Shown here: in pieces, positions 1 through 64,000 of the stretch | Layout of the letters: every line of letters begins with the position of its first letter | Position numbering within the stretch: position 1 is the stretch's first letter | Virus record (IMG/VR): IMGVR_UViG_3300021520_000002 | Location: 221,573 to 285,572 of that record | Strand: one strand, 5' to 3' | DNA length: 64,000 nt | DNA from: a virus | Translations under genes and position numbers: made by a program | The notes under the pieces: generated by a model | The model's input: the letters and a program-made list of their open reading frames with translations, nothing else | Databases searched by the model: none | Told to the model about the DNA's origin: nothing

Positions 1-20
1 TTTTCAGGTAATAGATTCAT
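1..20 (-). CDS. 5' end of a gene running off the window
   Basis: Only the first codons are visible (MNLLPE), starting at the ATG on 18-20. A strong ribosome site, AAAGGAGG, lies 3 nt upstream and overlaps the TAA stop of the preceding gene, so the two are probably cotranscribed. No function can be assigned. Confidence 0.6.
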
Positions 21-29
21 TTTCCTCCT

Positions 30-236
30 TTACAGATGAACTGTATAAGTTTCCATTGGAAACTCAACTTCAACTAAATATTTGTGTTTTAAACAATATA
101 TTCTAGGTCTACCTCTTCCACTCCAATACATATATACTTTATGTATAGCTCCACATGTTGGACAAATACATTCAACCAAGGGTTCATGCACTTTACAATG
201 TTTTATTACTCTTGGTGGATTATTTAAATGGCGCAT
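30..236 (-). CDS. small Cys-containing protein, unknown
   Basis: A 68-residue protein with CICPTC near residues 23-28 and one further Cys (IYC, around residue 48), which suggests a small metal-binding fold. The rest is basic and aromatic. Its start overlaps the end of the next upstream gene by 13 nt, as expected in a tight phage operon. Function unknown. Confidence 0.65.
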   Translation of the reverse strand: MRHLNNPPRVIKHCKVHEPLVECICPTCGAIHKVYMYWSGRGRPRIYCLKHKYLVEVEFPMETYTVHL

Positions 237-532
237 ATTCTAGTCTCATTTTTAATTTTTTCCAATATAATTAAATCACTAGGTTCAAAATTAAATTCTT
301 TTTGAATGTGTCCACCTTTAAAATGTCTTGGTTCATCAAATTTAACCATTATTCCAAGATATCTTCCAGAATTTTTAATTATAATTCCTGTTTCTGTTCC
401 ATCGAAAAAATTCATATCTTGACCTAAAGTAATTATTTGAACCTTTGTTCCAACTGGAAACATTTTAAAAGTATTATTATTTGTATTGTGTATTTCTTTC
501 TGTTTTCTTATCATGTCAGCAACACTCGGCAT
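224..532 (-). CDS. hypothetical protein, possible small beta-barrel
   Basis: A 102-residue protein starting MPSVADMIRK after a good ribosome site (AAGGAG, 5 nt upstream). The middle alternates hydrophobic and polar residues with Gly turns (FPVGTKVQIITLG; GIIIKNSGRYLGIMVKF), like a small SH3- or KOW-type barrel, but that is inference from pattern only. It follows a terminator and is the first gene of the small operon reaching the window edge. Confidence 0.65.
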   Translation of the reverse strand: MPSVADMIRKQKEIHNTNNNTFKMFPVGTKVQIITLGQDMNFFDGTETGIIIKNSGRYLGIMVKFDEPRHFKGGHIQKEFNFEPSDLIILEKIKNETRICAI

Positions 533-548
533 AGTTACTCCTTATGAT

Positions 549-580
549 ATCGGCAAGATCTATTGCTAAATCTTGCCGAT
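549..580 (-). terminator. terminator hairpin, ATCGGCAAGAT family
   Basis: Perfect 11-bp inverted repeat (ATCGGCAAGAT / ATCTTGCCGAT) with a 10-nt loop, directly after the TAA of the beta-subunit gene. It is AT-rich on both sides, so it may work in both directions. One of ten copies of the same hairpin in the window. Confidence 0.85.
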
Positions 581-584
581 ATTA

Positions 585-2555
585 TTATTCTTTCAGAAAT
601 TGTAATTGAACATCTACCACTTCTTTTGTTCTACTTTTAACGGCGCGATCTTCTGGAAGATGATATTCTCCAGATGTTATGAGTTGTTTTATCAAATCTG
701 GTTTACCTTCTTTCCAATCACTCTTAACGGATAAAAATTCTTTAATTGCCTGATCTGTGCCGTTAGTTATCATACTTTCAATTTCCATTTGACCAATTTT
801 AGAACCACCACCCTTTGATCTACCTTTTAATGGTTGTTGGGTAATAGCTTTAACAGTTCCAAGATCTCTTGCATTCATAATTTTTGAAGCTATTTTATAT
901 AATTTTTGAATATACATTGGAGCACAAAATATATTCTTTAAAGTAAAATCTTCATTTAATAATCCAATATCTAATTTAAGATTCTGTTTCATATATTTAA
1001 TAAGTTGTTTCTTTAATAAAACATTTTCTCTATAAGGTATTGATGTTTTTAATAAATCTTTTATATTTATCTCTGCAAAACATGGGGCTTCAACAAATAA
1101 ATTAGATTCAGTAACATTATTAATAAAATTATGTTTAAATATATCATCAGTTTCAAGATTCTTTATAATATCATTTTCAATTTTATTATAATAATCTTTA
1201 TCTATATGTCTAATAACTGAATCATTTAACCACTTAATTAATTCAGTTGTTTTTTCCGGAGTTTCTCTAATATGTTTATCACAATACATTACAGATTTAC
1301 CAACAATTCCTTCTAGAATTTGACCTAGATTCATTCTTGAGAAAACTGCAAAAGGATTGAAAATTAAATCCAATGGAATGTTTGAATCAACGGCAATAGG
1401 TCTTAAATCATCAGGAAGAATTAAACTAACTACACCTTTGTTTGCATATCTATTTGCTAATTTATCACCATAATAAGTTGATTCTTGTTTTGAAATTTCT
1501 ATTTCCATAATATAACAAACTTCATCTAATTTGATATTTCCTCTTGAACCTTTCTTTTGAGAAAATCTATAATACTTATCCAATATATGTGTTGCATAAT
1601 CACCTACTGTTTTTCTAGCAAGATCTTGCACAACATCTACTATGAATAAAGCATATTTTTTATAAAGACCTTTTATTATATTATGAAGATTAGTATCTAT
1701 AAGATTTATTTCTCTATCTGGTTTTAATCTATGTATTCTTATTCCAGTTACTGTACCATTTTCAACTTTAGATTTTATCTTATTGGTTGAAAATTTAGTA
1801 CCTTCAAGACTATTTAATGTTAATAAATGTGAAATAGACATCGTTTTAAGTGCTTGTTGAACTTTATTTTTGGTTGCCTGAGCATTACCAATATAACTAT
1901 CTGCTCCTTTAGGTATTAATAAACTACAAACTGCATCGTCTTTAATTTTTTGGCCGATATTTGGAAAATACGTAAAAGAATTTGGAATATGATCATACAT
2001 TGTTTTCATTAATGTATATTCATAGATTGGAATATAAATTTTATCAGTAAATACTGCTTTAGCTTTATCGGCAAAAGATTCAGAAATAACTATTGAATCT
2101 TCATGGTTAAAACCAAAAAATAACATAAATCCTGTAAATGTATTATAACCATATGAAGGTACACCATTTTTAAAACAATCATATGAAGCTATAATATCTC
2201 CTTTCTTAAATTTATCTCCTTCATCCAAACTATATCTTAATGTTGTTCCATAAATACTATACACTCTTTTAACTGCTGGAGTATGTATTTCTTCAAGTCT
2301 ATCTAAATTATCATATTTAACAATTAATAAATCATTATTATTGTTTTTATATTTTACTGAACCATCATCTTTAGCAATATTAATTCCTAAAATAGAATTA
2401 TCTCTAACATGTCTGTAATCAGAACCCACAACATATGGAATATCTGTATTAGGACTTGTTAAAGCTTGTTGTACCTGTTTAGATATCATACTTGCTCTTG
2501 TTGCGTCTGTTGAAGATAAAAATGGTATACTATTTAGATTAATACTTGTGATCAT
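585..2555 (-). CDS. RNA polymerase beta subunit, C-terminal half
   Basis: 656 residues matching the C-terminal half of bacterial RpoB. The N-terminus (IPFLSSTDATRASM, residues 10-23) matches the RpoB segment IPFLEHDDANRALM, so the split lies just before it. Further signatures: GFNHEDSIVISE (148-159), GDKLANRYANKG (363-374), NPFAVFSRMNLGQILE (400-415) and QQPLKGRSKGGG (573-584), the last two forming part of the catalytic-core interface with beta-prime. The ATG follows GGAGGCG. A promoter lies 50-75 nt upstream and a terminator directly after the stop, so it is a single-gene unit. The N-terminal half of beta is not in this window. Split subunits of this kind are typical of phiKZ- and AR9-like jumbo phages. 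Confidence 0.95.
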   Translation of the reverse strand: MITSINLNSIPFLSSTDATRASMISKQVQQALTSPNTDIPYVVGSDYRHVRDNSILGINIAKDDGSVKYKNNNNDLLIVKYDNLDRLEEIHTPAVKRVYSIYGTTLRYSLDEGDKFKKGDIIASYDCFKNGVPSYGYNTFTGFMLFFGFNHEDSIVISESFADKAKAVFTDKIYIPIYEYTLMKTMYDHIPNSFTYFPNIGQKIKDDAVCSLLIPKGADSYIGNAQATKNKVQQALKTMSISHLLTLNSLEGTKFSTNKIKSKVENGTVTGIRIHRLKPDREINLIDTNLHNIIKGLYKKYALFIVDVVQDLARKTVGDYATHILDKYYRFSQKKGSRGNIKLDEVCYIMEIEISKQESTYYGDKLANRYANKGVVSLILPDDLRPIAVDSNIPLDLIFNPFAVFSRMNLGQILEGIVGKSVMYCDKHIRETPEKTTELIKWLNDSVIRHIDKDYYNKIENDIIKNLETDDIFKHNFINNVTESNLFVEAPCFAEINIKDLLKTSIPYRENVLLKKQLIKYMKQNLKLDIGLLNEDFTLKNIFCAPMYIQKLYKIASKIMNARDLGTVKAITQQPLKGRSKGGGSKIGQMEIESMITNGTDQAIKEFLSVKSDWKEGKPDLIKQLITSGEYHLPEDRAVKSRTKEVVDVQLQFLKE

Positions 2556-2601
2556 ATTTTACGCCTCCTCTTATATTTTGAATAAAAAATTTTATTACCA
2601 T

Positions 2602-2629
2602 ATTATTTCTATATGAATAAGTTAAAAAT
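2602..2629 (-). promoter_or_regulatory. phage promoter for the beta-subunit gene
   Basis: On the minus strand: CATATAGAAATAAT preceded by an AT-rich upstream element (TTTTTAACTTATT). Matches the motif found in front of most operons here. The leader to the ATG is about 45 nt. Confidence 0.7.
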
Positions 2630-2634
2630 TCAAT

Positions 2635-3075
2635 TCAATTTATAAGAGATTTTTTAATTTCTGGAATCTGAAAAGCATCTCCTGGAATCTGAAAAACAAA
2701 TTCAGCATTTGATTTTTCTTTTGGTTGCCAAAACAATACAATCTTTTTCTCTTTTTCTTCTTCCACCCAAAATGAAAACTGATTAACATATTTAGCTGGT
2801 GACATCATAACCATCATAGGCATTACAGTATTGAATGTGTTACTTATAAATTCAAATAATTTTTCATGAATAGACATAATACATTCAGCTGAGAATGTAA
2901 TATCATCTAAATCAAGTTCATGGATTTTATCAACATCAGCATGAATAATCTTACTTAGATGATTTTTGGTTTCTTCTACCTTTTTTTCATAATCTAAATT
3001 ATAACTAAACATATTAGTTTTCCCCAATAGTTTTTTAGTTCTATTTTTTACTCGATTTTTTAAAGATTGTATCAT
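2635..3075 (-). CDS. hypothetical protein
   Basis: A 146-residue protein with a basic N-terminus (IQSLKNRVKNRTKKLLGK), a Met-rich hydrophobic stretch around residues 88-98 (VMPMMVMMSP) and an acidic/basic middle. Its start overlaps the stop of the phosphoribosyltransferase gene by ATGA. It ends TGA just before the promoter of the beta-subunit gene, so it is the last gene of its operon. Not recognised. Confidence 0.7.
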   Translation of the reverse strand: MIQSLKNRVKNRTKKLLGKTNMFSYNLDYEKKVEETKNHLSKIIHADVDKIHELDLDDITFSAECIMSIHEKLFEFISNTFNTVMPMMVMMSPAKYVNQFSFWVEEEKEKKIVLFWQPKEKSNAEFVFQIPGDAFQIPEIKKSLIN

Positions 3076-3506
3076 CCCACCTCCCTGTTTGGTTCTTCAT
3101 CAGGTTTTTCAAATGGATAAACAATCCATCTATCATTAGGACATTCTTCAACATAATATGTTGGTTTTACAATAGATCTTGGTTTATAATGAATTGTTGC
3201 AACATCAAATTGTTGTATAAAAGAATCAAGAGTGACACCAGTGTCCGATAAATCATCTACTATTAATATATCATTAATTATTTCTCTATCATTTGTTCTT
3301 AAATATACAGTATATCTGACTGCAAAATCATGTTTATCTAAAATTTCAAGTTCTAAATAATGACTTAAATAAACTCCAACAATTAAGCCACCTCTTGGAA
3401 TTGCATAAATATATTCATATTTACCTTTTGGAATTTTATTAGCTAATATTATAATACTATCATGAAACTCTTGTGGTGTTACAAAGTATTTGTTCCATTC
3501 ACTCAT
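3072..3506 (-). CDS. phosphoribosyltransferase, xanthine/hypoxanthine PRT-like
   Basis: 144 residues. ILIVDDLSDTGVTL (80-93) is the PRPP-binding loop of type I phosphoribosyltransferases, and AIPRGGLIVGVYLSHYL (35-51) is the beta-strand/PPi loop seen in Gpt-like enzymes. Likely a purine-base salvage enzyme acting on PRPP; the exact base cannot be read from the sequence. Short for the family but with both key elements. It overlaps the next gene by ATGA and has a good ribosome site (GGAG, 7 nt). Confidence 0.88.
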   Translation of the reverse strand: MSEWNKYFVTPQEFHDSIIILANKIPKGKYEYIYAIPRGGLIVGVYLSHYLELEILDKHDFAVRYTVYLRTNDREIINDILIVDDLSDTGVTLDSFIQQFDVATIHYKPRSIVKPTYYVEECPNDRWIVYPFEKPDEEPNREVG

Positions 3507-3517
3507 TTATTTCTCCA

Positions 3518-3661
3518 TTATTTAATTTTTTGTTCAAAAAACATTTCAAGAATAGTAAGAGTTAATACCATTAGGTCATTTTCATTAGCTATTATTGGAA
3601 ATAAAGATTCTTCCTTATAAGCTGTGATTGGTGATATTTTGAATATTTTTTGATGAATCAT
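3518..3661 (-). CDS. small hypothetical protein
   Basis: A 47-residue protein (MIHQKIFKIS...EMFFEQKIK) ending TAA. Its start overlaps the stop of the upstream gene by ATGA, which supports it as a translated gene in the operon. Mostly helical and hydrophobic; function unknown. Confidence 0.6.
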   Translation of the reverse strand: MIHQKIFKISPITAYKEESLFPIIANENDLMVLTLTILEMFFEQKIK

Positions 3662-3855
3662 TTAGTATCTCCTTCCCAGTTCAAAGCATCATATTTGCCG
3701 ATAAACACATTCCATGTAATTTTTAATGTTCTCCACCAATGATTTAATCCATAATATGGTAAAGGCCTTGCTGGTATCCATCTTCCATCTTTAACTTCTT
3801 GATCTGTAGACCATTGTTTTATTTCAACTGCGGAATATGTATTTGGGTGTCTCAT
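3658..3855 (-). CDS. small hypothetical protein, Trp-rich
   Basis: A 65-residue protein with seven Trp residues, for example HWWRTLKITW. It ends in TGA overlapping the start of the next gene. Ribosome site AAGGAGAAC directly precedes the ATG. Function unknown. Confidence 0.65.
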   Translation of the reverse strand: MRHPNTYSAVEIKQWSTDQEVKDGRWIPARPLPYYGLNHWWRTLKITWNVFIGKYDALNWEGDTK

Positions 3856-3866
3856 TCTTGTTCTCC

Positions 3867-4019
3867 TTAATATTTCTCTTTATAAACTATAAACATTAAA
3901 ATATAATCTTCTTGATTTAAAAATTTAACATCTATAACATCTAATTTTTTTAACCATGGATTAATATCTAATTCTTGACCATTAATTTCAAGTCTAACTG
4001 TTTTTAGTTGTACTATCAT
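3867..4019 (-). CDS. small hypothetical protein
   Basis: A 50-residue protein (MIVQLKTVRLEINGQELDINPW...) ending TAA. It fills the gap between its neighbours and overlaps the end of the upstream gene by 26 nt in another frame. The ribosome site is weak (GGGA). The beta-strand-like N-terminus resembles a small barrel. Unknown function. Confidence 0.55.
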   Translation of the reverse strand: MIVQLKTVRLEINGQELDINPWLKKLDVIDVKFLNQEDYILMFIVYKEKY

Positions 4020-4179
4020 TTTTTTCCCATCTTTTTAAACAGTCTATTACAGTAAGTTCTGGGACAATAACGTTTGAATATGATCCATTTGTAGCACTAA
4101 CTGCAACTCTAATTGTTGCCCATTTAGCTATTCCTTTTGGTAATTTCCAAGCAATCCATTTTTGAATTTTATCTTTCAT
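3994..4179 (-). CDS. small hypothetical protein ending in TAG
   Basis: A 61-residue protein (MKDKIQKWIAWKLPKG...) with a basic amphipathic N-terminus. It starts with an ATGA overlap on the upstream gene and ends in TAG. Amber read-through would add only two residues before a TGA. Function unknown. Confidence 0.6.
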   Translation of the reverse strand: MKDKIQKWIAWKLPKGIAKWATIRVAVSATNGSYSNVIVPELTVIDCLKRWEKNDSTTKNS

Positions 4180-4478
4180 ATTATTTCTCCTTTTTTAACT
4201 TCTATTGACATAAGACCAGCTTCTTGTAATATCTTTTTGCATTTTGGAATTACCATAATTTTTTGAAGAGCATTTGCAATATTTTCAAGATTTGTTTTAT
4301 TATCTAAATTAAAAGTCATTGTACTTCCATCTTTAGCATAAAAAATTATATTACGTGGAATAGCACCACCTATTCTAAGAATTTCACAGCATGATTCTTT
4401 TTTTGCTAAATCAATACCGATAGGTGTATATTTTTCAATCATTTCATCAAAGCCATCTTTTTCAGTTTCTTTTTCCAT
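4176..4478 (-). CDS. hypothetical protein
   Basis: 100 residues from MEKETEKDG. This start was chosen because AAAGGAAAA sits just upstream; a longer reading has no ribosome site. The middle (FYAKDGSTMTFNLDNKTNLENIA) looks like a beta-hairpin followed by a helix. Contains CCEIL and two later Cys. First gene downstream of the terminator at 4504-4535. Not recognised. Confidence 0.65.
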   Translation of the reverse strand: MEKETEKDGFDEMIEKYTPIGIDLAKKESCCEILRIGGAIPRNIIFYAKDGSTMTFNLDNKTNLENIANALQKIMVIPKCKKILQEAGLMSIEVKKGEII

Positions 4479-4503
4479 ATTTTTTCCTTTAAATAAAAAT
4501 TTT

Positions 4504-4535
4504 ATCGGCAAGATCTATTTCTAGATCCTGCCGAT
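4504..4535 (-). terminator. terminator hairpin, ATCGGCAAGAT family
   Basis: 11-bp inverted repeat with one mismatch (ATCGGCAAGAT / ATCCTGCCGAT) and a T-rich 3' flank, between the stop at 4540 and the gene ending at 4478. Confidence 0.8.
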
Positions 4536-4539
4536 TTTC

Positions 4540-5373
4540 TTAGTCCAGAAAGGCAACAGCTCTGGAAGCTTTCGCTTCCTGTTCTCTGTTCAAACGAACA
4601 GAGTACCATCCTTTCAAATTGATTGTCTTATGATCACTATGGCGAATATAGCCACGAACATAAACCTGTGCATCCCGAGTCATCTGTCTCCATCCTAGTT
4701 TATCCTTATCTGAACTATATTGATCATGAAACTCTTTCAGAGTAAGACCATTAGGAGCATAACTTCTATGAACCATCACAGTTGTTCCACCAGTGCGATA
4801 CAACTCCTCACAGATATGAGGTTTTGCACCTCTTCTTCCGTTGGTAATCGGCTCATTTTTGTGAATAAGTTTCGGATTTGGATCAATATTAGCCTTGGTG
4901 AAAAACCATTCACCCTGTCTAATATAGACCTCATTTTTGCGCCGAGTTCCAGCATGTTCCAGATGTTTTTTCTTCAGAGTTCCTTTCTGAGCATTAACTA
5001 CAGACTCAGGTTTAAGTGCTTCCATAGCATCAAGAACATTTTTCGCTCCAGCTGCTTCCGGTACAGCACAAGTAAACCACTGTCTCTCATCATGTCCGCA
5101 GAGAAATTTGGAAACGGTTTCTTTTCCAACTTTTCCTTGTTTCAGCATAAGGAGCAAATGACGTTCTGCCACTTTTGCATCGATCACAGCTACTTCGAAA
5201 GGAGTATTAGTTTGACGTTCGGAAATAGCAAAAAATTCTCCTTTTCGATCTTTTAACACATCAATACTGATTGCGAGATTTGGAGGCATTCCATCACGAA
5301 AACGTGTTGTTTCTACAAATTTAACTCTCGCGCCGATCTCTTCGAATTTTGTCTTTATTAATTCTACGTTCAT
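4540..5373 (-). CDS. conserved hypothetical protein of unlike base composition
   Basis: 277 residues from MNVELIKTKF, the start that follows AGGAGG. The gene is visibly richer in G+C than its neighbours and uses codons rare elsewhere here, which suggests recent transfer. Conserved-looking blocks are FLCGHDERQWF, RQGEWFF, KPHICEELYRTGG, YVRGYIRHSDHKTI and a VAFLD C-terminus. From memory these resemble a widespread uncharacterised bacterial family; no function is known to me. It stands alone between its own promoter (5418-5442) and a terminator. Confidence 0.85.
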   Translation of the reverse strand: MNVELIKTKFEEIGARVKFVETTRFRDGMPPNLAISIDVLKDRKGEFFAISERQTNTPFEVAVIDAKVAERHLLLMLKQGKVGKETVSKFLCGHDERQWFTCAVPEAAGAKNVLDAMEALKPESVVNAQKGTLKKKHLEHAGTRRKNEVYIRQGEWFFTKANIDPNPKLIHKNEPITNGRRGAKPHICEELYRTGGTTVMVHRSYAPNGLTLKEFHDQYSSDKDKLGWRQMTRDAQVYVRGYIRHSDHKTINLKGWYSVRLNREQEAKASRAVAFLD

Positions 5374-5417
5374 TATTCCTCCTAAAAGAAATTGTAGATT
5401 TTTCATTCTACATAAGT

Positions 5418-5442
5418 ATTATTTCTATATAAAGAGTTTGAA
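5418..5442 (-). promoter_or_regulatory. phage promoter
   Basis: Minus-strand TTCAA, 6 nt, TATATAGAAATAAT: the best match to the consensus in the window. It drives the gene starting at 5373. Confidence 0.8.
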
Positions 5443-5449
5443 TATGAAA

Positions 5450-5608
5450 TTATTTTTTTGGGGTTTTTATTAATTTAGTTAAATATGTATCTTGACAGTC
5501 ATCACATCTAATATAAGGTTTTTCAATTTCTTTTCCACAACGACATTTATTAGTTTGTGATTCTTTTTGATCTCCAAAAACTGTGTCATAATTTACATTA
5601 TTATCCAT
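5450..5608 (-). CDS. small zinc-ribbon-like protein
   Basis: 52 residues with CRC...CDDC spacing (Cys near residues 27, 29, 38 and 41), a likely zinc-binding four-Cys site. Ends TAA immediately before the promoter of the next unit. Its ATG abuts the stop of the upstream gene, with GGGAG 10 nt upstream. Confidence 0.7.
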   Translation of the reverse strand: MDNNVNYDTVFGDQKESQTNKCRCGKEIEKPYIRCDDCQDTYLTKLIKTPKK

Positions 5609-5806
5609 TTAAATGATCTCCCTTAATGGTTGGAAAACTTTTATCAATCTATAAAAATCACTTTTTCTAATTCTTACTTTTTTACCTTCTGTAGAAAATA
5701 TTATATAATCTTCATCAAGATCTTCATAAATTTCCATCACTCCATAATCATATTCTTCAAATTGACTTTCTATTTGTTTTTCTATATCTATGGTAATTTT
5801 TATCAT
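5609..5806 (-). CDS. small acidic hypothetical protein
   Basis: A 65-residue protein, acidic in the first half (EQFEEYDYGVMEIYEDLDEDY is only partly quoted in sense) and basic in the second (GKKVRIRKSDFYR). Ribosome site GGAGAAAT. Starts with an ATGA overlap on the previous gene. Function unknown. Confidence 0.65.
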   Translation of the reverse strand: MIKITIDIEKQIESQFEEYDYGVMEIYEDLDEDYIIFSTEGKKVRIRKSDFYRLIKVFQPLREII

Positions 5807-5970
5807 ATTTCTCCTTTTTCTTTTTCATTATATTTACAACATGTAGAATCTTCACCTGATTGATAATGTCCATCAAATATACATTTTTCATTATCATCTA
5901 ATTTACAAAGAACTTTTCCACATTTTTCACATATCATTTTTCTCTGACAGATATTACAATCTTTATTCAT
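5803..5970 (-). CDS. small Cys-rich zinc-finger protein
   Basis: 55 residues from MNKDCNICQRK; this ATG follows AAGGAAGG, while longer readings lack a ribosome site. Cys pairs CNIC, CEKC, a later C and CC give two potential metal sites. TGA overlaps the next start (ATGA). Likely a small zinc protein of unknown role. Confidence 0.7.
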   Translation of the reverse strand: MNKDCNICQRKMICEKCGKVLCKLDDNEKCIFDGHYQSGEDSTCCKYNEKEKGEI

Positions 5971-5983
5971 GTTATTACCTTCC

Positions 5984-6310
5984 TTATTGATAGGAATGTA
6001 AACCTTTTCCAAGTTTAGAAAGTAGTCGATTTTTTGGATCGACATGTTTGTTTTGATTATTAAACATCTGTGGTTCTTTAAATATAATTGGAAAAGGTTT
6101 CAGAACTTCTTGTTTAACTAATTTTTGTTCTTCTATATATGTTTTAAAAGTCATTGGTTTAATTTTAATTGCTGGGGTAACATGGTTAGTTGACTCTTCA
6201 TAATAAAAACAATCATCAGACGGTGAATGTGCTGTTGATGTTATTGGTGTTTGATCTGCTAAAGTTGTCCAAGTACCAGTGCTATTATATCTATTATAAT
6301 AAGATACCAT
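5984..6310 (-). CDS. hypothetical protein
   Basis: 108 residues. The N-terminus is rich in Tyr, Thr and Ser and low in charge (MVSYYNRYNSTGTWTTLADQ); the C-terminal half is basic. Ribosome site GAGG before the ATG. It sits directly downstream of the thymidylate-synthase-like gene. Not recognised. Confidence 0.65.
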   Translation of the reverse strand: MVSYYNRYNSTGTWTTLADQTPITSTAHSPSDDCFYYEESTNHVTPAIKIKPMTFKTYIEEQKLVKQEVLKPFPIIFKEPQMFNNQNKHVDPKNRLLSKLGKGLHSYQ

Positions 6311-6321
6311 ATTTAACCTCT

Positions 6322-7077
6322 TTATTTTTCATCAAAACATTCCAATCTTTTTAAAGCTGAATCACTACAAGAATTTAAAGATTTAACAATATCAAAATAT
6401 TGAGAATATATATGAAGACCATCTGAATATGCTATCATTTCTCCATCTTGTAATCTTATATCAGATCCTTCATCTTCTAATCCAGAATTGACCATTGCTA
6501 AAACATATTCTTTTACTCTTTGAAATCCCCAAAGATTCTCTGGCATACCACAAACAAGATCCCAAGAACGAAAGAAAACTGATGATCTTAATATTCCATC
6601 AACAGCTTTAAAAGACATAACTCTCAAACAAGGTGGATCACTCATTTTTGTACAAGTATTATCACCAACATTAATAGTAGCTTGATTTGTTTTTCCTTTA
6701 GAAATTATTAGATTTTGTATAATATCTTCAACTTGTGGTTTAATCCATGTTGAATATTTATAAATTTCATTTGGTTCTAATTTATCATCCATTAGATATT
6801 TTGCAAAATAAGCATCAACAGCCTCTAAATCAGTTGGTCTGAAAGGAGAAGTTTCAGATGTGAATGGTTCCCAAATTGAAGGTGTTTTAATTTTTATCAA
6901 AACATATGGTAATTGTAATCTAAATTGTCCTATATAACTCCCAAATTCATCAACTTTTGAAGCGTTTCCAACTTTATATTTTATACTGTTTTTACTTTCA
7001 AGACACAACCACATTACACTTCTCCAAGCTTGAGCAATAGTAAATTCTTCTACATAATTAGTTTCCCAATTAATCAT
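6322..7077 (-). CDS. thymidylate synthase / pyrimidine hydroxymethylase-like protein
   Basis: 251 residues from MINWETNYV, the start after GGAGAAAAG. DPPC (147-150) carries the expected catalytic Cys; FFRSWD (168-173) carries the phosphate-binding Arg-Ser and a conserved Asp; MPENLWG (178-184) the Asn that reads the pyrimidine; DGLHIY (219-224) the C-terminal His-x-Tyr. The pattern fits the archaeal-type ThyA family, whose members methylate dUMP or hydroxymethylate dUMP or dCMP using methylene-tetrahydrofolate. Which of these it does cannot be read from the sequence. A folate-linked FolE2 gene lies about 5 kb upstream. Confidence 0.85.
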   Translation of the reverse strand: MINWETNYVEEFTIAQAWRSVMWLCLESKNSIKYKVGNASKVDEFGSYIGQFRLQLPYVLIKIKTPSIWEPFTSETSPFRPTDLEAVDAYFAKYLMDDKLEPNEIYKYSTWIKPQVEDIIQNLIISKGKTNQATINVGDNTCTKMSDPPCLRVMSFKAVDGILRSSVFFRSWDLVCGMPENLWGFQRVKEYVLAMVNSGLEDEGSDIRLQDGEMIAYSDGLHIYSQYFDIVKSLNSCSDSALKRLECFDEK

Positions 7078-7366
7078 TCTTTTCTCCATTTTCATATTTT
7101 TTTATAACTTCAGAAAATATAACTAATCCTTTTTGATTTCTTATTTCAACTCTTATATTTTTATCATTTATATGACATCTTGACCATCCACCATTTGGAG
7201 AAACTACTGATTTAAATAATATCCCTTCAGTTTCAATATCTATAAAATTTATTTCAAAATTTCCAGTTTTTTTCGTTGCTTTAAATCCTCGTCTAAGATT
7301 CATTTTTATAATTGGAAATTCTTCTTTTGTCAATTCAACTATAAAATTATTAACTGTTTTGCTCAT
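7070..7366 (-). CDS. hypothetical protein
   Basis: 98 residues, mixed beta-rich sequence (FEINFIDIETEGILFKSVV; VEIRNQKGLVIFSEV). Good ribosome site (GGAG). It overlaps the thymidylate-synthase-like gene by 8 nt and is preceded by a structured intergenic element (7389-7457). Function unknown. Confidence 0.65.
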   Translation of the reverse strand: MSKTVNNFIVELTKEEFPIIKMNLRRGFKATKKTGNFEINFIDIETEGILFKSVVSPNGGWSRCHINDKNIRVEIRNQKGLVIFSEVIKKYENGEKND

Positions 7367-7388
7367 TTCTACTCCTTTGATTAATTAA

Positions 7389-7457
7389 AGGACATAGGTA
7401 GTCCTGCCTTGGCGTCTTTACCCTACACAGAATGCACTGTGATAAGACCTATGTCCT
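7389..7457 (-). ncRNA. structured intergenic RNA element
   Basis: An 11-bp perfect outer stem (AGGACATAGGT / ACCTATGTCCT, 7389-7399 with 7447-7457) encloses a second hairpin on the minus strand (CACAG-UGCAUU-CUGUG) and a GCC-AA-GGC mini-stem. It follows the DHH gene stop and lies about 23 nt before the ATG at 7366. No U-tract follows, so it is not an ordinary terminator. It could be a cis-regulatory leader, a processing site or a small RNA. Confidence 0.5.
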
Positions 7458-7463
7458 GATTCA

Positions 7464-8387
7464 TTATTTTTCCTTTTTAAAAGGTATTTTAGTAGATATA
7501 AATCCAGCTGCACCAGCGTGCCCACCACCACCATACTTCTTGGCTATTTCACTTACATCAACACCATTTTGACCTGAATATAAACTCACTGACCAGTTCT
7601 TGCCGTCATATATAAATGGTAATAATATATCATATTTATCTGTTCCACCAATTGATTTAAAATAATCTGAATTGCATTTTCCTAAGTTAACAGCAAAACA
7701 TTTATAACCTTCAAATTCAACTTCAAATCCATAAGATTTAAGAAAATCTTTAGACCAACCATCTCTATAAGCAATACAAATTTTTCCTTCAACAATAATT
7801 TTATTTATTGTTGATGCTTCATTATTTACTAAATCTATCCAAAAATTAGATTCAGGATTTGTATCATAAATTTCACAACCAATTACAAAAGGTTTAGTTT
7901 GTGGTAATTTTAAAGTCCATGTATCCCAATCACTAATTAATCTAGTAAATTTTGGAACTTGTTCATACATTTTAGTATTAAAAGATTTAACTTCACCTTT
8001 ACCTTGTTTAGTCATAATATTAAGATATATATAAGTTAAAGCACATCCAGCCATATTAATATAATTTGGATCTTTTTTAATTTCATCGGCACTTTTTGTT
8101 TCATATCTAATACCAGTAATTTCATTTCTAAAATTTTTATATTTATCAATAGAACTCTTATGATGATCTATCCAAACAACATTTGGAGTTATTTCAAGAA
8201 GATCTATCATTTCTTCTGGAGAAATTGAAAAATCGACGATATATACAGTTTCATTAGGTAAGATCTTGCCGATTGGAAATGGTTTATTATAATTAATTTC
8301 AAAAAACTCTTTTTTTAGTTCTGGTATAAATGTACACCAAAAAGCGGAACAACGTCCATCTAAATCATTATGATAAAATACTTTCAT
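7464..8387 (-). CDS. DHH-family phosphoesterase
   Basis: 307 residues. HNDLDG (6-11) is DHH motif I, VYIVDFS (48-54) motif II, WIDHHKS (72-78) the namesake DHH motif III, and GGGGHAGAAGF near residues 285-295 is the substrate-binding motif of the DHHA1 domain. Members cleave oligoribonucleotides or cyclic dinucleotides with Mn ions (NrnA/NrnB type). A role in nanoRNA recycling or in removing host cyclic-nucleotide signals is plausible. ATGA-coupled to the preceding gene. Confidence 0.9.
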   Translation of the reverse strand: MKVFYHNDLDGRCSAFWCTFIPELKKEFFEINYNKPFPIGKILPNETVYIVDFSISPEEMIDLLEITPNVVWIDHHKSSIDKYKNFRNEITGIRYETKSADEIKKDPNYINMAGCALTYIYLNIMTKQGKGEVKSFNTKMYEQVPKFTRLISDWDTWTLKLPQTKPFVIGCEIYDTNPESNFWIDLVNNEASTINKIIVEGKICIAYRDGWSKDFLKSYGFEVEFEGYKCFAVNLGKCNSDYFKSIGGTDKYDILLPFIYDGKNWSVSLYSGQNGVDVSEIAKKYGGGGHAGAAGFISTKIPFKKEK

Positions 8388-8596
8388 TTGTTCTCCTTCA
8401 CATCTGTTGTTTTTGACTGTTCTGGGACTATTTTAATTCCTAAATAATCACTCCTGCTAGCTCCATATTTATGAAAACCTGAAAATATAGCATCACAACT
8501 TTCATTTTTTCCAAATTGTTGTAACCATTGTGTTTCAAATTCTGTTTCTGGAACAATAAGTAACCCACTACCTCCATGATACATTTCAACTTTCAT
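8384..8596 (-). CDS. hypothetical protein
   Basis: A 70-residue protein (MKVEMYHGGSGLLIVPET...) whose TGA overlaps the start of the DHH gene, implying translational coupling. Ribosome site GGAG present. Not recognised. Confidence 0.65.
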   Translation of the reverse strand: MKVEMYHGGSGLLIVPETEFETQWLQQFGKNESCDAIFSGFHKYGASRSDYLGIKIVPEQSKTTDVKENK

Positions 8597-8611
8597 TTTA
8601 TCTCCTTCTTA

Positions 8612-8926
8612 TTATTTATCAACAATATTATATTTTATAAACTTTCCATCTTTAAATTCAAAACATAATGTTTTACGTGGAGAATCACTTATTTCATTTA
8701 GATTGATAAAATTATAATCACTATATGGTTGATTACTATTTTCTACATATTCTATACCAATAGAGTTAAGACATTCTTTAAATTTATCAATATCTCTTAA
8801 GTTTTTTGATGCTTTTTTCTCTTTCGAATAAAACAACTTCATATGATAAAAAAACCAGAGTAAACCATAAATAATACTCGAAGCTAATGCTGCTGGTAAT
8901 AAAATATAAAATAAAAAATCTTTCAT
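8612..8926 (-). CDS. small membrane-anchored protein
   Basis: 104 residues with one strong N-terminal transmembrane helix (about residues 4-26, FLFYILLPAALASSIIYGLLW) followed by a basic stretch and a soluble tail, so an N-out/C-in anchor is likely. Ribosome site GGAG. Function unknown. Confidence 0.7.
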   Translation of the reverse strand: MKDFLFYILLPAALASSIIYGLLWFFYHMKLFYSKEKKASKNLRDIDKFKECLNSIGIEYVENSNQPYSDYNFINLNEISDSPRKTLCFEFKDGKFIKYNIVDK

Positions 8927-8954
8927 ATTCCGTCTCCTTCAATACATTTAACCC

Positions 8955-9221
8955 TTATCCCTCCGTTTCCCAATCTATTGGTTCTATATTTGCTCCTTGA
9001 CTTTGCATCCAAGGTACTAATTTTTGTTTAAAACATTTGGGGCATATGTCAATAGTATATTCTTTTTGTCTTACAGTCACTTTTATCTCTGTTTCATCTA
9101 CTTCATAAACTCCGGCATACCAACTATAGCCTTTAGATTCAAAACCACAAATATCACAACTTCTTTTATCTTCAATAACCTTTGTTTGACTTGGTACTTG
9201 AATACTTTTAAATATTTTCAT
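8955..9221 (-). CDS. zinc-ribbon protein
   Basis: 88 residues with CDIC (near 23-26) and CPKC (near 70-73): the spacing of a treble-clef or zinc-ribbon fold, with a beta-rich segment between the pairs. Ribosome site GGAGGG. Function unknown. Confidence 0.72.
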   Translation of the reverse strand: MKIFKSIQVPSQTKVIEDKRSCDICGFESKGYSWYAGVYEVDETEIKVTVRQKEYTIDICPKCFKQKLVPWMQSQGANIEPIDWETEG

Positions 9222-9229
9222 TTTCCCTC

Positions 9230-9406
9230 CTAAGCCAATTCATGTCTTTTTGTACCTTCTTGTTTTAACTTACAATACATTTCCCATTTAGAATAATAAG
9301 ACCATCTAAATAAGTAAGTAAAGATTTTTTGAATCCAACTTAATTTTATTTTGGTATAATAGTCCCATTCTTTTTTAGTTGGTACGTAATCTCCATATAC
9401 TATCAT
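9230..9406 (-). CDS. small hypothetical protein ending in TAG
   Basis: A 58-residue basic, aromatic-rich protein (MIVYGDYVPTKKEWDYYTK...). It starts with an ATGA overlap and ends TAG; the TAG runs into the GGAGGG ribosome site of the next gene. Read-through would add three residues to a TGA that overlaps the next ATG. Function unknown. Confidence 0.65.
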   Translation of the reverse strand: MIVYGDYVPTKKEWDYYTKIKLSWIQKIFTYLFRWSYYSKWEMYCKLKQEGTKRHELA

Positions 9407-9657
9407 TTAGTTTCCCTCCCTACACCCAGAAAACATATTTTTAAAAATAATAACACGTTTTGTTTTAAAGTTAGTCTTGGTTCTTTCCATTCGAACCATC
9501 TACAATCATAATTTTTATTAAGTTCATGTGGTGAAAAGAAATGATGTTTAAGTTCTTTAGCATAATAAGTTCTAACTTCTTTTTTGTTATCTGGGTGACC
9601 ACACTCTATAAGACTTATACAATGTTTACAGTCACTACAATAAATTTCAGTTACCAT
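9403..9657 (-). CDS. Cys-rich small protein
   Basis: 84 residues. CSDCKHC and CGHP in the first 25 residues, plus a later Cys, make a likely zinc site. The C-terminus is hydrophobic and could contact a membrane. Ribosome site GGAG; ATGA overlap with the next gene. Confidence 0.68.
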   Translation of the reverse strand: MVTEIYCSDCKHCISLIECGHPDNKKEVRTYYAKELKHHFFSPHELNKNYDCRWFEWKEPRLTLKQNVLLFLKICFLGVGRETK

Positions 9658-9669
9658 TTATTTTTCTCC

Positions 9670-9837
9670 TTATATATTAATAATTGTTCGAAAAAATATT
9701 ATTATAATTGAGATAACAAAAATTCCAAAACAACTAAGAGTTAATATTCCACCTATTATAGATTCTATTTTATATTTTTTATCATACCAATAACATAAGA
9801 AAAATAATAATCCTGATATTACTGTTACCCACTCCAT
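9670..9837 (-). CDS. small two-helix membrane protein
   Basis: 55 residues from MEWVTVISGLLFFLCYW. This start was chosen because the longer reading overlaps the upstream gene and lacks a ribosome site; GGAGGG lies about 10 nt upstream. Two hydrophobic helices (about 3-16 and 28-50) separated by a charged turn (DKKYK). Confidence 0.65.
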   Translation of the reverse strand: MEWVTVISGLLFFLCYWYDKKYKIESIIGGILTLSCFGIFVISIIIIFFRTIINI

Positions 9838-9838
9838 T

Positions 9839-10099
9839 TTAAACTTCCCTCCATACACCATTTTCAAGATATCCATGCCAACCCACAATATCTTTATTAG
9901 AATAGCAAAGTATAGATGGGCTTGCTGTAATTGTTCCATCTTCATGTTCAGTTATGTTATGAATGGTTGTTCTTAATCTTCCCCAGGTTCCATTTGGACA
10001 ACGTAACCACCATGTCCCATCATTTGCTTTAGCATAGTCACCAGGTTCAAGATCATGTATTTTAATATTCTCATCTGGATAAACTCTTCTACCTACCAT
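9839..10099 (-). CDS. hypothetical protein
   Basis: 86 residues, with alternating Trp/Gly and acidic segments (DGTWWLRCPNGTWGRL). The repeated GTW..-PNGTW pattern resembles a small beta-hairpin repeat. Starts within the 3' end of the upstream gene. Function unknown. Confidence 0.65.
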   Translation of the reverse strand: MVGRRVYPDENIKIHDLEPGDYAKANDGTWWLRCPNGTWGRLRTTIHNITEHEDGTITASPSILCYSNKDIVGWHGYLENGVWREV

Positions 10100-10269
10100 T
10101 TTATTTCTCCATAAACTTTCTTAAATTCTTCAACCATTACTTCTTTATCTACTGGACATGTACAATTTGTAATATGTTCGGTATAAGCTATAAGATTAAT
10201 TATAGTATCATTATACATCCATTTTGTTCCATTAGCTTGTTGTATCATATGGAATAAGAACTCTTTCAT
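10093..10269 (-). CDS. small hypothetical protein ending in TAG
   Basis: A 58-residue protein (MKEFLFHMIQQANGTKW...) with a CTCP motif. The TAG stop overlaps the ATG of the next gene (ATGGTAG). ATGA-like coupling on the upstream side. Function unknown. Confidence 0.62.
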   Translation of the reverse strand: MKEFLFHMIQQANGTKWMYNDTIINLIAYTEHITNCTCPVDKEVMVEEFKKVYGEIKW

Positions 10270-10460
10270 TTTTCTCCTTTTTTACATTCATCACATCTTA
10301 ATACACCACCATCAGATTTATCAATTTTAAGTTTTTTATTAAAATAATAACAATTTCTATATTCATCATTATATCCCGAGCAACCACTTCCGAATCCTTC
10401 ATTACCACAATATTCATCATCAACAGTTATTTCAACTTCTATTAGCTTTTTAAGTTTCAT
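10266..10460 (-). CDS. small Cys-containing protein
   Basis: 64 residues with five Cys (YCG, GCSG, NCYY, RCDEC) and a C-terminal CDEC that suggests metal binding. It is the first gene after the tRNA in the transcription direction. Function unknown. Confidence 0.65.
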   Translation of the reverse strand: MKLKKLIEVEITVDDEYCGNEGFGSGCSGYNDEYRNCYYFNKKLKIDKSDGGVLRCDECKKGEK

Positions 10461-10481
10461 ACTTATACTCCTTTTTAAAAA

Positions 10482-10556
10482 TGGTGCCCAAGGTGAGAAT
10501 TGAACTCACGACCTAGTGTTTTAGAGGCACTCGCTCTACAACTGAGCTACTTAGGC
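10482..10556 (-). tRNA. tRNA with anticodon CUA (amber suppressor)
   Basis: A complete cloverleaf can be drawn on the minus strand: acceptor GCCTAAG / CTTGGGC (one G-U), D stem GCTC/GAGC, anticodon stem AGTGC/ACACT (four pairs plus a C-A mismatch at 31-39), loop CTCTAAA, five-base variable loop, T stem GTGAG/CTCAC with TTCAATT loop, discriminator A and encoded CCA. T33 fixes the anticodon as CTA, which reads UAG. The D loop has one G fewer than usual (AGTTGTA). The charging amino acid cannot be read reliably: A73 and G1-C72 do not match bacterial glutamine tRNA identity. Confidence 0.88.
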
Positions 10557-10569
10557 ACCGATTTTATTT

Positions 10570-10863
10570 TTAAAGTAACCTTAATTTAGAAAATATTTTT
10601 TCATTATCAACAGTAGTTGCTAATGATGTGATTTGATTTCCTATATCAGGTTCTTTAAATATACTATATTCAATACTTTTCATATCCAGCTTAAATATCC
10701 ATTTTTCTAATTCTTCTTCATCATTAACACCAAGATAAACTAATGTACCATTATCCCAAGATGTTTTATTATGAAGAAGATATTCAGCAACAGCATGACC
10801 AGATTGAACAGCTTGTTGGGCTATCGATAAATCACGCCGCGTTAGCACATAAAGCTTCTTCAT
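10570..10863 (-). CDS. peptidyl-tRNA hydrolase 2-like protein
   Basis: 97 residues from MKKLYVLTRRDLSIAQQAVQ. The pattern RDLSIAQQAVQSGHAV (10-25) matches the Pth2 N-terminal helix with its conserved Gln and His, and GNQITSLAT near the C-terminus matches the family's substrate loop. Pth2 frees tRNA from stalled peptidyl-tRNAs. Slightly shorter than the usual 115-120 residues. It sits just upstream of the suppressor tRNA, so both may be translation-related functions. The start overlaps the upstream gene by 32 nt. Confidence 0.75.
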   Translation of the reverse strand: MKKLYVLTRRDLSIAQQAVQSGHAVAEYLLHNKTSWDNGTLVYLGVNDEEELEKWIFKLDMKSIEYSIFKEPDIGNQITSLATTVDNEKIFSKLRLL

Positions 10864-11140
10864 ATCTTCTGGTCCATTCTTCTTTAATTTTTGTAATGTA
10901 TTTTTCATTAGCTGGATGATTTTCAGATGGTGTTTCAATCTGTTCTCTTGTTTTTCCTCTCAGTTCACATCTTGCAATGTGCCGATGACGAAATTCGTAT
11001 TGAAGATTATTAAGTTTATATTGTACTTCCCAACCTTTATTATTTGTTCTATAAGCTTCACTTCTTTCAATTTTTACATTATGAATATCTAAAGCTTTTT
11101 GTTTCATTTCTTCTTTAATTTCTTGATATACTAGATTCAT
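10832..11140 (-). CDS. hypothetical protein
   Basis: A 102-residue, highly charged, mainly helical protein (MNLVYQEIKEEMKQKALDIH...). Good ribosome site (GGAG). Ends TGA inside the Pth2-like gene. Function unknown. Confidence 0.65.
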   Translation of the reverse strand: MNLVYQEIKEEMKQKALDIHNVKIERSEAYRTNNKGWEVQYKLNNLQYEFRHRHIARCELRGKTREQIETPSENHPANEKYITKIKEEWTRRYEEALCANAA

Positions 11141-11226
11141 GATTATTCTCCTTTTGATTTTTGATTAAGAGTTCTACAATTTAATCTAAATCAAGGGAGG
11201 ACTTCTATTACTATTTTTAACCTAGG

Positions 11227-11550
11227 TCATAATCTATCACCTCCTTTTTGCTTACTAATTATTATCGGAATTTTATATTTCATAGCTATTTCTTTTAATT
11301 GTTTATATCGTTCATGAGCTTTTTCTAAATTTTCTTTAGTAGAACTTTCAATTACTAATAAAGAATCATAATCTAAAAATTTAATATTATTTTCTTTTAA
11401 ATACATTTCTACTATTTGATCTTCTGTTATAACTCCATAACTTATCATTAAATCAACATCACATTCTCCAATATTGCTAAACCAATCTTTTGCTTTTTTA
11501 ATAAGATCATTAATACTTTCTTGAAGATCTTTAAATGATATTTCTTTCAT
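11227..11550 (-). CDS. hypothetical protein
   Basis: 107 residues from MKEISFKDLQESIN (a start 12 nt further upstream is also possible). Alternating helices and strands (DVDLMISYGVITEDQIVEMYL; FLDYDSLLVIESS; IPIIISKQ) suggest a small alpha/beta fold. Start overlaps the upstream stop as TAATG. Not recognised. Confidence 0.62.
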   Translation of the reverse strand: MKEISFKDLQESINDLIKKAKDWFSNIGECDVDLMISYGVITEDQIVEMYLKENNIKFLDYDSLLVIESSTKENLEKAHERYKQLKEIAMKYKIPIIISKQKGGDRL

Positions 11551-11846
11551 TATTCTATCCATTCTCCAATTATATCTGCCGGTTGAAGACCATAATGTGG
11601 TGGAGCATTAATAGCAAAAGATGATAATGCTATTCCAAGAGGATTATGAACTATCGGCACAGATTCTATATTTTTTTCTCCAGGTCTATGTACAAAATAA
11701 ATTGAATCCTTAAAATCATCTTGACAAATCCAAACACAAATAACTTTCCATCCACCTCTAGTTCTATAATATTTACCTATTTCAAAATTATGTTGATTAT
11801 TGGTAATATTTATATTGTCTAAATCATATCCGTCATCTGTTTTCAT
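11550..11846 (-). CDS. hypothetical protein
   Basis: 98 residues, beta-rich with KYYRTRGGWKVICVWI and conserved-looking PPHYGL. The small basic/aromatic N-terminal barrel pattern is common in phage accessory proteins, but no family is recognised. Confidence 0.65.
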   Translation of the reverse strand: MKTDDGYDLDNINITNNQHNFEIGKYYRTRGGWKVICVWICQDDFKDSIYFVHRPGEKNIESVPIVHNPLGIALSSFAINAPPHYGLQPADIIGEWIE

Positions 11847-11860
11847 TTATCCACTCCTCA

Positions 11861-12652
11861 TTAATAATTAGCTATTATAGCTTTTGCTGAATGTGCATGA
11901 ATAGATTCATCATTAACAACTTCAACTTTAAACTTTAAAATATCTTTAACTTGTGATAGTTTATTATAACATTCACGAGCTATATCTTCAACAAATTTAG
12001 AATTTTCATACATCTTTTCTGTAACTTCTTTTTCATCAGGACGTTTTAATACTGAATAAATTTCACAAGATGATGATTCTTCGGCAATTTTAACTAAATC
12101 TTCAATCCAAATAAATGCATCTTCTTTAGCTTCACAAATAATTTTTATTCTACTTTTTTGATTATGTGCTGATATCTTACTAATTTCTTTACTACATGGA
12201 CAACTTGAAGTAGCAATAGTTTCAACACTTAATCTGAACATATGACCTTTTGCTGTTTTAATTATATTAAACCAAATTTCATATGGTAATATTCCAGGTT
12301 CAAAACTTATTGGTGCGTGCTTAGTTAGAAAATAAGGAAAATAATAACCAAGATCACACAAATCTGCTTCTGTGGATCTTCTTATATTTTCTGCAATTTT
12401 AATCATTAATTTACTACTTAATTGTTCTTTTGCAAATTTCATTAAACCAATAGGTATTCTACTCATAGATATACCTTTAATATCTGGTGCAAGATCAACA
12501 AAACAACTAATATTAGCTACACTATGTTGAACTCCCCCATCTTTTTGTGATATGAATATCGGCAATTTAAAATCAGTTATACCCACTCTATTAATTGAAA
12601 TTTTATGAATAGGTTCTTGTTCATTCTGAATATCTGGTAATTTTTTGTTCAC
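11861..12652 (-). CDS. folE2: GTP cyclohydrolase I, FolE2 (type IB) family
   Basis: 263 residues with a GTG start after AAGGAG. HSVANISCFVDL (43-54), GISMSRIP (60-67), and ATSSCPCSKEIS with a nearby AHNQKSR (147-168) are the hallmarks of FolE2, including the CPC cysteines used for metal or nucleotide binding. FolE2 makes dihydroneopterin triphosphate from GTP, the first step for folate and for 7-deazaguanine (preQ0) synthesis. In phages it may feed either base hypermodification or the folate needed by the thymidylate-synthase-like enzyme at 6322-7077. Confidence 0.93.
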   Translation of the reverse strand: MNKKLPDIQNEQEPIHKISINRVGITDFKLPIFISQKDGGVQHSVANISCFVDLAPDIKGISMSRIPIGLMKFAKEQLSSKLMIKIAENIRRSTEADLCDLGYYFPYFLTKHAPISFEPGILPYEIWFNIIKTAKGHMFRLSVETIATSSCPCSKEISKISAHNQKSRIKIICEAKEDAFIWIEDLVKIAEESSSCEIYSVLKRPDEKEVTEKMYENSKFVEDIARECYNKLSQVKDILKFKVEVVNDESIHAHSAKAIIANY

Positions 12653-12653
12653 T

Positions 12654-13028
12654 CTATTTCTCCTTAATATTTATATTTAAGCCAGAACTTATTAAATGAA
12701 AATTTTGAATAACATTATTTTTATCAACTCTTCCTATGCCTTTTAATGAAAGTGAAAATATATTTTCTTTAAACCCATTTTCTAATAAAGCAAAAATAGT
12801 GTTATTTATAGATTCATTAATAATTTCAACTTCTGCTGTTTCTTTATCTTGATTAATTTTTGCAATTCCAATCATATTTTTAAATTTTACTGCAAAAGGG
12901 TTTTCTTCAAAATTATTACTACTCTCTTGAGTTATAAATATTTCTTTTCCAATATATTCTTCTAAAATATCTTCTTGATATTTTCTTCCATTTGAATTAA
13001 GATTATCAAAACTAAGTTTTAATTTCAC
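12654..13028 (-). CDS. hypothetical protein with NGRKY motif
   Basis: 124 residues. DNLNSNGRKYQEDIL (8-22) and IFSLSLKGIGRVDKNNVI (about 91-108) recall the NGRxY and 'S.RG.G' segments of phage prohead proteases, but the protein is too short and I see no catalytic triad, so this is weak. Ends TAG, with the ribosome site of FolE2 overlapping its last codons. Confidence 0.6.
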   Translation of the reverse strand: MKLKLSFDNLNSNGRKYQEDILEEYIGKEIFITQESSNNFEENPFAVKFKNMIGIAKINQDKETAEVEIINESINNTIFALLENGFKENIFSLSLKGIGRVDKNNVIQNFHLISSGLNINIKEK

Positions 13029-13029
13029 T

Positions 13030-13542
13030 TTATTTCTCCTCTTTTAATCTAATATGTTCATCCATAATTTTTTCAGAATAAATTCTTCCATTATAACTTG
13101 TTTTCTCTCCTAAAGCTTTAACTAAAAAATCTTCTACATATTTTTGAATACCTGGTTTGCTACTTTCTCTGTTACCGGCAACATTTAACACTTCAATTTT
13201 GTTCCATTCAATCCATCTTTTAAAAGCTTCTTCTATTGGATTGATTATATATGGTTTTCCTAATTTCTTACATGTTCCTAAAGTTAATTTAGCTCCAGGA
13301 CTATTTACATCTCCAAACCAAAGAGTACCTTGAGAATTTTTTACATTTTCAATAGTTCTTGGTTTATACTGCCAATCAGAATGTTCTACTAATCCAAAAT
13401 CTTTAAGTGTTTGATTAGGTCCTATATCTGTTCTATATCCTTTTGGTGCGGTTCCCCCAGTTTCAATTCCCAGTTTTTTACCAGCAAGAAGACCTCCAAA
13501 ATCACCACCAGTTTGACCACCTGAGATTATTTTTCTAATCAT
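13030..13542 (-). CDS. SLOG / putative molybdenum-carrier-like protein
   Basis: 170 residues from MIRKIISGGQTGGDFGG, the ATG that follows GGAG. IISGGQTGGDFGGL...GIETGGTAPKGYRTD (residues 4-36) is the nucleotide-binding P-loop-like region of the SLOG superfamily member annotated in databases as putative molybdenum carrier. NVKNSQGTLWFG and LTLGTCKKLGKPYIIN continue the Rossmann-like fold. Phages often carry it; its substrate is not established, though SLOG proteins generally bind nucleotides. Confidence 0.8.
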   Translation of the reverse strand: MIRKIISGGQTGGDFGGLLAGKKLGIETGGTAPKGYRTDIGPNQTLKDFGLVEHSDWQYKPRTIENVKNSQGTLWFGDVNSPGAKLTLGTCKKLGKPYIINPIEEAFKRWIEWNKIEVLNVAGNRESSKPGIQKYVEDFLVKALGEKTSYNGRIYSEKIMDEHIRLKEEK

Positions 13543-13846
13543 TTTTTCTCCATTCAAATTGTAAAATTGTTAAATGTAATAAAGTTTCTAGTTTTAATTC
13601 AGTTTTAGTATTAAATTCTTTACTCTCTTTAATTTTTCTTACTAGAGCATTATGAGCATTAATATATTCTTCAATTGGTCCAAAATTTGTAATAAAATTT
13701 AAAGTTAAAATATCATCATTTTTAAGATGTGCATCTTTATAATTTGAATTGCTTATATTTTTCATTATTAATATTTTATTTTCTTCTATTTCAATATAAT
13801 CTTCTTTTATAATTTCTTTTAAAGAATTTAACGTTTGTACTTTCAC
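13535..13846 (-). CDS. hypothetical protein ending in TAG
   Basis: 103 residues, charged and helical, with a C-terminal leucine-rich segment (TELKLETLLHLTILQFEW). The TAG stop lies 5 nt inside the next gene. Weak ribosome site. Function unknown. Confidence 0.62.
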   Translation of the reverse strand: MKVQTLNSLKEIIKEDYIEIEENKILIMKNISNSNYKDAHLKNDDILTLNFITNFGPIEEYINAHNALVRKIKESKEFNTKTELKLETLLHLTILQFEWRKND

Positions 13847-13875
13847 AGTATCTTTTTCTCCTAAAAAAATATTTT

Positions 13876-13908
13876 ATCGGCAAGATTCTATTATTAGATC
13901 TTGCCGAT
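13876..13908 (-). terminator. terminator hairpin, ATCGGCAAGAT family
   Basis: 11-bp inverted repeat (ATCGGCAAGAT / ATCTTGCCGAT). Unlike most copies it lies just downstream of a promoter-like motif (13922-13945) and upstream of the gene at 13846, so it could attenuate that promoter. Confidence 0.8.
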
Positions 13909-13921
13909 ATTTATCAAATAT

Positions 13922-13945
13922 ATAATTTCTATATATAAATTGACA
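13922..13945 (-). promoter_or_regulatory. phage promoter-like motif
   Basis: Minus-strand TATATAGAAATTAT preceded by TCAA at shorter than usual spacing. Transcription from here would meet the hairpin at 13876-13908 within about 40 nt. Confidence 0.5.
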
Positions 13946-13947
13946 TT

Positions 13948-14307
13948 TTATAATTTGACTTTTTTGATTGGTTCACATGTTATAGGATCTAATCTAAAGA
14001 TAACTACATCTCCATAAATTTTTGCATATGCAACTTCCAATTCTCCAATTTTATTTTTTGTAAGATATGGTGGAGCAGAGATAAGACTACTACTTGGACT
14101 AAAATTCCAAACGATTACTTTAATCCAACCTTCTTTAGCATTAGATTCAACATCTCTATATGAATAATGTTCATTACAAATTGTTTTATAAAAACATGTT
14201 ATATCACTAGCTTGAATATTAGTATAATCTAATAACTCATATTCATCTTTATGTTCTAACATATATTTTTCTGTTTCTTTTAATATTATTTCTCCATTAA
14301 CTATCAT
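13948..14307 (-). CDS. hypothetical protein
   Basis: 119 residues, with IKVIVWNFSPSSSLISAPPYL and VAYAKIYGDVVIFRLDP, a beta-rich middle. Ribosome site GGAGG, overlapping the TAG of the upstream gene. Function unknown. Confidence 0.65.
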   Translation of the reverse strand: MIVNGEIILKETEKYMLEHKDEYELLDYTNIQASDITCFYKTICNEHYSYRDVESNAKEGWIKVIVWNFSPSSSLISAPPYLTKNKIGELEVAYAKIYGDVVIFRLDPITCEPIKKVKL

Positions 14308-14317
14308 TAGTTTCCTC

Positions 14318-14533
14318 CTATTTATTAATTGTCCTGAATATAACAGAACTTCTATCTTGTAATTCGTTATCTTGGTTGTCTAATAAAATTTTAAAATTCC
14401 AATCTAAAACATTTTTATCTTCTTCAAGAATTTTAATTGTTTCTGTTAATTTTTTTATTAATTCTTTAGTTTCATTTAAATTATCTAATGTGATATAACA
14501 TTCTTGATATTTGGGGATAAGTTCTATTCTCAT
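14318..14533 (-). CDS. small coiled-coil-like protein ending in TAG
   Basis: A 71-residue protein with long heptad-like helices (LNETKELIKKLTETIKILEE). The TAG stop merges with the next ribosome site (TAGGAGG). ATGA overlap on the upstream side. Function unknown. Confidence 0.65.
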   Translation of the reverse strand: MRIELIPKYQECYITLDNLNETKELIKKLTETIKILEEDKNVLDWNFKILLDNQDNELQDRSSVIFRTINK

Positions 14534-14826
14534 TTCTTTCTTGGACCTATTGCTGAATCAAGTAATTTAATACTTGTTTTTATTGTTTTTTGAGTAAAGA
14601 ATCCTGCTGGTAAATTTACTCCAATAACTTCAATTAGACATATTGGACAAACTTCAACATTAGTTTCTTTTTTTGTTTTTTCATCAATTAATTTAATATG
14701 TAAAGCTGTATAATTTTCAACATCAGTGTATATCATTCCATCAGCAATTATTTTTTGTCTTGTTCTTTCTAATTCAAATCCACCACAGTATGAACAATTA
14801 TATTTTACTTTTTTTGTTTTTTTCAT
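14530..14826 (-). CDS. zinc-finger protein
   Basis: 98 residues with CSYCGG near the N-terminus (residues 11-16) and CPIC near residues 61-64: a split four-Cys zinc ribbon, similar in layout to the protein at 8955-9221. ATGA overlaps on both sides. Function unknown. Confidence 0.7.
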   Translation of the reverse strand: MKKTKKVKYNCSYCGGFELERTRQKIIADGMIYTDVENYTALHIKLIDEKTKKETNVEVCPICLIEVIGVNLPAGFFTQKTIKTSIKLLDSAIGPRKK

Positions 14827-15104
14827 TCTTCTTCTCCTTTCACTTCAAAAAACATATTCATTTCAAAAGGTGCTTCACAACCAAGATATAAATATTTACC
14901 AAATTCAGACATTATAGACCATAGTTGATGTTTTGAATATCCATTTTCATCTGTTTTTGGTAATTTAAATTCAAATGTAGGTTTTCCTCCAGATTGTATA
15001 ATTAATAATTGTAATTCATCATAATTTTTTTTTAGAATTTCTTTTCCACGGTCAGTTAATTTTATCAAAACATAATCATTAACATTAAAAGGTATTTTTT
15101 TCAT
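14823..15104 (-). CDS. hypothetical protein
   Basis: 93 residues from MKKIPFNVNDYVLIKL, the ATG after GGAG; a longer reading runs into the structured leader. The start NDYVLIKLTDRGKEILKK resembles a winged-helix or small regulatory protein, but this is tentative. It follows the structured RNA at 15124-15265 directly. Confidence 0.65.
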   Translation of the reverse strand: MKKIPFNVNDYVLIKLTDRGKEILKKNYDELQLLIIQSGGKPTFEFKLPKTDENGYSKHQLWSIMSEFGKYLYLGCEAPFEMNMFFEVKGEEE

Positions 15105-15123
15105 TTGATCTCCTAAAATTAAG

Positions 15124-15265
15124 TAGAGGGTGTACGATACTTTTACTGGCACCCTCTAAACCAGCTCTCAAAGGAGTCCATGATTATGTGGGAGAAAAAG
15201 CCACACCCATCACCACCCACATAATCAACCACAGTAATCGCTGATGGCATGCACCAAAAATGGTG
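15124..15265 (-). ncRNA. highly structured intergenic RNA (about 140 nt)
   Basis: Three strong hairpins in a row: a 9-bp stem TAGAGGGTG / CACCCTCTA (15124-15158), an 11-bp perfect stem GATTATGTGGG / CCCACATAATC (15182-15226) with a 23-nt loop, and CACCA-AAAA-TGGTG (15252-15265). The stretch is more G+C-rich than its surroundings and has no convincing reading frame. It ends about 20 nt before the ATG at 15104, so it may be a leader riboregulator or an independent RNA. Confidence 0.6.
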
Positions 15266-15270
15266 AGGGG

Positions 15271-15432
15271 TTATATTCTATTTTTTTCCATATCTATTAT
15301 AAGAGTTGTTAATCTTATTTTTTCTTCAGTTAAAAATTTTAAATTATTAGTTAAATAATTTTTATTATGATACTCTAATAAAGCAATTGCTTTAAGTACT
15401 TCTGCAATTTCTTGTATGCTTTTATATTCCAT
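15271..15432 (-). CDS. small helical protein
   Basis: A 53-residue protein from MEYKSIQEIAEVLKAIALLEYH (start after GGAG), wholly helical and amphipathic. First gene after the terminator at 15449-15480. Function unknown. Confidence 0.62.
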   Translation of the reverse strand: MEYKSIQEIAEVLKAIALLEYHNKNYLTNNLKFLTEEKIRLTTLIIDMEKNRI

Positions 15433-15448
15433 TATTCTTCTCCTTTTT

Positions 15449-15480
15449 ATCGGCAAGATCTATTGCTAAATCTTGCCGAT
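15449..15480 (-). terminator. terminator hairpin, ATCGGCAAGAT family
   Basis: Perfect 11-bp copy identical to the one at 549-580, 7 nt after the TAA of the beta-prime C-terminal gene. Confidence 0.85.
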
Positions 15481-15487
15481 ATTTATT

Positions 15488-17476
15488 TTACACTTGACCT
15501 AGCCAAATCTTTTCATAAATTGTTAATATTGGACTATCTATTACTTCTTCCATATCAAGTTCTATTTTCTCAACTGAATTTTTATTTGGTTGATATAAAA
15601 GACCTAATAATGGACTTATATAACTTGCTAATTGTTTATCACCAAGTTTGAATGTTGGAGTTTGACTTTGATTATATCTCCAAAATACTTTATTATCATA
15701 ATCTACTAGGAACATATTTGCAAATAACATTTCAATAAATGAACTGTAAACTGTTCCTACACTTAACATTAAAGTCATAAAATCTTGATAATATTCTTTT
15801 GGTGTTTTTGTTAATTTACTTTGTTGTTTTAACACATTTTTAACTTGATTCATAACAGATATAACATCTTCATTTTTTACTACTTTAGAATCAGCTCTGA
15901 ATGAAAGTTGATTAGTTTTATAATCAATATTCATTAATCCAGGTATATCAGATAAAATTTTATCTGTTAGAATATCTGGAAATTCATTAGTGTCAAAAGT
16001 TAGAATTGTTTGCTCATTAATTCTTTCAACATTAATCAAATGATCTCTAAAAAATTCTAAAACTTCTTTATTTTTTGGTAAATTTGCACCACCTGATACA
16101 TGAAAAGTTCGAAGGATTAATTGTGTTATCCTTTCGACCACACTTTGACCTGCAGTGATACCAACATACTTTGTTGGAAATTCTCTTGCACCAAAACATT
16201 TTCTACAAATTTTAAAATTTGGTTCTTCACAAGTTATTAAAGAACGAATATAGATTTTATTATTTATAAATTTTATAGCTTCTGAAAGAGTTAAAACTTT
16301 CCATTCAAGTTCAGTACTTTGTGGATCTCTATAATATTTTCCAACTAAAGTTTGTGCATGTTTCTGTGAAGTTACAATAATATCTAAATAATTTTCAGTT
16401 CCACAATCATCTGATTCTAGTTCCATGACCGAAAGTCCCATAACTATTGTTCTTTCAAGATACCCAGAATCTGGCGTCCATTTAGCCTTGTCCTGGATAC
16501 TTTTTCTTGTTCCTGGAGCGACTATAAAAAATTCTTCTTCTGTTAAACCTTCTAAAAGAGAGGTTTTAATTGGAATTGGAGTAATATTATTTTCCGCGTC
16601 AGCGCTATATCCGATCGAGATACAAGATCTTGCCAATTGTAATTTAGAAAATCTTGAACCTGATTTAAATAACTTATATAAATTTGATTCTTTATCAAAA
16701 TGTTTTAAACATCTTTCAACAAGAGATTCATTTATATAATAACCTAACATTATATTATCATTAGGTATTTGTTTAAGCAATCTAGTTGTTTCATCATCTT
16801 TAAGATCAACCATTTCTAAAACATCTAAACTTGGTGAATGCTTTGTAACTGATATGAAGAAGAATAGTTTCTTTTCAAGATCAGTTAATCGATCATAATA
16901 TTTTTTATTATCTTTTTCATTTTCAAGAATTAAACGACTAATCTCATTAGAATAATCTTTTTTAACACTTTTATTAATTATTATATTATTAAAACCACAC
17001 CATTTATTGAATAAACACATTCCATATGGTACTAGTTTATTTTTAAATTTAACGGCAGAATATAATTGATCATTCCATAATTCTATAGTTTCTGGAAGAT
17101 CATTAAGATCATCTATTTCTAATATAATTTTGGTTTTATCAAATTCTGTTCTTGTTAATACAAATGCAGCATACAAAGCTTCATATCTCACTGTTGATAA
17201 AAAATTGGAATTTTGATCATAATGAATTGTATTCATCCAAAATGCTTTCTGTTCCAGTTCTTTTAATGCATCAATATCATGAACAATATATATCGCACAT
17301 GTGTCTCCATCAAAATCTGCATTTAAAGCTTCAAGCATAAGCGGACTGATTTGAATTGAATCATTATCTCCATCCTCAATCGCTTCGATTAAAACTCCAA
17401 CACAACTATGACGCCATAATGAAGGTTGTCTATTAATAAATGCTATCCTTTTTAATTTATTTAAAGATTTGTTCAA
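15488..17476 (-). CDS. RNA polymerase beta-prime subunit, C-terminal half
   Basis: 662 residues, TTG start after GGAGGC. FINRQPSLWRHS (13-24) matches RpoC LNRAPTLHR, and NADFDGD (52-58) carries the three catalytic Asp residues that hold the active-site Mg (D54, D56, D58). Later blocks VAPGTRKSIQDKAKWTPDSGYL and GITAGQSVVERITQLILRTFHVSGG match the bridge-helix/trigger-loop region and the RpoC [21 protein letters not shown] segment. CEEPNFKICRKC keeps part of the second zinc site. The split from the N-terminal half falls just before the catalytic domain. Confidence 0.96.
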   Translation of the reverse strand: MNKSLNKLKRIAFINRQPSLWRHSCVGVLIEAIEDGDNDSIQISPLMLEALNADFDGDTCAIYIVHDIDALKELEQKAFWMNTIHYDQNSNFLSTVRYEALYAAFVLTRTEFDKTKIILEIDDLNDLPETIELWNDQLYSAVKFKNKLVPYGMCLFNKWCGFNNIIINKSVKKDYSNEISRLILENEKDNKKYYDRLTDLEKKLFFFISVTKHSPSLDVLEMVDLKDDETTRLLKQIPNDNIMLGYYINESLVERCLKHFDKESNLYKLFKSGSRFSKLQLARSCISIGYSADAENNITPIPIKTSLLEGLTEEEFFIVAPGTRKSIQDKAKWTPDSGYLERTIVMGLSVMELESDDCGTENYLDIIVTSQKHAQTLVGKYYRDPQSTELEWKVLTLSEAIKFINNKIYIRSLITCEEPNFKICRKCFGAREFPTKYVGITAGQSVVERITQLILRTFHVSGGANLPKNKEVLEFFRDHLINVERINEQTILTFDTNEFPDILTDKILSDIPGLMNIDYKTNQLSFRADSKVVKNEDVISVMNQVKNVLKQQSKLTKTPKEYYQDFMTLMLSVGTVYSSFIEMLFANMFLVDYDNKVFWRYNQSQTPTFKLGDKQLASYISPLLGLLYQPNKNSVEKIELDMEEVIDSPILTIYEKIWLGQV

Positions 17477-17499
17477 GCGGCCTCCTTGATTTTCTCCTT

Positions 17500-17685
17500 C
17501 TAAAATTCAATTGTGACTTTGATGTTTTTTGGAAATGGTTTTGGAAGTTTATCTTTTAATAAATAAACTGTTCCTATCCAAGGTCTTTCTCCATCATCCT
17601 CTTCCTTATATCTGACTGTACCTTTTGTTTCTTTTTCTATTTCAAAATCTAACTCTATTTTTTTATCATCAAAAGATTTACTCAT
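17500..17685 (-). CDS. small acidic protein ending in TAG
   Basis: A 61-residue protein (MSKSFDDKKIELDFEIEKE...) with a beta-rich C-terminus (WIGTVYLLKDKLPKPFPKNI). It lies directly before the beta-prime C-terminal gene. Ends TAG; read-through would reach a TGA overlapping the next start. Function unknown; an RNA polymerase accessory role is only suggested by position. Confidence 0.62.
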   Translation of the reverse strand: MSKSFDDKKIELDFEIEKETKGTVRYKEEDDGERPWIGTVYLLKDKLPKPFPKNIKVTIEF

Positions 17686-17902
17686 TTTCCTTTTTCTCCT
17701 TCTTTGTTATTTTCCTAAGAATTTTTACAACTTCATCAATTATCTTACTCCATATTATTTGTATTAAAAGAAATAAGAGTAGAGCTTGTAAAAATCCCCC
17801 ATACCATATAATACTAAAATTTGATGGAAAATATAATTCACAAAAGATTCTCATAATTGATAATAATGATATTGATATTAAAAATATTAGTATATATCTC
17901 AT
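17678..17902 (-). CDS. small membrane protein
   Basis: 74 residues with two transmembrane helices (about 3-20 and 33-52) and a basic C-terminal tail (RKITKKEKKENE). The stop overlaps the next start region. Function unknown. Confidence 0.66.
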   Translation of the reverse strand: MRYILIFLISISLLSIMRIFCELYFPSNFSIIWYGGFLQALLLFLLIQIIWSKIIDEVVKILRKITKKEKKENE

Positions 17903-17904
17903 CT

Positions 17905-18096
17905 TTATCCCTTCTTTGTTAAAGTTATTTCAACATTACAACTATATTCCATATCATAATCATCAAAATTAATATTTAATGTTTCTGCTAATTTTTTACC
18001 TTTTTCAAGAATTGCTTCTTCTAAAGGTTCAACATCAAAAAATTCAACATCTACAACATCTTCAATAGCATAAGTTTCAATTATTATTTTATCCAT
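17905..18096 (-). CDS. small acidic protein
   Basis: A 63-residue, very acidic protein (DVVDVEFFDVEPLEEAI; NINFDDYDMEYSCNVEI). Possible DNA-mimic-like charge, but no family recognised. Overlaps the upstream gene by 8 nt. Confidence 0.6.
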   Translation of the reverse strand: MDKIIIETYAIEDVVDVEFFDVEPLEEAILEKGKKLAETLNINFDDYDMEYSCNVEITLTKKG

Positions 18097-18313
18097 TTCT
18101 TATTTCAGCTATCATTTCATTAAATTTAATTCTTGCCGATTTATATTCATTTACAATTTCATCATAATTTATATCATCAAAATTTCCGAAAGTTCTGTTT
18201 AATATACTTCTATATTCATTAATTACATTTGACATTTTATCAATATCATAATTAAGAGGAATTTCTTTTTCTACTTCTTCCATTCTTTTTTCAAATTCTT
18301 CATGTGATTTCAT
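18089..18313 (-). CDS. small helical acidic protein
   Basis: A 74-residue protein with long charged helices (MKSHEEFEKRMEEVEKEIPL...). Lies between the two beta-prime genes. Function unknown. Confidence 0.62.
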   Translation of the reverse strand: MKSHEEFEKRMEEVEKEIPLNYDIDKMSNVINEYRSILNRTFGNFDDINYDEIVNEYKSARIKFNEMIAEIRNG

Positions 18314-18316
18314 TTC

Positions 18317-18619
18317 TTACTCCTTAACAACTAACTCTATAATTGTGATTTCTACTTCATAATCTTTTCCATCAATATATGTTAAATCGTGATCATCTTT
18401 TGGAGTTGTACATATTTTTAGAAACTCTTCCATATATTCTTTAGCTTTATCTTCAGATGTGAATATGAATTTACTTTTAATAACTGTCTTCTGTTCAAAA
18501 CAAGCTAATTGTCCACGAATACTGAGTTGATATAATTTAAGATCTTTAATATTATAAGTTGTTGTTTCAGAATATTTAAATAAACTATCAGGTTTTATAT
18601 TTGTTTTCTTCTTACTCAT
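18317..18619 (-). CDS. hypothetical protein between the beta-prime halves
   Basis: 100 residues from MSKKKTNIKPD, the ATG following GAGGAAG; it overlaps the end of the beta-prime N-terminal gene by 8 nt. Mixed alpha/beta with YLKLYQLSIRG-like strands and a C-terminal EVEITIIELVV strand. Function unknown. Confidence 0.65.
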   Translation of the reverse strand: MSKKKTNIKPDSLFKYSETTTYNIKDLKLYQLSIRGQLACFEQKTVIKSKFIFTSEDKAKEYMEEFLKICTTPKDDHDLTYIDGKDYEVEITIIELVVKE

Positions 18620-19802
18620 CTTCTTCCTCAATATTAATTTTTTTCATTCTAACTATTGTTGTTGCTAACAATTTTTCTTGTGGAACATCTTCAGCTGTGA
18701 AGTATTCAACAAATTCATCAAATAATTGTTTATTATCTTTATATTCTTGAGTAACAACAGTATGATATATTTGAAGATAAGTATATTCTGGATGTTTTTC
18801 TTGAATATAATTAGCAAAATAAGGTAACCACAATTTATATAAAATTTCTTTACTTACTTTAATTTTATATGGTGGTAAGCTTGGATTGATTGTAATTACA
18901 GATCTTGCCGAAAACTCAATAGTTTTACCAAGAACAGATGATCTTATAAGACCCCATTTTCCAGATATATTTTCAAATACTTTTTCATATACCTTATCAA
19001 CATAATATTGATATTTAGCGGTCATTCTATCATATTCCTGAATCATTTGTTCTACAATTTCATCATCTAATTGTTCTTTCATACTTTTGTTAATTCTTAA
19101 TAACCAATCTTCTTCTTTATCATCTTTAACACTTCTTGTTGAAGCATTAGATTTATTTAATTGAACTAAACTAATATAAGGTTTATTCACTTCTGTATAT
19201 CTAAAACTTTCAGGTTTATTTGGATCTCTTATTACCGGCCGAACTTCAGGAGGTAATACTTTTATTGTATCCATTATATAACCTTTATCAAATAATTCTT
19301 GAGCTACAGCAATATGCATATAGTCCGCTAAATATTTTAAACAAAGAATAAAACTATATATTCCTGTTATTCTTAATGGTATAATATACCATCCATTTAT
19401 TTTATTAATTGAATCAACAATTTTTAATTTAGTTGTGTCACCAGATAATGCAAGAAATCTTGATGTTGCAGCTGTTGCATCTGCTCTTCTTGGATTTAAT
19501 AAATGTTTATGTGTTCCAACTATTTTCTTAAAATACTTTGTTCTTTTTGTTGGTTTAATAACCGGAAAAATTAAATTTATTTTACCGAAAGTTGATAATC
19601 TTGATTCATTACTAATACACATTACTCCACATTTATCACAAATATTTCCTTGATCAAGAACTTTTACTGATAATTTACCACATTTACATGTAAAATCTTT
19701 TATTGGTCCAAATATACTTTCACTAAAAAGTCCATCTTCATCAAACTTATTCTGTTTGTTAAAGATCTTGGGACTTGTTACTTCGCCTCGGTACTGTCCC
19801 AA
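18612..19802 (-). CDS. RNA polymerase beta-prime subunit, N-terminal half
   Basis: 396 residues with a TTG start 7 nt after GGAGGCG. GEVTSPKIFNKQN...DGLFSESIFGPIKDF (6-37) is the RpoC N-terminal signature; Cys39, Cys41, Cys55 and Cys58 form the first zinc site. LGKTIEFSARSVITINPSLP near residues 285-305 matches the RpoC LGKRVDYSGRSVI segment that contacts DNA. It ends where the catalytic domain (next large gene) begins. Four small genes separate the two halves. Confidence 0.96.
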   Translation of the reverse strand: MGQYRGEVTSPKIFNKQNKFDEDGLFSESIFGPIKDFTCKCGKLSVKVLDQGNICDKCGVMCISNESRLSTFGKINLIFPVIKPTKRTKYFKKIVGTHKHLLNPRRADATAATSRFLALSGDTTKLKIVDSINKINGWYIIPLRITGIYSFILCLKYLADYMHIAVAQELFDKGYIMDTIKVLPPEVRPVIRDPNKPESFRYTEVNKPYISLVQLNKSNASTRSVKDDKEEDWLLRINKSMKEQLDDEIVEQMIQEYDRMTAKYQYYVDKVYEKVFENISGKWGLIRSSVLGKTIEFSARSVITINPSLPPYKIKVSKEILYKLWLPYFANYIQEKHPEYTYLQIYHTVVTQEYKDNKQLFDEFVEYFTAEDVPQEKLLATTIVRMKKINIEEEDE

Positions 19803-19817
19803 TATACGCCTCCTTTT

Positions 19818-20273
19818 TTATTTTTTTCTGGCATCGTCGAGGATACGTTCAACTTCATCTGTTACTAGATTTTTCTTTGTATTTATTTTTCCCAATTTTT
19901 CAGCTTCTCTTTGAGCTTCTATATTTGCATCTCTCAAATCTCTTTTATTTTTACAAACTTCTTCATGTTGTTCACTAAATGGAACTTTTGCTCTAATTGG
20001 CATATTTAATAAATGATAATCATCAGTTTTTAAACTTTTATCAAATGTTGGAGATATTCTAAATTTAAATCTGATAACATCTTGACTTGTTTTACTTGAT
20101 TTTGTTTTATAACAAACAAATTTACCAAGTTGTCTTATAGCACAAGCTCCATCGGTTATAGTTTTATTAACAACTTCATCAAAAATTTCATCTGCTATTT
20201 GTTTTATAGGAGCATTTGGAAATCTTCTTTTCAGTTTATTTTCAATATCATCTGGAAGACTATATTTCGACAT
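19818..20273 (-). CDS. HU/IHF-like DNA-binding protein with C-terminal extension
   Basis: 151 residues from MSKYSLPDD. Residues 10-85 follow the HU pattern: helices, then DGACAIRQLGKFVCYKT (the beta-arm entry, compare HU G-x-F) and FKFRISPTFDKSLK (compare P-x-F-x-P-x-K-x-L-K). A charged helical tail follows (RDLRDANIEAQREAEKLGK). Could compact phage DNA or act with the phage polymerase, given that it precedes the beta-prime gene. Family assignment is by pattern only. Confidence 0.65.
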   Translation of the reverse strand: MSKYSLPDDIENKLKRRFPNAPIKQIADEIFDEVVNKTITDGACAIRQLGKFVCYKTKSSKTSQDVIRFKFRISPTFDKSLKTDDYHLLNMPIRAKVPFSEQHEEVCKNKRDLRDANIEAQREAEKLGKINTKKNLVTDEVERILDDARKK

Positions 20274-20295
20274 CAATTCCCTCCCAAGTTTTGTT

Positions 20296-20679
20296 TTATA
20301 AAGTCATTATACAAAGACGTTGATCATTTTTAATAATTGTATTATGTTGTAAAGGTACAACACAAGCATATTTTTCTTTAATAAATCTTACATCAATTTT
20401 ATCTGCCATATCACTAGGAATTTTAATACTTTTATAATCATCAGAATTAACTTCTGTTCCAACTGGAACATAATAAGTTCTACCCTGCATCATTTGAAGT
20501 TTACCATTGATAATAGAAACTTTATTTACTTCTCCTGTTGAATTATGAGTATATGCAACTACTGGAACATTTTCAATTTCTGTTTTTACAACAATTATTT
20601 TAGGTAAATTTTTTCTTTCTTCTTCTTTAAGTAATTCTTGTATTGATTCGTCCTGATCAAATTCTGTTGCTAAATTCAT
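20296..20679 (-). CDS. hypothetical protein
   Basis: 127 residues from MNLATEFDQDES (start after GGAGG). Acidic N-terminus, then a beta-rich body (VPVVAYTHNSTGEVNKVSI; GRTYYVPVGTEV). It lies between the HU-like and SWIM-like genes. Not recognised. Confidence 0.65.
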   Translation of the reverse strand: MNLATEFDQDESIQELLKEEERKNLPKIIVVKTEIENVPVVAYTHNSTGEVNKVSIINGKLQMMQGRTYYVPVGTEVNSDDYKSIKIPSDMADKIDVRFIKEKYACVVPLQHNTIIKNDQRLCIMTL

Positions 20680-20691
20680 TACATCCTCCAA

Positions 20692-21078
20692 TTATATTTT
20701 AATTTTCAAACATGCCCTAGCTAGAGCTATAATATGTTTACAACCTGATGGTATATTAAATTCGTTTTTTTCTTTTGGTCTCTTGATAATTGATCTTAAG
20801 AAAGCTATAGCATTTATTAAACTACCAGCTTTAAATACAGCATTAGCAAATTCAAATTTAAAGCTTTCACAATTACATGTAACTTTTACAGAAGATTTAA
20901 GATTTATTTTATTATCATAAATTTCTATAATTTGTTCATATTTATCAGTTCTACTTTTTACTTCAATACCATATTCTGTTTTCTTCGGAATAATAGATAA
21001 TAATCTTATTTTATCAACAAGTTTTTCTCTATCTTTAAAGGCTGTTGGAAATCTAATAAAATCATTAAGTGTAAGCAA
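20692..21078 (-). CDS. SWIM-like zinc-motif protein
   Basis: 128 residues, TTG start 5 nt after GGAGG. CNCESF...GCKHIIAL (near residues 72-121) is the CxC...CxH pattern of a SWIM-type zinc site. Similar 'CNC...CKH' proteins occur in large myovirus structural regions. It is in frame with the PAAR gene upstream: only TAG GAG GTT ATA separates them. Independent initiation at TTG or amber read-through are both possible. Confidence 0.7.
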   Translation of the reverse strand: MLTLNDFIRFPTAFKDREKLVDKIRLLSIIPKKTEYGIEVKSRTDKYEQIIEIYDNKINLKSSVKVTCNCESFKFEFANAVFKAGSLINAIAFLRSIIKRPKEKNEFNIPSGCKHIIALARACLKIKI

Positions 21079-21087
21079 TATAACCTC

Positions 21088-21393
21088 CTATCCATTCGAC
21101 ATTACTGATCCTGCTGCTGTTATAATACTACCATTTATACATCCAGCAACAGTATCACCAAGTCGAGCTACACCAAGATTATTTGCCATTACAGTTGGAC
21201 TTGCAGATACTATAGTAGTAGAATGTCCACAGAAACCTATACCAATATCACCCATTCTAGCTTGTCCCATATTTTCAGTCATTACATTTGGACTTGCTGT
21301 AATTATTATTCCAGATGAACTTATACATGGTGGTTTAGCATGACAACAACAAACACCTATAAACATATCATTCATTCTTGCATTTCCTGGCAT
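21088..21393 (-). CDS. PAAR-repeat tail-tip protein
   Basis: 101 residues made of PAAR-type repeats: ARMNDMFIGVC, QARMGDIGIGFCGH, ARLGDTVAGCI, with a run of TASPNVMTENMG / SASPTVMANNLG strands. PAAR proteins cap the membrane-piercing spike of contractile tails (T4 gp5.4 type) and bind a metal at the tip. This supports a myovirus-like tail. Ends TAG, in frame with the following gene; the gene before it also ends TAG in frame. Confidence 0.9.
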   Translation of the reverse strand: MPGNARMNDMFIGVCCCHAKPPCISSSGIIITASPNVMTENMGQARMGDIGIGFCGHSTTIVSASPTVMANNLGVARLGDTVAGCINGSIITAAGSVMSNG

Positions 21394-21402
21394 AATTTCC
21401 TC

Positions 21403-22548
21403 CTAACCAATTAAGTACCAATATATTTTCCAACCATTTTCAACGAAAATCCAATCATAGGTCCATTTATCTCCAGTTTGTGTCCAATATCTTGTCCAAT
21501 CGGCACCAACTCCTGGCTCTGTTGCTGATGAAGATCTATGTTTAAGAATACAAGTATAAATATGATCACCATTGTAAAGAACTCTATCAATTTTATAAGA
21601 TTTATTAGTAATCCAATTATCATATAAAGTTACACCTGGTTCTGTTTGAGATGATGCTGTATGATTTCTTAAACATCTATAAACTAAATTATTACTTGCA
21701 TAAATTATATTATCAGTAATGTAAGCTGTTCCAGAAGTCCAATTACCATATAAATCAACACCTGGTTCATTTCTATTTGATGATGTATGATCTAATAAAC
21801 ACCCATAAACATGAGTAGACAAATATAATGCTTGTCCTTGACCATAAGCTGTAGCTAATATCCAATCACCATCATATAAACCAACATAAGTCCAACCAAA
21901 TTCTCTTAATATTTCTAATAAATACATAACAAATAATTGTTGATTTCTAGCATCAAATCCTGGAACTGGAGTTACTCTTGGGTGTGCGTTTGTCATATAA
22001 ATTGATCTAAGACCAAGACCAGAACCAAGACTATATCTAAATTCTTCCAAATTTGCCGTATCAGATGCATCTCCACCATCTATAAGAGCTTTTAAATCTA
22101 TATATCCATCTGCTATTTCTATTTCACCAGTTGTTGGATCTGGTGGAGGATCTGGATCTGGTGGTATTGTAGGTTCTGGTGGTGGAGTTGCCGATAAATC
22201 AAATAAAGATTCATAAAATGGAACACCAACAGTTAATATATCAGACCAATTTTCATATAAGCTTCTTATATCTTCACCAGCAATAAGTTCTGGAATTGGT
22301 GGAGCTTGAACTGGTAAATTCATACTGAATTTAATAGCTATATACCCATATAAAGGTAATAGAAAATCAGTCATTGAAGCTTTAACAGCACCAATCTTAT
22401 AACTATCATAAGAAGTTTGTAAATCTGTTAAAAATCCATTCATAATAGATAATAATTCTGGTTTATTTGTATAACTAGTTTCATTTATTCTTGTTGTCCA
22501 ATGACTTTGAGCTAAAGGTATCCATGTTGCGATCTGACGTAATAACAT
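21403..22548 (-). CDS. tail/baseplate protein with three carbohydrate-binding-like repeats
   Basis: 381 residues. The first half is unknown and ends in a Pro-rich linker (PPPEPTIPPDPDPPPDP, about 123-139). The C-terminal part has three copies of a module with Y-x-C-x3-H-[TR]-[SA]-S-x4-EPGV-x-x-x-x-W, resembling CBM5/12 chitin- or glycan-binding repeats. The same module recurs in the tail fibres at 43-64 kb, so this is probably a receptor-contacting tail component. TAG stop in frame with PAAR: TAG GAG GAA ATT ATG. Confidence 0.8.
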   Translation of the reverse strand: MLLRQIATWIPLAQSHWTTRINETSYTNKPELLSIMNGFLTDLQTSYDSYKIGAVKASMTDFLLPLYGYIAIKFSMNLPVQAPPIPELIAGEDIRSLYENWSDILTVGVPFYESLFDLSATPPPEPTIPPDPDPPPDPTTGEIEIADGYIDLKALIDGGDASDTANLEEFRYSLGSGLGLRSIYMTNAHPRVTPVPGFDARNQQLFVMYLLEILREFGWTYVGLYDGDWILATAYGQGQALYLSTHVYGCLLDHTSSNRNEPGVDLYGNWTSGTAYITDNIIYASNNLVYRCLRNHTASSQTEPGVTLYDNWITNKSYKIDRVLYNGDHIYTCILKHRSSSATEPGVGADWTRYWTQTGDKWTYDWIFVENGWKIYWYLIG

Positions 22549-22580
22549 TTTTCCTCCGAAAAATATTTGATATTAAATTT

Positions 22581-22606
22581 ATTATTTCTATAAATAAATA
22601 GAAATT
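22581..22606 (-). promoter_or_regulatory. phage promoter for the tail trio
   Basis: Minus-strand TTATAGAAATAAT with an AT-rich upstream box. It lies 33-58 nt before the ATG at 22548. Confidence 0.6.
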
Positions 22607-22638
22607 TTATTTTAAAAAGAAAAGATCAAGAAAAGTTC

Positions 22639-22668
22639 AGGAGTCTACCATTTAAGATAGACTCCTGA
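22639..22668 (-). terminator. hairpin terminator of a short transcript
   Basis: 10-bp perfect stem CAGGAGTCTA / TAGACTCCTG with a 10-nt loop; on the minus strand a U-rich stretch follows. It would end a transcript of about 160-190 nt starting at the promoters at 22829-22886. Confidence 0.7.
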
Positions 22669-22749
22669 TTTGTACATCAACCATTTTCCATTTTTTGTAT
22701 AAAATTTTATTTTTAAATAATATTTCAAATTAAAATCTTTTTAATTAGT

Positions 22750-22791
22750 TCAATGAACTGGGTACCATGTTACAGAATAACTACTTTCCAT
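22750..22791 (-). CDS. possible 13-residue leader peptide
   Basis: A tiny frame (MESSYSVTWYPVH) with an unusually strong ribosome site, GGAGGAAGG, just upstream. It lies in the short transcript between the promoters at 22829-22886 and the hairpin at 22639-22668. It may be a leader peptide, or the ribosome site may be fortuitous. Confidence 0.35.
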   Translation of the reverse strand: MESSYSVTWYPVH

Positions 22792-22828
22792 TTAGCCCTT
22801 CCTCCTTTTTTGAGTTTTGCTACATTCA

Positions 22829-22856
22829 ATTATTTCTATATTAAATAACTGAATAT
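22829..22856 (-). promoter_or_regulatory. phage promoter
   Basis: Minus-strand TTCAG, 6 nt, TTAATATAGAAATAAT. Feeds the short unit ending at 22639. Confidence 0.65.
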
Positions 22857-22861
22857 ACAAA

Positions 22862-22886
22862 TTAATTTCTATATGAAATGATTAAA
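22862..22886 (-). promoter_or_regulatory. phage promoter, second copy
   Basis: Minus-strand TTTAA, then CATTTCATATAGAAATTA; tandem with the copy at 22829-22856. Confidence 0.6.
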
Positions 22887-22991
22887 TATTAACTTTATTT
22901 GAACTGAATAATTTCAACTTTTTAAATATAAAGTTTAAATTAATCTGAACAATATGTATATAGAATTGAATAAGAAAAAATAATGTTCATC

Positions 22992-23008
22992 TTTAATATA
23001 GAAATAAT
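22992..23008 (+). promoter_or_regulatory. phage promoter on the plus strand
   Basis: TTTAATATAGAAATAAT in plus orientation. It opens rightward transcription in the divergent control region. Confidence 0.6.
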
Positions 23009-23044
23009 ACTCAAAAAGAAAAAGTGGGAAGGGATAAAAAAAGT

Positions 23045-23255
23045 AATGGTTATAAAGAGTAAGTCAATAATGTTGTTCATGTCTATCAACATTAACTATA
23101 CTCTTCCATATAAAACTTCGATTGTTATTATCTGTAGATTCGACTGCCATGCTATCCTTTCTTTAAGAAACAGATTCAGAAAAGAACCAAAGAATTTCAG
23201 TAATTTCTATTTGAAGATACAGATAAAAGATTCAACTTCAAAATCATTTGGTTAG
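23045..23255 (+). CDS. doubtful small gene downstream of a plus promoter
   Basis: A 69-residue frame (MVIKSKSIMLFMSININYT...) ending TAG, with GGAAGGGA about 12 nt upstream and a plus-strand promoter 40 nt before it. A 28-residue frame on the opposite strand (23064-23150, MAVESTDNNNRSF..., ribosome site AAAGGA) competes. I cannot decide which, if either, is translated. Confidence 0.3.
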
Positions 23256-23286
23256 GAATTTCAAAAACTATTCCTTAATTTATTTA

Positions 23287-23301
23287 CGGCCGGCGCGCGA
23301 G
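23287..23301. other. isolated G+C-rich spot
   Basis: CGGCCGGCGCGCGAG stands in very AT-rich DNA between the doubtful gene and the next promoter. It contains overlapping palindromes (CGGCCG, GCCGGC, GCGCGC). It may be a protein-binding or processing site; nothing further can be said. Confidence 0.4.
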
Positions 23302-23328
23302 CTAAAAATAGTAAAAATAATTTTTCTA

Positions 23329-23346
23329 TTTTCCTATAGAAATAAT
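23329..23346 (+). promoter_or_regulatory. phage promoter for the zinc-ribbon gene
   Basis: TTTTCCTATAGAAATAAT in plus orientation, about 118 nt before the ATG at 23464. Confidence 0.6.
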
Positions 23347-23366
23347 AATTTTGTAAAAAGTGAAAT

Positions 23367-23448
23367 GTTGACATCGATGTGCCTATCAATGTCAGCGGCT
23401 AACTCTTATCGTCTTTAAATAAAAAAGATCATTAGACGATTGATCTAA
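23367..23448 (+). promoter_or_regulatory. structured 5' leader with alternative hairpins
   Basis: The leader can form GACAT...ATGTC, then either TCGTCT...AGACGA or GATCA...TGATC; the last two are mutually exclusive because they share bases. This lies just before the AGGAGG ribosome site of the gene at 23464, so a regulatory leader is possible. Confidence 0.4.
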
Positions 23449-23463
23449 AAAACAGGAGGTAGT

Positions 23464-24309
23464 ATGGTGTATAAAGAACGCTTTATAGCTGTTGTTAAGG
23501 TTAATGGTTCTATCTTACGGGAAAGAGGAGAATCAAGAGATGAAGTTTATATCCCATTTGGTAGTGAATATTCTCTACTTCTTAAAAATAAGGAAAGTAG
23601 AAAAGCACAAGTTCAAGTTCAGATTGATGGGGTGGATGTTCTTGGTGGAAATTCATTAGTTTTAGAACCATTCCAAGAAATGGAACTTGAAAGATTTCTT
23701 GATAGTTGTAATATGAGTCAAGGAAATAAATTCAAATTTATTCAGAAGACTCAACAAATAGTTGAACATCGTGGAGATAAAATTGATGATGGATTCATAA
23801 CAGTTATATTTCAGTTTGAAGCTGAAAAACCTGAAAAGAAAATTGTTGAAGAACATCATCATCATACTTATCATGATCATTATCCGTGGAGAGTATATCC
23901 AACATATTATAGTAGTAATCCAGTTTTCACATCTGGATTAACTAGAGGCAGTTGTACTGGTGAAAATCTTGGTGGAGTTTTTTCTTCCAATATTTCATCT
24001 AATATTTCTGATTCAATACAAGTTAATTCTTGTAATTTTGCCGATATTAAACAAGCACCAATAATTGATCAAGATGAAGGAATAACTGTTAAAGGGAGTA
24101 TTTCTAATCAACAATTTAGATATGCTTATATCGGCAGATTGGAAGAAAATTCTCATACAATTAACATTAGATTGAAAGGAACAAAATCTAATGGTGTTGT
24201 TGTTGATCAACCAATAACAGTTAAAACTAAGTTAGAATGTAAAACTTGCGGAAAGAAGTCTAATTCTAATGAAAAGTTTTGTTCCAATTGTGGAACATTT
24301 TTAAATTAA
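23464..24309 (+). CDS. protein with His-rich linker and C-terminal zinc ribbon
   Basis: 281 residues, start after AGGAGGT. The N-terminal half is beta-rich (YIPFGSEYSLLLKNKESRKAQVQVQIDG), like a small jelly-roll. A His-rich stretch (EEHHHHTYHDHYP, about 133-145) follows, then a second beta region. The C-terminus is a zinc ribbon (CKTCGKKSNSNEKFCSNCG, about 259-277). The mix of binding modules suggests a structural or scaffold role; no function is recognised. Confidence 0.75.
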   Translation: MVYKERFIAVVKVNGSILRERGESRDEVYIPFGSEYSLLLKNKESRKAQVQVQIDGVDVLGGNSLVLEPFQEMELERFLDSCNMSQGNKFKFIQKTQQIVEHRGDKIDDGFITVIFQFEAEKPEKKIVEEHHHHTYHDHYPWRVYPTYYSSNPVFTSGLTRGSCTGENLGGVFSSNISSNISDSIQVNSCNFADIKQAPIIDQDEGITVKGSISNQQFRYAYIGRLEENSHTINIRLKGTKSNGVVVDQPITVKTKLECKTCGKKSNSNEKFCSNCGTFLN

Positions 24310-24344
24310 AATAGAGTAAGCTGATAATTGATGGGCACATTTTT

Positions 24345-24364
24345 CTAATTGTATATAGAAATGG
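24345..24364 (+). promoter_or_regulatory. phage promoter
   Basis: CTAATTGTATATAGAAATGG on the plus strand, about 20 nt before the ATG at 24385. A weaker match: the 3' AAT is replaced. Confidence 0.5.
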
Positions 24365-24384
24365 TAGTTTTGGAGGCGGAAAAA

Positions 24385-26079
24385 ATGGATATAGAAATAA
24401 ATAATATGCATGTTTTTGTTAGTAACTATTCTTTTACCGGAGTAGTTAAAACATCACTTGTAAAGGATTTTCATTTATTAAAACTTAAAATTGAATTTTT
24501 TAAAATTTTAAGTAATGATAGTAAAATAATTTCAATGATATCAAAGACTTGTCAAGAAGATCCAAGAAACGGTAACTCTTTAGGACTTGTAAGTACAAAA
24601 GTTGATTATGAAAAAGTTTTGAATTTTTATGATGCGGAAGAATTTAGAAATTATTTGCATTTTATAACGGCAAGACCATTCTTAGATGATAAAGTTAATG
24701 GTCAGTTATGGACAATTGAATTTAAATTTCAGAATGATGTACATTATTATAAGGTGTTATTAAGTACAAATGAAGTGTTAAGATTATATAATGTTGTTAA
24801 TTCTTATTATTCTCTTTATTTTGCTTTAGATTTTATTGTAAAAGAACATTCAAATCTAGCTCCAGTAGAAAAAGTTGAAGAGAAAAAAATAACAGAATAT
24901 ATTCCAAGCAGAAAAGAAGTTGTTGAAGAAAAATTTGAAGTTAAGGAGAGAAATGGAACAGATGATATTTTTGAATTATGTTTAACAAATTCAATTAAGT
25001 CAAGCTTGATTCATTATACAACCAATTATTTTAAATTCTTTTCATCAGAACATTGTAAGATTGTTACTAATGATCAGAAGACACAAATTAAAGTAGTTTG
25101 TCCGATATTAATTCCTGGAAAGTTTAATATTGATGAGAACTATTTTAAATCTTTAATTGTGACATCATCATTACATTTGGATAGTATAACTTTTACAATT
25201 AAGAAGATTTTATCTTTGCTATTACAGAGTTATGATAAATATAATAATCCTCTACATTTAATGATGATTAGTTATTTATTATTTGTATATATGTTAAGAT
25301 ATATTTATGATGTGAACAGAGATATATTTAGAGATTATTTTACTAAATTTATTTGTGTTCCAGAGATGCAGAGACATTTAATTATGAATTTAATTCGTAA
25401 TAATTTTTCGGATTATCACAATAAAATCTTCTTTGATTTTATAGCTGTTAATCCTCAGGATATTATGAATGAACAGACAAATAAAGAAATAAACACATTT
25501 TCTGAAACTTATAAACATCTTCTTCCGATTTCACAAGAAGAATTTGCCGATAAAGTATTCAATAGTCTTAATGGTCAAAATAAAAAATTTCCTGTTGACT
25601 TTAAAATAGCCAACAAGAAAATGATAGACATTAAAAATCTATTTGAAGAGAAACCAAAACAAACATTACAATCAAAATTGTTTGATTATGAAGGAACATT
25701 AGATACAACAGCTGGAATATTTAATGAATATACTTTTTTAAATTATACAAAGAATAATGGAAGTAAAATTATAAGTAAAACATATAAACATCTTTTAGAT
25801 TATATTCAGAATCCATCTTCTCTTCTATTAATGAATGAAAAAGATGTGCCAAAAGATGTTCTTAATTTATTTGATTTACTTTCAAAATCAGTTCTAAATA
25901 CAGAGAAATTAGCTAAGGATAATATATCAACATTAAATTATTATAATATATTAGTTGAATCTTTGCCGAATGCAAATTTATTTAAACATACAACTTTATT
26001 ATATGTTGTATATCAAATCATGGTACCTTATTATTATGATGTCTATGGTACAACACAATTTTATGATAATTTTTTATAG
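24385..26079 (+). CDS. large hypothetical protein ending in TAG
   Basis: 564 residues from MDIEINNMHVFV, the ATG after GGAGGCGG; a start 36 nt upstream lies in the promoter. The N-terminal 150 residues look like a beta-rich domain (VFVSNYSFTGVVKTSL); a charged linker (about 165-205, EKVEEKKITEYIPSRKE) leads to a long helical domain. No enzyme motif is visible. TAG is followed in frame by GAG ATG TAA. First gene of an operon with the two downstream genes. Confidence 0.75.
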   Translation: MDIEINNMHVFVSNYSFTGVVKTSLVKDFHLLKLKIEFFKILSNDSKIISMISKTCQEDPRNGNSLGLVSTKVDYEKVLNFYDAEEFRNYLHFITARPFLDDKVNGQLWTIEFKFQNDVHYYKVLLSTNEVLRLYNVVNSYYSLYFALDFIVKEHSNLAPVEKVEEKKITEYIPSRKEVVEEKFEVKERNGTDDIFELCLTNSIKSSLIHYTTNYFKFFSSEHCKIVTNDQKTQIKVVCPILIPGKFNIDENYFKSLIVTSSLHLDSITFTIKKILSLLLQSYDKYNNPLHLMMISYLLFVYMLRYIYDVNRDIFRDYFTKFICVPEMQRHLIMNLIRNNFSDYHNKIFFDFIAVNPQDIMNEQTNKEINTFSETYKHLLPISQEEFADKVFNSLNGQNKKFPVDFKIANKKMIDIKNLFEEKPKQTLQSKLFDYEGTLDTTAGIFNEYTFLNYTKNNGSKIISKTYKHLLDYIQNPSSLLLMNEKDVPKDVLNLFDLLSKSVLNTEKLAKDNISTLNYYNILVESLPNANLFKHTTLLYVVYQIMVPYYYDVYGTTQFYDNFL

Positions 26080-26090
26080 GAGATGTAATT

Positions 26091-26675
26091 ATGATTATAG
26101 ATGATATGACTATTTATAATAGTGTAGTAGATAGAGATAGAATGAGATCTTTAGCTGAAAAATTAGAAAAAGTTAAAGATCTTGCCGGTGGAGTATGTGA
26201 AGTTGGAGTGTATAGAGGTGGAACGGCAAGATTATTATGTTTAAACACTAATGAAAAAGTATTTCTTATAGATACTTTTGAGGGATTACCACAGGAATGT
26301 GAATTTGATAATCATCACAGAAAAGGTGAATTTAATAACACATCGATTGAACATATTAAAAATATTTTATCTGATTTATCTAATTATGAAATAATTAAAC
26401 AAGAATTTCCTAAAGGTGACACATCTAAACTTGATAATTTAAAATTTAAATTTGTTCATCTCGATGTTGATTTATATGAATCTGTAAAAAATTGTTTAGA
26501 ATATTTTTATCCTAAAATGGTTGATGGTGGATATATAATTTTTGATGATTATGGTTGGTTTCTTTGTCTTGGAGCAAAGAAGGCTGTTGATGAATTTTTT
26601 GTTGAATTAAAAGAAAAACCAGTTCAAGGAGCTAATTGTCAATACTATATTATAAAAGAAGGTGAAAAATGTTAA
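26091..26675 (+). CDS. TylF/MycF-like methyltransferase
   Basis: 194 residues. GVCEVGVYRGGTARLL (about 34-49) is the SAM-binding glycine loop, KVFLIDTFEGLP (about 57-68) and FVHLDVDLYES (about 123-133) carry the acidic residues of the TylF macrocin O-methyltransferase family, and GGYIIFDDYGW (about 147-157) the metal-binding DD. Family members methylate sugar hydroxyls using SAM and Mg. In a phage this could modify glycans or a hypermodified base. Overlaps the next gene. Confidence 0.85.
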   Translation: MIIDDMTIYNSVVDRDRMRSLAEKLEKVKDLAGGVCEVGVYRGGTARLLCLNTNEKVFLIDTFEGLPQECEFDNHHRKGEFNNTSIEHIKNILSDLSNYEIIKQEFPKGDTSKLDNLKFKFVHLDVDLYESVKNCLEYFYPKMVDGGYIIFDDYGWFLCLGAKKAVDEFFVELKEKPVQGANCQYYIIKEGEKC

Positions 26676-26869
26676 AAGAGATAAAAGAAAATCGAAAATA
26701 TTTTATTATAAATTTAGATGAAAGTTATGCGCCAAAAATATTTCAAGTTTTGAAAGAAGAAGAAATGAAAGCTGGTAGATGGCCAGAAGGTGATATTACA
26801 TTTGAACAATGGATTTTTGATACTTATGGTCAAGAAGGACTAGATTATTTAAAGTTTAATAAAGTTTGA
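26669..26869 (+). CDS. small hypothetical protein
   Basis: A 66-residue protein (MLKEIKENRKYFIINLDESY...) whose start overlaps the end of the methyltransferase gene by 7 nt. Mixed alpha/beta, acidic. Its position suggests a partner of the methyltransferase, without direct evidence. Confidence 0.65.
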   Translation: MLKEIKENRKYFIINLDESYAPKIFQVLKEEEMKAGRWPEGDITFEQWIFDTYGQEGLDYLKFNKV

Positions 26870-26870
26870 T

Positions 26871-26894
26871 ATTCAATGAATTTATATAGAAATT
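26871..26894 (+). promoter_or_regulatory. phage promoter for thioredoxin
   Basis: TTCAA, 5-6 nt, TTATATAGAAATTA on the plus strand. The leader of about 140 nt to the ATG at 27039 can pair CAAAAGA with TCTTTTG. Confidence 0.65.
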
Positions 26895-27038
26895 AAATGG
26901 TATAGAAAGATAAAAAATATAAAGGATTTTTCGTGACGTATTTTTTGGTCATGTTTTTTCTTTCTGGACAAAAGATTTTGTGAAGTGTTGTAAGATATTT
27001 TACAAAGTCTTTTGTTTGTATTCTTTTTTGGGGGTTTT

Positions 27039-27356
27039 ATGAAAGAATTAAATGATGATAATTTTGCTGAAGAAGTATATACAACTAAAAAACCAATATT
27101 AATTGAGTTTATGGCTCAATGGTGTGTAGTATGTAGAGAATTTGATAAGAAATTGGAACAACTAAAAAAAATTTATGGTGATAAAGTTGTGTTTGCAAAA
27201 GTTGATATAGATGAGAGTTTTAGATTATCATCTGGATTTAATATTGATAAATTACCAACATTTATTTTATACTATAAAAGAGAACCTATGAACTTTATTA
27301 TTGGAGCGGCAAATTTGTCAGAATTTAAAACTGCTATTGATGAAGTTATAAACTAG
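27039..27356 (+). CDS. thioredoxin-like protein
   Basis: 105 residues from MKELNDDNFAEEV, the usual thioredoxin length; nine upstream residues in the same frame have no ribosome site. WCVVC (28-32) is the redox-active CxxC, and KLPTF (about 76-80) has the cis-Pro. It could reduce a phage ribonucleotide reductase or other dithiol partners. Ends TAG at the normal C-terminus of the fold, evidence that TAG acts as a stop here. A hairpin follows. Confidence 0.92.
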   Translation: MKELNDDNFAEEVYTTKKPILIEFMAQWCVVCREFDKKLEQLKKIYGDKVVFAKVDIDESFRLSSGFNIDKLPTFILYYKREPMNFIIGAANLSEFKTAIDEVIN

Positions 27357-27387
27357 CTAATACCTCTTTCCATTTTTTCTCCTTCCT

Positions 27388-27418
27388 TAGGGGTGATAGC
27401 TTTTCCACTATCACCCTA
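27388..27418 (+). terminator. hairpin after the thioredoxin gene
   Basis: TAGGGGTGATAG / CTATCACCCTA stem with one bulged G, 31 nt after the thioredoxin stop. The U-tract is weak; it probably acts together with the next hairpin. Confidence 0.6.
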
Positions 27419-27420
27419 CT

Positions 27421-27597
27421 TTAAACAAATAAAAAACTGGCATTACGTTCTCGATATGAGTCGCGTAATGCCAATTTGTTTTGTTTTCTGTTGTAGCCCT
27501 TCTTCCCCTTTTTAGAGGTTTGAGGTCCACCATGTGAAGAGATATAAAGGACTTCCTCAACAATTCGCCGATGTTTCAGTTTCTTTTCTTTTTTCAT
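27421..27597 (-). CDS. small basic protein whose 3' end contains a terminator
   Basis: A 58-residue, very basic protein (MKKEKKLKHRRIVEEVLYIS...) starting after GGAGG, ending TAA. Its last third is the bidirectional hairpin at 27438-27473, so coding and termination signals overlap. Likely nucleic-acid binding by charge; function unknown. Confidence 0.6.
   Translation of the reverse strand: MKKEKKLKHRRIVEEVLYISSHGGPQTSKKGKKGYNRKQNKLALRDSYRERNASFLFV
27438..27473. terminator. bidirectional terminator
   Basis: Perfect 10-bp stem TGGCATTACG / CGTAATGCCA, with T-runs on both sides (ATTTGTTTTGTTTT rightward, GTTTTTTATTTG leftward). It separates the convergent thioredoxin and minus-strand units. 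Confidence 0.8.
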
Positions 27598-27772
27598 AAT
27601 TATCCTCCATTATCATTTTACTTACAATTGCACATTTATGTTTTTGAACTAAACGAAATTCTTTATGAACTTCTTTGTGTATTTTAGTAGTTTTCTTTTT
27701 TTGAGAAAAACTAACATAAATAACTTTTGGTTTAGGAGTCCAATCTATTATTTCTTCCTCTTCTTCAATCAT
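27557..27772 (-). CDS. small hypothetical protein
   Basis: A 71-residue protein, acidic start (MIEEEEEIIDWTPKP) and very basic middle (QKKKTTKIHKEVHKEFR). Ribosome site GGGGGA; promoter at 27804-27827 directly upstream. It overlaps the next gene by 41 nt. Confidence 0.62.
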   Translation of the reverse strand: MIEEEEEIIDWTPKPKVIYVSFSQKKKTTKIHKEVHKEFRLVQKHKCAIVSKMIMEDNYEKRKETETSANC

Positions 27773-27803
27773 GTATCCCCCTTTTTTATAGTTTTATAAA
27801 TAT

Positions 27804-27827
27804 ATTATTTCTATATTAAAATGAAGA
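27804..27827 (-). promoter_or_regulatory. phage promoter
   Basis: Minus-strand CTTCATTTTAATATAGAAAT followed by AAT, leading directly to the gene at 27772. Confidence 0.65.
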
Positions 27828-27909
27828 AAAAACAAAAGGGTCAAGATTTCATGAGCGCGCCCCTTTGCGATACTTCAATCCATATAACCTCCTTGGCCAC
27901 TAGGCCATT

Positions 27910-28122
27910 TTACATAGCTCTTACACAGGTTCCAGCCATTCCACAAACGGAACAGCTTATACCAAGTGAACATCTCGTTTTCTTTTTCGGACGAGTCTTG
28001 TGCAGAACGTCGTTGAAATATTTTCGAGATTTATGTTCAGTTTCAGCCGCTTTGTGTATTTCTACACTTAAAAAAGCGTTCTGAAGCTTACGAGCCAAAG
28101 TTGAATCTTGTAAAATTTGCAT
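27910..28122 (-). CDS. small zinc-finger protein, G+C-rich
   Basis: 70 residues from an ATG after AGGAGGAG. CSLGISCSVCGMAGTC (about 51-66) provides four Cys for a zinc site; the N-terminal 45 residues are helical and basic. The DNA is less AT-rich than its neighbours, so it may be an acquired gene. The opposite-strand frame here has no ribosome site. About 80 nt without a clear gene follow before the promoter at 27804. Confidence 0.68.
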   Translation of the reverse strand: MQILQDSTLARKLQNAFLSVEIHKAAETEHKSRKYFNDVLHKTRPKKKTRCSLGISCSVCGMAGTCVRAM

Positions 28123-28151
28123 GTTCTCCTCCTAGAGTTTTTTGTTACTTT

Positions 28152-28177
28152 ATTATTTCTATATGAAATCTTTAAAA
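28152..28177 (-). promoter_or_regulatory. phage promoter
   Basis: Minus-strand TTTAAAGATTTCATATAGAA followed by ATAAT. Drives the gene at 28122, 30 nt downstream. Confidence 0.7.
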
Positions 28178-28193
28178 ATAAAAACAAACAAAA

Positions 28194-28328
28194 TTTTCAT
28201 ATGATACGAATATCACATGAAAATCTTGCCGGTAGAACAATTTCTTAAACCAGCAAGTGGTTCAGAACAGGAACATCTACAGCCTACTGTAGCGTCCTTC
28301 AACTAAAGGTTACCCTTTAATCTATACT
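28194..28328 (-). ncRNA. small RNA E, paralogue of the RNA at 28384-28516
   Basis: About 135 nt between a promoter (28331-28355) and a strong terminator (28194-28223: 13-bp stem with a UUCG loop, then a long U-tract). In order on the minus strand: hairpin AAAGG-GTAA-CCTTT (28305-28318), core GGACGC-UACAG-loop-CUGUA-GAUGUUCC (28270-28297), hairpin GAACC/GGTTT (28247-28263), terminator. No convincing reading frame. The core and order match the neighbouring RNA. Confidence 0.75.
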
Positions 28329-28330
28329 TA

Positions 28331-28355
28331 TTAATTTCTATATGAAAAGCTTGAA
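28331..28355 (-). promoter_or_regulatory. phage promoter of small RNA E
   Basis: Minus-strand TTCAAGCTTTTCATATAGAA followed by ATTAA; starts the RNA ending at 28194. Confidence 0.7.
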
Positions 28356-28383
28356 TATCAAAAAAAGAAAATAAACAAAGAAC

Positions 28384-28516
28384 TTATGTGATATAAATAT
28401 CACATAAATCCTTCGCCAGTCGGAGCAAAACTTTTTTCCCGTGAGGGAATTAGTTAGGAGCATCCAAAGCTTTCTTTGGCGTCCCTTAGATATACATTAC
28501 TGTATATCTTACATTA
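28384..28516 (-). ncRNA. small RNA D, paralogue of the RNA at 28194-28328
   Basis: About 133 nt between a promoter (28519-28544) and a terminator (28384-28407: perfect 10-bp stem TTATGTGATA / TATCACATAA, then U-rich). In order: hairpin GATATAC/GTATATC (28489-28508), core GGACGC-CAAAG-loop-CUUUG-GAUGCUCC (28457-28485), hairpin TTCCC-TCAC-GGGAA (28436-28449), terminator. The core stem differs from RNA E at two base pairs, both compensated (C-G to U-A, A-U to C-G). Confidence 0.78.
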
Positions 28517-28518
28517 AT

Positions 28519-28544
28519 ATAATTTCTATATTAAAATCGCAAAT
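28519..28544 (-). promoter_or_regulatory. phage promoter of small RNA D
   Basis: Minus-strand TTTGCGATTTTAATATAGAA followed by ATTAT. Points away from the methyltransferase gene at 28570. Confidence 0.65.
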
Positions 28545-28569
28545 ATCAAAAAAAGAAAAAAGGAGAAAA

Positions 28570-29073
28570 ATGAACGAGTTTGTACACAACAGTGTTAGAG
28601 ATTTATTTGTCAACAAATATTTAGTATCAAAAAAAGAAGAGAAGTTATTAATTATTGATATTGGAAGTTATGATGTAAATGGTAACATAAGAGATTTATT
28701 TGATGTAAGTAAGAAATGGGGTTATTTTGGAGTAGATATTGAAGCAGGTCCAAATGTTGATATTATTTTAAGAAATCAATATATATTTTATGAATTTGGA
28801 GATTATCAAGTAGATGTAGTTGTATCTTGTTGTACATTTGAACATATTGGTTTGTTTTGGTTAACTATGAAAGAAATAAGTAGAATTTTAAAAGTAGGTG
28901 GATATTGTTGTATTGTAGCTCCATTTGATTGGGAAGAACACAAACATCCAATTGATTGTTATAGATTTTATCCAGATGGATTTAAAGCTTTAGCTGAATG
29001 GTCTGGATTAAAAACTATTGAAACATCTACTATGGCTGATAAACATCATACAATTTTTATCGGCCAAAAATAG
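28570..29073 (+). CDS. class I SAM-dependent methyltransferase
   Basis: 167 residues from MNEFVHNSVRDLF, the ATG after AGGAG. LIIDIGSYDVNG (about 28-39) is the SAM-binding loop, FGVDIEAGPNVD (about 56-67) the acidic loop, and VVVSCCTFEHIG (about 91-102) plus LKVGGYCCIVAPF (about 114-126) the later Rossmann strands of the methyltransferase type 11 group. Substrate unknown. TAG stop, followed in frame by TAA 15 nt later, before the next gene. Confidence 0.85.
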   Translation: MNEFVHNSVRDLFVNKYLVSKKEEKLLIIDIGSYDVNGNIRDLFDVSKKWGYFGVDIEAGPNVDIILRNQYIFYEFGDYQVDVVVSCCTFEHIGLFWLTMKEISRILKVGGYCCIVAPFDWEEHKHPIDCYRFYPDGFKALAEWSGLKTIETSTMADKHHTIFIGQK

Positions 29074-29093
29074 AATTTTTTAGGAGATTAATT

Positions 29094-29255
29094 ATGGAAG
29101 AAAAAGAAAAATTTTCAGGTTCTAGATTTTTAAGAGAAGGAAAACCATATTTAGAAGAATGTATTAAAGAGTTTGAAGAAAAAGTTAAAGATGGAACAAT
29201 TACTAACGAAGAAATTATATGTTTAACTTGGTGTAGAATAGAACTTATAAAATAA
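29094..29255 (+). CDS. small acidic protein
   Basis: A 53-residue protein (MEEKEKFSGSRFLREGKPYL...) with GGAG upstream, ending TAA before the terminator. Helical, with two Cys at the C-terminal side (ICLTWC). Cotranscribed with the methyltransferase gene; function unknown. Confidence 0.65.
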   Translation: MEEKEKFSGSRFLREGKPYLEECIKEFEEKVKDGTITNEEIICLTWCRIELIK

Positions 29256-29259
29256 AAAG

Positions 29260-29292
29260 AATTAGGGACAGACTTATCATCTGTCCCTAATT
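29260..29292. terminator. bidirectional terminator between convergent operons
   Basis: 13-bp perfect stem AATTAGGGACAGA / TCTGTCCCTAATT with a 7-nt loop, T-rich on the right and A-rich on the left. It separates the plus-strand methyltransferase operon from the minus-strand block starting at 29294. Confidence 0.88.
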
Positions 29293-29293
29293 T

Positions 29294-29827
29294 TTATTTT
29301 TTCTTTCTTGATTTTTGTGATATGTAATCACCACCAACTAATTGTTCTATTTTTATATTTTTATTAGCTGTATATTGAATTAATTCTTTAAAGACTGAAC
29401 ATCTATCTTTTTTAGTATATATAATAGGATTATTTCTCATAAATTTAATAATTTCTTTTGATGGAATATTTATTCTAAATACATCTATTTCTTCTTCTTT
29501 TTCAATTTGAATACCTTCATCCCAAATAACGGTTTTAAATCCAATCCAACCATTTTTGATTCCTTCAAGAACATGTTCAGCTGTGATTGGAGTAGTTAAT
29601 CCTTCTTCATCAACTAATTCTTTATTAATTTTTTCAACCCAATTATCAATAGTACTTTCATTATCAACAATTATATACTCTTCTTCAAGAGCTAATAATA
29701 ATTCTTCTAGAACTGTTGCTTTATCAAAATTTTCATCAGTTAATTTACTTAGTCTAATTGCACCTCTTTGAGTTGTACACATAACTAGATCTGTTGCTTT
29801 CAAAATATACTTAAAATCTTTTCTCAA
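29294..29827 (-). CDS. hypothetical protein
   Basis: 177 residues, acidic middle (LEELLLALEEEYIIVDNESTIDNWV) and very basic C-terminus (SQKSRKKK). Possibly DNA- or nucleotide-related, but no motif is recognised. Last gene of the block, ending at the bidirectional terminator; ATGA overlap with the upstream gene. Confidence 0.68.
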   Translation of the reverse strand: MRKDFKYILKATDLVMCTTQRGAIRLSKLTDENFDKATVLEELLLALEEEYIIVDNESTIDNWVEKINKELVDEEGLTTPITAEHVLEGIKNGWIGFKTVIWDEGIQIEKEEEIDVFRINIPSKEIIKFMRNNPIIYTKKDRCSVFKELIQYTANKNIKIEQLVGGDYISQKSRKKK

Positions 29828-30081
29828 AGTATTCCTCCTTTTCTATCTTTTATTACTTGCTTAATTGATTCATAAGCATAAATACTATTTTTTCGATATA
29901 TAAATTTATGAAATCTATCATGAATTCGATATATCATTTCCAATATATCTGCTGGAGTTAAATTTTCAATTGTTAATAATAATTCACTATATTCTCGATA
30001 TGAACTACGTTGTCTTATTAAATTGATTTTTTGCCGTTCTTTATAGAATTTCTTCTCTTCTTCAGTCATTCTCTTTTTCAT
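29824..30081 (-). CDS. small helical protein
   Basis: 85 residues from MKKRMTEEEKKFYKERQK (a start 21 nt upstream is possible). Highly charged helices and a conserved-looking DILEMIYRIHDRFHKFIY segment. Overlaps the CYTH gene by 20 nt. Function unknown. Confidence 0.6.
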   Translation of the reverse strand: MKKRMTEEEKKFYKERQKINLIRQRSSYREYSELLLTIENLTPADILEMIYRIHDRFHKFIYRKNSIYAYESIKQVIKDRKGGIL

Positions 30082-30550
30082 AATGACTTTTCCAATCCTC
30101 ATATTTTGCTAGATTTTTATTATAATACATTGGATTTCCTGTTACTTCATGAATAATTATCGGCAAAAGATCTGGTGGAATATAATCTGTATCTATAGTT
30201 TGATATTCAATTTCCATCATATTAAATCTAGCAAATTCATCAATACTAATTTTTAAAGGTTTATATTGATCATATATGTATCTTATTTTAGAAATTTTAT
30301 TTTTATATTTATCATCTAATTTAATAGTATTATACACAACTTCAAAAATTTCAGAATTTATTTCTTCTCTAATTTTATCAGTTCTAGATTTAATTGTCAT
30401 TTCATATTTTTTTTTATTATATTCTTCAGTACATCTAACTCTAATTTCTGAATTTCGAAGATCGGCAATATAAATCTGTTCAATATCTTGTTTTCTAGTA
30501 AAACTTTCTGGTATATTTGAAACTAAAAACTTTCTTTCTATTTCTTTCAT
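30062..30550 (-). CDS. CYTH-domain triphosphatase-like protein
   Basis: 162 residues. EIERKFLV (3-10) is the ExExK signature of the CYTH superfamily, followed by EIRVRC, YEMTIKSRTDKIREEIN and ISIDEFARFNMMEIEY, which supply the alternating Glu/Lys/Arg residues lining the triphosphate tunnel. Members cleave inorganic or thiamine triphosphate, or make cAMP; phosphatase is more likely for a short single-domain protein. It shares an operon with a (p)ppGpp-hydrolase-like gene. Confidence 0.88.
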   Translation of the reverse strand: MKEIERKFLVSNIPESFTRKQDIEQIYIADLRNSEIRVRCTEEYNKKKYEMTIKSRTDKIREEINSEIFEVVYNTIKLDDKYKNKISKIRYIYDQYKPLKISIDEFARFNMMEIEYQTIDTDYIPPDLLPIIIHEVTGNPMYYNKNLAKYEDWKSHYEKEND

Positions 30551-30559
30551 ATATTCTCC

Positions 30560-31168
30560 TCATCGGACAAAATCTCTATATGGATTATTTTCTAAATCTT
30601 TTACCTTTTCAACTCTCTTAGCTTCGATTTGAAAAATATTATGAATTATATCTTTAGGATATAATTGTAATTTACAACTATCTTTATTCCAAACAGTTAA
30701 TATTTTATGATATTGTGGTTCAATAAGACAGGCTGGTTCATAATCATATTCTCCATCTTGACTTGGACCACTAGAACAATCTGGTCGATATTGACCAGTT
30801 CGAATCATTCTAATTTTTTCAACCATACAAAAACAATCTTCTAATTCTGGAACATAAAGTGTATAAATTTCTTTTTTATTACCGCCAAAATTATGCCTTC
30901 TTATATATCTGTAAGCCAAACATCTTGATATATCTTCAAATTCTTTTTCTGGATTAGTAAATTTTATTTTTAAAATTGGTTTATCATATTTAACTACTTC
31001 TTGTACAAATTTTTTTATTGTATCATAAAATTCAATACCAATCATCTCAGTAACTTTTTTAAGTTCTAATGGATAACCACATCGAATAAAAATAGTTGGA
31101 TTGATTATTTTGATAATATCATTAACTCTTATTATATTATCTTTTAGTTGTTTTTCTTTTTTTGTCAT
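30560..31168 (-). CDS. hypothetical protein
   Basis: 202 residues, with RCLAYRYIRRHNFGGNKKEIYTLYV and a Cys pair (DCFCMV) in a beta-rich middle. No recognised family. ATGA overlap with the next upstream gene. Confidence 0.66.
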   Translation of the reverse strand: MTKKEKQLKDNIIRVNDIIKIINPTIFIRCGYPLELKKVTEMIGIEFYDTIKKFVQEVVKYDKPILKIKFTNPEKEFEDISRCLAYRYIRRHNFGGNKKEIYTLYVPELEDCFCMVEKIRMIRTGQYRPDCSSGPSQDGEYDYEPACLIEPQYHKILTVWNKDSCKLQLYPKDIIHNIFQIEAKRVEKVKDLENNPYRDFVR

Positions 31169-31422
31169 CGATGTCTAGGGATCAATAGTGAACCGAAATG
31201 AAGATTATCCGTTTTTGTAATCGCATGTATTTTACAAGCTAATTTATGTACTTTGTCATAACATTTTGAACAAAGCCAAAAAGTTCCAGTGCCATCATTT
31301 GTTATCGGCATGAAACCAATCATTTCTGACATAGTTTGAATACTTAAATTTTGATTTTCAATTGTAATACTTTTACCACAACCTTCACATTGAAAATTTA
31401 TTATAGTTAGGCTATCTCTCAT
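31165..31422 (-). CDS. zinc-ribbon protein
   Basis: 85 residues with CEGC (about 12-15) and CSKC (about 51-54), a treble-clef/zinc-ribbon layout similar to the proteins at 8955 and 14530. Ribosome site GGAGG. Function unknown. Confidence 0.7.
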   Translation of the reverse strand: MRDSLTIINFQCEGCGKSITIENQNLSIQTMSEMIGFMPITNDGTGTFWLCSKCYDKVHKLACKIHAITKTDNLHFGSLLIPRHR

Positions 31423-31444
31423 CCTCTTTTTCCTCCCATAGATA

Positions 31445-31474
31445 GAGGGAGCAGTTTTGAGATTCTGCTCCCTC
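31445..31474 (-). terminator. intergenic hairpin, possible terminator or processing site
   Basis: Perfect 10-bp stem GAGGGAGCAG / CTGCTCCCTC with a 10-nt loop between two minus-strand genes. On the minus strand no real U-tract follows, so it may be a processing or pausing hairpin rather than a terminator. Confidence 0.6.
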
Positions 31475-31485
31475 GCCTTTTTAAC

Positions 31486-32601
31486 TTACTTCTTTTTTAT
31501 GATTATTAAAGGTTCATCATTTAAATTTTGTACATCAAGAGATACTCTTTTGATAAAATATTTTTCATGAATTTTACTACTTCCAATAAGTTCATTAAGA
31601 AGTGTTTCACATTCTTTTGAAGTTAATGAACGAAATATCGTTTTCAGACGACAGTCATTTGTGAGCATATTTTTAAAAATATCATCACACATTTCTGGAG
31701 TCAATTTGATTTCTTGCCGATGACCACATTTATCTTCATAAATATGTTCACACATAGGAGCAAATATCTTCTTGAAATCTTCTTCATTAATATTACTCAT
31801 ACGAGTTCCATCAATAGATATTCTACTCGCATATTTTTCTTTTGTTCTGGATGGTTTGTTTGTTATAATTCCACCCCAGTACTTTTTATACTTCAAATAT
31901 TTACCAGTACCATCTTTAGACCAGAAAAATCGATCATCTTTATTGGTATGAAAACATTTCATTCTTACAGTTTCACATTCTGACATTTCTTTCTCCTTTC
32001 TTATAGTACATGTTTCACAAGCTGTTTTACCATTATAACAAACAGTATTACGTGTAAATGGACAAACTCTCCCAGGATTAATTTCTGACATTTCTTTCTC
32101 CCTTGTTTTTCTTATACAATCTACACAATAATGTGTATTTATATATTTACATTTGATATTTTTATTTTTAGGACAATAATCTCTAATACAACTTTTATCT
32201 TTTTGAATTTCTTCACGAATTTCTTTTATAATCTCATCAAGTTCTGAATCTCTGAAACTATTCGGAAGTTTACATTGATGACAAGCGAATTTACTTACAC
32301 GCTCATATGGACAAATGTTTGTTTTTGTTCGGAAACAATATGTTTTAATTGTCCTTTCAGGAATTTTGCAACACCAACAATCAGTTGGTGATATTTCAAC
32401 AAATGGACACATAAAATCTTCTTTTCTTGGTCTTATACAATTTCTTATTTCTTTTTCATCTGAAAATTGTTTTTCATATTCTTCAGTAACTTTTTCAAAA
32501 TATTCTTTAACTTCAGCATGCCATCTTCTTGACAATGGAAGTGGATCATGTAATAATGAATTTAAACTCCTTATTAATGTTCTTAGATAACTTAGTTCCA
32601 T
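31486..32601 (-). CDS. multi-Cys-cluster protein
   Basis: 371 residues. The first 220 hold four to five Cys clusters of similar layout: CPFVEISPTDCWCC, CPYERVSKFACHQC, CKYINTHYCVDC, CPFTRNTVC..CETC. Each probably binds zinc (C-P-x ... C-x-x-C). The C-terminal 150 residues are mixed alpha/beta with no known motif. The gene lies directly after, and in frame with, the TAG of the small membrane protein at 32605-32751. No function is recognised; tandem zinc knuckles usually bind nucleic acid or protein. Confidence 0.75.
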   Translation of the reverse strand: MELSYLRTLIRSLNSLLHDPLPLSRRWHAEVKEYFEKVTEEYEKQFSDEKEIRNCIRPRKEDFMCPFVEISPTDCWCCKIPERTIKTYCFRTKTNICPYERVSKFACHQCKLPNSFRDSELDEIIKEIREEIQKDKSCIRDYCPKNKNIKCKYINTHYCVDCIRKTREKEMSEINPGRVCPFTRNTVCYNGKTACETCTIRKEKEMSECETVRMKCFHTNKDDRFFWSKDGTGKYLKYKKYWGGIITNKPSRTKEKYASRISIDGTRMSNINEEDFKKIFAPMCEHIYEDKCGHRQEIKLTPEMCDDIFKNMLTNDCRLKTIFRSLTSKECETLLNELIGSSKIHEKYFIKRVSLDVQNLNDEPLIIIKKK

Positions 32602-32604
32602 ATT

Positions 32605-32751
32605 CTAACTCCTCAATTCTGAAATGATAAATCCAAAAGTAGCACCATATAGTGTCCAATATCCTGGATGAGTTATAATTTCATATTTTTGTAATTGAAT
32701 TCCAACTCCAACATATACTATACATATTATGATTGTCATTAAGATTTTCAT
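32605..32751 (-). CDS. small membrane protein ending in TAG, in frame with the next gene
   Basis: 48 residues with two hydrophobic helices (about 2-18 and 32-46). The sequence after the last sense codon is TAG AAT ATG GAA, and that ATG is the start of the Cys-cluster protein in the same frame. Amber read-through would give a membrane-anchored Cys-cluster protein. The ribosome site of the downstream gene (AGGAG) lies within this gene. The gene's own ribosome site is weak. Confidence 0.6.
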   Translation of the reverse strand: MKILMTIIICIVYVGVGIQLQKYEIITHPGYWTLYGATFGFIISELRS

Positions 32752-32752
32752 A

Positions 32753-33190
32753 TTAATTCTCTATTGTTTTTAAAAAATTTTTCGATAATTTATCAACATT
32801 CATATTAATTTGTCTCATTAGTTTATTTTCAGCTTTTTCTTGATCTCTTTCAAATTTACTTTGAGCTAATTTCATAAGAGTCATCTCATAAAATTCTCTC
32901 ATTGTCATATCTAACATATCATTAATTTCTTTCTTTGTTATTTCGGTATCTCTACCTACAGAAATTGATCTTTTAATCAAATTATCTAAACTGAAATTCA
33001 TCTTTTTAGAATATGTCATTTTACCCATTAATTCTAAAAGAACTTGTCCTGATATTGCTTGAGCTAAAAGCAGTCTTTCTGTTTCTGTTTTTTCTACTTT
33101 CTTTTTATCTTTAAGAATTTGACAGTTGTTACATGTTTCACTGTTATTATTAATCATCGGACAATTGTTTTTAGTAAAAACACATTTCAT
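32753..33190 (-). CDS. protein with N-terminal Cys cluster and helical body
   Basis: 145 residues. MKCVFTKNNCPM...CNNC repeats the C-x-F-T-x-N ... C-x-x-C layout seen in the last cluster of the neighbouring multi-Cys protein, followed by a long helical domain with many Met. The shared module suggests a common partner. Function unknown. Confidence 0.68.
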   Translation of the reverse strand: MKCVFTKNNCPMINNNSETCNNCQILKDKKKVEKTETERLLLAQAISGQVLLELMGKMTYSKKMNFSLDNLIKRSISVGRDTEITKKEINDMLDMTMREFYEMTLMKLAQSKFERDQEKAENKLMRQINMNVDKLSKNFLKTIEN

Positions 33191-33191
33191 T

Positions 33192-33635
33192 TTATTCTCC
33201 TTGTAAGTATTTCAAAGATTTTTCGTATCTTGTTTTTAACGAATTTAACTCTTTTCTTGTTTCTTCAGGAATTGAATCAGGAAGATTAATTGATCTTGAA
33301 TAGTTATGTTCTACATCTGCCTTCTTTACCTTTTTTGCAATTGGATTTTTACAACAACGTTCAAGATATTCCATATATGTTTCATCTTTTTTTCTTGTTA
33401 TTGCATCAACAGCTTCAACAATATTTTCTGGAAATTCATAAGATCTTAACACATCCAATGTACAATCTGTATCTTCAACAACATCATGTAAAATTGCTGT
33501 TACTGCTTCTTCTTGTGTACAAGGTTTAGGTAGAAGACAATATACATGAATTGGATGAAGAATATATGACATACCAATTTTATCAACTTGGAATTTGTGA
33601 TACATGTTGGCCAGTTTTATTGCTTTCATTATCAT
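33192..33635 (-). CDS. HD-domain (p)ppGpp hydrolase-like protein (MESH1/SpoT-type)
   Basis: 147 residues. YILHP (24-28), AILHDVVEDT (47-56; the HD pair is His50-Asp51) and KKADVEHN (104-111; Asp107) match the single-domain SpoT/MESH1 hydrolases that cleave the 3' pyrophosphate of (p)ppGpp with Mn. AMYHKFQ/DKIG-like residues at 11-21 fit the family start. A phage enzyme of this kind could blunt the host stringent response. Ribosome site GGAG, 8 nt. Confidence 0.9.
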   Translation of the reverse strand: MIMKAIKLANMYHKFQVDKIGMSYILHPIHVYCLLPKPCTQEEAVTAILHDVVEDTDCTLDVLRSYEFPENIVEAVDAITRKKDETYMEYLERCCKNPIAKKVKKADVEHNYSRSINLPDSIPEETRKELNSLKTRYEKSLKYLQGE

Positions 33636-33647
33636 AGTTATTCTCCT

Positions 33648-33872
33648 TTACCAGTCAAAGTCATATCGTTTTGCAAATGTATCAACATCCAATCGAACAT
33701 GATCAGGACATGAGTACTTTCCTTTTCGTCCTATATTTTCACATTTTCTGTTATCACATATCGAACATGAATACCATGGATTCATCTCACAAATATCTTC
33801 TTTTTTGATACCAGGATATTTTTCTGAAATTTCTTTAAACTGCTTTTCAAACTTTTGATCAAGTGTTTCCAT
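33648..33872 (-). CDS. small zinc protein
   Basis: 74 residues with CSICDNRKC near the middle and SCPDH further on, together a likely zinc site. Helical acidic N-terminus. First gene after the terminator at 33897-33921 in its operon. Function unknown. Confidence 0.66.
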   Translation of the reverse strand: METLDQKFEKQFKEISEKYPGIKKEDICEMNPWYSCSICDNRKCENIGRKGKYSCPDHVRLDVDTFAKRYDFDW

Positions 33873-33896
33873 ATTTTCTCCTTTTTTATAAAATGA

Positions 33897-33921
33897 AAAA
33901 GGGCGCTATTAACGCCCTTTT
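33897..33921 (-). terminator. terminator hairpin
   Basis: 9-bp stem AAAAGGGCG / CGCCCTTTT with a 7-nt loop, directly after the TAA at 33924. Followed on the minus strand by TTTTTCATTTTAT. Confidence 0.85.
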
Positions 33922-33923
33922 AT

Positions 33924-34310
33924 TTACGACCAGGTTCCTCGGTAGAATGTGTTGTATTCGGATGATAATTTTTCAATCATATCCGAATACCCTTCAAAAC
34001 CACCATATTGCCATTTGACTTTTCCATCAACATCGAGATTTAAAATTATCTCTTTCAGTTGCTTCCATTTCTTGAGAACTTTCATATCAATTTTATTATT
34101 TGGTGTTTGTTCTGTATACGAAGAATCTCTTTTTTCGTTACACCATGAAACTTCCATGGGAACTGCATTATCATCATTGTTATTAAAGAGATGTTGTCTT
34201 GCACATCCGAAGATGATGAGATCAGCATTTTTAACTTCTTCTGCTGATATTTCATCTTTAACAAATGAAATTACCAAAGCTGTGAAACTAACTATTAATT
34301 TCTTTTTCAT
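33924..34310 (-). CDS. hypothetical protein with signal-like N-terminus
   Basis: 128 residues from MKKKLIVSFTALVISFV, the ATG after GGAGG. The start looks like a short signal peptide or hydrophobic helix but is followed by charged residues, so export is uncertain. LIIFGCARQHLF and SWCNEKRDSS suggest two Cys that could pair. It has its own promoter and terminator. Function unknown. Confidence 0.68.
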   Translation of the reverse strand: MKKKLIVSFTALVISFVKDEISAEEVKNADLIIFGCARQHLFNNNDDNAVPMEVSWCNEKRDSSYTEQTPNNKIDMKVLKKWKQLKEIILNLDVDGKVKWQYGGFEGYSDMIEKLSSEYNTFYRGTWS

Positions 34311-34337
34311 AACATCCTCCTTTGATTTGATATCTAT

Positions 34338-34362
34338 ATTATTTCTATATGAAATCATAAAA
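34338..34362 (-). promoter_or_regulatory. phage promoter
   Basis: Minus-strand TTTATGATTTCATATAGAAA followed by TAAT, 28 nt before the ATG at 34310. Confidence 0.7.
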
Positions 34363-34365
34363 AAC

Positions 34366-34426
34366 AAAAAGTGGGATCGCTCCAACTTTTTGCTAGATAG
34401 GGCTGTTATAGCTCAACTATCTACCT
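34366..34426 (-). ncRNA. short non-coding transcription unit (about 60 nt)
   Basis: Between the promoter at 34429-34453 and the next promoter. It holds a TAGATAG/CTATCTA hairpin (34394-34423) and a terminator-like hairpin AAAAAGT-GG / CC-ACTTTTT (34366-34391) followed by a U-tract on the minus strand. No reading frame of note. Confidence 0.6.
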
Positions 34427-34428
34427 AT

Positions 34429-34453
34429 ATTATTTCTATATGAAATCTTTAAA
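34429..34453 (-). promoter_or_regulatory. phage promoter of a short RNA unit
   Basis: Minus-strand TTTAAAGATTTCATATAGAA followed by ATAAT; identical over the core to the copy at 28152-28177. Confidence 0.7.
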
Positions 34454-34462
34454 AATAAAAAT

Positions 34463-34491
34463 TAGCGGCAGGTTTGACTAACCCGCCGCTA
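34463..34491 (-). terminator. terminator hairpin
   Basis: Stem TAGCGGC(A)GGTT / AACC(C)GCCGCTA with one mismatch, just after the TAA at 34496 and followed by a U-rich stretch on the minus strand. Confidence 0.85.
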
Positions 34492-34495
34492 TCTA

Positions 34496-35035
34496 TTAAT
34501 CTAACGGTTTACCACAATTATTACATTTTGGACCTTCATATTTAATACTGTTATATACATTACAATTTGGACAAAGATCTATGTATAATTGATCAAGTGG
34601 TACAAATAGTGGATGTGCTGTTACCACTTCTTTGGCTCTTGCTAATGAACAATTATATCTATCTTTAATTATTTTTATTAACACGATTGGAGTGAGTGGT
34701 AAAAATGTTAAATCTTCTTCAGTGAAAATAATTTCTTTTTTATCATTTTCTTCCATATCTTTATAATATTTTTGTCTTTCTTCTTCTCGAATAATAGATG
34801 CACATTCTCTATCGGCAAGAATTATAACTCGACCTTTTTTTGTTGTTGTGTCTGATAGTTTCACAAGATCACGATGAGAATCGATAATAACTGCAATTCT
34901 ACTATACATCAGAAAATTTGGATCTTTAACATCATAGACAATTTTTCCTTTATCTGGTTCATCTTCAGGAAACACTCTATTTTCCCATTCGATAGATGAA
35001 CCTTCTAATGAGTTAGTTATTGTCCATTTTTCCAT
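34496..35035 (-). CDS. protein with C-terminal zinc ribbon
   Basis: 179 residues. CPNC...CNNCG (about 157-175) is a zinc ribbon. The middle has RVIILADRECASIIREEERQK and LTPIVLIKIIKDRYNCSLARAKEVVTAHP, a helix-rich segment. It ends the operon at a ter minator and starts as TAATG on the upstream stop. Function unknown. Confidence 0.7.
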   Translation of the reverse strand: MEKWTITNSLEGSSIEWENRVFPEDEPDKGKIVYDVKDPNFLMYSRIAVIIDSHRDLVKLSDTTTKKGRVIILADRECASIIREEERQKYYKDMEENDKKEIIFTEEDLTFLPLTPIVLIKIIKDRYNCSLARAKEVVTAHPLFVPLDQLYIDLCPNCNVYNSIKYEGPKCNNCGKPLD

Positions 35036-35271
35036 TAATCATCATCTCCTACTATTTCATTAATCATTGTTTTAATATGATCTTGCCAACTGGAAGGCAA
35101 AGAATTTCTATCTATTTCATTAGTACTATCACATGCTTCACAATTATAATACAGATAACTATTATGACCAAAATGATAATGATATTCTAAATCATTTTTT
35201 TCAAGTTCTAGAGTACTCTGACAATTTTTACATGTGACCACAACTGTATTTTTGTTATCGATTATCCTCAC
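35035..35271 (-). CDS. zinc-ribbon protein
   Basis: 78 residues with CKNC (about 14-17) and CEAC (about 44-47), a compact zinc ribbon. ATGA overlap with the upstream gene. Function unknown. Confidence 0.7.
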   Translation of the reverse strand: MRIIDNKNTVVVTCKNCQSTLELEKNDLEYHYHFGHNSYLYYNCEACDSTNEIDRNSLPSSWQDHIKTMINEIVGDDD

Positions 35272-35855
35272 ATGAACTCCCCAAACTCTTTTTCTGTGAA
35301 TTTGATACCGGCAGCTTCTGCCATGGTTTTCAGTAGAAAAGTTGAAATATCACAATCTTTTCCAGGACAATTCTTTTTGTGATCTTTAACTACTTTTAAT
35401 ATATTCTTTTTCCAGAGAACAACATTTTCTCTATTTGGATCTGTTCCATCGATTTCATCGAATATTTTTTTTGCTTCTTCAGTTAATTTTCCATCCATTT
35501 TTGCCATAATTAATCTTTCTTCAAATGTTGAATTTAATTTACTAATCACATCCATATCAATTTGATATGGATGATTTTCTAATTCTCTATTAACTTCTAA
35601 TCTTCTCCCATCAATATGAACTTGTCTTTCATTTTCAAGAATAGTTCTTTCATCTCTTAATTTATTGATTTCAACTTCAATAGCTTTTATTTTATTATTA
35701 AATTTTATAATTTCTATTTCTTTGTAAACTTTTTGTGTAGTATCAGTTTTTACATTTTGAAATTCACGTGATAATGAATCATATCTCAATCTTAATTTCT
35801 GTCTGATTAATTGTATCAGATCAGATAGTTCACTTTTCAGATACTTTTTTGTCAT
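35268..35855 (-). CDS. coiled-coil-rich hypothetical protein
   Basis: 195 residues. Residues 1-90 form a long predicted coiled coil (IRQKLRLRYDSLSREFQ; EIEIIKFNNKIKAIEVEIN), followed by helices and a Cys pair (CPGKDC, about 161-166). The C-terminus resembles an EF-like helix-loop-helix but lacks the Asp pattern. Function unknown. Confidence 0.68.
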   Translation of the reverse strand: MTKKYLKSELSDLIQLIRQKLRLRYDSLSREFQNVKTDTTQKVYKEIEIIKFNNKIKAIEVEINKLRDERTILENERQVHIDGRRLEVNRELENHPYQIDMDVISKLNSTFEERLIMAKMDGKLTEEAKKIFDEIDGTDPNRENVVLWKKNILKVVKDHKKNCPGKDCDISTFLLKTMAEAAGIKFTEKEFGEFM

Positions 35856-35856
35856 T

Positions 35857-36084
35857 TTATTCTCCTATCTCATTATATTTTTCGATGGCAGCATCGAGAT
35901 TTTCATTATTGAACAAATATGTTTTTTGTTTAATTAGATCTTGAACTGTATAATATACACGATGATTAATATCAAGTACAAGATTTAATTTTTTGTGAAC
36001 CATATATAGATCAATTTCTGTTGCTATATTAATAACAATAGGGTCTTTTAATATTTTATTTACATCTTCTTTTGTGATTTTCAT
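35857..36084 (-). CDS. small hypothetical protein
   Basis: A 75-residue protein (MKITKEDVNKILKDPIVIN...), alternating helices and strands; a HRVYYTVQDLIKQ segment looks DNA-binding-like but has no known motif. ATGA overlap upstream. Function unknown. Confidence 0.65.
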   Translation of the reverse strand: MKITKEDVNKILKDPIVINIATEIDLYMVHKKLNLVLDINHRVYYTVQDLIKQKTYLFNNENLDAAIEKYNEIGE

Positions 36085-36260
36085 GTTTGTTCCATAAGAG
36101 TTTTCGCAATATCAAAATGTCCCATTAATAATTCTTCAGCAATAAATTTTGCTTGTTCAATTTCTGCTAAAGATTCATCATCATCTTTTTCTATGAAGAT
36201 GCGTGCAGCTGTAGTTAATCTTCTTAAAACATCTTTAAATAATTTTTCTTTTTCAGTCAT
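36081..36260 (-). CDS. small helical protein
   Basis: 59 residues (MTEKEKLFKDVLRRLTTAAR...), all helical, ending TGA with an ATGA overlap onto the next gene. Ribosome site GGAG. Function unknown. Confidence 0.62.
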   Translation of the reverse strand: MTEKEKLFKDVLRRLTTAARIFIEKDDDESLAEIEQAKFIAEELLMGHFDIAKTLMEQT

Positions 36261-36273
36261 TGTCTTTCTCCTT

Positions 36274-36393
36274 TTATGCTGTTGTTATATAATAGATTTC
36301 TATCATAGAATACTTACATGTTTCACATCTATCACAAAATAAGTCCTCTATCGGTTCTGTTCCATAGTAACATTCAAGATCTATCCAATACAT
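36274..36393 (-). CDS. very small Cys-containing protein
   Basis: 39 residues with C-x...CDRCETCKY, a likely zinc site, ending TAA. It starts inside the 3' end of the upstream gene. Ribosome site GAGGAG. Function unknown. Confidence 0.6.
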   Translation of the reverse strand: MYWIDLECYYGTEPIEDLFCDRCETCKYSMIEIYYITTA

Positions 36394-36557
36394 AGTTTCT
36401 CCTCTTCTGTATTTTTATAAAATTCTTCCCATTTCTTACTTTCACCAGGTTGACAATTTTTGAAATGTTGAATTGATTTTTCTTTATCGGCAAAAGCTCC
36501 ACAATTATCACATACGAACATTTCTGATTCAGTAATATATGTAATTCCTATTAACAT
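36381..36557 (-). CDS. small C2H2-like zinc-finger protein ending in TAG
   Basis: 58 residues. CDNCGAF...HFKNC gives C-x2-C ... H-x3-C, a zinc-finger layout. Ends TAG inside the next gene. Starts within the end of the upstream gene. Function unknown. Confidence 0.62.
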   Translation of the reverse strand: MLIGITYITESEMFVCDNCGAFADKEKSIQHFKNCQPGESKKWEEFYKNTEEEKLCIG

Positions 36558-36793
36558 ACTATAAGAAAGTGAAGTCGATCTGGATTATCATCACATGGTA
36601 CCGGCAAATGATTTTTAAAGATCATTCTCTTTTCGTCTACTTCACGAGCTACAAAAGTCCATCCAGCTTCAGTTCCAGATGGATTTAATCTATTACAGAC
36701 TTCAAGAATTTCCTCATCAGTTACATCTTTAACAGCACACACTTGCATCATTGTTAATCCATAAACGTATTTAGTAATTTCAACTCTACCCAT
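36551..36793 (-). CDS. conserved small protein of unlike base composition
   Basis: 80 residues. MQVCAVKDVTDEEILEVCNRLNPSGTEAGWTFVARE and the ending CDDNPDRLHFLIVC look strongly conserved, and the DNA is less AT-rich than its neighbours. From memory it resembles an uncharacterised family of broad occurrence; no function is known to me. GGAG precedes the start. Confidence 0.72.
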   Translation of the reverse strand: MGRVEITKYVYGLTMMQVCAVKDVTDEEILEVCNRLNPSGTEAGWTFVAREVDEKRMIFKNHLPVPCDDNPDRLHFLIVC

Positions 36794-36947
36794 CTGTCTT
36801 CTCCTCTTTTTTTCTAATTTTTGTAACTAAATCTTTTTGACAATCTTCCCAAAGTCCTTTAGCTCTAAGCCAAACAATTATCTGATCGAGAAGTCGTTCT
36901 TTCAGATCCATTTCAAGGATTATGTCCATTTCTTCTTTATTTGGCAT
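36786..36947 (-). CDS. small charged protein ending in TAG
   Basis: 53 residues from MPNKEEMDIILEMDLKERL, the ATG after GGAG. Contains IIVWLRAKGLWEDCQKDL. TAG stop overlaps the next start. Function unknown. Confidence 0.62.
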   Translation of the reverse strand: MPNKEEMDIILEMDLKERLLDQIIVWLRAKGLWEDCQKDLVTKIRKKEEKTDG

Positions 36948-37374
36948 CTTTCTTCTCCTTTTTATTTCTGGATTTTTTAATAACTTTATCAATAATTTCT
37001 ATAACTTCTGGATCTTTTTTAATAACTTCATCATCTGAAACATTTGCTCTATTTAAAACTGAATCTGGTGGTTTATTAAACATTATATTAGATTGGGCTT
37101 GTTGATATGGATCTTTTGGTAGATTTTTAAAACCATTCATTTTCATTTCTGATTTTTCTTTTTGATTACCAATAATAGCTTCACACCTACTTTCTAAAAT
37201 TTCTCTTAGTTCTTGAAAAGATTTTGCCGATAAACTATTACCAGTATTTACACCACCCAAACCATATACCATTCTGCTTACTGCTTTTTCAATAGTAATA
37301 ACTTTATCTGTGAAATGAATTTCTACAACATGATCTAAATTCAATATTTTGTCATTAATCATTATTAAGTTCAT
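36937..37374 (-). CDS. hypothetical protein
   Basis: 145 residues. N-terminal domain resembling a small beta-barrel (MINDKILNLDHVVEIHFTDKVITIE), then a Gly-rich loop and a basic helical tail (KKSRNKKEKKDAK). Ribosome site GGAG. Function unknown. Confidence 0.66.
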   Translation of the reverse strand: MNLIMINDKILNLDHVVEIHFTDKVITIEKAVSRMVYGLGGVNTGNSLSAKSFQELREILESRCEAIIGNQKEKSEMKMNGFKNLPKDPYQQAQSNIMFNKPPDSVLNRANVSDDEVIKKDPEVIEIIDKVIKKSRNKKEKKDAK

Positions 37375-37426
37375 ATCTTCTCCTTTTATTTTTATTTATA
37401 TTTAAAGATAGAAATGAAGAAGCGCT

Positions 37427-37585
37427 TTACGCGCTCTTCCCAAATTGGTATTCAACAAATACCAGTTTGTCTACTACCATGTCAATCCCATATTTTGGGA
37501 TCAACAACCCGATTTCATTTTCTATCATTTTCTTCGGTACTTTGCTTTTGAACAAATTTTTGATTCTTTCAATTTCCTGTTCCAT
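37427..37585 (-). CDS. small hypothetical protein
   Basis: 52 residues (MEQEIERIKNLFKSKVPKKM...), start after GGAGG, TAA stop lying inside a GC-rich hairpin (37417-37439) that probably terminates the unit. Its promoter is at 37623-37646. Function unknown. Confidence 0.66.
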   Translation of the reverse strand: MEQEIERIKNLFKSKVPKKMIENEIGLLIPKYGIDMVVDKLVFVEYQFGKSA

Positions 37586-37622
37586 AATTAACTTCCTCCT
37601 TTGAATTTAATAGATACTATAT

Positions 37623-37646
37623 CTATTTCTATATGAAGAAGTTGAA
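37623..37646 (-). promoter_or_regulatory. phage promoter
   Basis: Minus-strand TTCAACTTCTTCATATAGAA followed by ATAG; leader of about 38 nt to the ATG at 37585. Confidence 0.7.
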
Positions 37647-37663
37647 TATACAAAAAAAGAAAA

Positions 37664-37682
37664 AAGGGGTTGTTACACCCCT
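37664..37682 (-). terminator. terminator hairpin overlapping a stop codon
   Basis: AAGGGG / CCCCTT stem with a short loop that includes the TAA of the gene ending at 37673; followed by a long T/A-rich stretch on the minus strand. Confidence 0.75.
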
Positions 37683-38065
37683 TGTGCTCCAAAATTTGGA
37701 AGCTCTTTCTGGACTTGAGCAAGAATCTGTTCAACATCCACTCCTCTTCCATAGTTATTGATTGCAGAGAGAAGATCTTCTTCTTCAAGAAAACCTAGTT
37801 GAACACCTCTTAACATTGCAACCATTTTTGTTAGATCCTCTCTACAAACATCCTTATACAACATCCAGATTTTACTACCATAGATGTTCAGAGTATCAAG
37901 CATCATTAAAGACCCGAGTCCGCCGAAAAAATCATCCGGATCGATTTTTCCAGCCCTTGTGAGTAAATCTAGAGTGACTCTAAAAGCACCTGGATTTCCT
38001 TCTGCTACTTTTATAACAGCATCTTGAAATGAATCTGTTCCTACAATTCTTGTATTTTTGTTCAT
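37673..38065 (-). CDS. conserved hypothetical protein of unlike base composition
   Basis: 130 residues from MNKNTRIVGTDSF after GGAG. VAEGNPGAFRVTLDLL (about 20-35) and IYGSKIWMLYKDVCREDL (about 61-78) are strongly conserved-looking. The DNA is richer in G+C than its surroundings. From memory it resembles a widespread uncharacterised family with the same GNPGA and GS.IW..YKD..G.D motifs. Single-gene unit with promoter (38093-38115) and terminator. Confidence 0.75.
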   Translation of the reverse strand: MNKNTRIVGTDSFQDAVIKVAEGNPGAFRVTLDLLTRAGKIDPDDFFGGLGSLMMLDTLNIYGSKIWMLYKDVCREDLTKMVAMLRGVQLGFLEEEDLLSAINNYGRGVDVEQILAQVQKELPNFGAQGV

Positions 38066-38092
38066 AACTCCTCCTTTTATTTTTGATATTAT

Positions 38093-38115
38093 ATTATTTC
38101 TATATAAGATTGAAG
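38093..38115 (-). promoter_or_regulatory. phage promoter
   Basis: Minus-strand TTCAATCTTATATAGAAATA followed by AT; 28 nt before the ATG at 38065. Confidence 0.7.
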
Positions 38116-38132
38116 AATAATAAAAAATAAAG

Positions 38133-38164
38133 ATCGGCAAGATCTATTGCTAAATCTTGCCGAT
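38133..38164 (-). terminator. terminator hairpin, ATCGGCAAGAT family
   Basis: Perfect 11-bp copy (ATCGGCAAGAT / ATCTTGCCGAT) after the gene ending at 38169 and before the promoter at 38093-38115. Confidence 0.85.
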
Positions 38165-38168
38165 ATTT

Positions 38169-38342
38169 TTAATAGTCTATATACTCTTTTAACTGTCTAT
38201 TTCTATTAAAGGAACTTTCATCTGTATCTCTTACAAAAACATCATCATTTAAACGATTTAACGCGGCTTCACTAATACAATCATCAAATCTTGTTTTCAA
38301 CATTAAATCAACAACATCTTTGTACCCTTTTTTAGATTTCAT
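38169..38342 (-). CDS. small hypothetical protein
   Basis: 57 residues (MKSKKGYKDVVDLMLKTRFD...), charged and helical, ending TAA 4 nt before the terminator. Ribosome site AAGGAG. Function unknown. Confidence 0.62.
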   Translation of the reverse strand: MKSKKGYKDVVDLMLKTRFDDCISEAALNRLNDDVFVRDTDESSFNRNRQLKEYIDY

Positions 38343-38373
38343 TTAGTTCTCCTTTATTAGTTTTTTGCTGATA

Positions 38374-38886
38374 TCAAACTTTAGTATTAACTTTAAAACC
38401 TTTGATTTTCATCTTTCTACATTTTTCAAATACACCATTTAAATTATTATTTTTATTTTCTCTAATAATTTCAATAACATCACTATCAGGTAATAAATAT
38501 TGTAATGCTTCAATTGAAGCTACAACTAAATCTTTATCAGTTTCTTCAATTAATATTTCTTTCCAGAATTGAACAGCTCTTTCAATTCTATGATCAATAG
38601 GTTTAAATTTTCTACCTTTTAGCGGCATATGATTTGGATTTTCTTCTAATGAAAGCATAGGTAAATCATGAACATTTATTTTACCAGATGGACTTTTTTC
38701 AAACAATGAATGTACAAAATCACCAAAAGCATCTATAGGACTATATTCTTTTGATCTACTATCTCCTGGTGAAGGAATTATAACTGGTTCTATTTCATAA
38801 TCACTGATGCTATTTATAAAACTTCTTAACTTATATGTATCACATTCATCTTTCTTTGGACATATTTCACATTTTTCTATATCCAT
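38374..38886 (-). CDS. protein with N-terminal Cys cluster
   Basis: 170 residues. CEICPKKDEC (6-15) resembles the Cys clusters of the multi-Cys protein at 31486. The rest is acidic/mixed with a likely helical domain (RAVQFWKEILIEETDKDLVVASIEALQYLLP). Function unknown. Confidence 0.67.
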   Translation of the reverse strand: MDIEKCEICPKKDECDTYKLRSFINSISDYEIEPVIIPSPGDSRSKEYSPIDAFGDFVHSLFEKSPSGKINVHDLPMLSLEENPNHMPLKGRKFKPIDHRIERAVQFWKEILIEETDKDLVVASIEALQYLLPDSDVIEIIRENKNNNLNGVFEKCRKMKIKGFKVNTKV

Positions 38887-38887
38887 T

Positions 38888-39076
38888 TTATCCCTCCGTT
38901 AATTCATAAAATATTGAATGACAATTTGGACAACTGAATAGTTGTTTATTATCATATACTACATTCATACTTCTATAATCTAATTTACCGTGAGAGTATT
39001 GACCTCTACTTACTAATTCTATTAGTGGTTCTCCTTTCTCTTTACATACTGGACACTGAAATTTTTCTCTGTCCAT
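38888..39076 (-). CDS. zinc-ribbon protein
   Basis: 62 residues with CPVC (8-11) and CPNC (about 49-52) flanking a beta-rich middle: a classic small zinc ribbon. Start after GGAGG. Function unknown. Confidence 0.72.
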   Translation of the reverse strand: MDREKFQCPVCKEKGEPLIELVSRGQYSHGKLDYRSMNVVYDNKQLFSCPNCHSIFYELTEG

Positions 39077-39086
39077 TATTCCTCCT

Positions 39087-39488
39087 CTAATTCATCATGT
39101 GACGACTAAATAACATATCGTCAATTTTAATATTTTTAATTTTTCCATCTGACTTAAAAGTATAGTGTCTCTGATACTTTAACAGATCATTTTGAATGTA
39201 TTTTCCTTGTTCAGAAAGTGACATATTTTCAAATTTTCTTCTTTCCAGATCCATTCCTGTTTTGATTAAATCTTTAAAGTCCTCTTTTATAGGATTATAA
39301 CCAATTACAGTAACATATCTTTTGAATATTTTTTCAAGTTCTTCATCAGATTTTGCCGAATCAAATTGTCCAAGAATAATATAGAAGAAACTATTTAAAA
39401 AATTAAGATGGGATTTTCTCATTTTACTACAATCCAATCCACCTTCTTCTTCTAGTTTTATAAGTTGTTTAAGTCTTTTTTGATTCAT
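39087..39488 (-). CDS. hypothetical protein ending in TAG
   Basis: 133 residues, helical, acidic/basic mixed (IKLEEEGGLDCSKMRKSHLNFLNSFF...). TAG lies next to the GGAGG of the following gene, not in frame with it. ATGA overlap on the upstream side. Function unknown. Confidence 0.65.
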   Translation of the reverse strand: MNQKRLKQLIKLEEEGGLDCSKMRKSHLNFLNSFFYIILGQFDSAKSDEELEKIFKRYVTVIGYNPIKEDFKDLIKTGMDLERRKFENMSLSEQGKYIQNDLLKYQRHYTFKSDGKIKNIKIDDMLFSRHMMN

Positions 39489-39667
39489 TTTTTCTCCATT
39501 AATTTAAAAGCAACATAAACCCAACCAATAATGAAAACAATTATTCCAACAGGTATTAAAATATCATAAATTAATATTTTAGATGTTATAGCTACTATCT
39601 GTGTAATTATAATGATCGTTGTTATTATTGGAAGTATAAGCATTATTCTTCCTATCCATCTTTTCAT
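39485..39667 (-). CDS. small two-helix membrane protein
   Basis: 60 residues from MKRWIGRIMLILPIITTII after GGAG. Two transmembrane helices (about 7-27 and 34-54), basic N-terminus, KLMEKK tail. ATGA overlap with the next gene. Function unknown. Confidence 0.66.
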   Translation of the reverse strand: MKRWIGRIMLILPIITTIIIITQIVAITSKILIYDILIPVGIIVFIIGWVYVAFKLMEKK

Positions 39668-39677
39668 TTTTTCTCCT

Positions 39678-39989
39678 TTAAGAAGCATATGCTAAATGTA
39701 ACCATGAATCTGATAAATATGGATTTGAAGTTCCTGATGTTCTTATAGCACTATATTTAGATGTATTTGCAACAGCAGCTGTATATACAACTGTATATGT
39801 ATATGAATAATATGTTTGCATTGAAGATCTATATCGATCTCCAGTGACTTCTCCATTTTCAATCACTCTATAATGAATATGACTACAATGAGGACATTTA
39901 ATTTCATGATTTCCATTTAATCCAAAATCAAGCTTAGCTATAAAATCTTTACCACAACCATGACAATATAGATCAGTTGGAACTATCAT
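39678..39989 (-). CDS. zinc-ribbon protein with Tyr/Ser/Thr-rich tail
   Basis: 103 residues: CHGC (9-12) and CPHC (about 32-35) form a zinc ribbon; the C-terminal half is low in charge and rich in Tyr, Thr and Ser (MQTYYSYTYTVVYTAAVANT). First gene after the terminator at 40004. Function unknown. Confidence 0.68.
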   Translation of the reverse strand: MIVPTDLYCHGCGKDFIAKLDFGLNGNHEIKCPHCSHIHYRVIENGEVTGDRYRSSMQTYYSYTYTVVYTAAVANTSKYSAIRTSGTSNPYLSDSWLHLAYAS

Positions 39990-40003
39990 TATTTCTCCTT
40001 TTT

Positions 40004-40036
40004 ATCGGCAAGATCTTTAAATTAGATCTTGCCGAT
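40004..40036 (-). terminator. terminator hairpin, ATCGGCAAGAT family
   Basis: Long perfect 13-bp stem (ATCGGCAAGATCT / AGATCTTGCCGAT) with a 7-nt loop, between the genes ending at 40043 and starting at 39989. Confidence 0.88.
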
Positions 40037-40042
40037 ATTGAT

Positions 40043-40285
40043 TTATTCTCCTTGAACCATTACTACTTTAAGTAATCTTTCTAAAATCATACTTATATGT
40101 GAACCAATCGATAAATCATCTTCTGCTATTTCTTCAACTCGTAAACCATCACAATATACTACAAATTTTAGCTTTCTCCATTCAAATATAACTGATTCTT
40201 TATTAATAGCTATTATTGTTACAGATTCTGGATATGGTATACTTTTAATAACTAAAGTAATAATTTTTTCTGGTGTTCTGATCAT
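40043..40285 (-). CDS. small hypothetical protein
   Basis: 80 residues with several alternating hydrophobic strands (ESVTIIAINKESVIFEWRKLKFVVYCDG). Ribosome site GGAG. Function unknown. Confidence 0.64.
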   Translation of the reverse strand: MIRTPEKIITLVIKSIPYPESVTIIAINKESVIFEWRKLKFVVYCDGLRVEEIAEDDLSIGSHISMILERLLKVVMVQGE

Positions 40286-40297
40286 TTATTTTTCTCC

Positions 40298-40498
40298 TTA
40301 CTGATGATTTTCCATAAATTCATGAATTGTATCTCTTGCTAAACTTAAAGCATCTGGATGTGCATCTCCAGAACTAATAACTAAATTTAATAAATCATAA
40401 ATTGGTTCTAATAATCCATTAATATCATTTAACAAATCAATTTTTTCCTCTGAACATTTTCCTTTTTGTTTTACTGGTACTACACCATCTGGTTTCAT
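40298..40498 (-). CDS. small hypothetical protein
   Basis: A 66-residue protein, helical with acidic patches (LLNDINGLLEPIYDLLNLVISSGDAHP). Ribosome site GGAG. Function unknown. Confidence 0.62.
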   Translation of the reverse strand: MKPDGVVPVKQKGKCSEEKIDLLNDINGLLEPIYDLLNLVISSGDAHPDALSLARDTIHEFMENHQ

Positions 40499-40499
40499 A

Positions 40500-40679
40500 T
40501 TATTTCTCCTTTTTACATTCTGTTATTATTGATAATTCTAAATTAAGTAGATCAATTTCAGTTCTAAGAGCGTATACTCTTATATCTGTTGATAATAAAT
40601 CATTATTTTTAATTGTTGTGATAAATTTTGACATTTTTTCTAATTCTGCTAATGTTTTCTCCATATGTTCCAGTGTCAT
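40500..40679 (-). CDS. small helical protein
   Basis: 59 residues (MTLEHMEKTLAELEKMSKFI...), all helical, beginning with an ATGA overlap on the upstream gene and ending TAA. A frame partly covering it on the same strand has no ribosome site and is a shadow. Function unknown. Confidence 0.62.
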   Translation of the reverse strand: MTLEHMEKTLAELEKMSKFITTIKNNDLLSTDIRVYALRTEIDLLNLELSIITECKKEK

Positions 40680-40843
40680 TCTTCTTTCTCCTGTGGAATA
40701 TTTGGAAGTCTAAACCACTCTTTTCTTTCATCATTAGCAGACCACATTGTTCCGTCATCACATAACGCATAAACAATAATTCCTGGATAACGTTCTTTTG
40801 AATTTGGTATATGTACACAAAACATTTGTATTGGCTTTCTCAT
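40676..40843 (-). CDS. small hypothetical protein
   Basis: 55 residues (MRKPIQMFCVHIPNSKERYP...) after GGAG; beta-rich with IIVYALCDDGTMWSANDERKEW. TGA overlaps the next start. Function unknown. Confidence 0.62.
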   Translation of the reverse strand: MRKPIQMFCVHIPNSKERYPGIIVYALCDDGTMWSANDERKEWFRLPNIPQEKEE

Positions 40844-40857
40844 ATTTTCTCCTTTTT

Positions 40858-40889
40858 ATTAGTAAGATCTATTGCTAAATCTTGCCGAT
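40858..40889 (-). terminator. degenerate terminator, ATCGGCAAGAT family
   Basis: The right arm is intact (ATCTTGCCGAT) but the left arm is altered (ATTAGTAAGAT for ATCGGCAAGAT), so the stem is shortened. Either a decaying copy or a weakened terminator allowing read-through. Confidence 0.6.
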
Positions 40890-40893
40890 ATTA

Positions 40894-41106
40894 TTAATAA
40901 GTTCTAATAAACTCTAACATCTTATTTCCTGATTTAAAGCAAATACATGTTTTACTACCCATTGGTATTCTTCTATTAATTAAATACACAGGACATTTAT
41001 TATTACATGAACCATGTTCACTACAACAAATTTCAAACAATTCTTCAGCTAATTCATCATCTGTTATTTCTTCTTTCTTTATTACTTTCATTAAAAGATG
41101 TACCAT
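40894..41106 (-). CDS. small Cys-rich protein
   Basis: 70 residues with CCSEHGSCNNKCPVY and a later CIC, similar to the Cys modules of neighbouring genes (C..C..C-P). Ribosome site GGAG. Function unknown. Confidence 0.66.
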   Translation of the reverse strand: MVHLLMKVIKKEEITDDELAEELFEICCSEHGSCNNKCPVYLINRRIPMGSKTCICFKSGNKMLEFIRTY

Positions 41107-41117
41107 TTTATTTCTCC

Positions 41118-41438
41118 TTATTCATAGAATTTTATTTTCTTCCAGTTCTTTTTTCTTTTTCCTATAAATGGTGGATCATATTGTTTTACAGCTTTATATT
41201 CAATTTCAATAACTTCTTGTTTAAGTTTAGTAGTATCTCCATCATGTTCAATATCTTTCTCCCTAATTCTTCTAACTATAACTTCTGGAGAAATTTCTAA
41301 TACTATATATTCATTTTTACTTACAATGAGATCCTTTTTTATTGATTCTTGAATACATTTTACAAGAGGTCCCATATTTGATTCTAATTTTTTAACATCT
41401 ATTTCTTCACCATTGTCATCTACGATAAGAGTTTTCAT
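41118..41438 (-). CDS. hypothetical protein
   Basis: 106 residues with a beta-rich middle (NEYIVLEISPEVIVRRI) and a basic C-terminus. Precedes the Cys-rich small gene. Function unknown. Confidence 0.64.
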   Translation of the reverse strand: MKTLIVDDNGEEIDVKKLESNMGPLVKCIQESIKKDLIVSKNEYIVLEISPEVIVRRIREKDIEHDGDTTKLKQEVIEIEYKAVKQYDPPFIGKRKKNWKKIKFYE

Positions 41439-41575
41439 TTGAACCTTCTTTTTATTTTTATATTATAGTAAATTAAATATATTGCAGAACAAACCATTGC
41501 ACCTACATAAATATACCAATATTCTTTAAGAAATTCAATTCTCCAGATAGTGTATTCTATTAACCAGTCTATCAT
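41435..41575 (-). CDS. small membrane protein
   Basis: 46 residues (MIDWLIEYTIWRIEFLKEYW...) with one likely transmembrane helix at about 20-38 and a basic tail (KIKRRFK). TGA overlaps the next start. Ribosome site GGAG. Function unknown. Confidence 0.62.
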   Translation of the reverse strand: MIDWLIEYTIWRIEFLKEYWYIYVGAMVCSAIYLIYYNIKIKRRFK

Positions 41576-41588
41576 ATGTTTCTCCTTT

Positions 41589-41750
41589 TTAAAATAGTTT
41601 TTCTAAGTTGAGTAATTTTATTATTATCATACTATATATTGCTCCTATAATAAATGCTAAAAAACCTATCCAAAAACCATATTCAAAACAATTAGTACTT
41701 AATATTGAAATTGGAAATAATATCATTATAAGTCCTATGTGATTTCTCAT
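41589..41750 (-). CDS. small two-helix membrane protein
   Basis: 53 residues (MRNHIGLIMILFPISILSTN...) with two hydrophobic helices (about 5-18 and 24-46). Ribosome site GGAG. It follows the hairpin at 41782-41803 and the promoter at 41814-41838. Function unknown. Confidence 0.62.
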   Translation of the reverse strand: MRNHIGLIMILFPISILSTNCFEYGFWIGFLAFIIGAIYSMIIIKLLNLEKLF

Positions 41751-41781
41751 TTGTTTCTCCTTTTGTTTTTAAAATTAAAAT

Positions 41782-41803
41782 AAAGCTGGAAAATTCCAAC
41801 TTT
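41782..41803 (-). terminator. hairpin just downstream of a promoter
   Basis: AAAG-CTGGAA / TTCCA-CTTT stem with one mismatch, followed on the minus strand by a U/A-rich stretch. It lies only about 10 nt after the start implied by the promoter at 41814-41838, so it may be an attenuator before the membrane-protein genes. Confidence 0.55.
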
Positions 41804-41813
41804 ATTATTCTAT

Positions 41814-41838
41814 ATTATTTCTATATGAAATCAAGAAA
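41814..41838 (-). promoter_or_regulatory. phage promoter
   Basis: Minus-strand TCTTGATTTCATATAGAAAT followed by AAT; the third tandem promoter of this cluster, nearest the genes at 41750 and below. Confidence 0.65.
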
Positions 41839-41856
41839 AAATAAAAACAAAAAGAG

Positions 41857-41954
41857 TCTGGATATGTTAACGCTCATATCCAGATTTCGTTAGTAAGTGT
41901 AATTGATTGTGCCTGATTCAATCAATTACAGTCGCTTAACGCTTCTTTCTATTA
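41857..41954 (-). ncRNA. short non-coding transcription unit with two strong hairpins
   Basis: About 97 nt from the promoter at 41957-41981. A 12-bp stem TGTAATTGATTG / CAATCAATTACA (41898-41930) is followed by a 10-bp terminator stem TCTGGATATG / CATATCCAGA (41857-41884) and a long U-tract on the minus strand. The octamer AGCGTTAA occurs both in the 5' region and in the terminator loop. No reading frame. Confidence 0.68.
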
Positions 41955-41956
41955 TT

Positions 41957-41981
41957 ATAATTTCTATATGAAATGTTTAAA
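41957..41981 (-). promoter_or_regulatory. phage promoter
   Basis: Minus-strand TTTAAACATTTCATATAGAA followed by ATTAT; starts the unit ending at 41857. Confidence 0.68.
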
Positions 41982-41988
41982 AACAAAA

Positions 41989-42051
41989 ACAGAAATCCGG
42001 GTTGCCCCGAATTCCTGTTTCCATCAAATCAAATCACTGTTCTATATATTA
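41989..42051 (-). ncRNA. short non-coding transcription unit with GNRA-loop terminator
   Basis: About 62 nt from the promoter at 42054-42079, ending in a 13-bp hairpin (ACAGGAATTCGGG / CCCGGATTTCTGT, 41989-42018, two G-U pairs) capped by the tetraloop GCAA and followed by a long U-tract. No reading frame. Confidence 0.68.
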
Positions 42052-42053
42052 TT

Positions 42054-42079
42054 ATAATTTCTATATGAAAAGCTTGAAA
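42054..42079 (-). promoter_or_regulatory. phage promoter
   Basis: Minus-strand TTCAAGCTTTTCATATAGAA followed by ATTAT; identical over 20 nt to the promoter of small RNA E at 28331-28355. Confidence 0.72.
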
Positions 42080-42093
42080 ACAAAAAAAAGTTG

Positions 42094-42125
42094 ATCGGCA
42101 AGATCTATTGCTAAATCTTGCCGAT
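42094..42125 (-). terminator. terminator hairpin, ATCGGCAAGAT family
   Basis: Perfect 11-bp copy after the gene ending at 42132 and before the tandem promoter cluster. Confidence 0.85.
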
Positions 42126-42131
42126 AATTAT

Positions 42132-42614
42132 TTATTTATTAAATGTGGTTGGGAGTTCATTAATTTTATCGCTAATAAATGCTCCATCTTTAAAAAACCA
42201 TAATATTAATGTTGTTCTATGAATTTTAGAATTTTCTAAATCATACAAATATTTTGCTTCTTTTTTAGACAGATCAGATAGATAATTAGATAAGTTTGTT
42301 GATTGTTTCATATTATCTAAACTACCAGCAATTGTCACCTCAGATGATTTTGATAATTTATATCGAGCATTTTTAATTATACTAATATTCTCTTTTAAAC
42401 TTACAATTTCAATATGTGTTGATCTCAACTTTGGATAATCATTAATTCCTGAAATTATACATATTGTAAAAATTGCTAATGAAATAATTAATACAAAACT
42501 TGATACCATATACCAAGCAGTATCATCATGATAATTTTTCTTGTTTATTTTTCTATAAACAGATATACTAACCATTACTATAATTGCTAAAATACTTAAA
42601 TAAAGATAGAACAT
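42132..42614 (-). CDS. two-helix membrane protein with coiled-coil segment
   Basis: 160 residues: transmembrane helices at about 2-19 and 37-56, then a long helical region (KLRSTHIEIVSLKENISIIKNARYKL) and a hydrophobic C-terminus. The layout resembles a small spanin or holin-accessory protein, but no cassette partner is present, so no lysis role is claimed. Promoter at 42654 and terminator at 42094. Confidence 0.68.
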   Translation of the reverse strand: MFYLYLSILAIIVMVSISVYRKINKKNYHDDTAWYMVSSFVLIISLAIFTICIISGINDYPKLRSTHIEIVSLKENISIIKNARYKLSKSSEVTIAGSLDNMKQSTNLSNYLSDLSKKEAKYLYDLENSKIHRTTLILWFFKDGAFISDKINELPTTFNK

Positions 42615-42653
42615 ATTTTTTAACTACCTCCTTTTGAATTTTTTATTACCTAT

Positions 42654-42679
42654 ATAATTTCTATATATAATCTTTGAAA
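42654..42679 (-). promoter_or_regulatory. phage promoter
   Basis: Minus-strand TTCAAAGATTATATATAGAA followed by ATTAT; 40 nt before the ATG at 42614. Confidence 0.7.
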
Positions 42680-42729
42680 AAATAAATTTATAATACTATA
42701 TAACTCTACAACTACTCACATATGATCAC

Positions 42730-42758
42730 GGTTTCCCTATGGGGTATTTTGGAAAACC
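42730..42758 (+). terminator. hairpin in the divergent region
   Basis: GGTTT-CC / GG-AAAACC stem around a 14-nt loop, followed on the plus strand by CTTTATATTTTTTC. It looks like a rightward terminator, though no rightward gene precedes it. Confidence 0.45.
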
Positions 42759-42840
42759 CTTTATATTTTTTCAAGGATAGAAAATACAGAACTATAATCT
42801 TAGATAGTATGATATTAAATTTTTTAATGATTCTATTGTA

Positions 42841-42927
42841 GCTTCTCTTTTAGAAGCATAGGCTTAATTTTCTGGTTGATTTTCCAGGAATAGTTTTAGT
42901 AGTAGTTTCTGGAGTTCAATTTCCAGA
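42841..42927 (+). promoter_or_regulatory. hairpin-rich 5' leader of the first fibre gene
   Basis: Three hairpins in a row: GCTTCT-loop-AGAAGC (42841-42857), CTGG...CCAG (42872-42887) and TCTGGA...TCCAGA (42908-42927). The last two share TTTCTGG...TTTCCAG, like a direct repeat. They end about 35 nt before the AGGAGG ribosome site. No copy of the usual promoter motif is seen here, so the late promoter is probably of another type. Confidence 0.45.
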
Positions 42928-42975
42928 GAATGTTTGTTTGGAATAATATAATAAATATATAGGAGGAAAATTTTT

Positions 42976-45900
42976 ATGGCTGATCAAGTAACTCCGACTC
43001 AAGAACGTTATATTGATCCATATATGCAACGGATTTTCGATTTCGATACCGTTGATGCTAAAGTGTATTTATCTCGTGCAACAAACATGTTGCTTAAGTC
43101 CATTGGTAACAATCTAGTTCTCGATGGATTCGATATAGAAAATCCAACGATTACCTCAAACACAATCATATCAGTTGATGTTAATCCTGGACTAGCTATA
43201 CAAGATTATGTACTTTGTGAAAATTTAGCAGGAACTGGTGTTATACCAAAAGTAACATTGAGTATGGATGTTGCTGGTTTAACTGATACAACTGTTGGAT
43301 TAGCTCATATAGGGGTTTTTCTTGATTATCAATTTTTACATACTGTGAACAGGAATGATTTTGTATTAAGAATGTATCATGTACCAGCATCTGGATTTGG
43401 ATTAACTCCAGCTGGTTTCAGTGCACCAAGAAGTGCTACACTTATTGGTATTATATGTTATACAAAAGATCCTGTAACAGGATATGTAACATATGCATGG
43501 GTTCTTCCAGAATTAGTTGGTGGAGTACCTGATTATGAAAACTGGCCATCTCTATTAGCTGAGACTGTAACTTTTTATCTGAAAGGATGGAAAGAACATT
43601 ATCCTCATATCAATTTTCATGATCTGGTTAAATTTATAGGTGGATATGAAGGTTGGGTAAGTGGTCCAGATTCAGCAATTGATGAAAGTATTGCTGTTTT
43701 TGATGGTACAAGTGGTAAACTAATTAAGATGATTGAACGTAATGTAAGAGTTATTCCAGATTGTTCACTTGGAATCAATGTAGAAGTTCCTTGTGATAAT
43801 GTTCTTGGAACTGATGGTAATATATATCGGTGTAGAGTTTCACACACATCTGTCGATGAAGTTTTACCAACTAGTGAAGTTACAAATCTTGGTCAAGGGT
43901 ATCGTTGTAAATTAGCTCATACTGCAGCAGCTATTAATGAGCCAGGTGTTGGTGCTAATTGGGCAACTTATTGGACAGTAAAAATAAGTGTTGCTGGTCC
44001 AGCTTGGGTTTCTGGAACAGATTATATAATTACTGGAAATCGGCCGATAACTGGAAATTTTATTGATCCTGAAACATTACATGAAGAGTGGACAAAATAC
44101 TGGGATAGAAACTATGATAAATTAACAGCTGATGTTTGGACCGCTGGAAGACCTTATATAACAAATATGGATTCTATTATGGAGATGACTATCGGCAACT
44201 CAGAAGTTCATCTTAAAAAATATTGTGCAAATATAGAACCATATAGTGGTTTCGATACAAATTTTTGGAATGCAGAACGTCAATATCGTCCAGCTATGAT
44301 AACTGGTGATTTAGTAACTATGGGTTTTGATTATTCTTATGGTTATAATTGGATACATTGTGGACCTCCAAATACTATTATTGATAATATCATGGGGTGG
44401 GAACCATATAATGCTCTTATGATTTGGAATCATAAAACACAAGAGGCTTGGGATACATTTCCTGTTCAATATGGTATTGTATGTGAAAATCAAAATTATG
44501 CTACAAATTCATGGGTATTTCCAATAGCAATATCTGGTTGGCAAACTGAAGCTGGTCAGTCTGAAATTGAAGGACAAGATGGAGTTTGTTATCGTTGTAT
44601 TAAAGATCATACTTCAGATCCAACAAATAGGCCATTTAGTGGTGCTACACATAATGGGCCTGGTACAGTTTCAAATTTAGCTAATAGTCCTAATGTTGTT
44701 GGAGTTGGTACTCAATTTCTTTCAGATTTTTATATGAATCATACTATAGTAATTGACGGTGAATATCATTTTATTGCACATGTAACTGATGATACAAATC
44801 TTATCACAGGCATTCCATCTGAACTTGGTGATACATGGTCGACAACACCAATATCATTAGCCCACACCAATGTAGCATATGAAGTGTGTGATTGGAATGA
44901 ATTTTGGGCAAAAGGTGGTGGAGCTGGAATGAATCCTTGGGCTAATGGTAGATTTTATCAGTCCAGAGGAACTTCTAATAGTTTTATAAATATTGCTTTT
45001 CATGGTATATCCATGAGTTATGGTCAATTTGGTATGGGTCAGTTAAGACCCTTTTATGGTGAATGTAGATATATGGGTGGTTCTTATGCAAACACTCATT
45101 ATGGAGATGATACAGGCAACAAACCTCTTGGTTGGGGTTCTATGAGAGTTGCTATGTGTTTTATGGCTGAAAGTAATTTATATGAAGATGGTTGGGAAGG
45201 CAAACCAGGAACTATTCCTGTAACTGAAGGGACAGTTTATGGATTTTATGCTAAAGCATTTGATGGTGGAGCATTTAAATATTCTTTCTGGGGACAAAAT
45301 CAACTTTATATTGGTAAGACTGATACTTCTTATACTGGTCAACTAGCAGCAATATATGCAAAATATGAAAAATCTTGTCGATTAAATGAAACAATAATAG
45401 GTGTTTTTGCAGTAGCAGGAGATATTCCACAAGAGTTAGTAACACCAGCTAATGATTCAAATTTTTCTTGGAATCCAACAGATTGGGTAAATGATACTCT
45501 TGTAGAATGTGTATGTCATCCTGGTACTGAAGAAGTTCCACCACTTCCATGGCAACAAAGTTATCTTCGCTGTGTATCTTCTGCAGCTGGACAATATGGT
45601 CATTTACCAGCGGCAAATTTTCCAGTAGAAGGAATAACATTAGTTACTAATGGTGGATTAACATATAGATGTATAAGACCTTACACATCTACTTTAGATA
45701 CTGAACCTGGAGTTGGAGCAAGTTGGGCATCATATTGGGAGTTATTTCCTGATTGGGATATTGGTATAGATTATGTTTTTGGAGATTTTATAGTTAAAGG
45801 TTCTGTTAATGTATATAAATGTATATTAGCTCACACTTCAGCCGCTATTACGGAACCTGGAGTTGGTGCAAGTTGGTCTGTGTGTTGGAAATATGCTGGA

Positions 45901-48900
45901 GTTACAACAGTATCACCTTGGGTTGAATGGATAAGATATAATACAGGTGGATTTACATATATAACAACATTTTATGTTCAAGCATTAACACTAGGAACAA
46001 GTTGGCAGTTAAGATGTGGTACACAAATAATAGGAATAATAAATTCTACAGGAAGTTATGAAATTACTTGGGATGCAATATCTACAGGTGATTTTTCAAT
46101 TATTTCAAATAACGTTTCAACATTAGATATTTTACAACCATTATCATTAAAAGAAATTAATGAAGTTCCTGGTGCTAGTAGTGCTATAGCATTACAAGCT
46201 GTTGCTACTGATACAATAAATAGTTCACAAACTATATTTGGAGCAGTTTGCATAACAAACTCACATACTGAAAGAGGTATGAGATCAGCTGCTGTGCTTG
46301 GAATGACTACATGGTATGGAAGTAGATATGTTTTAGGAACAGATTCATCCACAGTTTTAGGAACAGATGGGGCAATATATGTATGTAAAATAACTCATAG
46401 ATCAAATGTGGGATATTTGTATGGTGGTTATAGTCACAATCAACCTTCTGCTGGTTTTTGGTGGGAAGATTTTTGGAGAGTTTTTATTAATATTTGGAAT
46501 ACTGGTTGGCATTATACTGTTGATACTTCTGTTATCGAATCTGGTGAAATTTATACATGTATATTAGAACATACTGCAGATTCAACTAGTGAACCAGGTG
46601 TTGGTCTTGATTGGGCATTATATTGGAGTGATGAAGGACCAGTTACCACATTACCGTGGGCAGCAAATACAGATTATGTTGCTAAATCTTATGAATGTAC
46701 AACAAAACACACTTCAACAGATGATGATAGACCAATAACTGGTATAAATTGGGCAACGTATTGGACATTAGATACTAGTGCATTTGCTACTGGTAACGTT
46801 TGGGTTAAAAATAGAAGATATGTAGATATAGGTCCAACAGTAATAACTGGACAACAAAGTATAGTTGACGTTCAACAAGAAGATGCATCACCAAGTGCTA
46901 ATACTGGGGATGATTGTACTGTAACTAGTTATTATGCAAATGCTATACCTGGTGGAAGAAGAGTATTTTCTTATTATGGTGGTGATCCCATATATATAGA
47001 TAGAGAAACAGCAGCTAACAGAGAAATTGATGCTGCGATTTTTGCCGATTATACATATCCAACAAGAGAAGCAATAGTTCAGTGTGGTGCTGTAACACAA
47101 TCCATAGATATTGGTGGTTCTCCGAATTATAATTCATATGGACATATTATTGGTACACTTGGATTAGTAACAAATACGTTTAACGGCAAATTATCTTTAT
47201 ATGGTCTTGAAGGAAGATGTGATGGTAAAGGATTAAATGTTAGCGCTTGGAATATTGGTGTATTTGGTATGGCTAATTGGACTAATCCAATTTATGATGA
47301 TAGTTTTGATGAAAATTATTATAAAGTTTTTACAACAGCTGATGTAGATGTAGTAGCTGATACAATAACTTTTATAGATGGACATGGGAAAGTAGATGGT
47401 GATATTGTTGAATTTACTGTTGAAGCTGGAACTTTACCTTTAGGTTTATCAATAGATTCAATTTATACAGTTTTAAATAGTACACCAACAACATTACAAG
47501 TTGGTTATGGTTCAACAGTTCTTCCACTTGTAAGTGTTGGTACAACTGGTCCTTTTAGAATGTATCTGGGAAGATCTGCACCAATGTTAACATATGGAGT
47601 TCAAAGTAGAACATATATGATTAATGATGATGGATCAGAATATTCAACTAACTTTAATAATAATTTTGCGATAAATACATGTTTTGCAGCTATGAAAGCT
47701 GTAGGTGGTTGGATGCAATATACTTTATCCGGTTATGATCCAATTATGTTAACATCTGGAGATTATGTTATAGGTACAGATTCAGATTATGTTTTAACTG
47801 GTGGTACTATTTATAGATGTAAGATAAATCATAAAGCTGGAGGAATGTTTGGTGATCAGGAAGCTCCTGGTCAAATGTTTGGATTTTTATATTGGAGTCC
47901 AGTGACAGATGCTTCTGGTCCAGTGACTGCTCCTGCTTGGTTAAAAGGTAAAGATTATAAAGCAAATTATTATAAATGTACAACAACACATACTTCATCA
48001 TATGATGATCGACCAGTAAATGGTGTAGATTGGGCAGGATATTGGACGAAAGAATATATTTATACACCCATGGGTGAAGATCATATTTGGTATGAAGGAA
48101 AAAGTTATAGAGGACAAGTAACAATGGCATATACTGGATTCCATGTGGATCAAGTTGGTGGTGGTGCCTTAGTTGTTAATGGAGTAACACCCGGTTCAGT
48201 AAATACTGGATGGGTGGAAGTTCGAGTTGATAGTGGTATCGGTTGGATACCTTATTGGTCAACAGGAGCTGTAGCAACAAGTGGAACTTCTGGAACAGGT
48301 GGAACATCAGGTACAAGTACAAGTGGTACTTCAGGTACAAGTACAAGTGGAAGTTCTGGAACAAGTACATCTGGTTCATCTGGAACAAGTACAAGTGGTA
48401 CTTCTGGAAGTAGTAGTGATATAGATTTAACTGAAGGTAATTGGTATCTTGGAACTGGTTGGAGTATAGGTAGTTTAATAAAAGTTTCAGCAACAAGTTC
48501 TGGAATGGCTTGGTCTAATGATCATGTTCCGACTATTGGAGAAACTTATACAGCCACAGTAGTGTGTGATTCATATGATGCTGGAGGTGGTCTTGGAATT
48601 TATTGGAACTATGGTGGGATATGTGGATCAAATGGTATAGCACTTCATGCTGGAACAAATACACGTACTGGAGTGGCAACATCAGGAAACACAGCTTTCT
48701 TCTTCCCACTTAATGATGCGTGTACAGCTACAATTTCACGTATTAATATAACAACAGGAACGAGTGGAAGTAGTGGAACATCTGGAACAAGTACATCTGG
48801 TTCATCTGGAACAAGTACAAGTGGAACATCTGGAACAAGTACAAGTGGAACTTCTGGAAGTAGTAGTAATGTATCTTTAGATGTAAGTAATTGGTTAACT

Positions 48901-49677
48901 GCTATTGGTTGGACTGCAGATGGTACTTATTTAACAAAAGCATCAGCAACTGGGTCTGAAATGACTTGGGCTAATGATCATATTGCAACTCCTGGACAAA
49001 CTTATACAGTAGAGGTTGTATGTGATTCATATAGTGCTGGAGGTGGTCTTGGAATTTATTGGAACTATGCAGGATTATGTGGTTCAAATGGTACACCACT
49101 TCATACTGGAACAAATACAGTTACTGGAGTGGCAACAGGAACAGTGTCACCACTTTTCTTCCCACTTAATGATGCGTGTACAGCTGTAATTTCACGTATC
49201 ACTATAACAGTTGGAACATCAGGCACAAGTGGAAGTAGTGGAACATCTGGAACAAGTACGAGTGGAACATCTGGAACAAGTACAAGTGGAACATCTGGAA
49301 CAAGTACAAGTGGAACTTCTGGTGCAGATTCAGTATCACTTGAAGCATCAAATTGGTTAGCTGGTGTTGGATGGACATATGGTACTACATTATCAAAAAC
49401 TGCAGGTGTTGAAGGTGATTTAATTTATGCTAATGATCATATAGCAAGTGCAGGATCTTCATATACAGTTACAGTTATTGCTGATTCATACACTACTGGT
49501 GAAAGTTTAGGTATTTATTGGAATCTTGGTGGATTATGTGGTGTGAATGGTAAACCACTTGTTGCTGGAACAAATTCAGCAACTGGAACAGCATCAACAA
49601 ATGGATCAGTATTATTTTTTCCATTCGGTACAGGATGCGCATGTGTAATTAGTTCAATTACAGTACATCAAAATTAA
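42976..49677 (+). CDS. giant tail-fibre protein (2233 residues)
   Basis: Start after AGGAGGAAAA. The first 250 residues (MADQVTPTQERYIDPYMQRIFD...) are shared with the fibre at 50569. The body holds about ten copies of a carbohydrate-binding-like module (Y-x-C-x3-H-[TS]...EPGVG..W...YW; for example near residues 309, 897, 948, 1193, 1239 and 1665). Residues about 1767-1813 are GTSG linkers, followed by three tandem repeats of a 110-115-residue C-terminal domain (about 1815-1926, 1965-2078, 2118-2233) separated by GTSG linkers. Each repeat carries DSY..G..LGIYWN..G.CG.NG. Together this suggests a multi-domain receptor-binding fibre. Confidence 0.9.
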   Translation: MADQVTPTQERYIDPYMQRIFDFDTVDAKVYLSRATNMLLKSIGNNLVLDGFDIENPTITSNTIISVDVNPGLAIQDYVLCENLAGTGVIPKVTLSMDVAGLTDTTVGLAHIGVFLDYQFLHTVNRNDFVLRMYHVPASGFGLTPAGFSAPRSATLIGIICYTKDPVTGYVTYAWVLPELVGGVPDYENWPSLLAETVTFYLKGWKEHYPHINFHDLVKFIGGYEGWVSGPDSAIDESIAVFDGTSGKLIKMIERNVRVIPDCSLGINVEVPCDNVLGTDGNIYRCRVSHTSVDEVLPTSEVTNLGQGYRCKLAHTAAAINEPGVGANWATYWTVKISVAGPAWVSGTDYIITGNRPITGNFIDPETLHEEWTKYWDRNYDKLTADVWTAGRPYITNMDSIMEMTIGNSEVHLKKYCANIEPYSGFDTNFWNAERQYRPAMITGDLVTMGFDYSYGYNWIHCGPPNTIIDNIMGWEPYNALMIWNHKTQEAWDTFPVQYGIVCENQNYATNSWVFPIAISGWQTEAGQSEIEGQDGVCYRCIKDHTSDPTNRPFSGATHNGPGTVSNLANSPNVVGVGTQFLSDFYMNHTIVIDGEYHFIAHVTDDTNLITGIPSELGDTWSTTPISLAHTNVAYEVCDWNEFWAKGGGAGMNPWANGRFYQSRGTSNSFINIAFHGISMSYGQFGMGQLRPFYGECRYMGGSYANTHYGDDTGNKPLGWGSMRVAMCFMAESNLYEDGWEGKPGTIPVTEGTVYGFYAKAFDGGAFKYSFWGQNQLYIGKTDTSYTGQLAAIYAKYEKSCRLNETIIGVFAVAGDIPQELVTPANDSNFSWNPTDWVNDTLVECVCHPGTEEVPPLPWQQSYLRCVSSAAGQYGHLPAANFPVEGITLVTNGGLTYRCIRPYTSTLDTEPGVGASWASYWELFPDWDIGIDYVFGDFIVKGSVNVYKCILAHTSAAITEPGVGASWSVCWKYAGVTTVSPWVEWIRYNTGGFTYITTFYVQALTLGTSWQLRCGTQIIGIINSTGSYEITWDAISTGDFSIISNNVSTLDILQPLSLKEINEVPGASSAIALQAVATDTINSSQTIFGAVCITNSHTERGMRSAAVLGMTTWYGSRYVLGTDSSTVLGTDGAIYVCKITHRSNVGYLYGGYSHNQPSAGFWWEDFWRVFINIWNTGWHYTVDTSVIESGEIYTCILEHTADSTSEPGVGLDWALYWSDEGPVTTLPWAANTDYVAKSYECTTKHTSTDDDRPITGINWATYWTLDTSAFATGNVWVKNRRYVDIGPTVITGQQSIVDVQQEDASPSANTGDDCTVTSYYANAIPGGRRVFSYYGGDPIYIDRETAANREIDAAIFADYTYPTREAIVQCGAVTQSIDIGGSPNYNSYGHIIGTLGLVTNTFNGKLSLYGLEGRCDGKGLNVSAWNIGVFGMANWTNPIYDDSFDENYYKVFTTADVDVVADTITFIDGHGKVDGDIVEFTVEAGTLPLGLSIDSIYTVLNSTPTTLQVGYGSTVLPLVSVGTTGPFRMYLGRSAPMLTYGVQSRTYMINDDGSEYSTNFNNNFAINTCFAAMKAVGGWMQYTLSGYDPIMLTSGDYVIGTDSDYVLTGGTIYRCKINHKAGGMFGDQEAPGQMFGFLYWSPVTDASGPVTAPAWLKGKDYKANYYKCTTTHTSSYDDRPVNGVDWAGYWTKEYIYTPMGEDHIWYEGKSYRGQVTMAYTGFHVDQVGGGALVVNGVTPGSVNTGWVEVRVDSGIGWIPYWSTGAVATSGTSGTGGTSGTSTSGTSGTSTSGSSGTSTSGSSGTSTSGTSGSSSDIDLTEGNWYLGTGWSIGSLIKVSATSSGMAWSNDHVPTIGETYTATVVCDSYDAGGGLGIYWNYGGICGSNGIALHAGTNTRTGVATSGNTAFFFPLNDACTATISRINITTGTSGSSGTSGTSTSGSSGTSTSGTSGTSTSGTSGSSSNVSLDVSNWLTAIGWTADGTYLTKASATGSEMTWANDHIATPGQTYTVEVVCDSYSAGGGLGIYWNYAGLCGSNGTPLHTGTNTVTGVATGTVSPLFFPLNDACTAVISRITITVGTSGTSGSSGTSGTSTSGTSGTSTSGTSGTSTSGTSGADSVSLEASNWLAGVGWTYGTTLSKTAGVEGDLIYANDHIASAGSSYTVTVIADSYTTGESLGIYWNLGGLCGVNGKPLVAGTNSATGTASTNGSVLFFPFGTGCACVISSITVHQN

Positions 49678-49687
49678 AAAATAGAAT

Positions 49688-49719
49688 ATCGGCAAGATCT
49701 ATTTCTAGATCTTGCCGAT
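49688..49719 (+). terminator. terminator hairpin, ATCGGCAAGAT family
   Basis: Perfect 14-bp stem (ATCGGCAAGATCTA / TAGATCTTGCCGAT) with loop TTTC, directly after the fibre stop; T-rich downstream. Confidence 0.9.
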
Positions 49720-49754
49720 TATTTTAAAAGAAAATGAAAAGAGAGGAAATATAA

Positions 49755-50540
49755 ATGAATGTAACAATAGAAAATATTTACTTAATCAAAACAACATTAT
49801 CAAGAATTATAACTATGTTAGAAAATGAAAGAAATTTATCTATTAGAGATTCACACGCATTAGTTAGAGATCTTAAAATTATTGAATCAGAATTTGGAAT
49901 GATTGAAGAGACTAAAAACAAGATAATCAACAAATATTCAATTTCACAAGGTAGTACTGAACCTAATATACCTCTAGAAAATATGAGAGAATATCAAAGA
50001 GAATTCAAAGAGTTATTAAGTACTGTTATGGATCTTAATTTAATGACTTTTGATATTGCTGTTTTTAAATATGCTAAATTTTTATCACCATTAGATATAA
50101 AAAGTCTAAGTCCTTTAATTAATAATTTTAAAAATAGTCTAGTCCCATCTAAACCCATAAAGGTTGTGTTTGGACAGATAAGAGAATCAAAAGTATTCTT
50201 TGAAAAAATTGTTTTTGGAAATTTTGATTTCATATCTTCTATGAAGTTTTTTCAGATAATAGAAGAAACAGATAGATATCAAAACTCAATTGAACAACAT
50301 AGATTAAATTTAATTGATTCAATTTTAAGAGGACTTCCAGAATTAACTGAAGAAACTCCTAAAGATGTTAAAGATAAAATTTTAGAAAAGAGAAATGAAT
50401 TTAATATGAAATTTACAGACTATTTATTACAAGAAATTGAAATTAATATTCCATCATTTTCTCTTGAAGAGTTTGAAAGATTAAATATAAAAGTTTCACC
50501 ATTAGAATATTATAATCTGGATTATATGATGGAGAATTAA
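49755..50540 (+). CDS. alpha-helical helper protein following a fibre gene
   Basis: 261 residues after GAGAGGAAAT. It seems to contain two copies of one helical unit: 'I..TL..I......R.........K.II..Y.I......EP.IP.EN...Y..EFKELLS..M.L....F..A.....FLSP.DI..L'. The genes at 55061 and 58178 have the same layout and also follow fibre genes. The pattern recalls the DUF1617-like helical proteins of siphophage tail modules. A fibre-assembly chaperone is a reasonable guess, not a demonstrated role. Confidence 0.7.
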   Translation: MNVTIENIYLIKTTLSRIITMLENERNLSIRDSHALVRDLKIIESEFGMIEETKNKIINKYSISQGSTEPNIPLENMREYQREFKELLSTVMDLNLMTFDIAVFKYAKFLSPLDIKSLSPLINNFKNSLVPSKPIKVVFGQIRESKVFFEKIVFGNFDFISSMKFFQIIEETDRYQNSIEQHRLNLIDSILRGLPELTEETPKDVKDKILEKRNEFNMKFTDYLLQEIEINIPSFSLEEFERLNIKVSPLEYYNLDYMMEN

Positions 50541-50568
50541 ATATTTAAAGAATTAAATGGAGGAAGGT

Positions 50569-53500
50569 ATGGCAGATCAAGCAACTCCAATTCAAGAACG
50601 ATATATTGATCCTTATATGCAAAGAATTTTTGATTATGACACTACAGATTCGAGAGTATTTATATCACGGGTAACAAATCTATTACTTAAATCTGTTGGG
50701 AATAATATTGTTTTATTCGGACTCGAGCCAATAAATTTAAGACCCACTATTTCAGATCCACCATCATCAATCATATCTGTAGATATCACTTCAGGATTAG
50801 CTATACAAGATTATGTACTTTGTGATAATTTATCTGGAGTTGGGATTGAACCTAATATAACTTTAACTATGGATGTTGCAGGATTAGATGATACAACTGT
50901 TGGTGGTGCATATCTTGGAATTTGGATAAATTATCAATTTTTAGAATCAATGGAATCTAATCCTTTTATTTTAAAAATGTATCATGTAAATTCTGATGGT
51001 TCTGGGGTGAATCCAGCTGGATTTGATCCATTAAAAAATTGTACATTAGTTGCAATTTTAGGTTTTACAAAAATAGGTGGTGTTGTTACTGACGTGTGGA
51101 GTTTACCAGCAGTAGTTGATTATCAACATTGGCCTACTTTATTAGTTGGTTCAACAACTTATTATTTAAGAGGTTGGGAAAATTCAAATCTTAATACTAA
51201 TGAAATTATAAGATATGTATGTGGTGAAGAAGGATATGTTAAAGGTCCAGATATAGTAGTTGATGGAAGTATAGCTTTATTCGATGGAACAACAGGTCAA
51301 ATTATTAAAGACAGTGGGTTAACTCCAGTTTTTGGAGATGTATATGGACCAACAGGTTCTACAACAGGACATATTGCTATATTTGATGATAACACTGGTA
51401 AATTATTAGCTGATGGTGGATTAGTACCAGATGGAGATGTGATCGGTCCTAGTTCATCTGTTACTGGAAATTTAGCTATTTTTGGAGATACATCAGGAAA
51501 GTTAATTTCAGATGGTGGTTCAATACCAACTGGAGATGTAGTTGGTCCAATGGGATCAGTTGCAGGACACTTGGCAGTATTTGATGATGTAACAGGTAAA
51601 GTAATTTCAGATGGTGGACCAGTTCCAGTTAGTGTTGGAGATGTGGTTGGACCAGTAGGTGGAGCAGATGATAGTCATTTAGTTTTATTTGATGGATTAA
51701 CTGGAAAATTGATTAAAGATGGTGGTCCAGTTCCATCTGGTTTAGGAGATGTTATTGGTCCTACAGGTTGTACTCCAGGAAATTTAGCTGTATTTAATGA
51801 TGCGACTGGTAAGATATTAGCTGATGGTGGATCATTACCTATTTTTGGTGATGTTGTTGGTCCTGCATCATCTAGTGATGGTAATTTAGTTTTATTTGAT
51901 GGAATATCTGGTAAATTAGTTAAAGATGGTGGTGCAATGCCAATTGGAGATGTAGTTGGACCAGCGGCAGCAACCCCAGGAAATTTAGCTGTATTTAGTG
52001 ATATAACTGGTAAAGTATTAGTTGATGGTGGAGCATTACCAGTTAGTCTTGGAGATGTGGTTGGACCTGGTGTGGCTATTAGTGATCATATTGTTTTATT
52101 TAGTGGAACAACTGGTAAACTAATAAAAGATGGTGGAGCACTACCAGCTGGTTTAGGAGATGTAGTTGGACCAGCAACTGCTATATCAGGACATTTAGCT
52201 GTATTTAGTGGAACAACTGGTAAATTAATAGTTGATGGTGGGGCTGTACCATCTGGTTTAACTAGACTTATACCAGATCAATCTGCTGGTGTTCTTCCTG
52301 CAAGTACTGTTCGAGGAACTGATGGACTTTATTATCGTTGTAGGGTCGCACATTCAGCTCTTGCCGCTAATCGGCCGATAACTGGTGCTGCATTAGATAC
52401 AATAACTCTTAAACCTGAATGGAAAAAGTATTGGGATGTTGATTCATCTCTTACAACAGCTCCAACTTGGGTTTCTGGAACATATTATGTAACAAATATG
52501 GATTCAATTTTTGATTTAACTACTGGAAATACTTTTATTCATTTAAAGAAATATGGTGCAACTATTGATCCATATAATACTTTCTGTTCAACATTTTATG
52601 ATGGTTCAGATGATATACATACTAAGTTAGTTGTTGGTGATATAAATATTCTGGGAACTAATAGAAGTTATAATTATACATTTATTCATCTTGGTCCACA
52701 TTCAAATAAAGATAATGTTGAAGATGTTTATAAAGGTGACACAGGATTAATGGTTTGGAATCATCCTGATCCAACAAAATTAGAAGATTGGTTTCGTTGG
52801 TATCAGAGTGGTATAATAGTTGAAAATCAAAATTATACAACAGTACAATATCACCAAAATTTTGGTTTACAAGCTTGGTCTACAGAAGCTGGTCAGTCTG
52901 AAGTTAAAGGAACTGATAATAATGAAACTGGTTATAGATGTATTTTAACACATGTTGCTGCAACAAATAATAGACCAACTACTGGTACATATTGGGCAAC
53001 ATATTGGGAAGTTGGTGGTGGGTGTGGTCAAAATCAGTGGGTTTCAGGAACAACATATCAAGCTAAAGGAACTGCTCGTGGAGATTCTTATGGTGTTTAT
53101 GGTATGGCCGCTGGTTATGGTACAGAAGGAAATTATACAGGTGTATTAGGTGATTCTTGGTATCTTGGTGGTTCATATGCATATCCAAAAGGTGTATATA
53201 CTGCTCCTGAAGTAAATGGTTGGAATGCTAATAGAATGGCCATAGGTGTTGCTGGTAGAACTAGAATTTATCAAGATGGTTGGGAAGCTCATGATGGAAC
53301 AGTTCCAGTAACTACAGGTTCTATGTATGCATTTTACGCTCACGCCGCTATTGGTGGACAATATAAATATTCTTTTTATGGTAAAGATCAACTTTATATA
53401 GAAAAAACTTATGAAGCGGTTTATCCACAGAATTCAGCAATATATAGTGTTTATCAATCAAACTTTTCAGCTTCATCAGAAAATTCAAGTATATCAGGAT

Positions 53501-54879
53501 TTATATCAAATAATCCTTCTGAAGTGTTTGTTAATGATGGTGATAGGTATGGTAATGTTGGTGGAACTTTTACATGGATAAGACGTACATTATCTGTTTT
53601 TGCACAGACAGGTTCATATCCAACTAGTTATATTAATGCAGCGGCAAGCGCGTCTAATCAATATGCTGAACTTCCAGTATTAAGCGCTCCAATGCAAACT
53701 GGACATACTTATAAAATATTAGTTGATGTTGCTAGTATAGTATCAACATGGACTATAAGATCTTTTGATGGTACACAAACTATTGGAACAATATCAGCAA
53801 ATGGAAGTTTTCGATTTGATTGGACATGTTTAAGTACAAATTCAGTTATTGGTTTAGATATAATGAGAGAAGGAAAAGGAGAATATGGGGCTGGAGGTAC
53901 ATTATCTGCTAGTGGAGGTGGAGGTTCTGGTTTTACTGGAACTTATACTGTGTCTGGTGGTAATATTTCATCTGTCACAATAACAAATTCTGGATCTGGT
54001 TATACTTCTATACCAACTATTGTATTATCTGGTGGTGGTAGTGCAGTAATAACTGCTAGAGTTTCACCAGGTGGATTTCGTATAGTATCTGGTTCAAGTT
54101 CATCTCGAGCTCAATTTTCTAATTTTTCTAGTAAAGAAGTTGTTACAGCAGTATCAACATCAGTAATGTCTGGTGTTAAAGGTTCTGTTACAGATGGTGT
54201 TGATAATTCACATCATATGGTTGGAGTAAAAGGTAGTTGTATTTCTATAGCTGAAAATTATCCATCTTTACAATTACAAGGTGTTTATGGTAATACTCAG
54301 TGGAGTGGATCAACAACAGTTTTAGGAAGTGATGGTATTACTGTTTATAGATGTAAATTATCTCATGTATCAGCAACAATTAATAGACCATATTCTGGAG
54401 CAAATTGGGCAACATATTGGGAAACAGAAACTACTCCAGGAACAGGTGCTGTTGCATGGGTATTAGGTAGAAGATATGTTGTTTATGGTCCTGCTTTAGT
54501 TACAGGTATTCAAGCATCTACAAAAGTTTATCAAGTTGATGGAGCAACAGCTAATAGTTCTTATCGTAGCTGTAATATTGCAGCTGCATTTTATGCTGAA
54601 CCATGTATTGGTGGATCGGCAAAATATTCACTTGTTGGTTATGATCCTATAAAAATATATGATTATGAAGGTTATCCAGCTGGAACACAATCGGTATCAA
54701 TAACTGGTAAACGTGTAGCTCCTGCAGCAGCTGTGGTAGGGAGTGTAGTAGGTACTGGACCTGGTCAAAATGCTGGATGGATTAAAGCTGTTATTACACC
54801 AGGAGATGGACCAGCACCAGGTGTTGCCGTTAATGGGTGGATACCATATTGGACAACTGTTTCTCCCACTGGACCTTAA
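50569..54879 (+). CDS. tail-fibre protein with tandem DVVGP repeats (1436 residues)
   Basis: Start at MADQATPIQERYID, the ATG after GGAGGAAGG. The N-terminus is a close copy of the fibre at 42976. Residues about 254-564 hold about eleven repeats of a 30-residue unit (GDVVGP....GNLAVFD..TGK.I.DGG), a known trimeric-fibre repeat. Carbohydrate-binding-like modules lie near residues 588, 788 and 1259. Residues about 1119-1164 (SGSGYTSIPTIVLSGGG) match a small beta-repeat common in phage fibres. Likely a second receptor-binding fibre. Confidence 0.9.
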   Translation: MADQATPIQERYIDPYMQRIFDYDTTDSRVFISRVTNLLLKSVGNNIVLFGLEPINLRPTISDPPSSIISVDITSGLAIQDYVLCDNLSGVGIEPNITLTMDVAGLDDTTVGGAYLGIWINYQFLESMESNPFILKMYHVNSDGSGVNPAGFDPLKNCTLVAILGFTKIGGVVTDVWSLPAVVDYQHWPTLLVGSTTYYLRGWENSNLNTNEIIRYVCGEEGYVKGPDIVVDGSIALFDGTTGQIIKDSGLTPVFGDVYGPTGSTTGHIAIFDDNTGKLLADGGLVPDGDVIGPSSSVTGNLAIFGDTSGKLISDGGSIPTGDVVGPMGSVAGHLAVFDDVTGKVISDGGPVPVSVGDVVGPVGGADDSHLVLFDGLTGKLIKDGGPVPSGLGDVIGPTGCTPGNLAVFNDATGKILADGGSLPIFGDVVGPASSSDGNLVLFDGISGKLVKDGGAMPIGDVVGPAAATPGNLAVFSDITGKVLVDGGALPVSLGDVVGPGVAISDHIVLFSGTTGKLIKDGGALPAGLGDVVGPATAISGHLAVFSGTTGKLIVDGGAVPSGLTRLIPDQSAGVLPASTVRGTDGLYYRCRVAHSALAANRPITGAALDTITLKPEWKKYWDVDSSLTTAPTWVSGTYYVTNMDSIFDLTTGNTFIHLKKYGATIDPYNTFCSTFYDGSDDIHTKLVVGDINILGTNRSYNYTFIHLGPHSNKDNVEDVYKGDTGLMVWNHPDPTKLEDWFRWYQSGIIVENQNYTTVQYHQNFGLQAWSTEAGQSEVKGTDNNETGYRCILTHVAATNNRPTTGTYWATYWEVGGGCGQNQWVSGTTYQAKGTARGDSYGVYGMAAGYGTEGNYTGVLGDSWYLGGSYAYPKGVYTAPEVNGWNANRMAIGVAGRTRIYQDGWEAHDGTVPVTTGSMYAFYAHAAIGGQYKYSFYGKDQLYIEKTYEAVYPQNSAIYSVYQSNFSASSENSSISGFISNNPSEVFVNDGDRYGNVGGTFTWIRRTLSVFAQTGSYPTSYINAAASASNQYAELPVLSAPMQTGHTYKILVDVASIVSTWTIRSFDGTQTIGTISANGSFRFDWTCLSTNSVIGLDIMREGKGEYGAGGTLSASGGGGSGFTGTYTVSGGNISSVTITNSGSGYTSIPTIVLSGGGSAVITARVSPGGFRIVSGSSSSRAQFSNFSSKEVVTAVSTSVMSGVKGSVTDGVDNSHHMVGVKGSCISIAENYPSLQLQGVYGNTQWSGSTTVLGSDGITVYRCKLSHVSATINRPYSGANWATYWETETTPGTGAVAWVLGRRYVVYGPALVTGIQASTKVYQVDGATANSSYRSCNIAAAFYAEPCIGGSAKYSLVGYDPIKIYDYEGYPAGTQSVSITGKRVAPAAAVVGSVVGTGPGQNAGWIKAVITPGDGPAPGVAVNGWIPYWTTVSPTGP

Positions 54880-54897
54880 TTGAAAGGAGAAAGTATT

Positions 54898-55038
54898 ATG
54901 GCCGATGAAAAAATTAAACAAGAAAATCCTTCTGATTTAATAAAAAAACATAAAGAATTAGAAGATAGATTAAAAGCTGGATTAAAGAAAAATGATCAAT
55001 TTATTGTTGATTATAAAAAACAAGTAAAAAAGTTGTAA
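54898..55038 (+). CDS. small basic helical protein
   Basis: 46 residues (MADEKIKQENPSDLIKKHKE...), ATG after GGAG, TAA stop. All helical and charged. Sits between the fibre and its helper gene; possibly an assembly factor. Function unknown. Confidence 0.66.
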   Translation: MADEKIKQENPSDLIKKHKELEDRLKAGLKKNDQFIVDYKKQVKKL

Positions 55039-55060
55039 ATAGAAAAGGAGAAACAGACAA

Positions 55061-55537
55061 ATGGCTACAATTAAAATCTTTGAATTAGAACAAGCAAAAA
55101 ATAGTGTAGAGACTCTTAAGACTTATAAATTAAATACAACACAATGGTATTGGTTGGGTAGAATTTCTCAATTTCTCAACAATGAAATCACCGCTTTTGA
55201 CGAAGCAAATATGGAATTATATAAAAAATATGGACAATATATTGAAGTTGAATCTTATTTATTTACTACACAAAATCTTAATATATTTATTGATCATATT
55301 AGGAGTGATGTGAACAAGATAAATGAGTTAGAAAAGTATGCAAAGAAACATATTGGAAATAATATTTATATAACTCCAGAGAATATGAAAGATTTTAATA
55401 AAGAACAGAAACAATTATTTGAACAAGACATTCAAATACCAATTAAACCTTTAAAAATATCTATTCTTGAAGGAATAGAGGGTCTTACAGGTGTCTCAAG
55501 TTCACTGATGGTGTTTTTTGAAGAGCCATCCGATTAA
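55061..55537 (+). CDS. alpha-helical helper protein following a fibre gene
   Basis: 158 residues after AGGAGAAAC. Single copy of the helical unit described for the gene at 49755: YKLNTTQWYWLGRISQFLNN...YITPENMKDFNKEQKQLFEQDIQIPIKPLKI. Ends just before a terminator hairpin. Probable fibre-assembly partner, by position and shape only. Confidence 0.7.
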   Translation: MATIKIFELEQAKNSVETLKTYKLNTTQWYWLGRISQFLNNEITAFDEANMELYKKYGQYIEVESYLFTTQNLNIFIDHIRSDVNKINELEKYAKKHIGNNIYITPENMKDFNKEQKQLFEQDIQIPIKPLKISILEGIEGLTGVSSSLMVFFEEPSD

Positions 55538-55551
55538 TTAAATATATTTTA

Positions 55552-55579
55552 TTGGAGGAGAATTAAACCTCTCCTCCAA
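55552..55579 (+). terminator. terminator hairpin with embedded ribosome-site sequence
   Basis: Perfect 10-bp stem TTGGAGGAGA / TCTCCTCCAA with an 8-nt loop, then CTATTTTT. The stem contains GGAGG on one arm, so besides ending the operon it cannot help initiate translation of the next gene, whose own ribosome site lies downstream of it. Confidence 0.8.
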
Positions 55580-55602
55580 CTATTTTTAAATGGAGGAAAT
55601 TT

Positions 55603-58107
55603 ATGAACACTCCACCTGCTGGTGATGATTATAAAAAATTATTACAATATTTTAGTTCTTTAAAAGTATCAGCTCAAGATCAACCAGATTTAACAGTTAA
55701 AGTTTCTGGTGGTATATTTACTAAACAAACATCTAATGGTCTTGAATATATTAATTGTGTTGGTGGAATTTCCCCATCAGTGTCAACACCTGGGCATGGT
55801 AAATCACAAGTTGTTGTTATTACATTAGATGAATCTGGGAATATTGCATTAGTATATGGAATTGAAGAAGTTAGTGATAATCCATCTTTTCCAAACATTT
55901 CAGTACTAAGACTTCCTTTAGCATTTGTGGTTATAAAATCTAGTACTATAAGAATAACTGATGAAATGATTTATGATGTAAGATCTATTTTTAATTCAAG
56001 TCATATTCATAAAAGTTTAACAGATACTAGTGATTTTAATTGTCATCCTATTGATGCAATTACAGGTTTAACTCAAGCACTTATAGACATTCATGGCACA
56101 AGTGGAACTTCAGGTTCATCTGGAAGATCAGGTTCTTCTGGAACAAGTGGAAGATCTGGTTCTTCAGGCACATCTGGAAGTTCTGGTACAAGTGGTTCTT
56201 CAGGTACTTCAGCTTCAAGTGGAACATCAGGTCGTTCTGGTAGTAGTGGAACAAGTGGTTCAAGTGGGACAACAGGTTCTTCTGGAAGTTCTGGAACATC
56301 AGGTTCTTCAGGAAGATCTGGTTCTTCGGGTTCATCTGGTCTTTCTGGAACATCAGGTAGTTCTGGAACAAGTGGAAGATCTGGTTCTTCAGGTACATCT
56401 GGTAGTTCAGGATCGTCAGGAAGTGCAGGAACATCAGGTTCATCTTCTACATCTGGTACATCTGGTAGTTCAGGTTCATCTGGGTCAAGTGGTTCATCAG
56501 GAACAAGTGCTTCATCTGGAACATCAGGTTCTTCTGGAAGTTCAGGTACATCTGGGTCAAGTGGTACAAGTGGTTCATCAGGAAGTTCTGGTTCATCAGG
56601 TTCTTCTGGTAGTTCTGGTACTTCAGGATCATCAGGTACTTCAGGTTCTTCAGGTAGTTCAGGTTCAAGTGGAACATCACCTCCTGGATTCACATCTGGA
56701 ACAGATGGAACAAGTGGTTCAGATGGTACTTCAGGTAGTTCTGGAACAAGTGGGTCTTCAGGATCATCAGGTAGTTCAGGTTCAAGTGGTACATCACCTC
56801 CTGGATTTACATCTGGAACAGATGGAACTTCTGGAACATCTGGAAGTTCTGGTACAAGTGGTTCTTCAGGTCCTCCTGGAACATCAGGTTCTCCTGGAAC
56901 ATCAGGTAGTTCTGGTCCTGCTGGAACATCAGGTAGTTCTGGAACATCTGGTGCTGGTGGTGGTCTTTCAACAATTTGGATTGGTCAAGGAACTGGAACA
57001 TCAGGTGTTAAAATTTCAACAGCGGGAACACTTGGAACAGATGCAGATTCATATTTACATGTTTATAGAACAACTGCTCATCCAGCATATTCAGGAGTTT
57101 CTCGTGGTTGTATTCATGGTGAGTGGACAGCTAATCTTATTGCAGATTCAATTCCATCAGCTGTTAGAGGTTATATTAAAAACAATTCTAATAATACTGG
57201 TAATACAACATATGGACATATGATAGGTTCTTTTGGTTGGGTTGAAGATACTGCAAATGGTGATATTTACGGTCTTGGTGTTGAAGGAAGAGTTGATGCT
57301 GCTGGAAAAGCAATGATGTATAATGGTTTTGAAAGTCAGGTTACTTGGACTGGGGCATCTGGATCATTTGGTAATAATGGAGTTATTGGAGCACAAGGTG
57401 CTTATGGATTTCATGGTATAGTAGCAATACATAATAGTGGTGGAAATGCTATTGCTCCTGGTGGAAATGGTTTAGTATCATTAATTAGACTTGAAAAAGC
57501 AGATTGTTTAGCTAATCCATATGGAGTAGGTCCATATAGTTTTTGGGCAGTTAGTGGTACACCTGCTGGTGCTGCAGCCGCAGCCGCAGATCCAATGAGA
57601 TTAGATTGTAGTAATGGAACTATGGGAATTTTAATTGGCGCTGAATCAACAACACCATATATAAATCTTAGTAATGGAAGTAGTAATGCTTTAGGTGCAA
57701 GTGGATATGGTATAAGATATAGTGCTGGTGTAGTACAACTTAGAAATAGTGGTGGTTCTTGGGCAAATATAACATCAAGTTCTGATATTAATCTTAAAGA
57801 AAATATCACACCAATATCTAGTCAAATAGATGTTTTTGAAGCAGCAAAATCTATCAATGGTGTCTATTTTGATTGGAGAAAAGATATTGAATTTGCACAA
57901 GGTTATGGTGATAAAAGAACGATGGGTGTTTTAGCTCAAGAAGTTGAAAAAGTTTTGCCAGAACTTGTTAGTGAAATAGGTAATGGATATAAGTCTTTTA
58001 ATTATGATGGTTTAACAGCCTTTTTGTTAGAAGTTAATAAGAGACTTATTGATGAGTTAGAAGATTTAAGAACAGAAGTGAATTTGTTAAAGGACAAAAT
58101 AAAATAA
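55603..58107 (+). CDS. collagen-like tail fibre with S74 intramolecular chaperone (834 residues)
   Basis: Start after GGAGG. Residues 1-160 form a beta-rich N-terminal domain shared with the gene at 58987. Residues about 165-453 are Gly-X-Ser/Thr triplets (GTSGSSG...), a collagen-like triple helix that lacks most prolines. A second globular region follows. Residues about 727-834 (SDINLKENITPI...YDGLTAFLLEVNKRL) are a C-terminal S74 chaperone domain, which trims itself after helping trimerisation. Clearly a trimeric side fibre. Confidence 0.93.
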   Translation: MNTPPAGDDYKKLLQYFSSLKVSAQDQPDLTVKVSGGIFTKQTSNGLEYINCVGGISPSVSTPGHGKSQVVVITLDESGNIALVYGIEEVSDNPSFPNISVLRLPLAFVVIKSSTIRITDEMIYDVRSIFNSSHIHKSLTDTSDFNCHPIDAITGLTQALIDIHGTSGTSGSSGRSGSSGTSGRSGSSGTSGSSGTSGSSGTSASSGTSGRSGSSGTSGSSGTTGSSGSSGTSGSSGRSGSSGSSGLSGTSGSSGTSGRSGSSGTSGSSGSSGSAGTSGSSSTSGTSGSSGSSGSSGSSGTSASSGTSGSSGSSGTSGSSGTSGSSGSSGSSGSSGSSGTSGSSGTSGSSGSSGSSGTSPPGFTSGTDGTSGSDGTSGSSGTSGSSGSSGSSGSSGTSPPGFTSGTDGTSGTSGSSGTSGSSGPPGTSGSPGTSGSSGPAGTSGSSGTSGAGGGLSTIWIGQGTGTSGVKISTAGTLGTDADSYLHVYRTTAHPAYSGVSRGCIHGEWTANLIADSIPSAVRGYIKNNSNNTGNTTYGHMIGSFGWVEDTANGDIYGLGVEGRVDAAGKAMMYNGFESQVTWTGASGSFGNNGVIGAQGAYGFHGIVAIHNSGGNAIAPGGNGLVSLIRLEKADCLANPYGVGPYSFWAVSGTPAGAAAAAADPMRLDCSNGTMGILIGAESTTPYINLSNGSSNALGASGYGIRYSAGVVQLRNSGGSWANITSSSDINLKENITPISSQIDVFEAAKSINGVYFDWRKDIEFAQGYGDKRTMGVLAQEVEKVLPELVSEIGNGYKSFNYDGLTAFLLEVNKRLIDELEDLRTEVNLLKDKIK
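56095..56960 (+). repeat. collagen-like Gly-X-Ser/Thr repeat (first copy)
   Basis: About 290 codons of in-frame GTS/GSS/GRS triplets within the fibre gene at 55603. Long proline-rich frames seen on the opposite strand here are its mirror and are not genes. Confidence 0.9.
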
Positions 58108-58116
58108 AAACATTTT

Positions 58117-58150
58117 ATCGGCAAGATCTTGTAATATAGATCTTGCCGAT
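58117..58150 (+). terminator. terminator hairpin, ATCGGCAAGAT family
   Basis: Stem ATCGGCAAGATCT / AGATCTTGCCGAT with an 8-nt loop, directly after the S74 fibre gene and before the helper gene at 58178. Confidence 0.88.
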
Positions 58151-58177
58151 AATTTTAAAAGAAGAGAGGAAATATAA

Positions 58178-58942
58178 ATGAACATAAGTTTAGGACAAGT
58201 TTGGATGATCAATCCAATATTGATGAAATTATATCAATTTAAAGATGAATTTGATGTGAAGACAAATTTTAAACTAGGTAGGAATATTAATGTAATTAAT
58301 CCTGAATATAATTTAATTGAACAGACAAGAATATCTCTTATTAAAAAATTAGGTATAATAAATACTAATGAAGCTGGTGAACAGAGTATTGAAGTTCCAG
58401 CAGAGAAGAATCAACAATTTAAAGATGAATTTAATGAATTTCTAAAACAGGAAATAGAACTTAATTTATTACCTTTAGAAATATCTATTTTAAAAAATAT
58501 TAAAGATTTAACATTAACACTTATTGAAGTATTTAATTTTAGACTTTTATTATCTGATTATGATTTAATTCAATTAGTATCAACATCAACAACTTATGGT
58601 CAATTAATTGAAAGTCGACCAGTTATAAATAAATTATTAAATGTTAATATTGAAATTGATACATCATCAAAACTATCTAAAACATTAATAATTTTAAACA
58701 AAATTTTTGATGAAATTGAAGAACATAGAAGACAATTAGCTCAAAATTATAATGTTGTTAATTGGCAACAAGATAATGCGCCGGAAAGAATTATGAATTT
58801 TAATAAAGATTTAAATTTTTATATGACTGAACAAAGAACTATTGAAATTCCAATTATTGATATTGAAAAATTAGCTTTCTTAAAACTTGATCCAATTGAG
58901 TTAGATAGTTTAAGTTACATGTTTGATATATCAACAATTTAA
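58178..58942 (+). CDS. alpha-helical helper protein following a fibre gene
   Basis: 254 residues after GAGAGGAAAT, the same 5' context as the helper at 49755. The helical unit occurs twice (PVILMKLYQFKDEFDVK...; RPVINKLLNVNIEI...), with the IP/LP-EN-x-Q-F-K-D-EF motif. Third member of the helper family. Confidence 0.7.
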   Translation: MNISLGQVWMINPILMKLYQFKDEFDVKTNFKLGRNINVINPEYNLIEQTRISLIKKLGIINTNEAGEQSIEVPAEKNQQFKDEFNEFLKQEIELNLLPLEISILKNIKDLTLTLIEVFNFRLLLSDYDLIQLVSTSTTYGQLIESRPVINKLLNVNIEIDTSSKLSKTLIILNKIFDEIEEHRRQLAQNYNVVNWQQDNAPERIMNFNKDLNFYMTEQRTIEIPIIDIEKLAFLKLDPIELDSLSYMFDISTI

Positions 58943-58986
58943 AAAGAAGTTTGTTTTAAATTTAATTAGAGGGAGGTCCTTCAACT

Positions 58987-61900
58987 ATGAATGTGCCACC
59001 TTATGGTGATGATAATAGACGAAAAAATAGCCATTTTAGTACCCTTAAAGTGTCGGCACAACAACAGCCAAACTTATCAGTAAGGGTTTCCCCAGGTGGA
59101 TTTTGGCACAATAGTGAATATGGCTTCACTTATTATGATTTTATTGGTGGTAGTACACCTGGTATTACACCACCAATTTCAGATGCTTATTGGGTAATTG
59201 TAGCTCTTAATGTTGTTAATGATCTCGTTGAAATTGAAACTATATATGGTCCAATTGCCCACCATTCACCACCTTTACCTCAAATTCCGATTGGAAGAAT
59301 ATCTCTTGCCGCTATCTATTTAGAGAGTACAGATCTCAAAATAACTGATGAAATGATTTATGATGTAAGAGCACTTTATCATACATTAGATGAATTAAAT
59401 GGTGAGGATGGAACATCGGGGAGTTCAGGTAGTAGTGGAAGATCAGGAACAAGTGGTTCTTCAGGTACAAGTGGAAGACAAGGTACTTCTGGTACTTCAT
59501 CAACATCTGTAACTTCGGGAACATCAGGAATAGGAACCTCTGGTACTTCTGGATCATCAGGAATTTCTGGAACATCAGGTCGTTCTGGTACTAGTGGAAC
59601 CTCGGCAACATCAGTAACTTCTGGAACATCAGGTAGAACAGGTTCTTCAGGTACATCCGGTTCTTCTGGTCGTTCTGGTACTTCAGGTCGTTCTGGAACA
59701 AGTGGAACATCTGGAAGTAGTGGTTCATCTGGAACTTCAGGAAAAAAAGGTGATGTAGGAACTTCTGGAACAGGTGGAACTTCAGGATCATCAGGTAGTT
59801 CAGGTAGTAGCGGTTCAAGTGGTAGTAGTGGTACTTCTGCAACATCAGTAACATCTGGAACTTCAGGTTCTAATGGTACTTCAGGGTCTTCTGGAACAAG
59901 TGGAAGCTCTGGAACAAGTGGTTCATCTGGTACAAGTGGAACTTCAGGTACATCTGGTTCTGATGGTTCTTCTGGTACATCTGGTAGTAGTGGAACAAGT
60001 GGAAGCTCTGGAACATCAGGAAGTTCAGGTACAAGTGGTTCTGATGGAACGTCTGGAACTTCAGGTTCTGATGGCACATCAGGTAGTTCTGGTACAAGCG
60101 GTATAGATGGATCATCTGGAACAAGTGGTATAGATGGCACATCAGGTACGTCAGGTTCTGATGGAACTTCAGGTAGCTCTGGATTATCAGGAAGTTCTGG
60201 TACATCTGGTTCTGATGGAACTTCTGGAAGTTCAGGTTCATCGGGTTCTGATGGTACATCTGGATCTTCAGGTAGTAGTGGAACTAGTGGAATAGATGGA
60301 ACATCTGGAACATCGGGTTCTGATGGAACTAGTGGTTCTTCAGGCACATCAGGATTTGGAACTTCAGGTAGTTCTGGAACAAGTGGTTCTGGAACATCAG
60401 GAAGTTCAGGCACAAGTGGTATAGATGGAACGTCTGGAACTTCAGGTTCTGATGGAACTTCAGGTAGCTCTGGATTATCAGGAAGTTCTGGAACATCAGG
60501 AAGTTCAGGTACAAGTGGAACTTCAGGTTCTGATGGTACTTCTGGGTCTTCTGGAACAAGTGGAAACTCTGGAACCTCAGGAAGTTCTGGTACAAGTGGT
60601 ATAGATGGAACGTCTGGAACTTCAGGTTCTGATGGTACTTCTGGGTCTTCTGGAACAAGTGGAAGCTCTGGAACTTCAGGTTCTGATGGTACTTCCGGGT
60701 CTTCTGGAACAAGTGGAAGTTCTGGTACATCAGGTAGTTCTGGTACAAGTGGTATAGATGGAACGTCTGGAACTTCAGGGTTTTCTGGAACAAGTGGAAG
60801 CTCTGGAACTAGTGGAATAGATGGTACATCAGGTTCATCTGGGACAAGCGGTTCAAGTGGAACATCAGGTAGTTCTGGAACAAGTGGAACTTCAGGTTCT
60901 GATGGTACTTCTGGATCTTCAGGAACTTCAGGTTCTGATGGTACAAGTGGAAGTTCTGGCACATCAGGTAGTTCAGGTACAAGTGGTACTTCTGGAACAT
61001 CTGGAAGTTCTGGTACAAGTGGTATAGATGGAACGTCTGGAACTTCAGGTTCTGATGGAACTTCTGGGTCTTCTGGAACAAGTGGGTCGAGTGGAACATC
61101 TGGTAGTTCTGGTTCATCTGGAAGTTCTGGTACAAGTGGTATAGATGGTACGTCTGGAACTTCAGGTTCTAATGGTACTTCAGGGTCTTCTGGAACAAGT
61201 GGAAGTTCTGGCACCAGTGGTACATCTGGATCTGATGGTACATCTGGATCTTCAGGTAGTTCTGGAACAAGTGGTAGTAGTGGAACGTCTGGAAGTTCTG
61301 GTACAAGTGGAACTTCAGGTTCTGATGGTACTTCCGGGTCTTCTGGAACGTCTGGAAGTTCTGGTACAAGTGGAACTTCAGGTTCTGATGGTATATCAGG
61401 GTCTTCTGGCACAAGTGGAAGTTCTGGAACATCAGGTAGTTCAGGTACAAGTGGTAGTAGTGGATCATCTGGTTCTGACGGTACAAGTGGGTCAAGTGGC
61501 ACATCAGGAAGTTCAGGTACGAGTGGACATAGTGGAACATCAGGATCTTCTGGAACAAGTGGAGAAGGTTTTGAATGGGTTGGAGCTTGGACACTTTCTG
61601 ATTCTTATGATTTAAATCAAATAGTTGAAGATGGTGGTAATTCATACATCTGTAAATTAGCAAATATAGCAACAGCAAATACTGAACCTGGTATTGGTGA
61701 TGATTGGGAAACATATTGGGATTTATTTGCTCATGGTGGTACAGGAACATCTGGTACATCAGGAAGTTCAGGTTCTGATGGAACTTCTGGGTCGAGTGGA
61801 ACATCTGGAAGTTCAGGTACTAGTGGTATAGATGGAACATCAGGTTCTAGTGGAACATCTGGTAGTTCAGGTACAAGTGGAAGTAGTGGAACATCTGGAA

Positions 61901-64000
61901 CATCAGGTTCTGATGGAACATCTGGTAGTTCTGGAACTTCAGGTTCTGATGGTACTTCAGGTTCTAGCGGTAGTAGTGGAACAAGTGGTAGTAGTGGAAC
62001 AAGTGGTAGTAGTGGAACAAGTGGTATAGATGGAACATCAGGGTCTAGTGGAACTTCAGGAAGTTCTGGAACTAGTGGAACTTCAGGTTCTGATGGAACA
62101 AGTGGCACGTCTGGTACAAGTGGTATAGATGGTACGTCTGGAACTTCAGGTTCTAATGGTACTTCAGGGTCTTCTGGAACAAGTGGAAGTTCTGGAACAA
62201 GTGGTTCATCTGGTACAAGTGGTTCATCTGGTACAAGTGGAACTTCAGGTACATCTGGTTCTGATGGTTCTTCTGGTACATCTGGTACATCTGGTAGTAG
62301 TGGAACAAGTGGGTCGAGTGGAACATCAGGAAGTTCAGGTACAAGTGGTTCTGATGGAACGTCTGGAACTTCAGGTTCTGATGGCACATCAGGTAGTTCT
62401 GGTACAAGCGGTATAGATGGATCATCTGGAACTTCAGGTTCTGATGGAACTTCTGGGTCTTCTGGAACAAGTGGGTCGAGTGGAACATCTGGTAGTTCTG
62501 GTACATCTGGAAGTTCTGGTACAAGTGGTATAGATGGAACGTCTGGTACTTCAGGGTCTTCTGGAACAAGTGGAAGCTCTGGAACATCTGGAAGTTCTGG
62601 TACAAGTGGTATAGATGGAACGTCTGGAACTTCAGGTTCTAATGGTACTTCAGGGTCTTCTGGAACAAGTGGAAGCTCTGGAACATCTGGAAGTTCTGGT
62701 ACAAGTGGTATAGATGGAACGTCTGGAACTTCAGGTTCTGATGGAACTTCTGGGTCTTCTGGAACAAGTGGGTCGAGTGGAACATCTGGTAGTTCTGGTT
62801 CATCTGGAAGTTCTGGTACAAGTGGTATAGATGGTACGTCTGGAACTTCAGGTTCTAATGGTACTTCAGGGTCTTCTGGAACAAGTGGAAGCTCTGGAAC
62901 ATCTGGAAGTTCTGGTACATCTGGAACTTCAGGTTCTGATGGAACCTCTGGGTCTTCTGGAACAAGTGGTGAAGGGACAGCTGGAACCTCTGGAAGTTCT
63001 GGAACATCTGGAGTAAGTGGAAGTTCTGGAAGTGATTATTTTTATCAATCTGGTAATGGTGATGATGGATATAGATATTCAAATAGTTTTGATAATACAT
63101 CATTATATGTTCAATTAGGAAAAGGCACTTCTAATGGTACCAGTGCATTTTTTAGATTTGTAAATGTGACAATTCCAAAAGGAGCAATAATATTATCTGC
63201 AATTTTAACTCTCACATCAACAACTGATGATTCATCTGACTTTATGCATTTAGATTATTTTTTTAATGATGCTGATGATGCAATTGCTCCTACGAATATT
63301 ACAGAACTTGATAATTTAGCTAAAACAACGAATATTCGTCAATGGGATTTTGATCATTTTGTAACAGATCAATCTTATGATTCTCCAGAACTTAAGACTA
63401 TTCTTCAAACAGTTATTAATAGAAATGGTTGGGAATCTGGTAATGCAGTAATAATAATGATGAATGATATTTCAAGTTCAGCAAATGCTGGAAGAAAAGT
63501 TTATTCGATTAGAGATGAAGAAGGTTATCAACCTGAATTATATGTATATTGGTATATGCCTTCTACAAGTGGAACCTCTGGAAGTTCAGGTACAAGTGGT
63601 ATTGGAACATCAGGTTCTGATGGAACCTCTGGAAGTTCTGGAACAAGTGGTAGTAGTGGAACGTCAGGAGCAGCTGGAGCGCCAGGTACATCTGGAACTT
63701 CAGGTTCTGATGGAACCTCTGGAAGTTCTGGAACAAGTGGTAGTAGTGGAACGTCAGGAGCAGCTGGAGCGCCAGGTACATCTGGAACTTCAGGTTCTGA
63801 TGGAACAAGTGGAACTTCAGGATCTGATGGAACTTCAGGATCTTCAGGAACATCTGGAGGGACTGGAACATCAGGAAGTTCTGGAACAAGTGGTAGTAGT
63901 GGAACGTCAGGAGCAGCTGGAGCGCCAGGTACATCTGGAACTTCAGGTTCTGATGGAACCTCTGGAAGTTCTGGAACAAGTGGTAGTAGTGGAACGTCAG
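58987..64000 (+). CDS. giant collagen-like tail fibre, incomplete at the window edge
   Basis: ATG at 58987 after GAGGGAGGT; open to the end of the window, at least 1,671 codons, no stop seen. Residues 1-138 are a paralogue of the start of the fibre at 55603 (MN.PP.GDD...LKVSAQ.QP.L.V.VS...[10 protein letters not shown]). Gly-X-Ser/Thr collagen-like repeats fill residues 139-858, about 918-1345 and from about 1526 onward. Two globular inserts lie between them: a carbohydrate-binding-like module (about 860-917) and a jelly-roll domain (about 1348-1525) with [16 protein letters not shown] and [17 protein letters not shown], resembling a secreted beta-sandwich carbohydrate-binding fold. Confidence 0.9.
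59407..61560 (+). repeat. collagen-like Gly-X-Ser/Thr repeat (second gene, main block)
   Basis: About 720 codons of Gly-X-Ser/Thr with recurring phrases such as [18 protein letters not shown]. Large stretches are nearly identical at DNA level, for example 60031-60122 and 62341-62432. Confidence 0.9.
61741..63030 (+). repeat. collagen-like Gly-X-Ser/Thr repeat (second gene, second block)
   Basis: About 430 codons after the carbohydrate-binding-like insert; several segments copy the first block almost exactly at DNA level. Confidence 0.88.
63622..64000 (+). repeat. 90-bp tandem repeat at the end of the window
   Basis: A 90-bp unit (from GGAACCTCTGGAAGTTCTGG through GCAGCTGGAGCGCC) repeats at 63622 and 63712, recurs at about 63865 and begins again at about 63955. 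It encodes [20 protein letters not shown]-type residues and is the only part of the repeat with Ala and Pro. Confidence 0.88.

Follow-up and report, generated by a model that had tools for sequence, protein, structure and literature searches.

Amber suppressor tRNAs (anticodon CUA) have been described in several phages that use the standard genetic code: XacN1 encodes two (PMC5852040), RsoM2USA one (PMC8504454), and they also occur in several Zeta crAss-like phages (PMC12386605). In the XacN1 study, read-through was sought only past terminal TAGs, and none was found (PMC5852040). For Agrobacterium phage Atu_ph07, the only suppressor reported reads UGA, and no connection between this suppressor and the PTH2-like genes of the phage was found in its description (PMC6102473). 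A search of the open-access literature revealed no account of a link between suppressor tRNAs and PTH2.

The window analysed here, a 64-kb stretch of giant-phage DNA, corresponds to the final part of a virus record of 285,572 bp. The locus under study comprises the following features:

10482..10556, minus strand: tRNA gene with anticodon CUA (reads UAG), identified by ARAGORN and Rfam RF00005
10570..10863, minus strand: PTH2-like (peptidyl-tRNA hydrolase 2) gene, 97 aa from its ATG, identified through phrog_1866 and relatives
10832..11140, minus strand: ORF with the motif FRHRHIARCELRGKTREQIE, overlapping the start of the PTH2-like gene by 32 nt in another frame

The segment 10482..10556 was confirmed as a genuine tRNA gene: both ARAGORN and Rfam called one tRNA at this position, with a score of 66.3 bits for RF00005 (gathering score, 29). 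ARAGORN calls the anticodon CUA that the initial annotation had derived from the loop CTCTAAA, and the gene is on the minus strand, which had been left unstated. The anticodon lies within a 7-nt loop, CUCUAAA, and the tRNA is predicted to decode UAG. Its sequence, GCCUAAG UA GCUC AGUUGUA GAGC G AGUGC CUCUAAA ACACU followed by AGGUC GUGAG UUCAAUU CUCAC CUUGGGC A CCA, shows the pair G1-C72, A73, a 5-nt variable loop and a gene-encoded CCA. The two irregularities pointed out previously are real, since the D loop (AGUUGUA) misses one of its two Gs and the 31-39 pair is C-A; the remaining stems are all paired, the T loop is canonical, and the RNAfold energy minimum is the cloverleaf with 31-39 unpaired. 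The acceptor stem and the beginning of the D arm match those in 10 of 10 cellular tRNA-Phe, but the variable loop is unlike that of tRNA-Phe, so this resemblance is a mere lead on the charged amino acid. A scan of the flanks for promoters and terminators revealed nothing above chance, and a nucleotide search against isolate phages gave no match. The label 'Pyl' given by ARAGORN is merely its name for the anticodon CUA. Beyond that anticodon, nothing points to a pyrrolysine tRNA, an identity with next to no probability: the layout is ordinary, with two bases between the acceptor and D stems and the short variable loop, and the tRNA-synt_2d domain (PF01409) was not found in the genome, so that the assignment is refuted unless the host supplies a PylS partner.

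TAG is a working stop in this genome, which uses the standard code. ORFs were scored across the record, in 20-kb stretches, by means of a codon model for which its long ORFs served as training set, and the 397 scored ORFs of the whole 285.6-kb record end in TAA (276), TGA (76) or TAG (45, or 11% of stops). The genes terminated by TAG include those for the terminase large subunit, the DNA topoisomerase II large subunit and a DNA polymerase fragment, as well as structural genes. No internal TAG was found in the 397 scored ORFs, two leftover candidates being antisense or intergenic, and a release-factor gene (PF00472) was not found in the genome. These data bear out the earlier statement that a CUA tRNA is present while TAG remains a stop; the use of TAG as a stop in the window holds as well, 13 scored ORFs ending in TAG there, as compared with the earlier count of at least 16 genes. 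Phages with such tRNAs frequently use code 15 (PMC11210395), and TAG might likewise have been reassigned to an amino acid (Gln in code 15), either genome-wide or in late genes. The ratio of ORF lengths with TAG open to those under code 11 was ~1.0 in this genome, in contrast with the published code-15 phage phAss-1, used as positive control, in which it reached 3.3 across the first 40 kb and peaked at 11.5 within an 8-kb stretch. Genes with internal TAG are lacking and the genes listed above end in this codon; reassignment was rejected and has a negligible chance of being correct.

The initial annotation had proposed partial suppression of stops, perhaps in late infection. Under such general suppression, read-through of TAG stops in the phage genes would yield C-terminally extended or fused structural proteins. 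Consistent with this proposal, 11 of the 45 TAG stops run in frame into the next gene, as in the following chain:

20692..22548, minus strand: three genes sharing a reading frame (21403-22548, 21088-21393 and 20692-21078), with a TAG within TAGGAGG as sole separator

The gene at 21088-21393 is PAAR-like, judged by sequence, and the chain would provide natural read-through reporters for the window tRNA. However, the rate of in-frame continuation is not clearly above that of TAA (49/276), and every one of the 11 continuations restarts with its own start codon no more than 6 codons on, nearly always with an SD-like site. A second stop within 10 codons was found after 53% of TAG, 62% of TAA and 71% of TGA stops (p=0.19), so that back-up stops are not enriched, and TAG is not depleted with regard to TGA. 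In addition, 15 of the 45 TAG stops sit within the TAGGAG ribosome site of the next gene. The relative G001 (~80% nucleotide identity) interchanges TAG and TAA freely: TAG is kept in six of nine orthologous stops and is TAA in the other three, and three TAA-to-TAG changes are observed in the reverse direction. Taken together, these results do not sustain general late suppression, which we consider improbable.

The linkage of CUA tRNAs to PTH2-like genes was analysed in other viruses. A pattern-based scan of IMG/VR yielded 86 stretches, among which ARAGORN called a CUA tRNA at 65 loci; no strong signature of TAG reassignment was observed in these stretches (largest ORF-length ratio, 1.31), short ones being liable to miss local reassignment. 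A phrog_1866 search was then applied to a further 50 viral contigs carrying a CUA tRNA and to 50 control contigs with a Lys tRNA. PTH2-like genes were present in 38/50 and 6/50 contigs, respectively, counts that overstate independence because many carriers are fragmentary and partly related, and a search with the Pfam PTH2 family was concordant (28/38 vs 7/50). In records of at least 130 kb, the gene was detected in 31 of 34 CUA contigs vs 4 of 18 controls (p=9e-7), and the 12 of 50 CUA contigs in which phrog_1866/PTH2 was not found were chiefly small ones. The PTH2-like gene lies less than 5 kb from the CUA tRNA in 30 contigs, vs 3.7 expected at random, and less than 1 kb from it in 20; all 30 nearby genes are on the strand of the tRNA. 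On this basis, we propose that a suppressor tRNA beside a PTH2-like gene constitutes a two-gene module of many large phages.

Most of these tRNA-adjacent genes carry an early in-frame stop, hereafter the lock, in the layout ATG, one to seven codons, TAG and PTH2 frame. The lock was present in 24/30 tRNA-adjacent PTH2 genes vs 1/30 distant copies of the same phages (p=7e-10). The locked proteins form 10 clusters at 50% identity, their leaders are diverse (M-K, M-C-L, M-T, M-R-S, M-L-T-N-S-F-L and others), and in nearly all of the genes the stretch from TAG to core lacks an ATG; in L247, one comes directly after the TAG. A scan blind to PTH2, looking for an SD site, ATG, stop and long frame, gave 27 TAG, 5 TAA and 1 TGA cases in the CUA loci, many of the TAG locks being PTH2-like, and 10 TAG, 15 TGA and 2 TAA cases in the Lys loci. 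In one locked group of seven members, 44 synonymous vs 21 non-synonymous differences were counted in the leader and 103 vs 90 in the part from lock to core, as opposed to 31 vs 181 when the group was read one base out of frame. These patterns indicate protein-like evolution, in the PTH2 frame, of the codons before and after the lock.

The codon at the lock corresponds to the anticodon of the suppressor. As predicted for the carrier of a locked PTH2 gene, G054, a member of the Lys control set, was found to have a CUA tRNA 2.6 kb away from that gene. Sinorhizobium phage Phosso combines a TAG lock with a CUA tRNA, and in the uncultured huge phages LR756500 and LR756501 a CUA tRNA lies no more than ~2.2 kb from a TAG lock. 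Agrobacterium phage Atu_ph07 (MF403008) has TGA at the lock position and a UCA tRNA far from the gene, and G051 has an in-frame TGA with a UCA tRNA 3.4 kb away. This match between lock codon and anticodon provides the strongest evidence that the tRNA may read the lock. Together with linkage and lock, it makes the unlocking of PTH2 the most probable task of the tRNA in the majority of carriers, and strong comparative evidence argues for such an opening in the other phages. Locked PTH2 genes appear truncated in current annotations, as the CDS of Phosso and Atu_ph07 begin inside the homologous region.

Two further arrangements were observed. In mycobacteriophage HyRo (L321 2977-3678), which has a laboratory host, the PTH2 gene opens with ATG-TAG-GTG and an unannotated CUA tRNA lies ~250 nt downstream; this gene was left out of the locked count because GTG can start. 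In LR745208 (L320 6001-6487), a PTH2-like gene is followed after ~80 nt by a UUA tRNA, which reads UAA; this pair may be an ochre form of the module.

In the window, only 13 nt separate the tRNA from the end of the PTH2-like gene, which lies upstream of it and shares its strand; this neighbour, the main clue to function, had been overlooked. It is the sole PTH2-like gene of the genome. It matches phrog_1866 (E=4e-9 and 6.7e-10, 37 bits). For PF01981 it scores 18.9 bits (E=0.0018) and falls short of the curated threshold (23 bits), so that the PTH2 assignment leans on PHROG and on relatives. The protein shows 60% identity to its homologue in G003/L256, which is unlocked and 25 nt from a CUA tRNA, 51% to the amber-locked G006/L257 and 44% to the XacN1 homologue; a single-sequence AlphaFold model gave no usable fold (pLDDT 41). 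The overlap with the ORF at 10832..11140 has the same layout in L256, and in L264 and L265 this type of ORF is fused in frame to PTH2. Unlike most relatives, the window gene shows no in-frame stop near its start, that is, no early stop matching the tRNA. A scan for other locked genes in this genome found none; the sole TAG candidate, at 21102, was rejected, as it terminates the PAAR-like gene and a TTG start comes next. With a same-strand PTH2-like neighbour well within 5 kb and no lock, the window represents the module without its lock, and the role of its tRNA is deduced by kinship, no locked gene having been found in the genome. A FolE2-type GTP cyclohydrolase gene (11861-12652) and a circularly permuted YpsA (SLOG) gene (13030-13557) are also found near the tRNA, both perhaps linked to modified nucleotides.

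Regarding the rest of the record, eight further tRNAs are encoded elsewhere, all on the same strand as the CUA tRNA, and split genes for a multisubunit RNA polymerase are present in the window. Both the beta-prime subunit of RNA polymerase and the DNA polymerase come in pieces (window 15488-17476 and 18612-19802; L011:3080-4858; L009:9974-12079; L008:11285-12154), the two DNA polymerase pieces (phrog_262 positions 94-563 and 561-841) being ~18 kb apart. Very long collagen-like repeats in tail-fibre-like proteins (window 55603-58107 and 58987-64000) produce long antisense ORFs. In G001, the terminase large subunit gene is split by ~1 kb of intron-like DNA (L106:8287-9282), and pieces resembling this DNA were found at L107:5313-5552, L006:9097-9321 and L011:16476-16649. 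G001 (87.8 kb), the only close relative, does not span the tRNA locus, and no relative emerged from scans that used the RNA polymerase (P0007), the DNA polymerase or the PTH2-like protein as query.

The C-A at 31-39 had been taken as a reason to doubt the activity of the tRNA. In a survey of viral tRNAs of the same body, thinned to <88% similarity, the 31-39 pair was broken in 21/47 CUA tRNAs vs 0/83 Lys(UUU) and 3/92 others, and C31-A39 specifically occurred in 12/47 viral CUA tRNAs vs 0/175 controls; the inner anticodon-stem pairs 28-30 of the viral CUA tRNAs vary yet keep pairing. On these counts, C31-A39 is a recurrent trait of viral CUA tRNAs and not decay, and the doubt was misplaced. 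In yeast, tRNA-Gln(CUG) acquires efficient amber suppression through an A-C at 31-39 (sup70-65; PMC3664417), and bacterial tRNAs whose anticodon stem is reduced to 4 bp by a break at 27-43 promote read-through (PMC13092985). An alternative is that the window tRNA is a decaying or neutral passenger, a degenerate copy with no present role. The short D loop, the mismatch itself, the absence of a lock in the neighbouring gene and the lack of a close relative spanning the locus are all compatible with a passenger; against it stand the otherwise intact stems, the canonical T loop and encoded CCA, the recurrence of C31-A39, which includes the two tRNAs of XacN1, and the same PTH2-adjacent placement in unrelated phages. 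We regard a passenger as unlikely.

We consider it fairly probable that the window tRNA is a genuine UAG-decoding tRNA and half of a suppressor-tRNA/PTH2 module, present here in its unlocked form. In locked relatives, the host release factor would stop PTH2 synthesis after a few residues unless the phage tRNA reads UAG. As the early stop would block PTH2 when the tRNA is absent, the tRNA would act as the key to one locked gene and not as the agent of a new code. PTH2 enzymes split peptidyl-tRNA, so an unlocked PTH2 probably limits suppression or cleans up after it, a limiting or repairing role suggested by the enzyme family. A self-limiting loop could result, in which suppression opens PTH2 and PTH2 curbs suppression. 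What can be read directly from the sequences is that the tRNA exists, that the code is standard, and that linkage, lock and lock-anticodon match are present; from them we infer read-through in vivo and the feedback. The window tRNA itself probably gives weak UAG suppression beside a constitutive PTH2. More generally, it appears likely that large phages carry a stop-gated enzyme switch in which a suppressor tRNA keys PTH2 (UAG/CUA or UGA/UCA), with feedback that retains the suppressor without a change of code, the window being the unlocked form.

For Zeta crAss-like phages, it has been suggested that idle suppressor tRNAs serve in an attack on host translation or defence (PMC12386605). Applied to this locus, the suppressor would extend host proteins ending in UAG and PTH2 would shield phage translation. 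The retention of idle suppressors by diverged phages (PMC12386605) agrees with such an attack, and an unlocked module is compatible with it, but the locked PTH2 genes are left unexplained, and we hold it to be quite unlikely. The stop-gated switch offers a target for the suppressor tRNAs long reported without one in standard-code phages (PMC5852040, PMC12386605), since linkage and lock name one PTH2-like gene. If true, this would be an example from nature of a dedicated, virus-encoded tRNA gating a single gene.

Among known systems, the jumbo phage XacN1 (PMC5852040, AP018399) is similar in its standard code and in having C31-A39 in each of its two CUA tRNAs. In front of its PTH2-like ORF364 lies SD-ATG-AAG-TAG, with an in-frame ATG five codons past the TAG, and its tRNAs are distant from the PTH2 genes, unlike the window tRNA. 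Atu_ph07 (PMC6102473, MF403008) likewise combines a suppressor tRNA, the standard code and PTH2-like genes, in an opal version with a UCA tRNA and a TGA lock. The 'non-functioning' suppressors of Zeta crAss-like phages (PMC12386605) are also CUA tRNAs without reassignment, although some of those phages use TAG rarely and have another stop shortly after it, whereas here it makes up 11% of stops and no back-up is seen. CUA tRNAs are also encoded by code-15 phages, phAss-1 (PMC10607447) among them, but there many genes have internal TAG and the tRNA bodies are different. The 4-bp-stem tRNAs (PMC13092985) and sup70-65 (PMC3664417) share with the phage tRNA a broken anticodon-stem pair and are associated with stop read-through; their anticodons are CCA and CUG, respectively, whereas that of the phage tRNA already matches UAG, and the 4-bp-stem tRNAs break 27-43 instead of 31-39. 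Finally, in prfB, encoding RF2 (PMC12421855), an early in-frame stop likewise ties synthesis to the termination machinery; prfB is opened by frameshift, whereas the phage genes are apparently opened by a phage-encoded suppressor tRNA.

Follow-up and report, generated by a model that had tools for sequence, protein, structure and literature searches.

Predicted folded transcription units that run from a phage promoter to a terminator without an intervening gene occur repeatedly in the genome of a jumbo phage (record length, 285,572 bp), and they are best explained, with a probability of about 0.6, as independent, fast-evolving early noncoding RNA genes whose products act in trans, most likely on the host. 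We infer three things: the motif works as an early promoter, the RNAs are produced and released, and their action is directed at the host. The window, that is, the whole stretch of 64,000 nucleotides that was analyzed, covers record positions 221573-285572. Two of its proteins match beta-type RNA polymerase subunits of phages, with an identity of about 25% to the best known phages, which include AR9 and other jumbo phages, and the phage is predicted from its sequence to encode a multisubunit RNA polymerase of its own. Among 50,697 phage records none was a near DNA match to window positions 22000-43000. Relatives were taken from viral contigs: G001 (partial record of 87.8 kb, terminase identity 83-97%), G010 (terminase identity 62-66%), G002 (314.8 kb; 51% amino-acid identity in the terminase and 49% in the RNA polymerase) and G003 (RNA polymerase identity 45%). 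Searches for close relatives by way of the RNA polymerase protein and of a local protein found none. The terminase led to one contig of 87.8 kb at 85% identity; its alignment comprised 56 loci, mostly distant, and gave no relatives in the genome contigs searched with it. A reading of window positions 59336-63148 with TAG as a sense codon was dropped.

The promoter consists of a T-rich box followed by TATAGAAAT, about 6 nt and a purine, and the motif is phage-wide. The word TATAGAAATNAT (up to one mismatch) has 30 occurrences in the window where 10.9 are expected, and none of 100 shuffles reached 30; across the whole record it is found at 50 sites, 44 on the minus strand and 6 on the plus strand; the reversed motif, used as a control in the whole record, gave a single site on each strand. 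This enrichment and strand bias bear out the phage promoter proposed in the preliminary description. A weight matrix trained on 37 sites revealed a second element, TTTWATWTTYAA, about 20 nt upstream, the order being TTTWATWTTYAA, about 8 nt, TTTCATATAGAAATWATA. Strong sites score 17-41, and 51 of the 73 TATAGAAAT places examined score at least 17; these loci were sampled around motif matches, so the 51 promoters do not amount to a count for the entire record. A second class of promoter (class B) carries the core TATAGAAATTAA. An A or G stands about 6 nt past the core at 39 of the 43 sites of class A and at all 8 of class B, on an A-rich background and with starts that are predicted only. Most sites (44/50) lie at 120-265 kb, six lie before 120 kb and none beyond 265 kb; the part of the record below 120 kb holds the terminase and the part beyond 265 kb large virion-type genes. 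The same promoter class also precedes tRNA genes, at record position 152801 (tRNA-Asn) and at position 276792 of G002 (a tRNA cluster).

Jumbo phages with their own polymerases have one AT-rich motif each before early operons, and such motifs mark early promoters, served by the virion polymerase (PMC7598289, excerpt). The early promoter of AR9 has an AT-rich core of the form AAATATATATTAT-6N-G (PMC5312081, excerpt). An over-represented AT-rich core before nonstructural operons, the mark by which early promoters are recognized, was likewise found here, and because the AR9 motif is similar and the review describes one motif per phage, the TATAGAAAT motif is probably the early promoter of this phage. 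According to the excerpted sources, phiKZ-like and AR9-like early promoters share with it the AT-rich core, the distance of about 6 nt to a purine and the location mostly in nonstructural regions, whereas this phage has another core (TATAGAAAT) and adds a T-rich box about 20 nt upstream.

Eight promoter-to-hairpin cassettes of one kind had been described in the window. Five of them (28519, 28331, 34429, 42054 and 41957) stand as described, with a promoter and a terminator of their own and no ORF led by a ribosome-binding site, and the eight sites comprise three structured RNAs, two minimal cassettes, one mini-ORF unit, one leader and one weak case (Table 1). The 22829/22862 unit is real but contains AGGAGG and a 13-codon ORF, and thereby falls outside this group of five; its body is unstructured, which points to a putative mini-mRNA or leader. 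The site at 41814 proved to be a leader hairpin, and 13922 was rejected as a cassette, with a promoter score of 6, no upstream box and the Shine-Dalgarno of the next gene directly after the hairpin.

Table 1. Promoters, predicted RNAs and terminators in the window, followed by cassettes elsewhere in the record; positions refer to the window unless marked as record positions.
Feature	Position	Strand	Details
RNA A promoter	28519..28550	-	upstream box TTTGATATTT + TATAGAAATTAT; score 29.8
RNA A, predicted structured transcript	28365..28515	-	P1 28488-28509, P2 28456-28485; body z -4.07
RNA A terminator hairpin, then U-tract	28377..28414	-	fold
RNA B promoter, class B core TATAGAAATTAA	28331..28362	-	score 37.6
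RNA B, predicted, paralogue of RNA A	28175..28327	-	P1 28301-28322, P2 28269-28298; body z -2.1
RNA B terminator hairpin; U-tract enters box of next promoter	28190..28227	-	fold
Promoter past RNA B, serves 70-aa ORF 27910-28122	28152..28183	-	score 41.3
Promoter of 41957 RNA	41957..41988	-	score 37.5
41957 predicted RNA, long internal hairpin, terminator 41857-41884	41835..41953	-	body z -4.60, fold z -6.12
Minimal-cassette promoter	42054..42085	-	score 39.1
Minimal cassette 42054: about 28 nt, then terminator hairpin 41988-42020	41980..42050	-	body too short for z
Minimal-cassette promoter	34429..34460	-	score 41.1
Minimal cassette 34429: short stem, terminator hairpin 34366-34391, next promoter 34338	34360..34425	-	fold
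Two overlapping promoters, cores 22829-22840 and 22862-22873	22829..22873	-	scores 29.0, 29.1
13-codon ORF MESSYSVTWYPVH preceded by AGGAGG	22750..22791	-	body z -0.35, unstructured; GC 0.25
Terminator hairpin of 22829/22862 unit	22637..22668	-	hairpin detection
Promoter and leader hairpin of gene starting at 41750; no separate cassette	41779..41825	-	poor U-tract
Weak promoter-like motif and operon-type terminator, uncounted	13876..13933	-	score 6.0
Larger cassette	record 199071-198735		body z -4.65
Larger cassette	record 198706-198480		body z -4.29
Larger cassette	record 192424-192200		body z -2.35
Larger cassette	record 191096-190850		body z -1.74
Larger cassette	record 190029-189865		body z -4.55
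Larger cassette	record 189850-189585		body z -5.75
Smaller unit	record 177893		body z +0.11
Smaller unit, before tRNA-Asn promoter	record 152941		body z -1.97
Smaller unit	record 153035		too short for z

RNAs A and B (window 28175-28550) lie in tandem behind a divergent methyltransferase-like gene (ORF 28441-29073) and before a third promoter. Their alignment has a mean column identity of 80% (two-row scoring), and all 42 pairs of the common structure form in both RNAs, 13 of them changed on both sides and none broken. Pairing support as good was found in 0 of 500 shuffles, and the pairing fell to 39-49% when the 3' side was shifted by 1-3 columns. P1, P2 and the terminator account for 11 of the 13 compensatory changes, while the P3 helix (4 pairs) is uncertain, RNA B alone being able to fold otherwise there. 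The two RNAs are presented as a predicted new family of two members. Searches by blastn in the phage collection gave weak, chance-level matches only, the record itself contains no copies beyond A and B, and a covariance model run over five records, the four relatives included, returned these two alone; an IUPAC pattern gave two GC-rich matches in viral contigs that were judged chance on inspection. A homologue is known only for A and B, so that covariation backs those two RNAs alone: structure beyond the terminator is kept by compensatory change at 28519/28331, and at 41957, where the body of 67 nt forms one long hairpin, it is indicated by folding alone. Among the roles considered earlier, that of short RNAs is supported at these three sites by structured bodies (z -4.1, -2.1 and -4.6 for 28519, 28331 and 41957) and by the covarying fold of A and B.

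RNA B has in addition a 12-nt perfect complement to one start region of the window, unmatched in 40 shuffles, as would be expected if the RNAs regulated phage mRNAs by antisense pairing close to their ribosome-binding sites. This was one of nine tests, however, and the other eight of the nine bodies did no better than shuffles, which leaves such regulation very improbable. Candidate anti-Shine-Dalgarno stretches were also listed.

The layout itself was evaluated over the strong promoters, at 18 of 51 of which a terminator-like hairpin precedes the first ORF that has a Shine-Dalgarno and 35 codons or more; in 20 rounds with dinucleotide-shuffled leaders the number averaged 5.9 and never exceeded 10. 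About five of the 18 are leader hairpins of a close gene, e.g., those at record positions 206695, 177749, 168027 and 263397 (window 41814), and the hairpin detector overlooked real cassettes at 191096, 192424 and 256012 (window 34429). With the same detector a hairpin ahead of the first gene was found at 2 of 34 annotated promoters in AR9 against 18 of 51 here (Fisher p = 0.0016, the two sets having been chosen differently; the AR9 scan covered 250,000 of 251,042 bases), and nearly all of those 34 run directly to a gene, unlike the promoters of this phage. A stem ends 16-34 nt upstream of 32 of 51 promoters compared with 12 of 60 random positions, and the U-tract of the terminator extends into the T-rich box of the following promoter. 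The terminator-promoter junction is therefore a standard module here and accounts for part of the pattern from which function had been argued on the basis of a shared layout. A cassette is the stretch between two such junctions; what is unusual is that the RNA in this stretch is folded and richer in GC, and that it recurs both elsewhere in the record and among relatives.

The frequency of upstream stems would also suit an ordinary spacing of terminators and promoters, each cassette being a remnant after gene loss between junctions and its RNA a by-product, and the near absence of sequence between promoter and terminator stem at 34429 and 42054 agrees with this. We consider this account unlikely, since gene loss should leave AT-rich, unfolded remnants such as 22829 (GC 0.25), whereas the bodies fold well beyond their composition, with a GC content above that of the genome, and the A/B helices are retained despite divergence. 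The minimal cassettes likewise join strong promoters (scores of 39.1 at 42054 and 41.1 at 34429) to very short products, the arrangement expected of decoys or sinks that would tie up the phage polymerase in short, abortive transcription; folded bodies, covariation and units of up to about 335 nt are all unpredicted by such decoys, which are scarcely credible as a general explanation. As for the insulators or decoys of the preliminary description, a spacer or insulator is possible at 34429 and 42054 (28-30 nt before the stem; the body of 34429, at 30 nt, is below the length for the z test), but neither role predicts the folded bodies and the covariation.

Folding supports the reading as RNA genes beyond the A/B pair. 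Taken without their terminators, the cassette bodies have a mean z of -3.36 (n = 15; three more were too short) against -0.40 for gene-transcript starts (n = 25; p = 3e-5), and their GC content is 0.25-0.62 against 0.29. Bodies without significant folding are those of 177893 (+0.11), 191096 (-1.74), 152941 (-1.97) and 22829 (-0.35). Hairpins could also belong to cis-acting leaders, as attenuators or riboswitch-like control of the following gene, and leader hairpins of close genes do occur (41814 and record 206695, 177749 and 168027), as does the 13-codon ORF ahead of the terminator in 22829. As an account of the cassettes this is improbable: a strong separate promoter lies past the terminator at 28519, 28331, 34429, 42054 and 41957, and no Rfam riboswitch was detected at the gathering score. 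At that score, Rfam 15 gave a single tRNA in the window, outside the cassettes, and on 15 loci with E up to 1 it gave two tRNAs and otherwise sub-threshold matches. A Moco riboswitch candidate was rejected (E 0.013, sub-threshold), being located at a convergent terminator rather than at a cassette.

Elsewhere in the record, beyond the window, at least six larger predicted structured RNAs (about 150-335 nt) follow the same promoter; terminators and short words are their sole common sequence. Two of them, 192424 and 191096, contain ORFs of 25-43 codons after weak Shine-Dalgarno-like stretches. The RNAs at 189-192 kb and 198-199 kb had no match in phages, and comparison of the 189-192 kb stretch with the four relatives gave short matches, mostly at promoters. 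In the DNA examined, promoters that meet a terminator-like hairpin first number 9 of 43 in G002, 3 of 9 in G003, 0 of 4 in G001 and 0 of 1 in G010. G002 has three consecutive cassettes of unrelated sequence (301357, 301582 and 301755; z -2.26, -3.63 and -8.17), which precede a small zinc-ribbon-like ORF and an RNA-polymerase-like ORF, both identified by eye, and G003 has a cassette with a folded body of 232 nt (z -4.35). The comparison with related phages that had been proposed thus recovered the layout in G002 and G003 but no homologue of A or B in the four relatives.

The independence of the units, their folding, the use of a promoter shared with tRNA genes and the A/B covariation together point to RNA genes whose products function through their fold. 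The RNA polymerase of the phage would start the cassette RNAs at an early-type promoter, an intrinsic terminator would stop the transcript about 60-335 nt downstream and the released RNAs would work in trans through their folded structure. Their most likely targets would be host machinery or host defences as infection begins, and every phage would carry its own rapidly changing set. A host-directed role is suggested by exclusion and by analogy: the RNA sets differ at about 50% protein identity, which is easier to reconcile with a conflict between phage and host than with a core function such as packaging. Poor conservation could equally reflect weak selection. A bolder and rather doubtful extension is that a clade of jumbo phages carries genome-specific sets of roughly a dozen folded, mutually unrelated RNAs, made by the virion polymerase in the first minutes and disabling or redirecting host machinery or defences; if true, these RNA effectors would evolve at about the pace of anti-defence proteins.

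GOLLD and ROOL are folded phage RNAs frequently found near tRNA genes, as the excerpted phage K report also states (PMC9241854); the RNAs described here are much shorter and have no Rfam match. Only 21 phage noncoding RNAs had been described by 2021 (PMC8545117, excerpt), and a 2026 review of jumbo phages mentions noncoding RNAs once (PMC13282480). In phiKZ, Grad-seq gave two noncoding RNA candidates of about 100 and 180 nt, one a presumed processing product of a 3' UTR, the other derived from a 5' UTR, both of which start-site mapping had failed to predict (PMC8545117, excerpt). On this partial account they are likewise short, folded and encoded by a jumbo phage, whereas the RNAs predicted here each own a promoter and are far more numerous. 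Ten noncoding RNAs, 9/10 antisense, are reported for phiR1-37 (PMC4848604, excerpt), and for phage K two long RNAs by tRNA genes and several small RNAs, some antisense, with a separate early promoter for lnc001 (PMC9241854, excerpt). Both phages thus resemble this one, as far as the excerpts go, in having several unannotated RNAs, but no promoter-RNA-terminator set is reported in the phage K excerpt, unlike here. RNA anti-CRISPRs (Racrs) are small RNAs by which phages counter host defence, and they mimic CRISPR repeats (PMC10651486, excerpt), a parallel that on this source is functional only. No report of a comparable promoter-RNA-terminator set was found in the open-licence literature.

With a dozen or more such units in one genome, and with the layout recurring across a clade while the RNA sequences are unrelated, phage RNA effectors would become testable gene by gene, and more of them may be sought by a simple rule, i.e., early promoters that reach a terminator before any gene. 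The class B pattern gave no matches when searched in its full form and four unrelated contigs in a shorter form. As a lead only, since cassettes were hand-labelled after viewing, a cassette lies behind 8 of 8 class B promoters compared with 9 of 43 of class A (p = 4e-5).

The spacer variant of the phage-wide promoter motif, TATAGAAATTAA (class B), heads a cassette, that is, an early-type promoter meeting a terminator hairpin before the first gene, at all eight of its sites in the record, compared with 9 of 43 sites for the common form, the cassettes having been labelled after the fact. The leader of a thioredoxin-like gene, about 150 nt long, contains a class B promoter and a strong hairpin, and this promoter is among the few sites located on the plus strand. 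In the cultured jumbo phage AR9 (KU878088, 181705-181960), one early promoter opens a unit of about 240 nt that lies ahead of the gene at 182065 and holds a short ORF as well as a strong hairpin; this unit is a candidate early RNA of a cultured phage.

Several operons of this phage end in near-identical copies of the terminator hairpin GGCAAGATCT...AGATCTTGCC, which is also present in the related viral contig G001 (locus L044).

Features located in the window
Feature	Position	Strand
Thioredoxin-like gene (assigned by eye)	26885-27356	+
Terminator hairpin	13876-13908, 42080-42125, other operon ends	
tRNA, anticodon CTA	10482-10556	-
Frame open with TAG as sense codon	59336-63148	

The terminase gene is uninterrupted in this phage and in the relative G002, whereas in G001 (L147/L150) and in another related contig, G010 (L149/L169), inserted DNA some 1 kb long interrupts it near residue 190-205, a sequence pattern such as a self-splicing intron would produce.

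The tRNA-CTA is a possible TAG suppressor. One frame, containing 15 internal TAG codons, is open solely when TAG is read as sense, but a 707-aa ORF that matches a PHROG overlaps it.

Follow-up and report, generated by a model that had tools for sequence, protein, structure and literature searches.

This locus raises two questions: whether a pair of short tandem intervals without a plausible reading frame constitutes genes for structured RNAs, and if so, what these RNAs could do for the virus that carries them. The intervals, here called units A and B, lie in a window of 64,000 nt that comprises bases 221573-285572 of the 285,572-base IMG/VR record IMGVR_UViG_3300021520_000002, a jumbo phage with a G+C content of 29%. 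The window encodes a split multisubunit RNA polymerase (beta-like, 585-2555; beta'-like, 15488-17476 and 18612-19802). The best matches of beta' among the GenBank phages reach around 23-31% identity, so the phage is only distantly related to these. On the minus strand the order is promoter A, unit A, promoter B, unit B, another promoter and the gene for a 70-aa protein, and a methyltransferase gene runs in the opposite direction from about 28571. An earlier note had proposed two tandem minus-strand units with a fixed order of elements, and both their places and this order were borne out by the motif scan and the folds (Table 1). A plus-strand ORF that overlaps unit A (28441-29073) was discarded as a GTG-start extension, as the methyltransferase more plausibly starts at the ATG at 28571, after AGGAG. 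Elsewhere in the window there is a tRNA with a CUA anticodon (10482-10556, minus strand; tRNA-Pyl according to ARAGORN), a possible amber suppressor. The general recoding of UAG that it suggested is unsupported, since UAG terminates 21 of the 174 long ORFs. In the region 42976-62600, several tail-fibre-like proteins of very large size contain long stretches of SGTSGSSG repeats, and the opposite strand consequently shows long spurious proline/leucine-rich ORFs.

Table 1. Elements of units A and B, their surroundings and the other non-coding units. Positions refer to the window; those outside it are preceded by an L label.
Feature	Position	Strand	Basis
Promoter A, core TATAGAAAT, extended element TTTTGATATTTGCGATTTTAATATAGAAATTATA	28522..28530	-	promoter-word scan; consensus of 41 sites
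Unit A, predicted transcript	28366..28512	-	fold; start G28512 deduced from spacing
A hairpin 1, 9 bp, GUAA loop	28488..28509	-	fold; 5 double changes vs B
A core hairpin 2, GGACGC / GAUGCUCC, 12 bp, bulged A and C	28456..28485	-	motif scan, fold
A hairpin 3, AACU..UUCCC-UCAC-GGGAA..AGUU	28429..28455	-	fold, pair count
A terminator, 20-bp stem then UUAUUUUCUUUUUUU	28374..28417	-	fold
Promoter B, core TTTCATATAGAAATTAATA	28334..28342	-	promoter-word scan
Unit B, predicted transcript, start deduced near 28327	28180..28327	-	fold
B hairpin 1, 9 bp, GUAA loop	28301..28322	-	fold
B core hairpin 2, GGACGC / GAUGUUCC, 12 bp, bulged A and U	28269..28298	-	motif scan, fold
B hairpin 3, UUCU-GAACCA-CUUGC-UGGUUU-AAGAA	28242..28267	-	fold, pair count
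B terminator, 20-bp stem then U-tract	28187..28230	-	fold
Separate promoter of the 70-aa gene	28155..28163	-	promoter-word scan
Next gene, 70 aa	27910-28122	-	downstream of unit B
Further units in the window	42065, 41968, 34440	-	promoter-downstream scan
Further units outside the window	L018 13035, 12941; L019 17893; L020 9850, 10029, 11096, 12424, 18706, 19071	-	promoter-downstream scan

Folded separately, the two units adopt the same four hairpins (z -6.4 for A and -6.8 for B), and none of 200 dinucleotide shuffles was as good. Hairpin 1 lies close to the predicted 5' end, at a distance of 3-5 nt, and is followed in both units, after a gap of 2 nt, by core hairpin 2 with its two bulges on the 3' side; the distance between the end of the GUAA loop and GGACGC is exactly 12 nt in A and in B. 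The window, where 0.00 copies of the pattern GGACGC-N14-GATGYTCC are expected, contains exactly two, both on the minus strand (28457-28484 and 28270-28297), and these are the only two in the 285-kb genome. The longest in-frame ORFs within the units have 31 and 29 codons and none is plausible. Judged by sequence, A and B thus each possess their own promoter and their own intrinsic terminator and lack an ORF, as expected for independent small-RNA genes. An alternative hairpin 3b (UUGC-loop-GCGA) was rejected, because the full-length fold, which places these bases in the 20-bp stem of the terminator, is the more consistent of the two.

Each unit starts at a lineage-specific promoter, TTTCATATAGAAATWATA. 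In the window there are 27 occurrences of the promoter word TATAGAAAT, where 3.5 would be expected, and the consensus TTTNATATTCAANNTTTCATATAGAAATAAT was derived from 41 context-filtered sites in the whole genome, of which 39 are on the minus strand, the strand of A and B. The repeated promoter, the 20-bp terminators and the shortness of the ORFs agree with the earlier reading that the units run from a phage-type promoter to a hairpin plus U-tract without a reading frame. Around 65 sites of the same type were recovered, with the same T-rich upstream element, in a distant relative (G007, see below), which indicates that this promoter has long been part of the lineage. Since the 70-aa gene has a promoter of its own, A and B do not form the leader of that gene. 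In RNAP-encoding jumbo phages an AT-rich motif near -10 is highly conserved among the early genes and is read by the virion polymerase (PMC7598289, PMC5312081), and the early promoter of AR9 is AAATATATATTAT-6N-G (PMC5312081). By analogy, the promoter of A and B is probably of the early class, and on this basis we infer early expression of both units; the start of unit A was placed according to the AR9/phiKZ-type early promoter spacing, 6 nt after the element (PMC5312081). The mRNA leaders under promoters of the A/B type often open with a strong hairpin as well (z below -3; e.g. G000 168027, 177749, 206695 and 263397, minus strand), which suggests that such hairpins are generic 5' stabilisers. 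Given how common they are in the mRNA leaders of this phage, hairpin 1 of A and B may have the same role.

The relation between the two units was established in several ways. A covariance model built from A alone recovered B over positions 1-126 of 126 in a search of 286 kb, with 64.3 bits and an E-value of 1.5e-11, which is to be taken as rough, like all E-values of the search tool; the one other match listed was a reverse-strand shadow (E 0.12). In plain sequence, three different parts of A were each compared with 7,556 genome windows, and B ranked first every time, by modest margins. These two tests are independent of the earlier pairing and uphold the paralogy and the conserved structure that had been claimed. 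Over the 49 pairs shared by the full-length folds there were 16 double changes, 6 single changes and 0 broken pairs, whereas a neutral simulation with the same number of unconstrained substitutions gave on average 4.1 double changes and 21.7 broken pairs and reached the observed combination in 0 of 20,000 runs. Because the helices for this count were selected on the basis of the two folds, the count is biased towards paired cells; the search with the A-only model is free of that bias. The double changes include 5 in hairpin 1, around the conserved GUAA loop, 5 in hairpin 3 and 4 in the terminator. In an alignment of hairpins 1 and 2, all 21 pairs are kept in both units, 7 of them by double changes, a result that was reached by 3 of 500 shuffles, and when the alignment was slid by 1-3 columns only 33-41% remained paired, with no double change. 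Similarly, the alignment to the A model contains 43 pairs with 11 double changes (0 of 500 shuffles), and sliding reduced the pairing to 36-50%.

The pattern of compensation was, one detail apart, as the earlier note had described it, but the note's count was too low. The two compensated pairs in the core stem (C-G to U-A and A-U to C-G) are correct. The change of an outer pair from G-C to G-U is not, as the minimum-energy fold shows G-U to A-U instead, and the C/U difference that had been read as this change lies in a bulge and needs a different register to pair with G. The excess of double over broken pairs indicates selection on the fold after the duplication. Together with the match of the A-only model, it makes us highly confident, at the level of sequence comparison, that A and B are real paralogous structured RNA genes.

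The suggestion that no described RNA family has this layout held for Rfam 15 and for the GenBank phages. At the gathering threshold, the 4,227 families of Rfam 15 gave only tRNA in the window and the genome and no match to A or B, and with E-values up to 10 the A/B region gave only sub-threshold chance matches. A blastn search of this region against the GenBank phages yielded no convincing match. In IMG/VR, the exact pattern of promoter plus core had 0 matches, GUAA plus core had 37, none with both stems, and core plus U occurred in at least 119 stretches, none convincing among the matches listed. Among the GTDB genomes, GUAA plus core matched 13 times, with no match that scored. Searches with single proteins encoded near the units did not find close relatives. 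By other routes, four related records were obtained: G001 (IMGVR_UViG_3300000216_000003, beta' 35% identical) by beta' alignment, G005 (IMGVR_UViG_3300009502_001749; 88 proteins with a mean identity of 68%, which span roughly the 21-106 kb interval of the genome) and G004 (IMGVR_UViG_3300022664_000125; 41 proteins, mean 52%) through the dispersed hairpin motif described below, and G007 (IMGVR_UViG_3300044712_000810, 314,837 bases; 109 proteins, median 42%) via the promoter. Neither model R1 nor the A-only model R2 found a homologue of A or B in these four or in the others searched. As G004 and G005 are fragmentary and correspond to regions of the genome elsewhere, close relatives of the A/B region appear unsampled. 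The earlier note had named two outcomes that would together speak against its reading, namely a covariance search without homologues and neutral controls with similar paired changes. The first applies outside this genome, whereas the controls proved dissimilar. Relatives without a homologue are also what one would expect if A and B were decayed or spacer transcription units without function, yet, as far as the fold is concerned, the compensatory and broken pairs counted above already contradict relic status, and we regard it as extremely improbable.

Starting from what was computed, i.e. the two units, their paralogy, the conserved fold and the repeated promoter, we infer expression, early timing, a protein target and action in trans as follows. 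A and B would be tandem genes for stand-alone structured small RNAs of around 140 nt; the polymerase of the phage itself would transcribe each of them from a probably early promoter, and an intrinsic terminator of its own would end each transcript. Protection of the two RNA ends would fall to hairpin 1, with its GNRA-type loop near the 5' end, and to the long stem of the terminator, and core hairpin 2 would be the functional element. The RNAs may then act in trans as abundant early ligands, either decoys or adaptors, of one host or phage protein. Taken as a whole, stand-alone RNA genes that act as early protein ligands in trans are our best explanation, at a little short of an even chance; the protein-ligand mechanism as such we put forward tentatively, as a possibility of somewhat less than even weight.

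This preference derives from the distribution of the conserved letters. In the core hairpin, the lower stem and the two 3' bulges are nearly invariant, in so far as a single divergence between two members of one genome can define invariance, while the upper stem drifts under compensation; such a combination points to a protein-binding site (or an RNA tertiary contact) rather than to an antisense seed. The invariant letters lie mainly in the paired lower part of this hairpin, and the loops and linkers are not conserved between A and B. Base pairing is, however, the mode of action of most trans-acting bacterial sRNAs, and A and B could pair with host (or phage) mRNAs via their hairpin-3 loops or linkers, with the fold as a mere stable scaffold; the fact that these parts differ is as expected for RNAs with separate targets. 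Against this, a scan of 395 translation-start regions of the phage showed no complementarity to A or B above that of shuffled controls, and the strongest conservation is found in the base-paired core and not in an exposed seed. The unconserved loops and linkers and the outcome of the scan speak against a common role of A and B as antisense regulators of phage mRNAs, and antisense action in general seems unlikely to us, albeit worth serious consideration. An early, trans-acting, protein-binding RNA is favoured by the same two observations, the conserved letters in the paired core and the lack of complementarity to phage starts.

The position of the hairpins also brings to mind an action in cis. 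The put RNAs of phage HK022 are two paralogous two-hairpin elements of conserved structure, located just downstream of early phage promoters, that act in cis on the host polymerase and suppress downstream termination. Hairpins 1 and 2 of A and B might likewise modify the transcribing polymerase and allow it to read through terminators into downstream genes, as they are adjacent (2-nt spacer), directly follow a promoter of putatively early class and occur in two copies with compensatory changes, like putL and putR. In contrast to put, however, each A/B unit is closed by a strong 20-bp terminator of its own, after which a fresh promoter follows. The next gene has its own promoter too, so that read-through would bring no obvious gain, and the polymerase concerned is probably phage-encoded. 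Such a role is very improbable, and action in trans as a protein ligand remains the preferred reading.

Downstream of all promoters, a scan revealed around 14 apparently non-coding promoter-to-terminator units in the phage genome, A and B included, of around 70-350 nt and in several cases strongly folded. Strong folds occur in several of the around 12 further units (e.g. 351 nt at -105 kcal/mol and 210 nt at -77), and the longer units cluster at genome positions 189.5-199.1 kb. None of the further units matched Rfam, and they showed no convincing similarity to A/B or to one another. The minus-strand unit at genome position 153035 (L018 13035), around 70 nt long, has an unpaired 5' part, UCUCCUCC, that is complementary to Shine-Dalgarno sequences and precedes a terminator hairpin; it is a candidate translation-interfering RNA. 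G007 has units of its own under the same promoter, three strongly folded ones in tandem (301357, 301582 and 301755; L289 1357, 1582 and 1755) and a C-rich one (265035; L287 5035), and no convincing sequence similarity was detected between the two sets. Given the around 14 units here and the unrelated set in G007, A and B belong to a wider RNA repertoire, one that seems quick to turn over.

Fast turnover of RNA units between relatives would fit an arms race, and with it the view that A and B are anti-defence decoys, which would mimic a CRISPR repeat (as Racr does), a tRNA arm, an antitoxin RNA or some other host RNA and titrate away a defence protein in the early phase of infection. The Racrs are structured RNAs directly downstream of viral promoters (PMC10651486), and the promoter of A and B is of early type. 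The upper stems, on the other hand, differ by compensated changes, so that the pair copies no single fixed repeat sequence, and Rfam gave no match; the decoy view is in our opinion rather unlikely. Extending the preferred reading to the lineage, one may speculate that it maintains a battery of structured RNA genes (around 14 here and at least 4 in the relative), each with a promoter and a terminator of its own and transcribed by the viral polymerase. Their turnover would be so fast that a relative with around 42% protein identity shares none of them, and A and B would be the first members of a new family of early phage RNAs that target proteins, possibly with an anti-defence role. We consider this broader picture doubtful at present.

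The 5' side of the terminator of B holds most of one copy of a dispersed motif, CGGCAAGAT, which merits a description of its own. The 9-mer ATCGGCAAG/CTTGCCGAT, which resembles a DNA-uptake sequence, occurs 80 times against 0.31 expected under a second-order Markov model, a genome-wide over-representation of around 260-fold, and TATCGGCAA occurs 109 times in the genome against 0.63 expected under the same kind of model. Out of 76 CGGCAAGAT sites, 42 form 21 intergenic inverted pairs that look like terminator hairpins (e.g. window positions 42096-42123 and 38135-38162), and 34 are single, 26 of them within ORFs; the copy in unit B (28223-28231) is single. ATCGGCAAR is found at 33 sites in G005 and 11 in G004 (control 0 in both) and is absent in G001. 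The dispersed 9-mer is perhaps more unusual than the RNA pair.

How do A and B compare with the structured RNAs that are already described? The large ornate RNAs GOLLD, ROOL and OLE (PMC12286853) are structured ncRNAs as well, some of them phage-carried, but A and B are small and match no Rfam family. In type III toxin-antitoxin systems, the tandem-repeat RNA ToxI is followed by a gene for a ToxN-type endoRNase, whereas the proteins of 70 and 71 aa encoded downstream of the units belong to no family above the cut-off. The Racr RNAs are, like A and B, small structured phage RNAs that directly follow a promoter, a likeness of placement and structure; they are defined by similarity to a CRISPR repeat (PMC10651486). 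The two core stems of A and B differ in sequence from each other. In phiKZ, Grad-seq disclosed two ncRNAs that are UTR-derived mRNA fragments with two stem-loops (PMC8545117). They share with A and B the structured nature, a length of around 100-180 nt, terminator-like hairpin ends and an origin in a jumbo phage with multisubunit RNA polymerases. A and B differ from them in being bounded by promoters and terminators of their own, in having four hairpins each and in forming a paralogous pair. By their sequences, A and B are thus a real and new orphan pair among the phage-encoded small structured RNAs, with no proven membership of the phiKZ, Racr or put kinds. Phage-encoded structured RNAs are known but few, and for jumbo phages with their own RNA polymerases we found UTR-derived examples alone in the literature. 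It is rare for a fold that has no outside homologue to gain comparative support as it does here, from two strongly covarying paralogues of a single genome. The pair points, moreover, to a larger set of non-coding genes under one promoter, and raises the question whether jumbo phages direct a dedicated RNA programme against their hosts.
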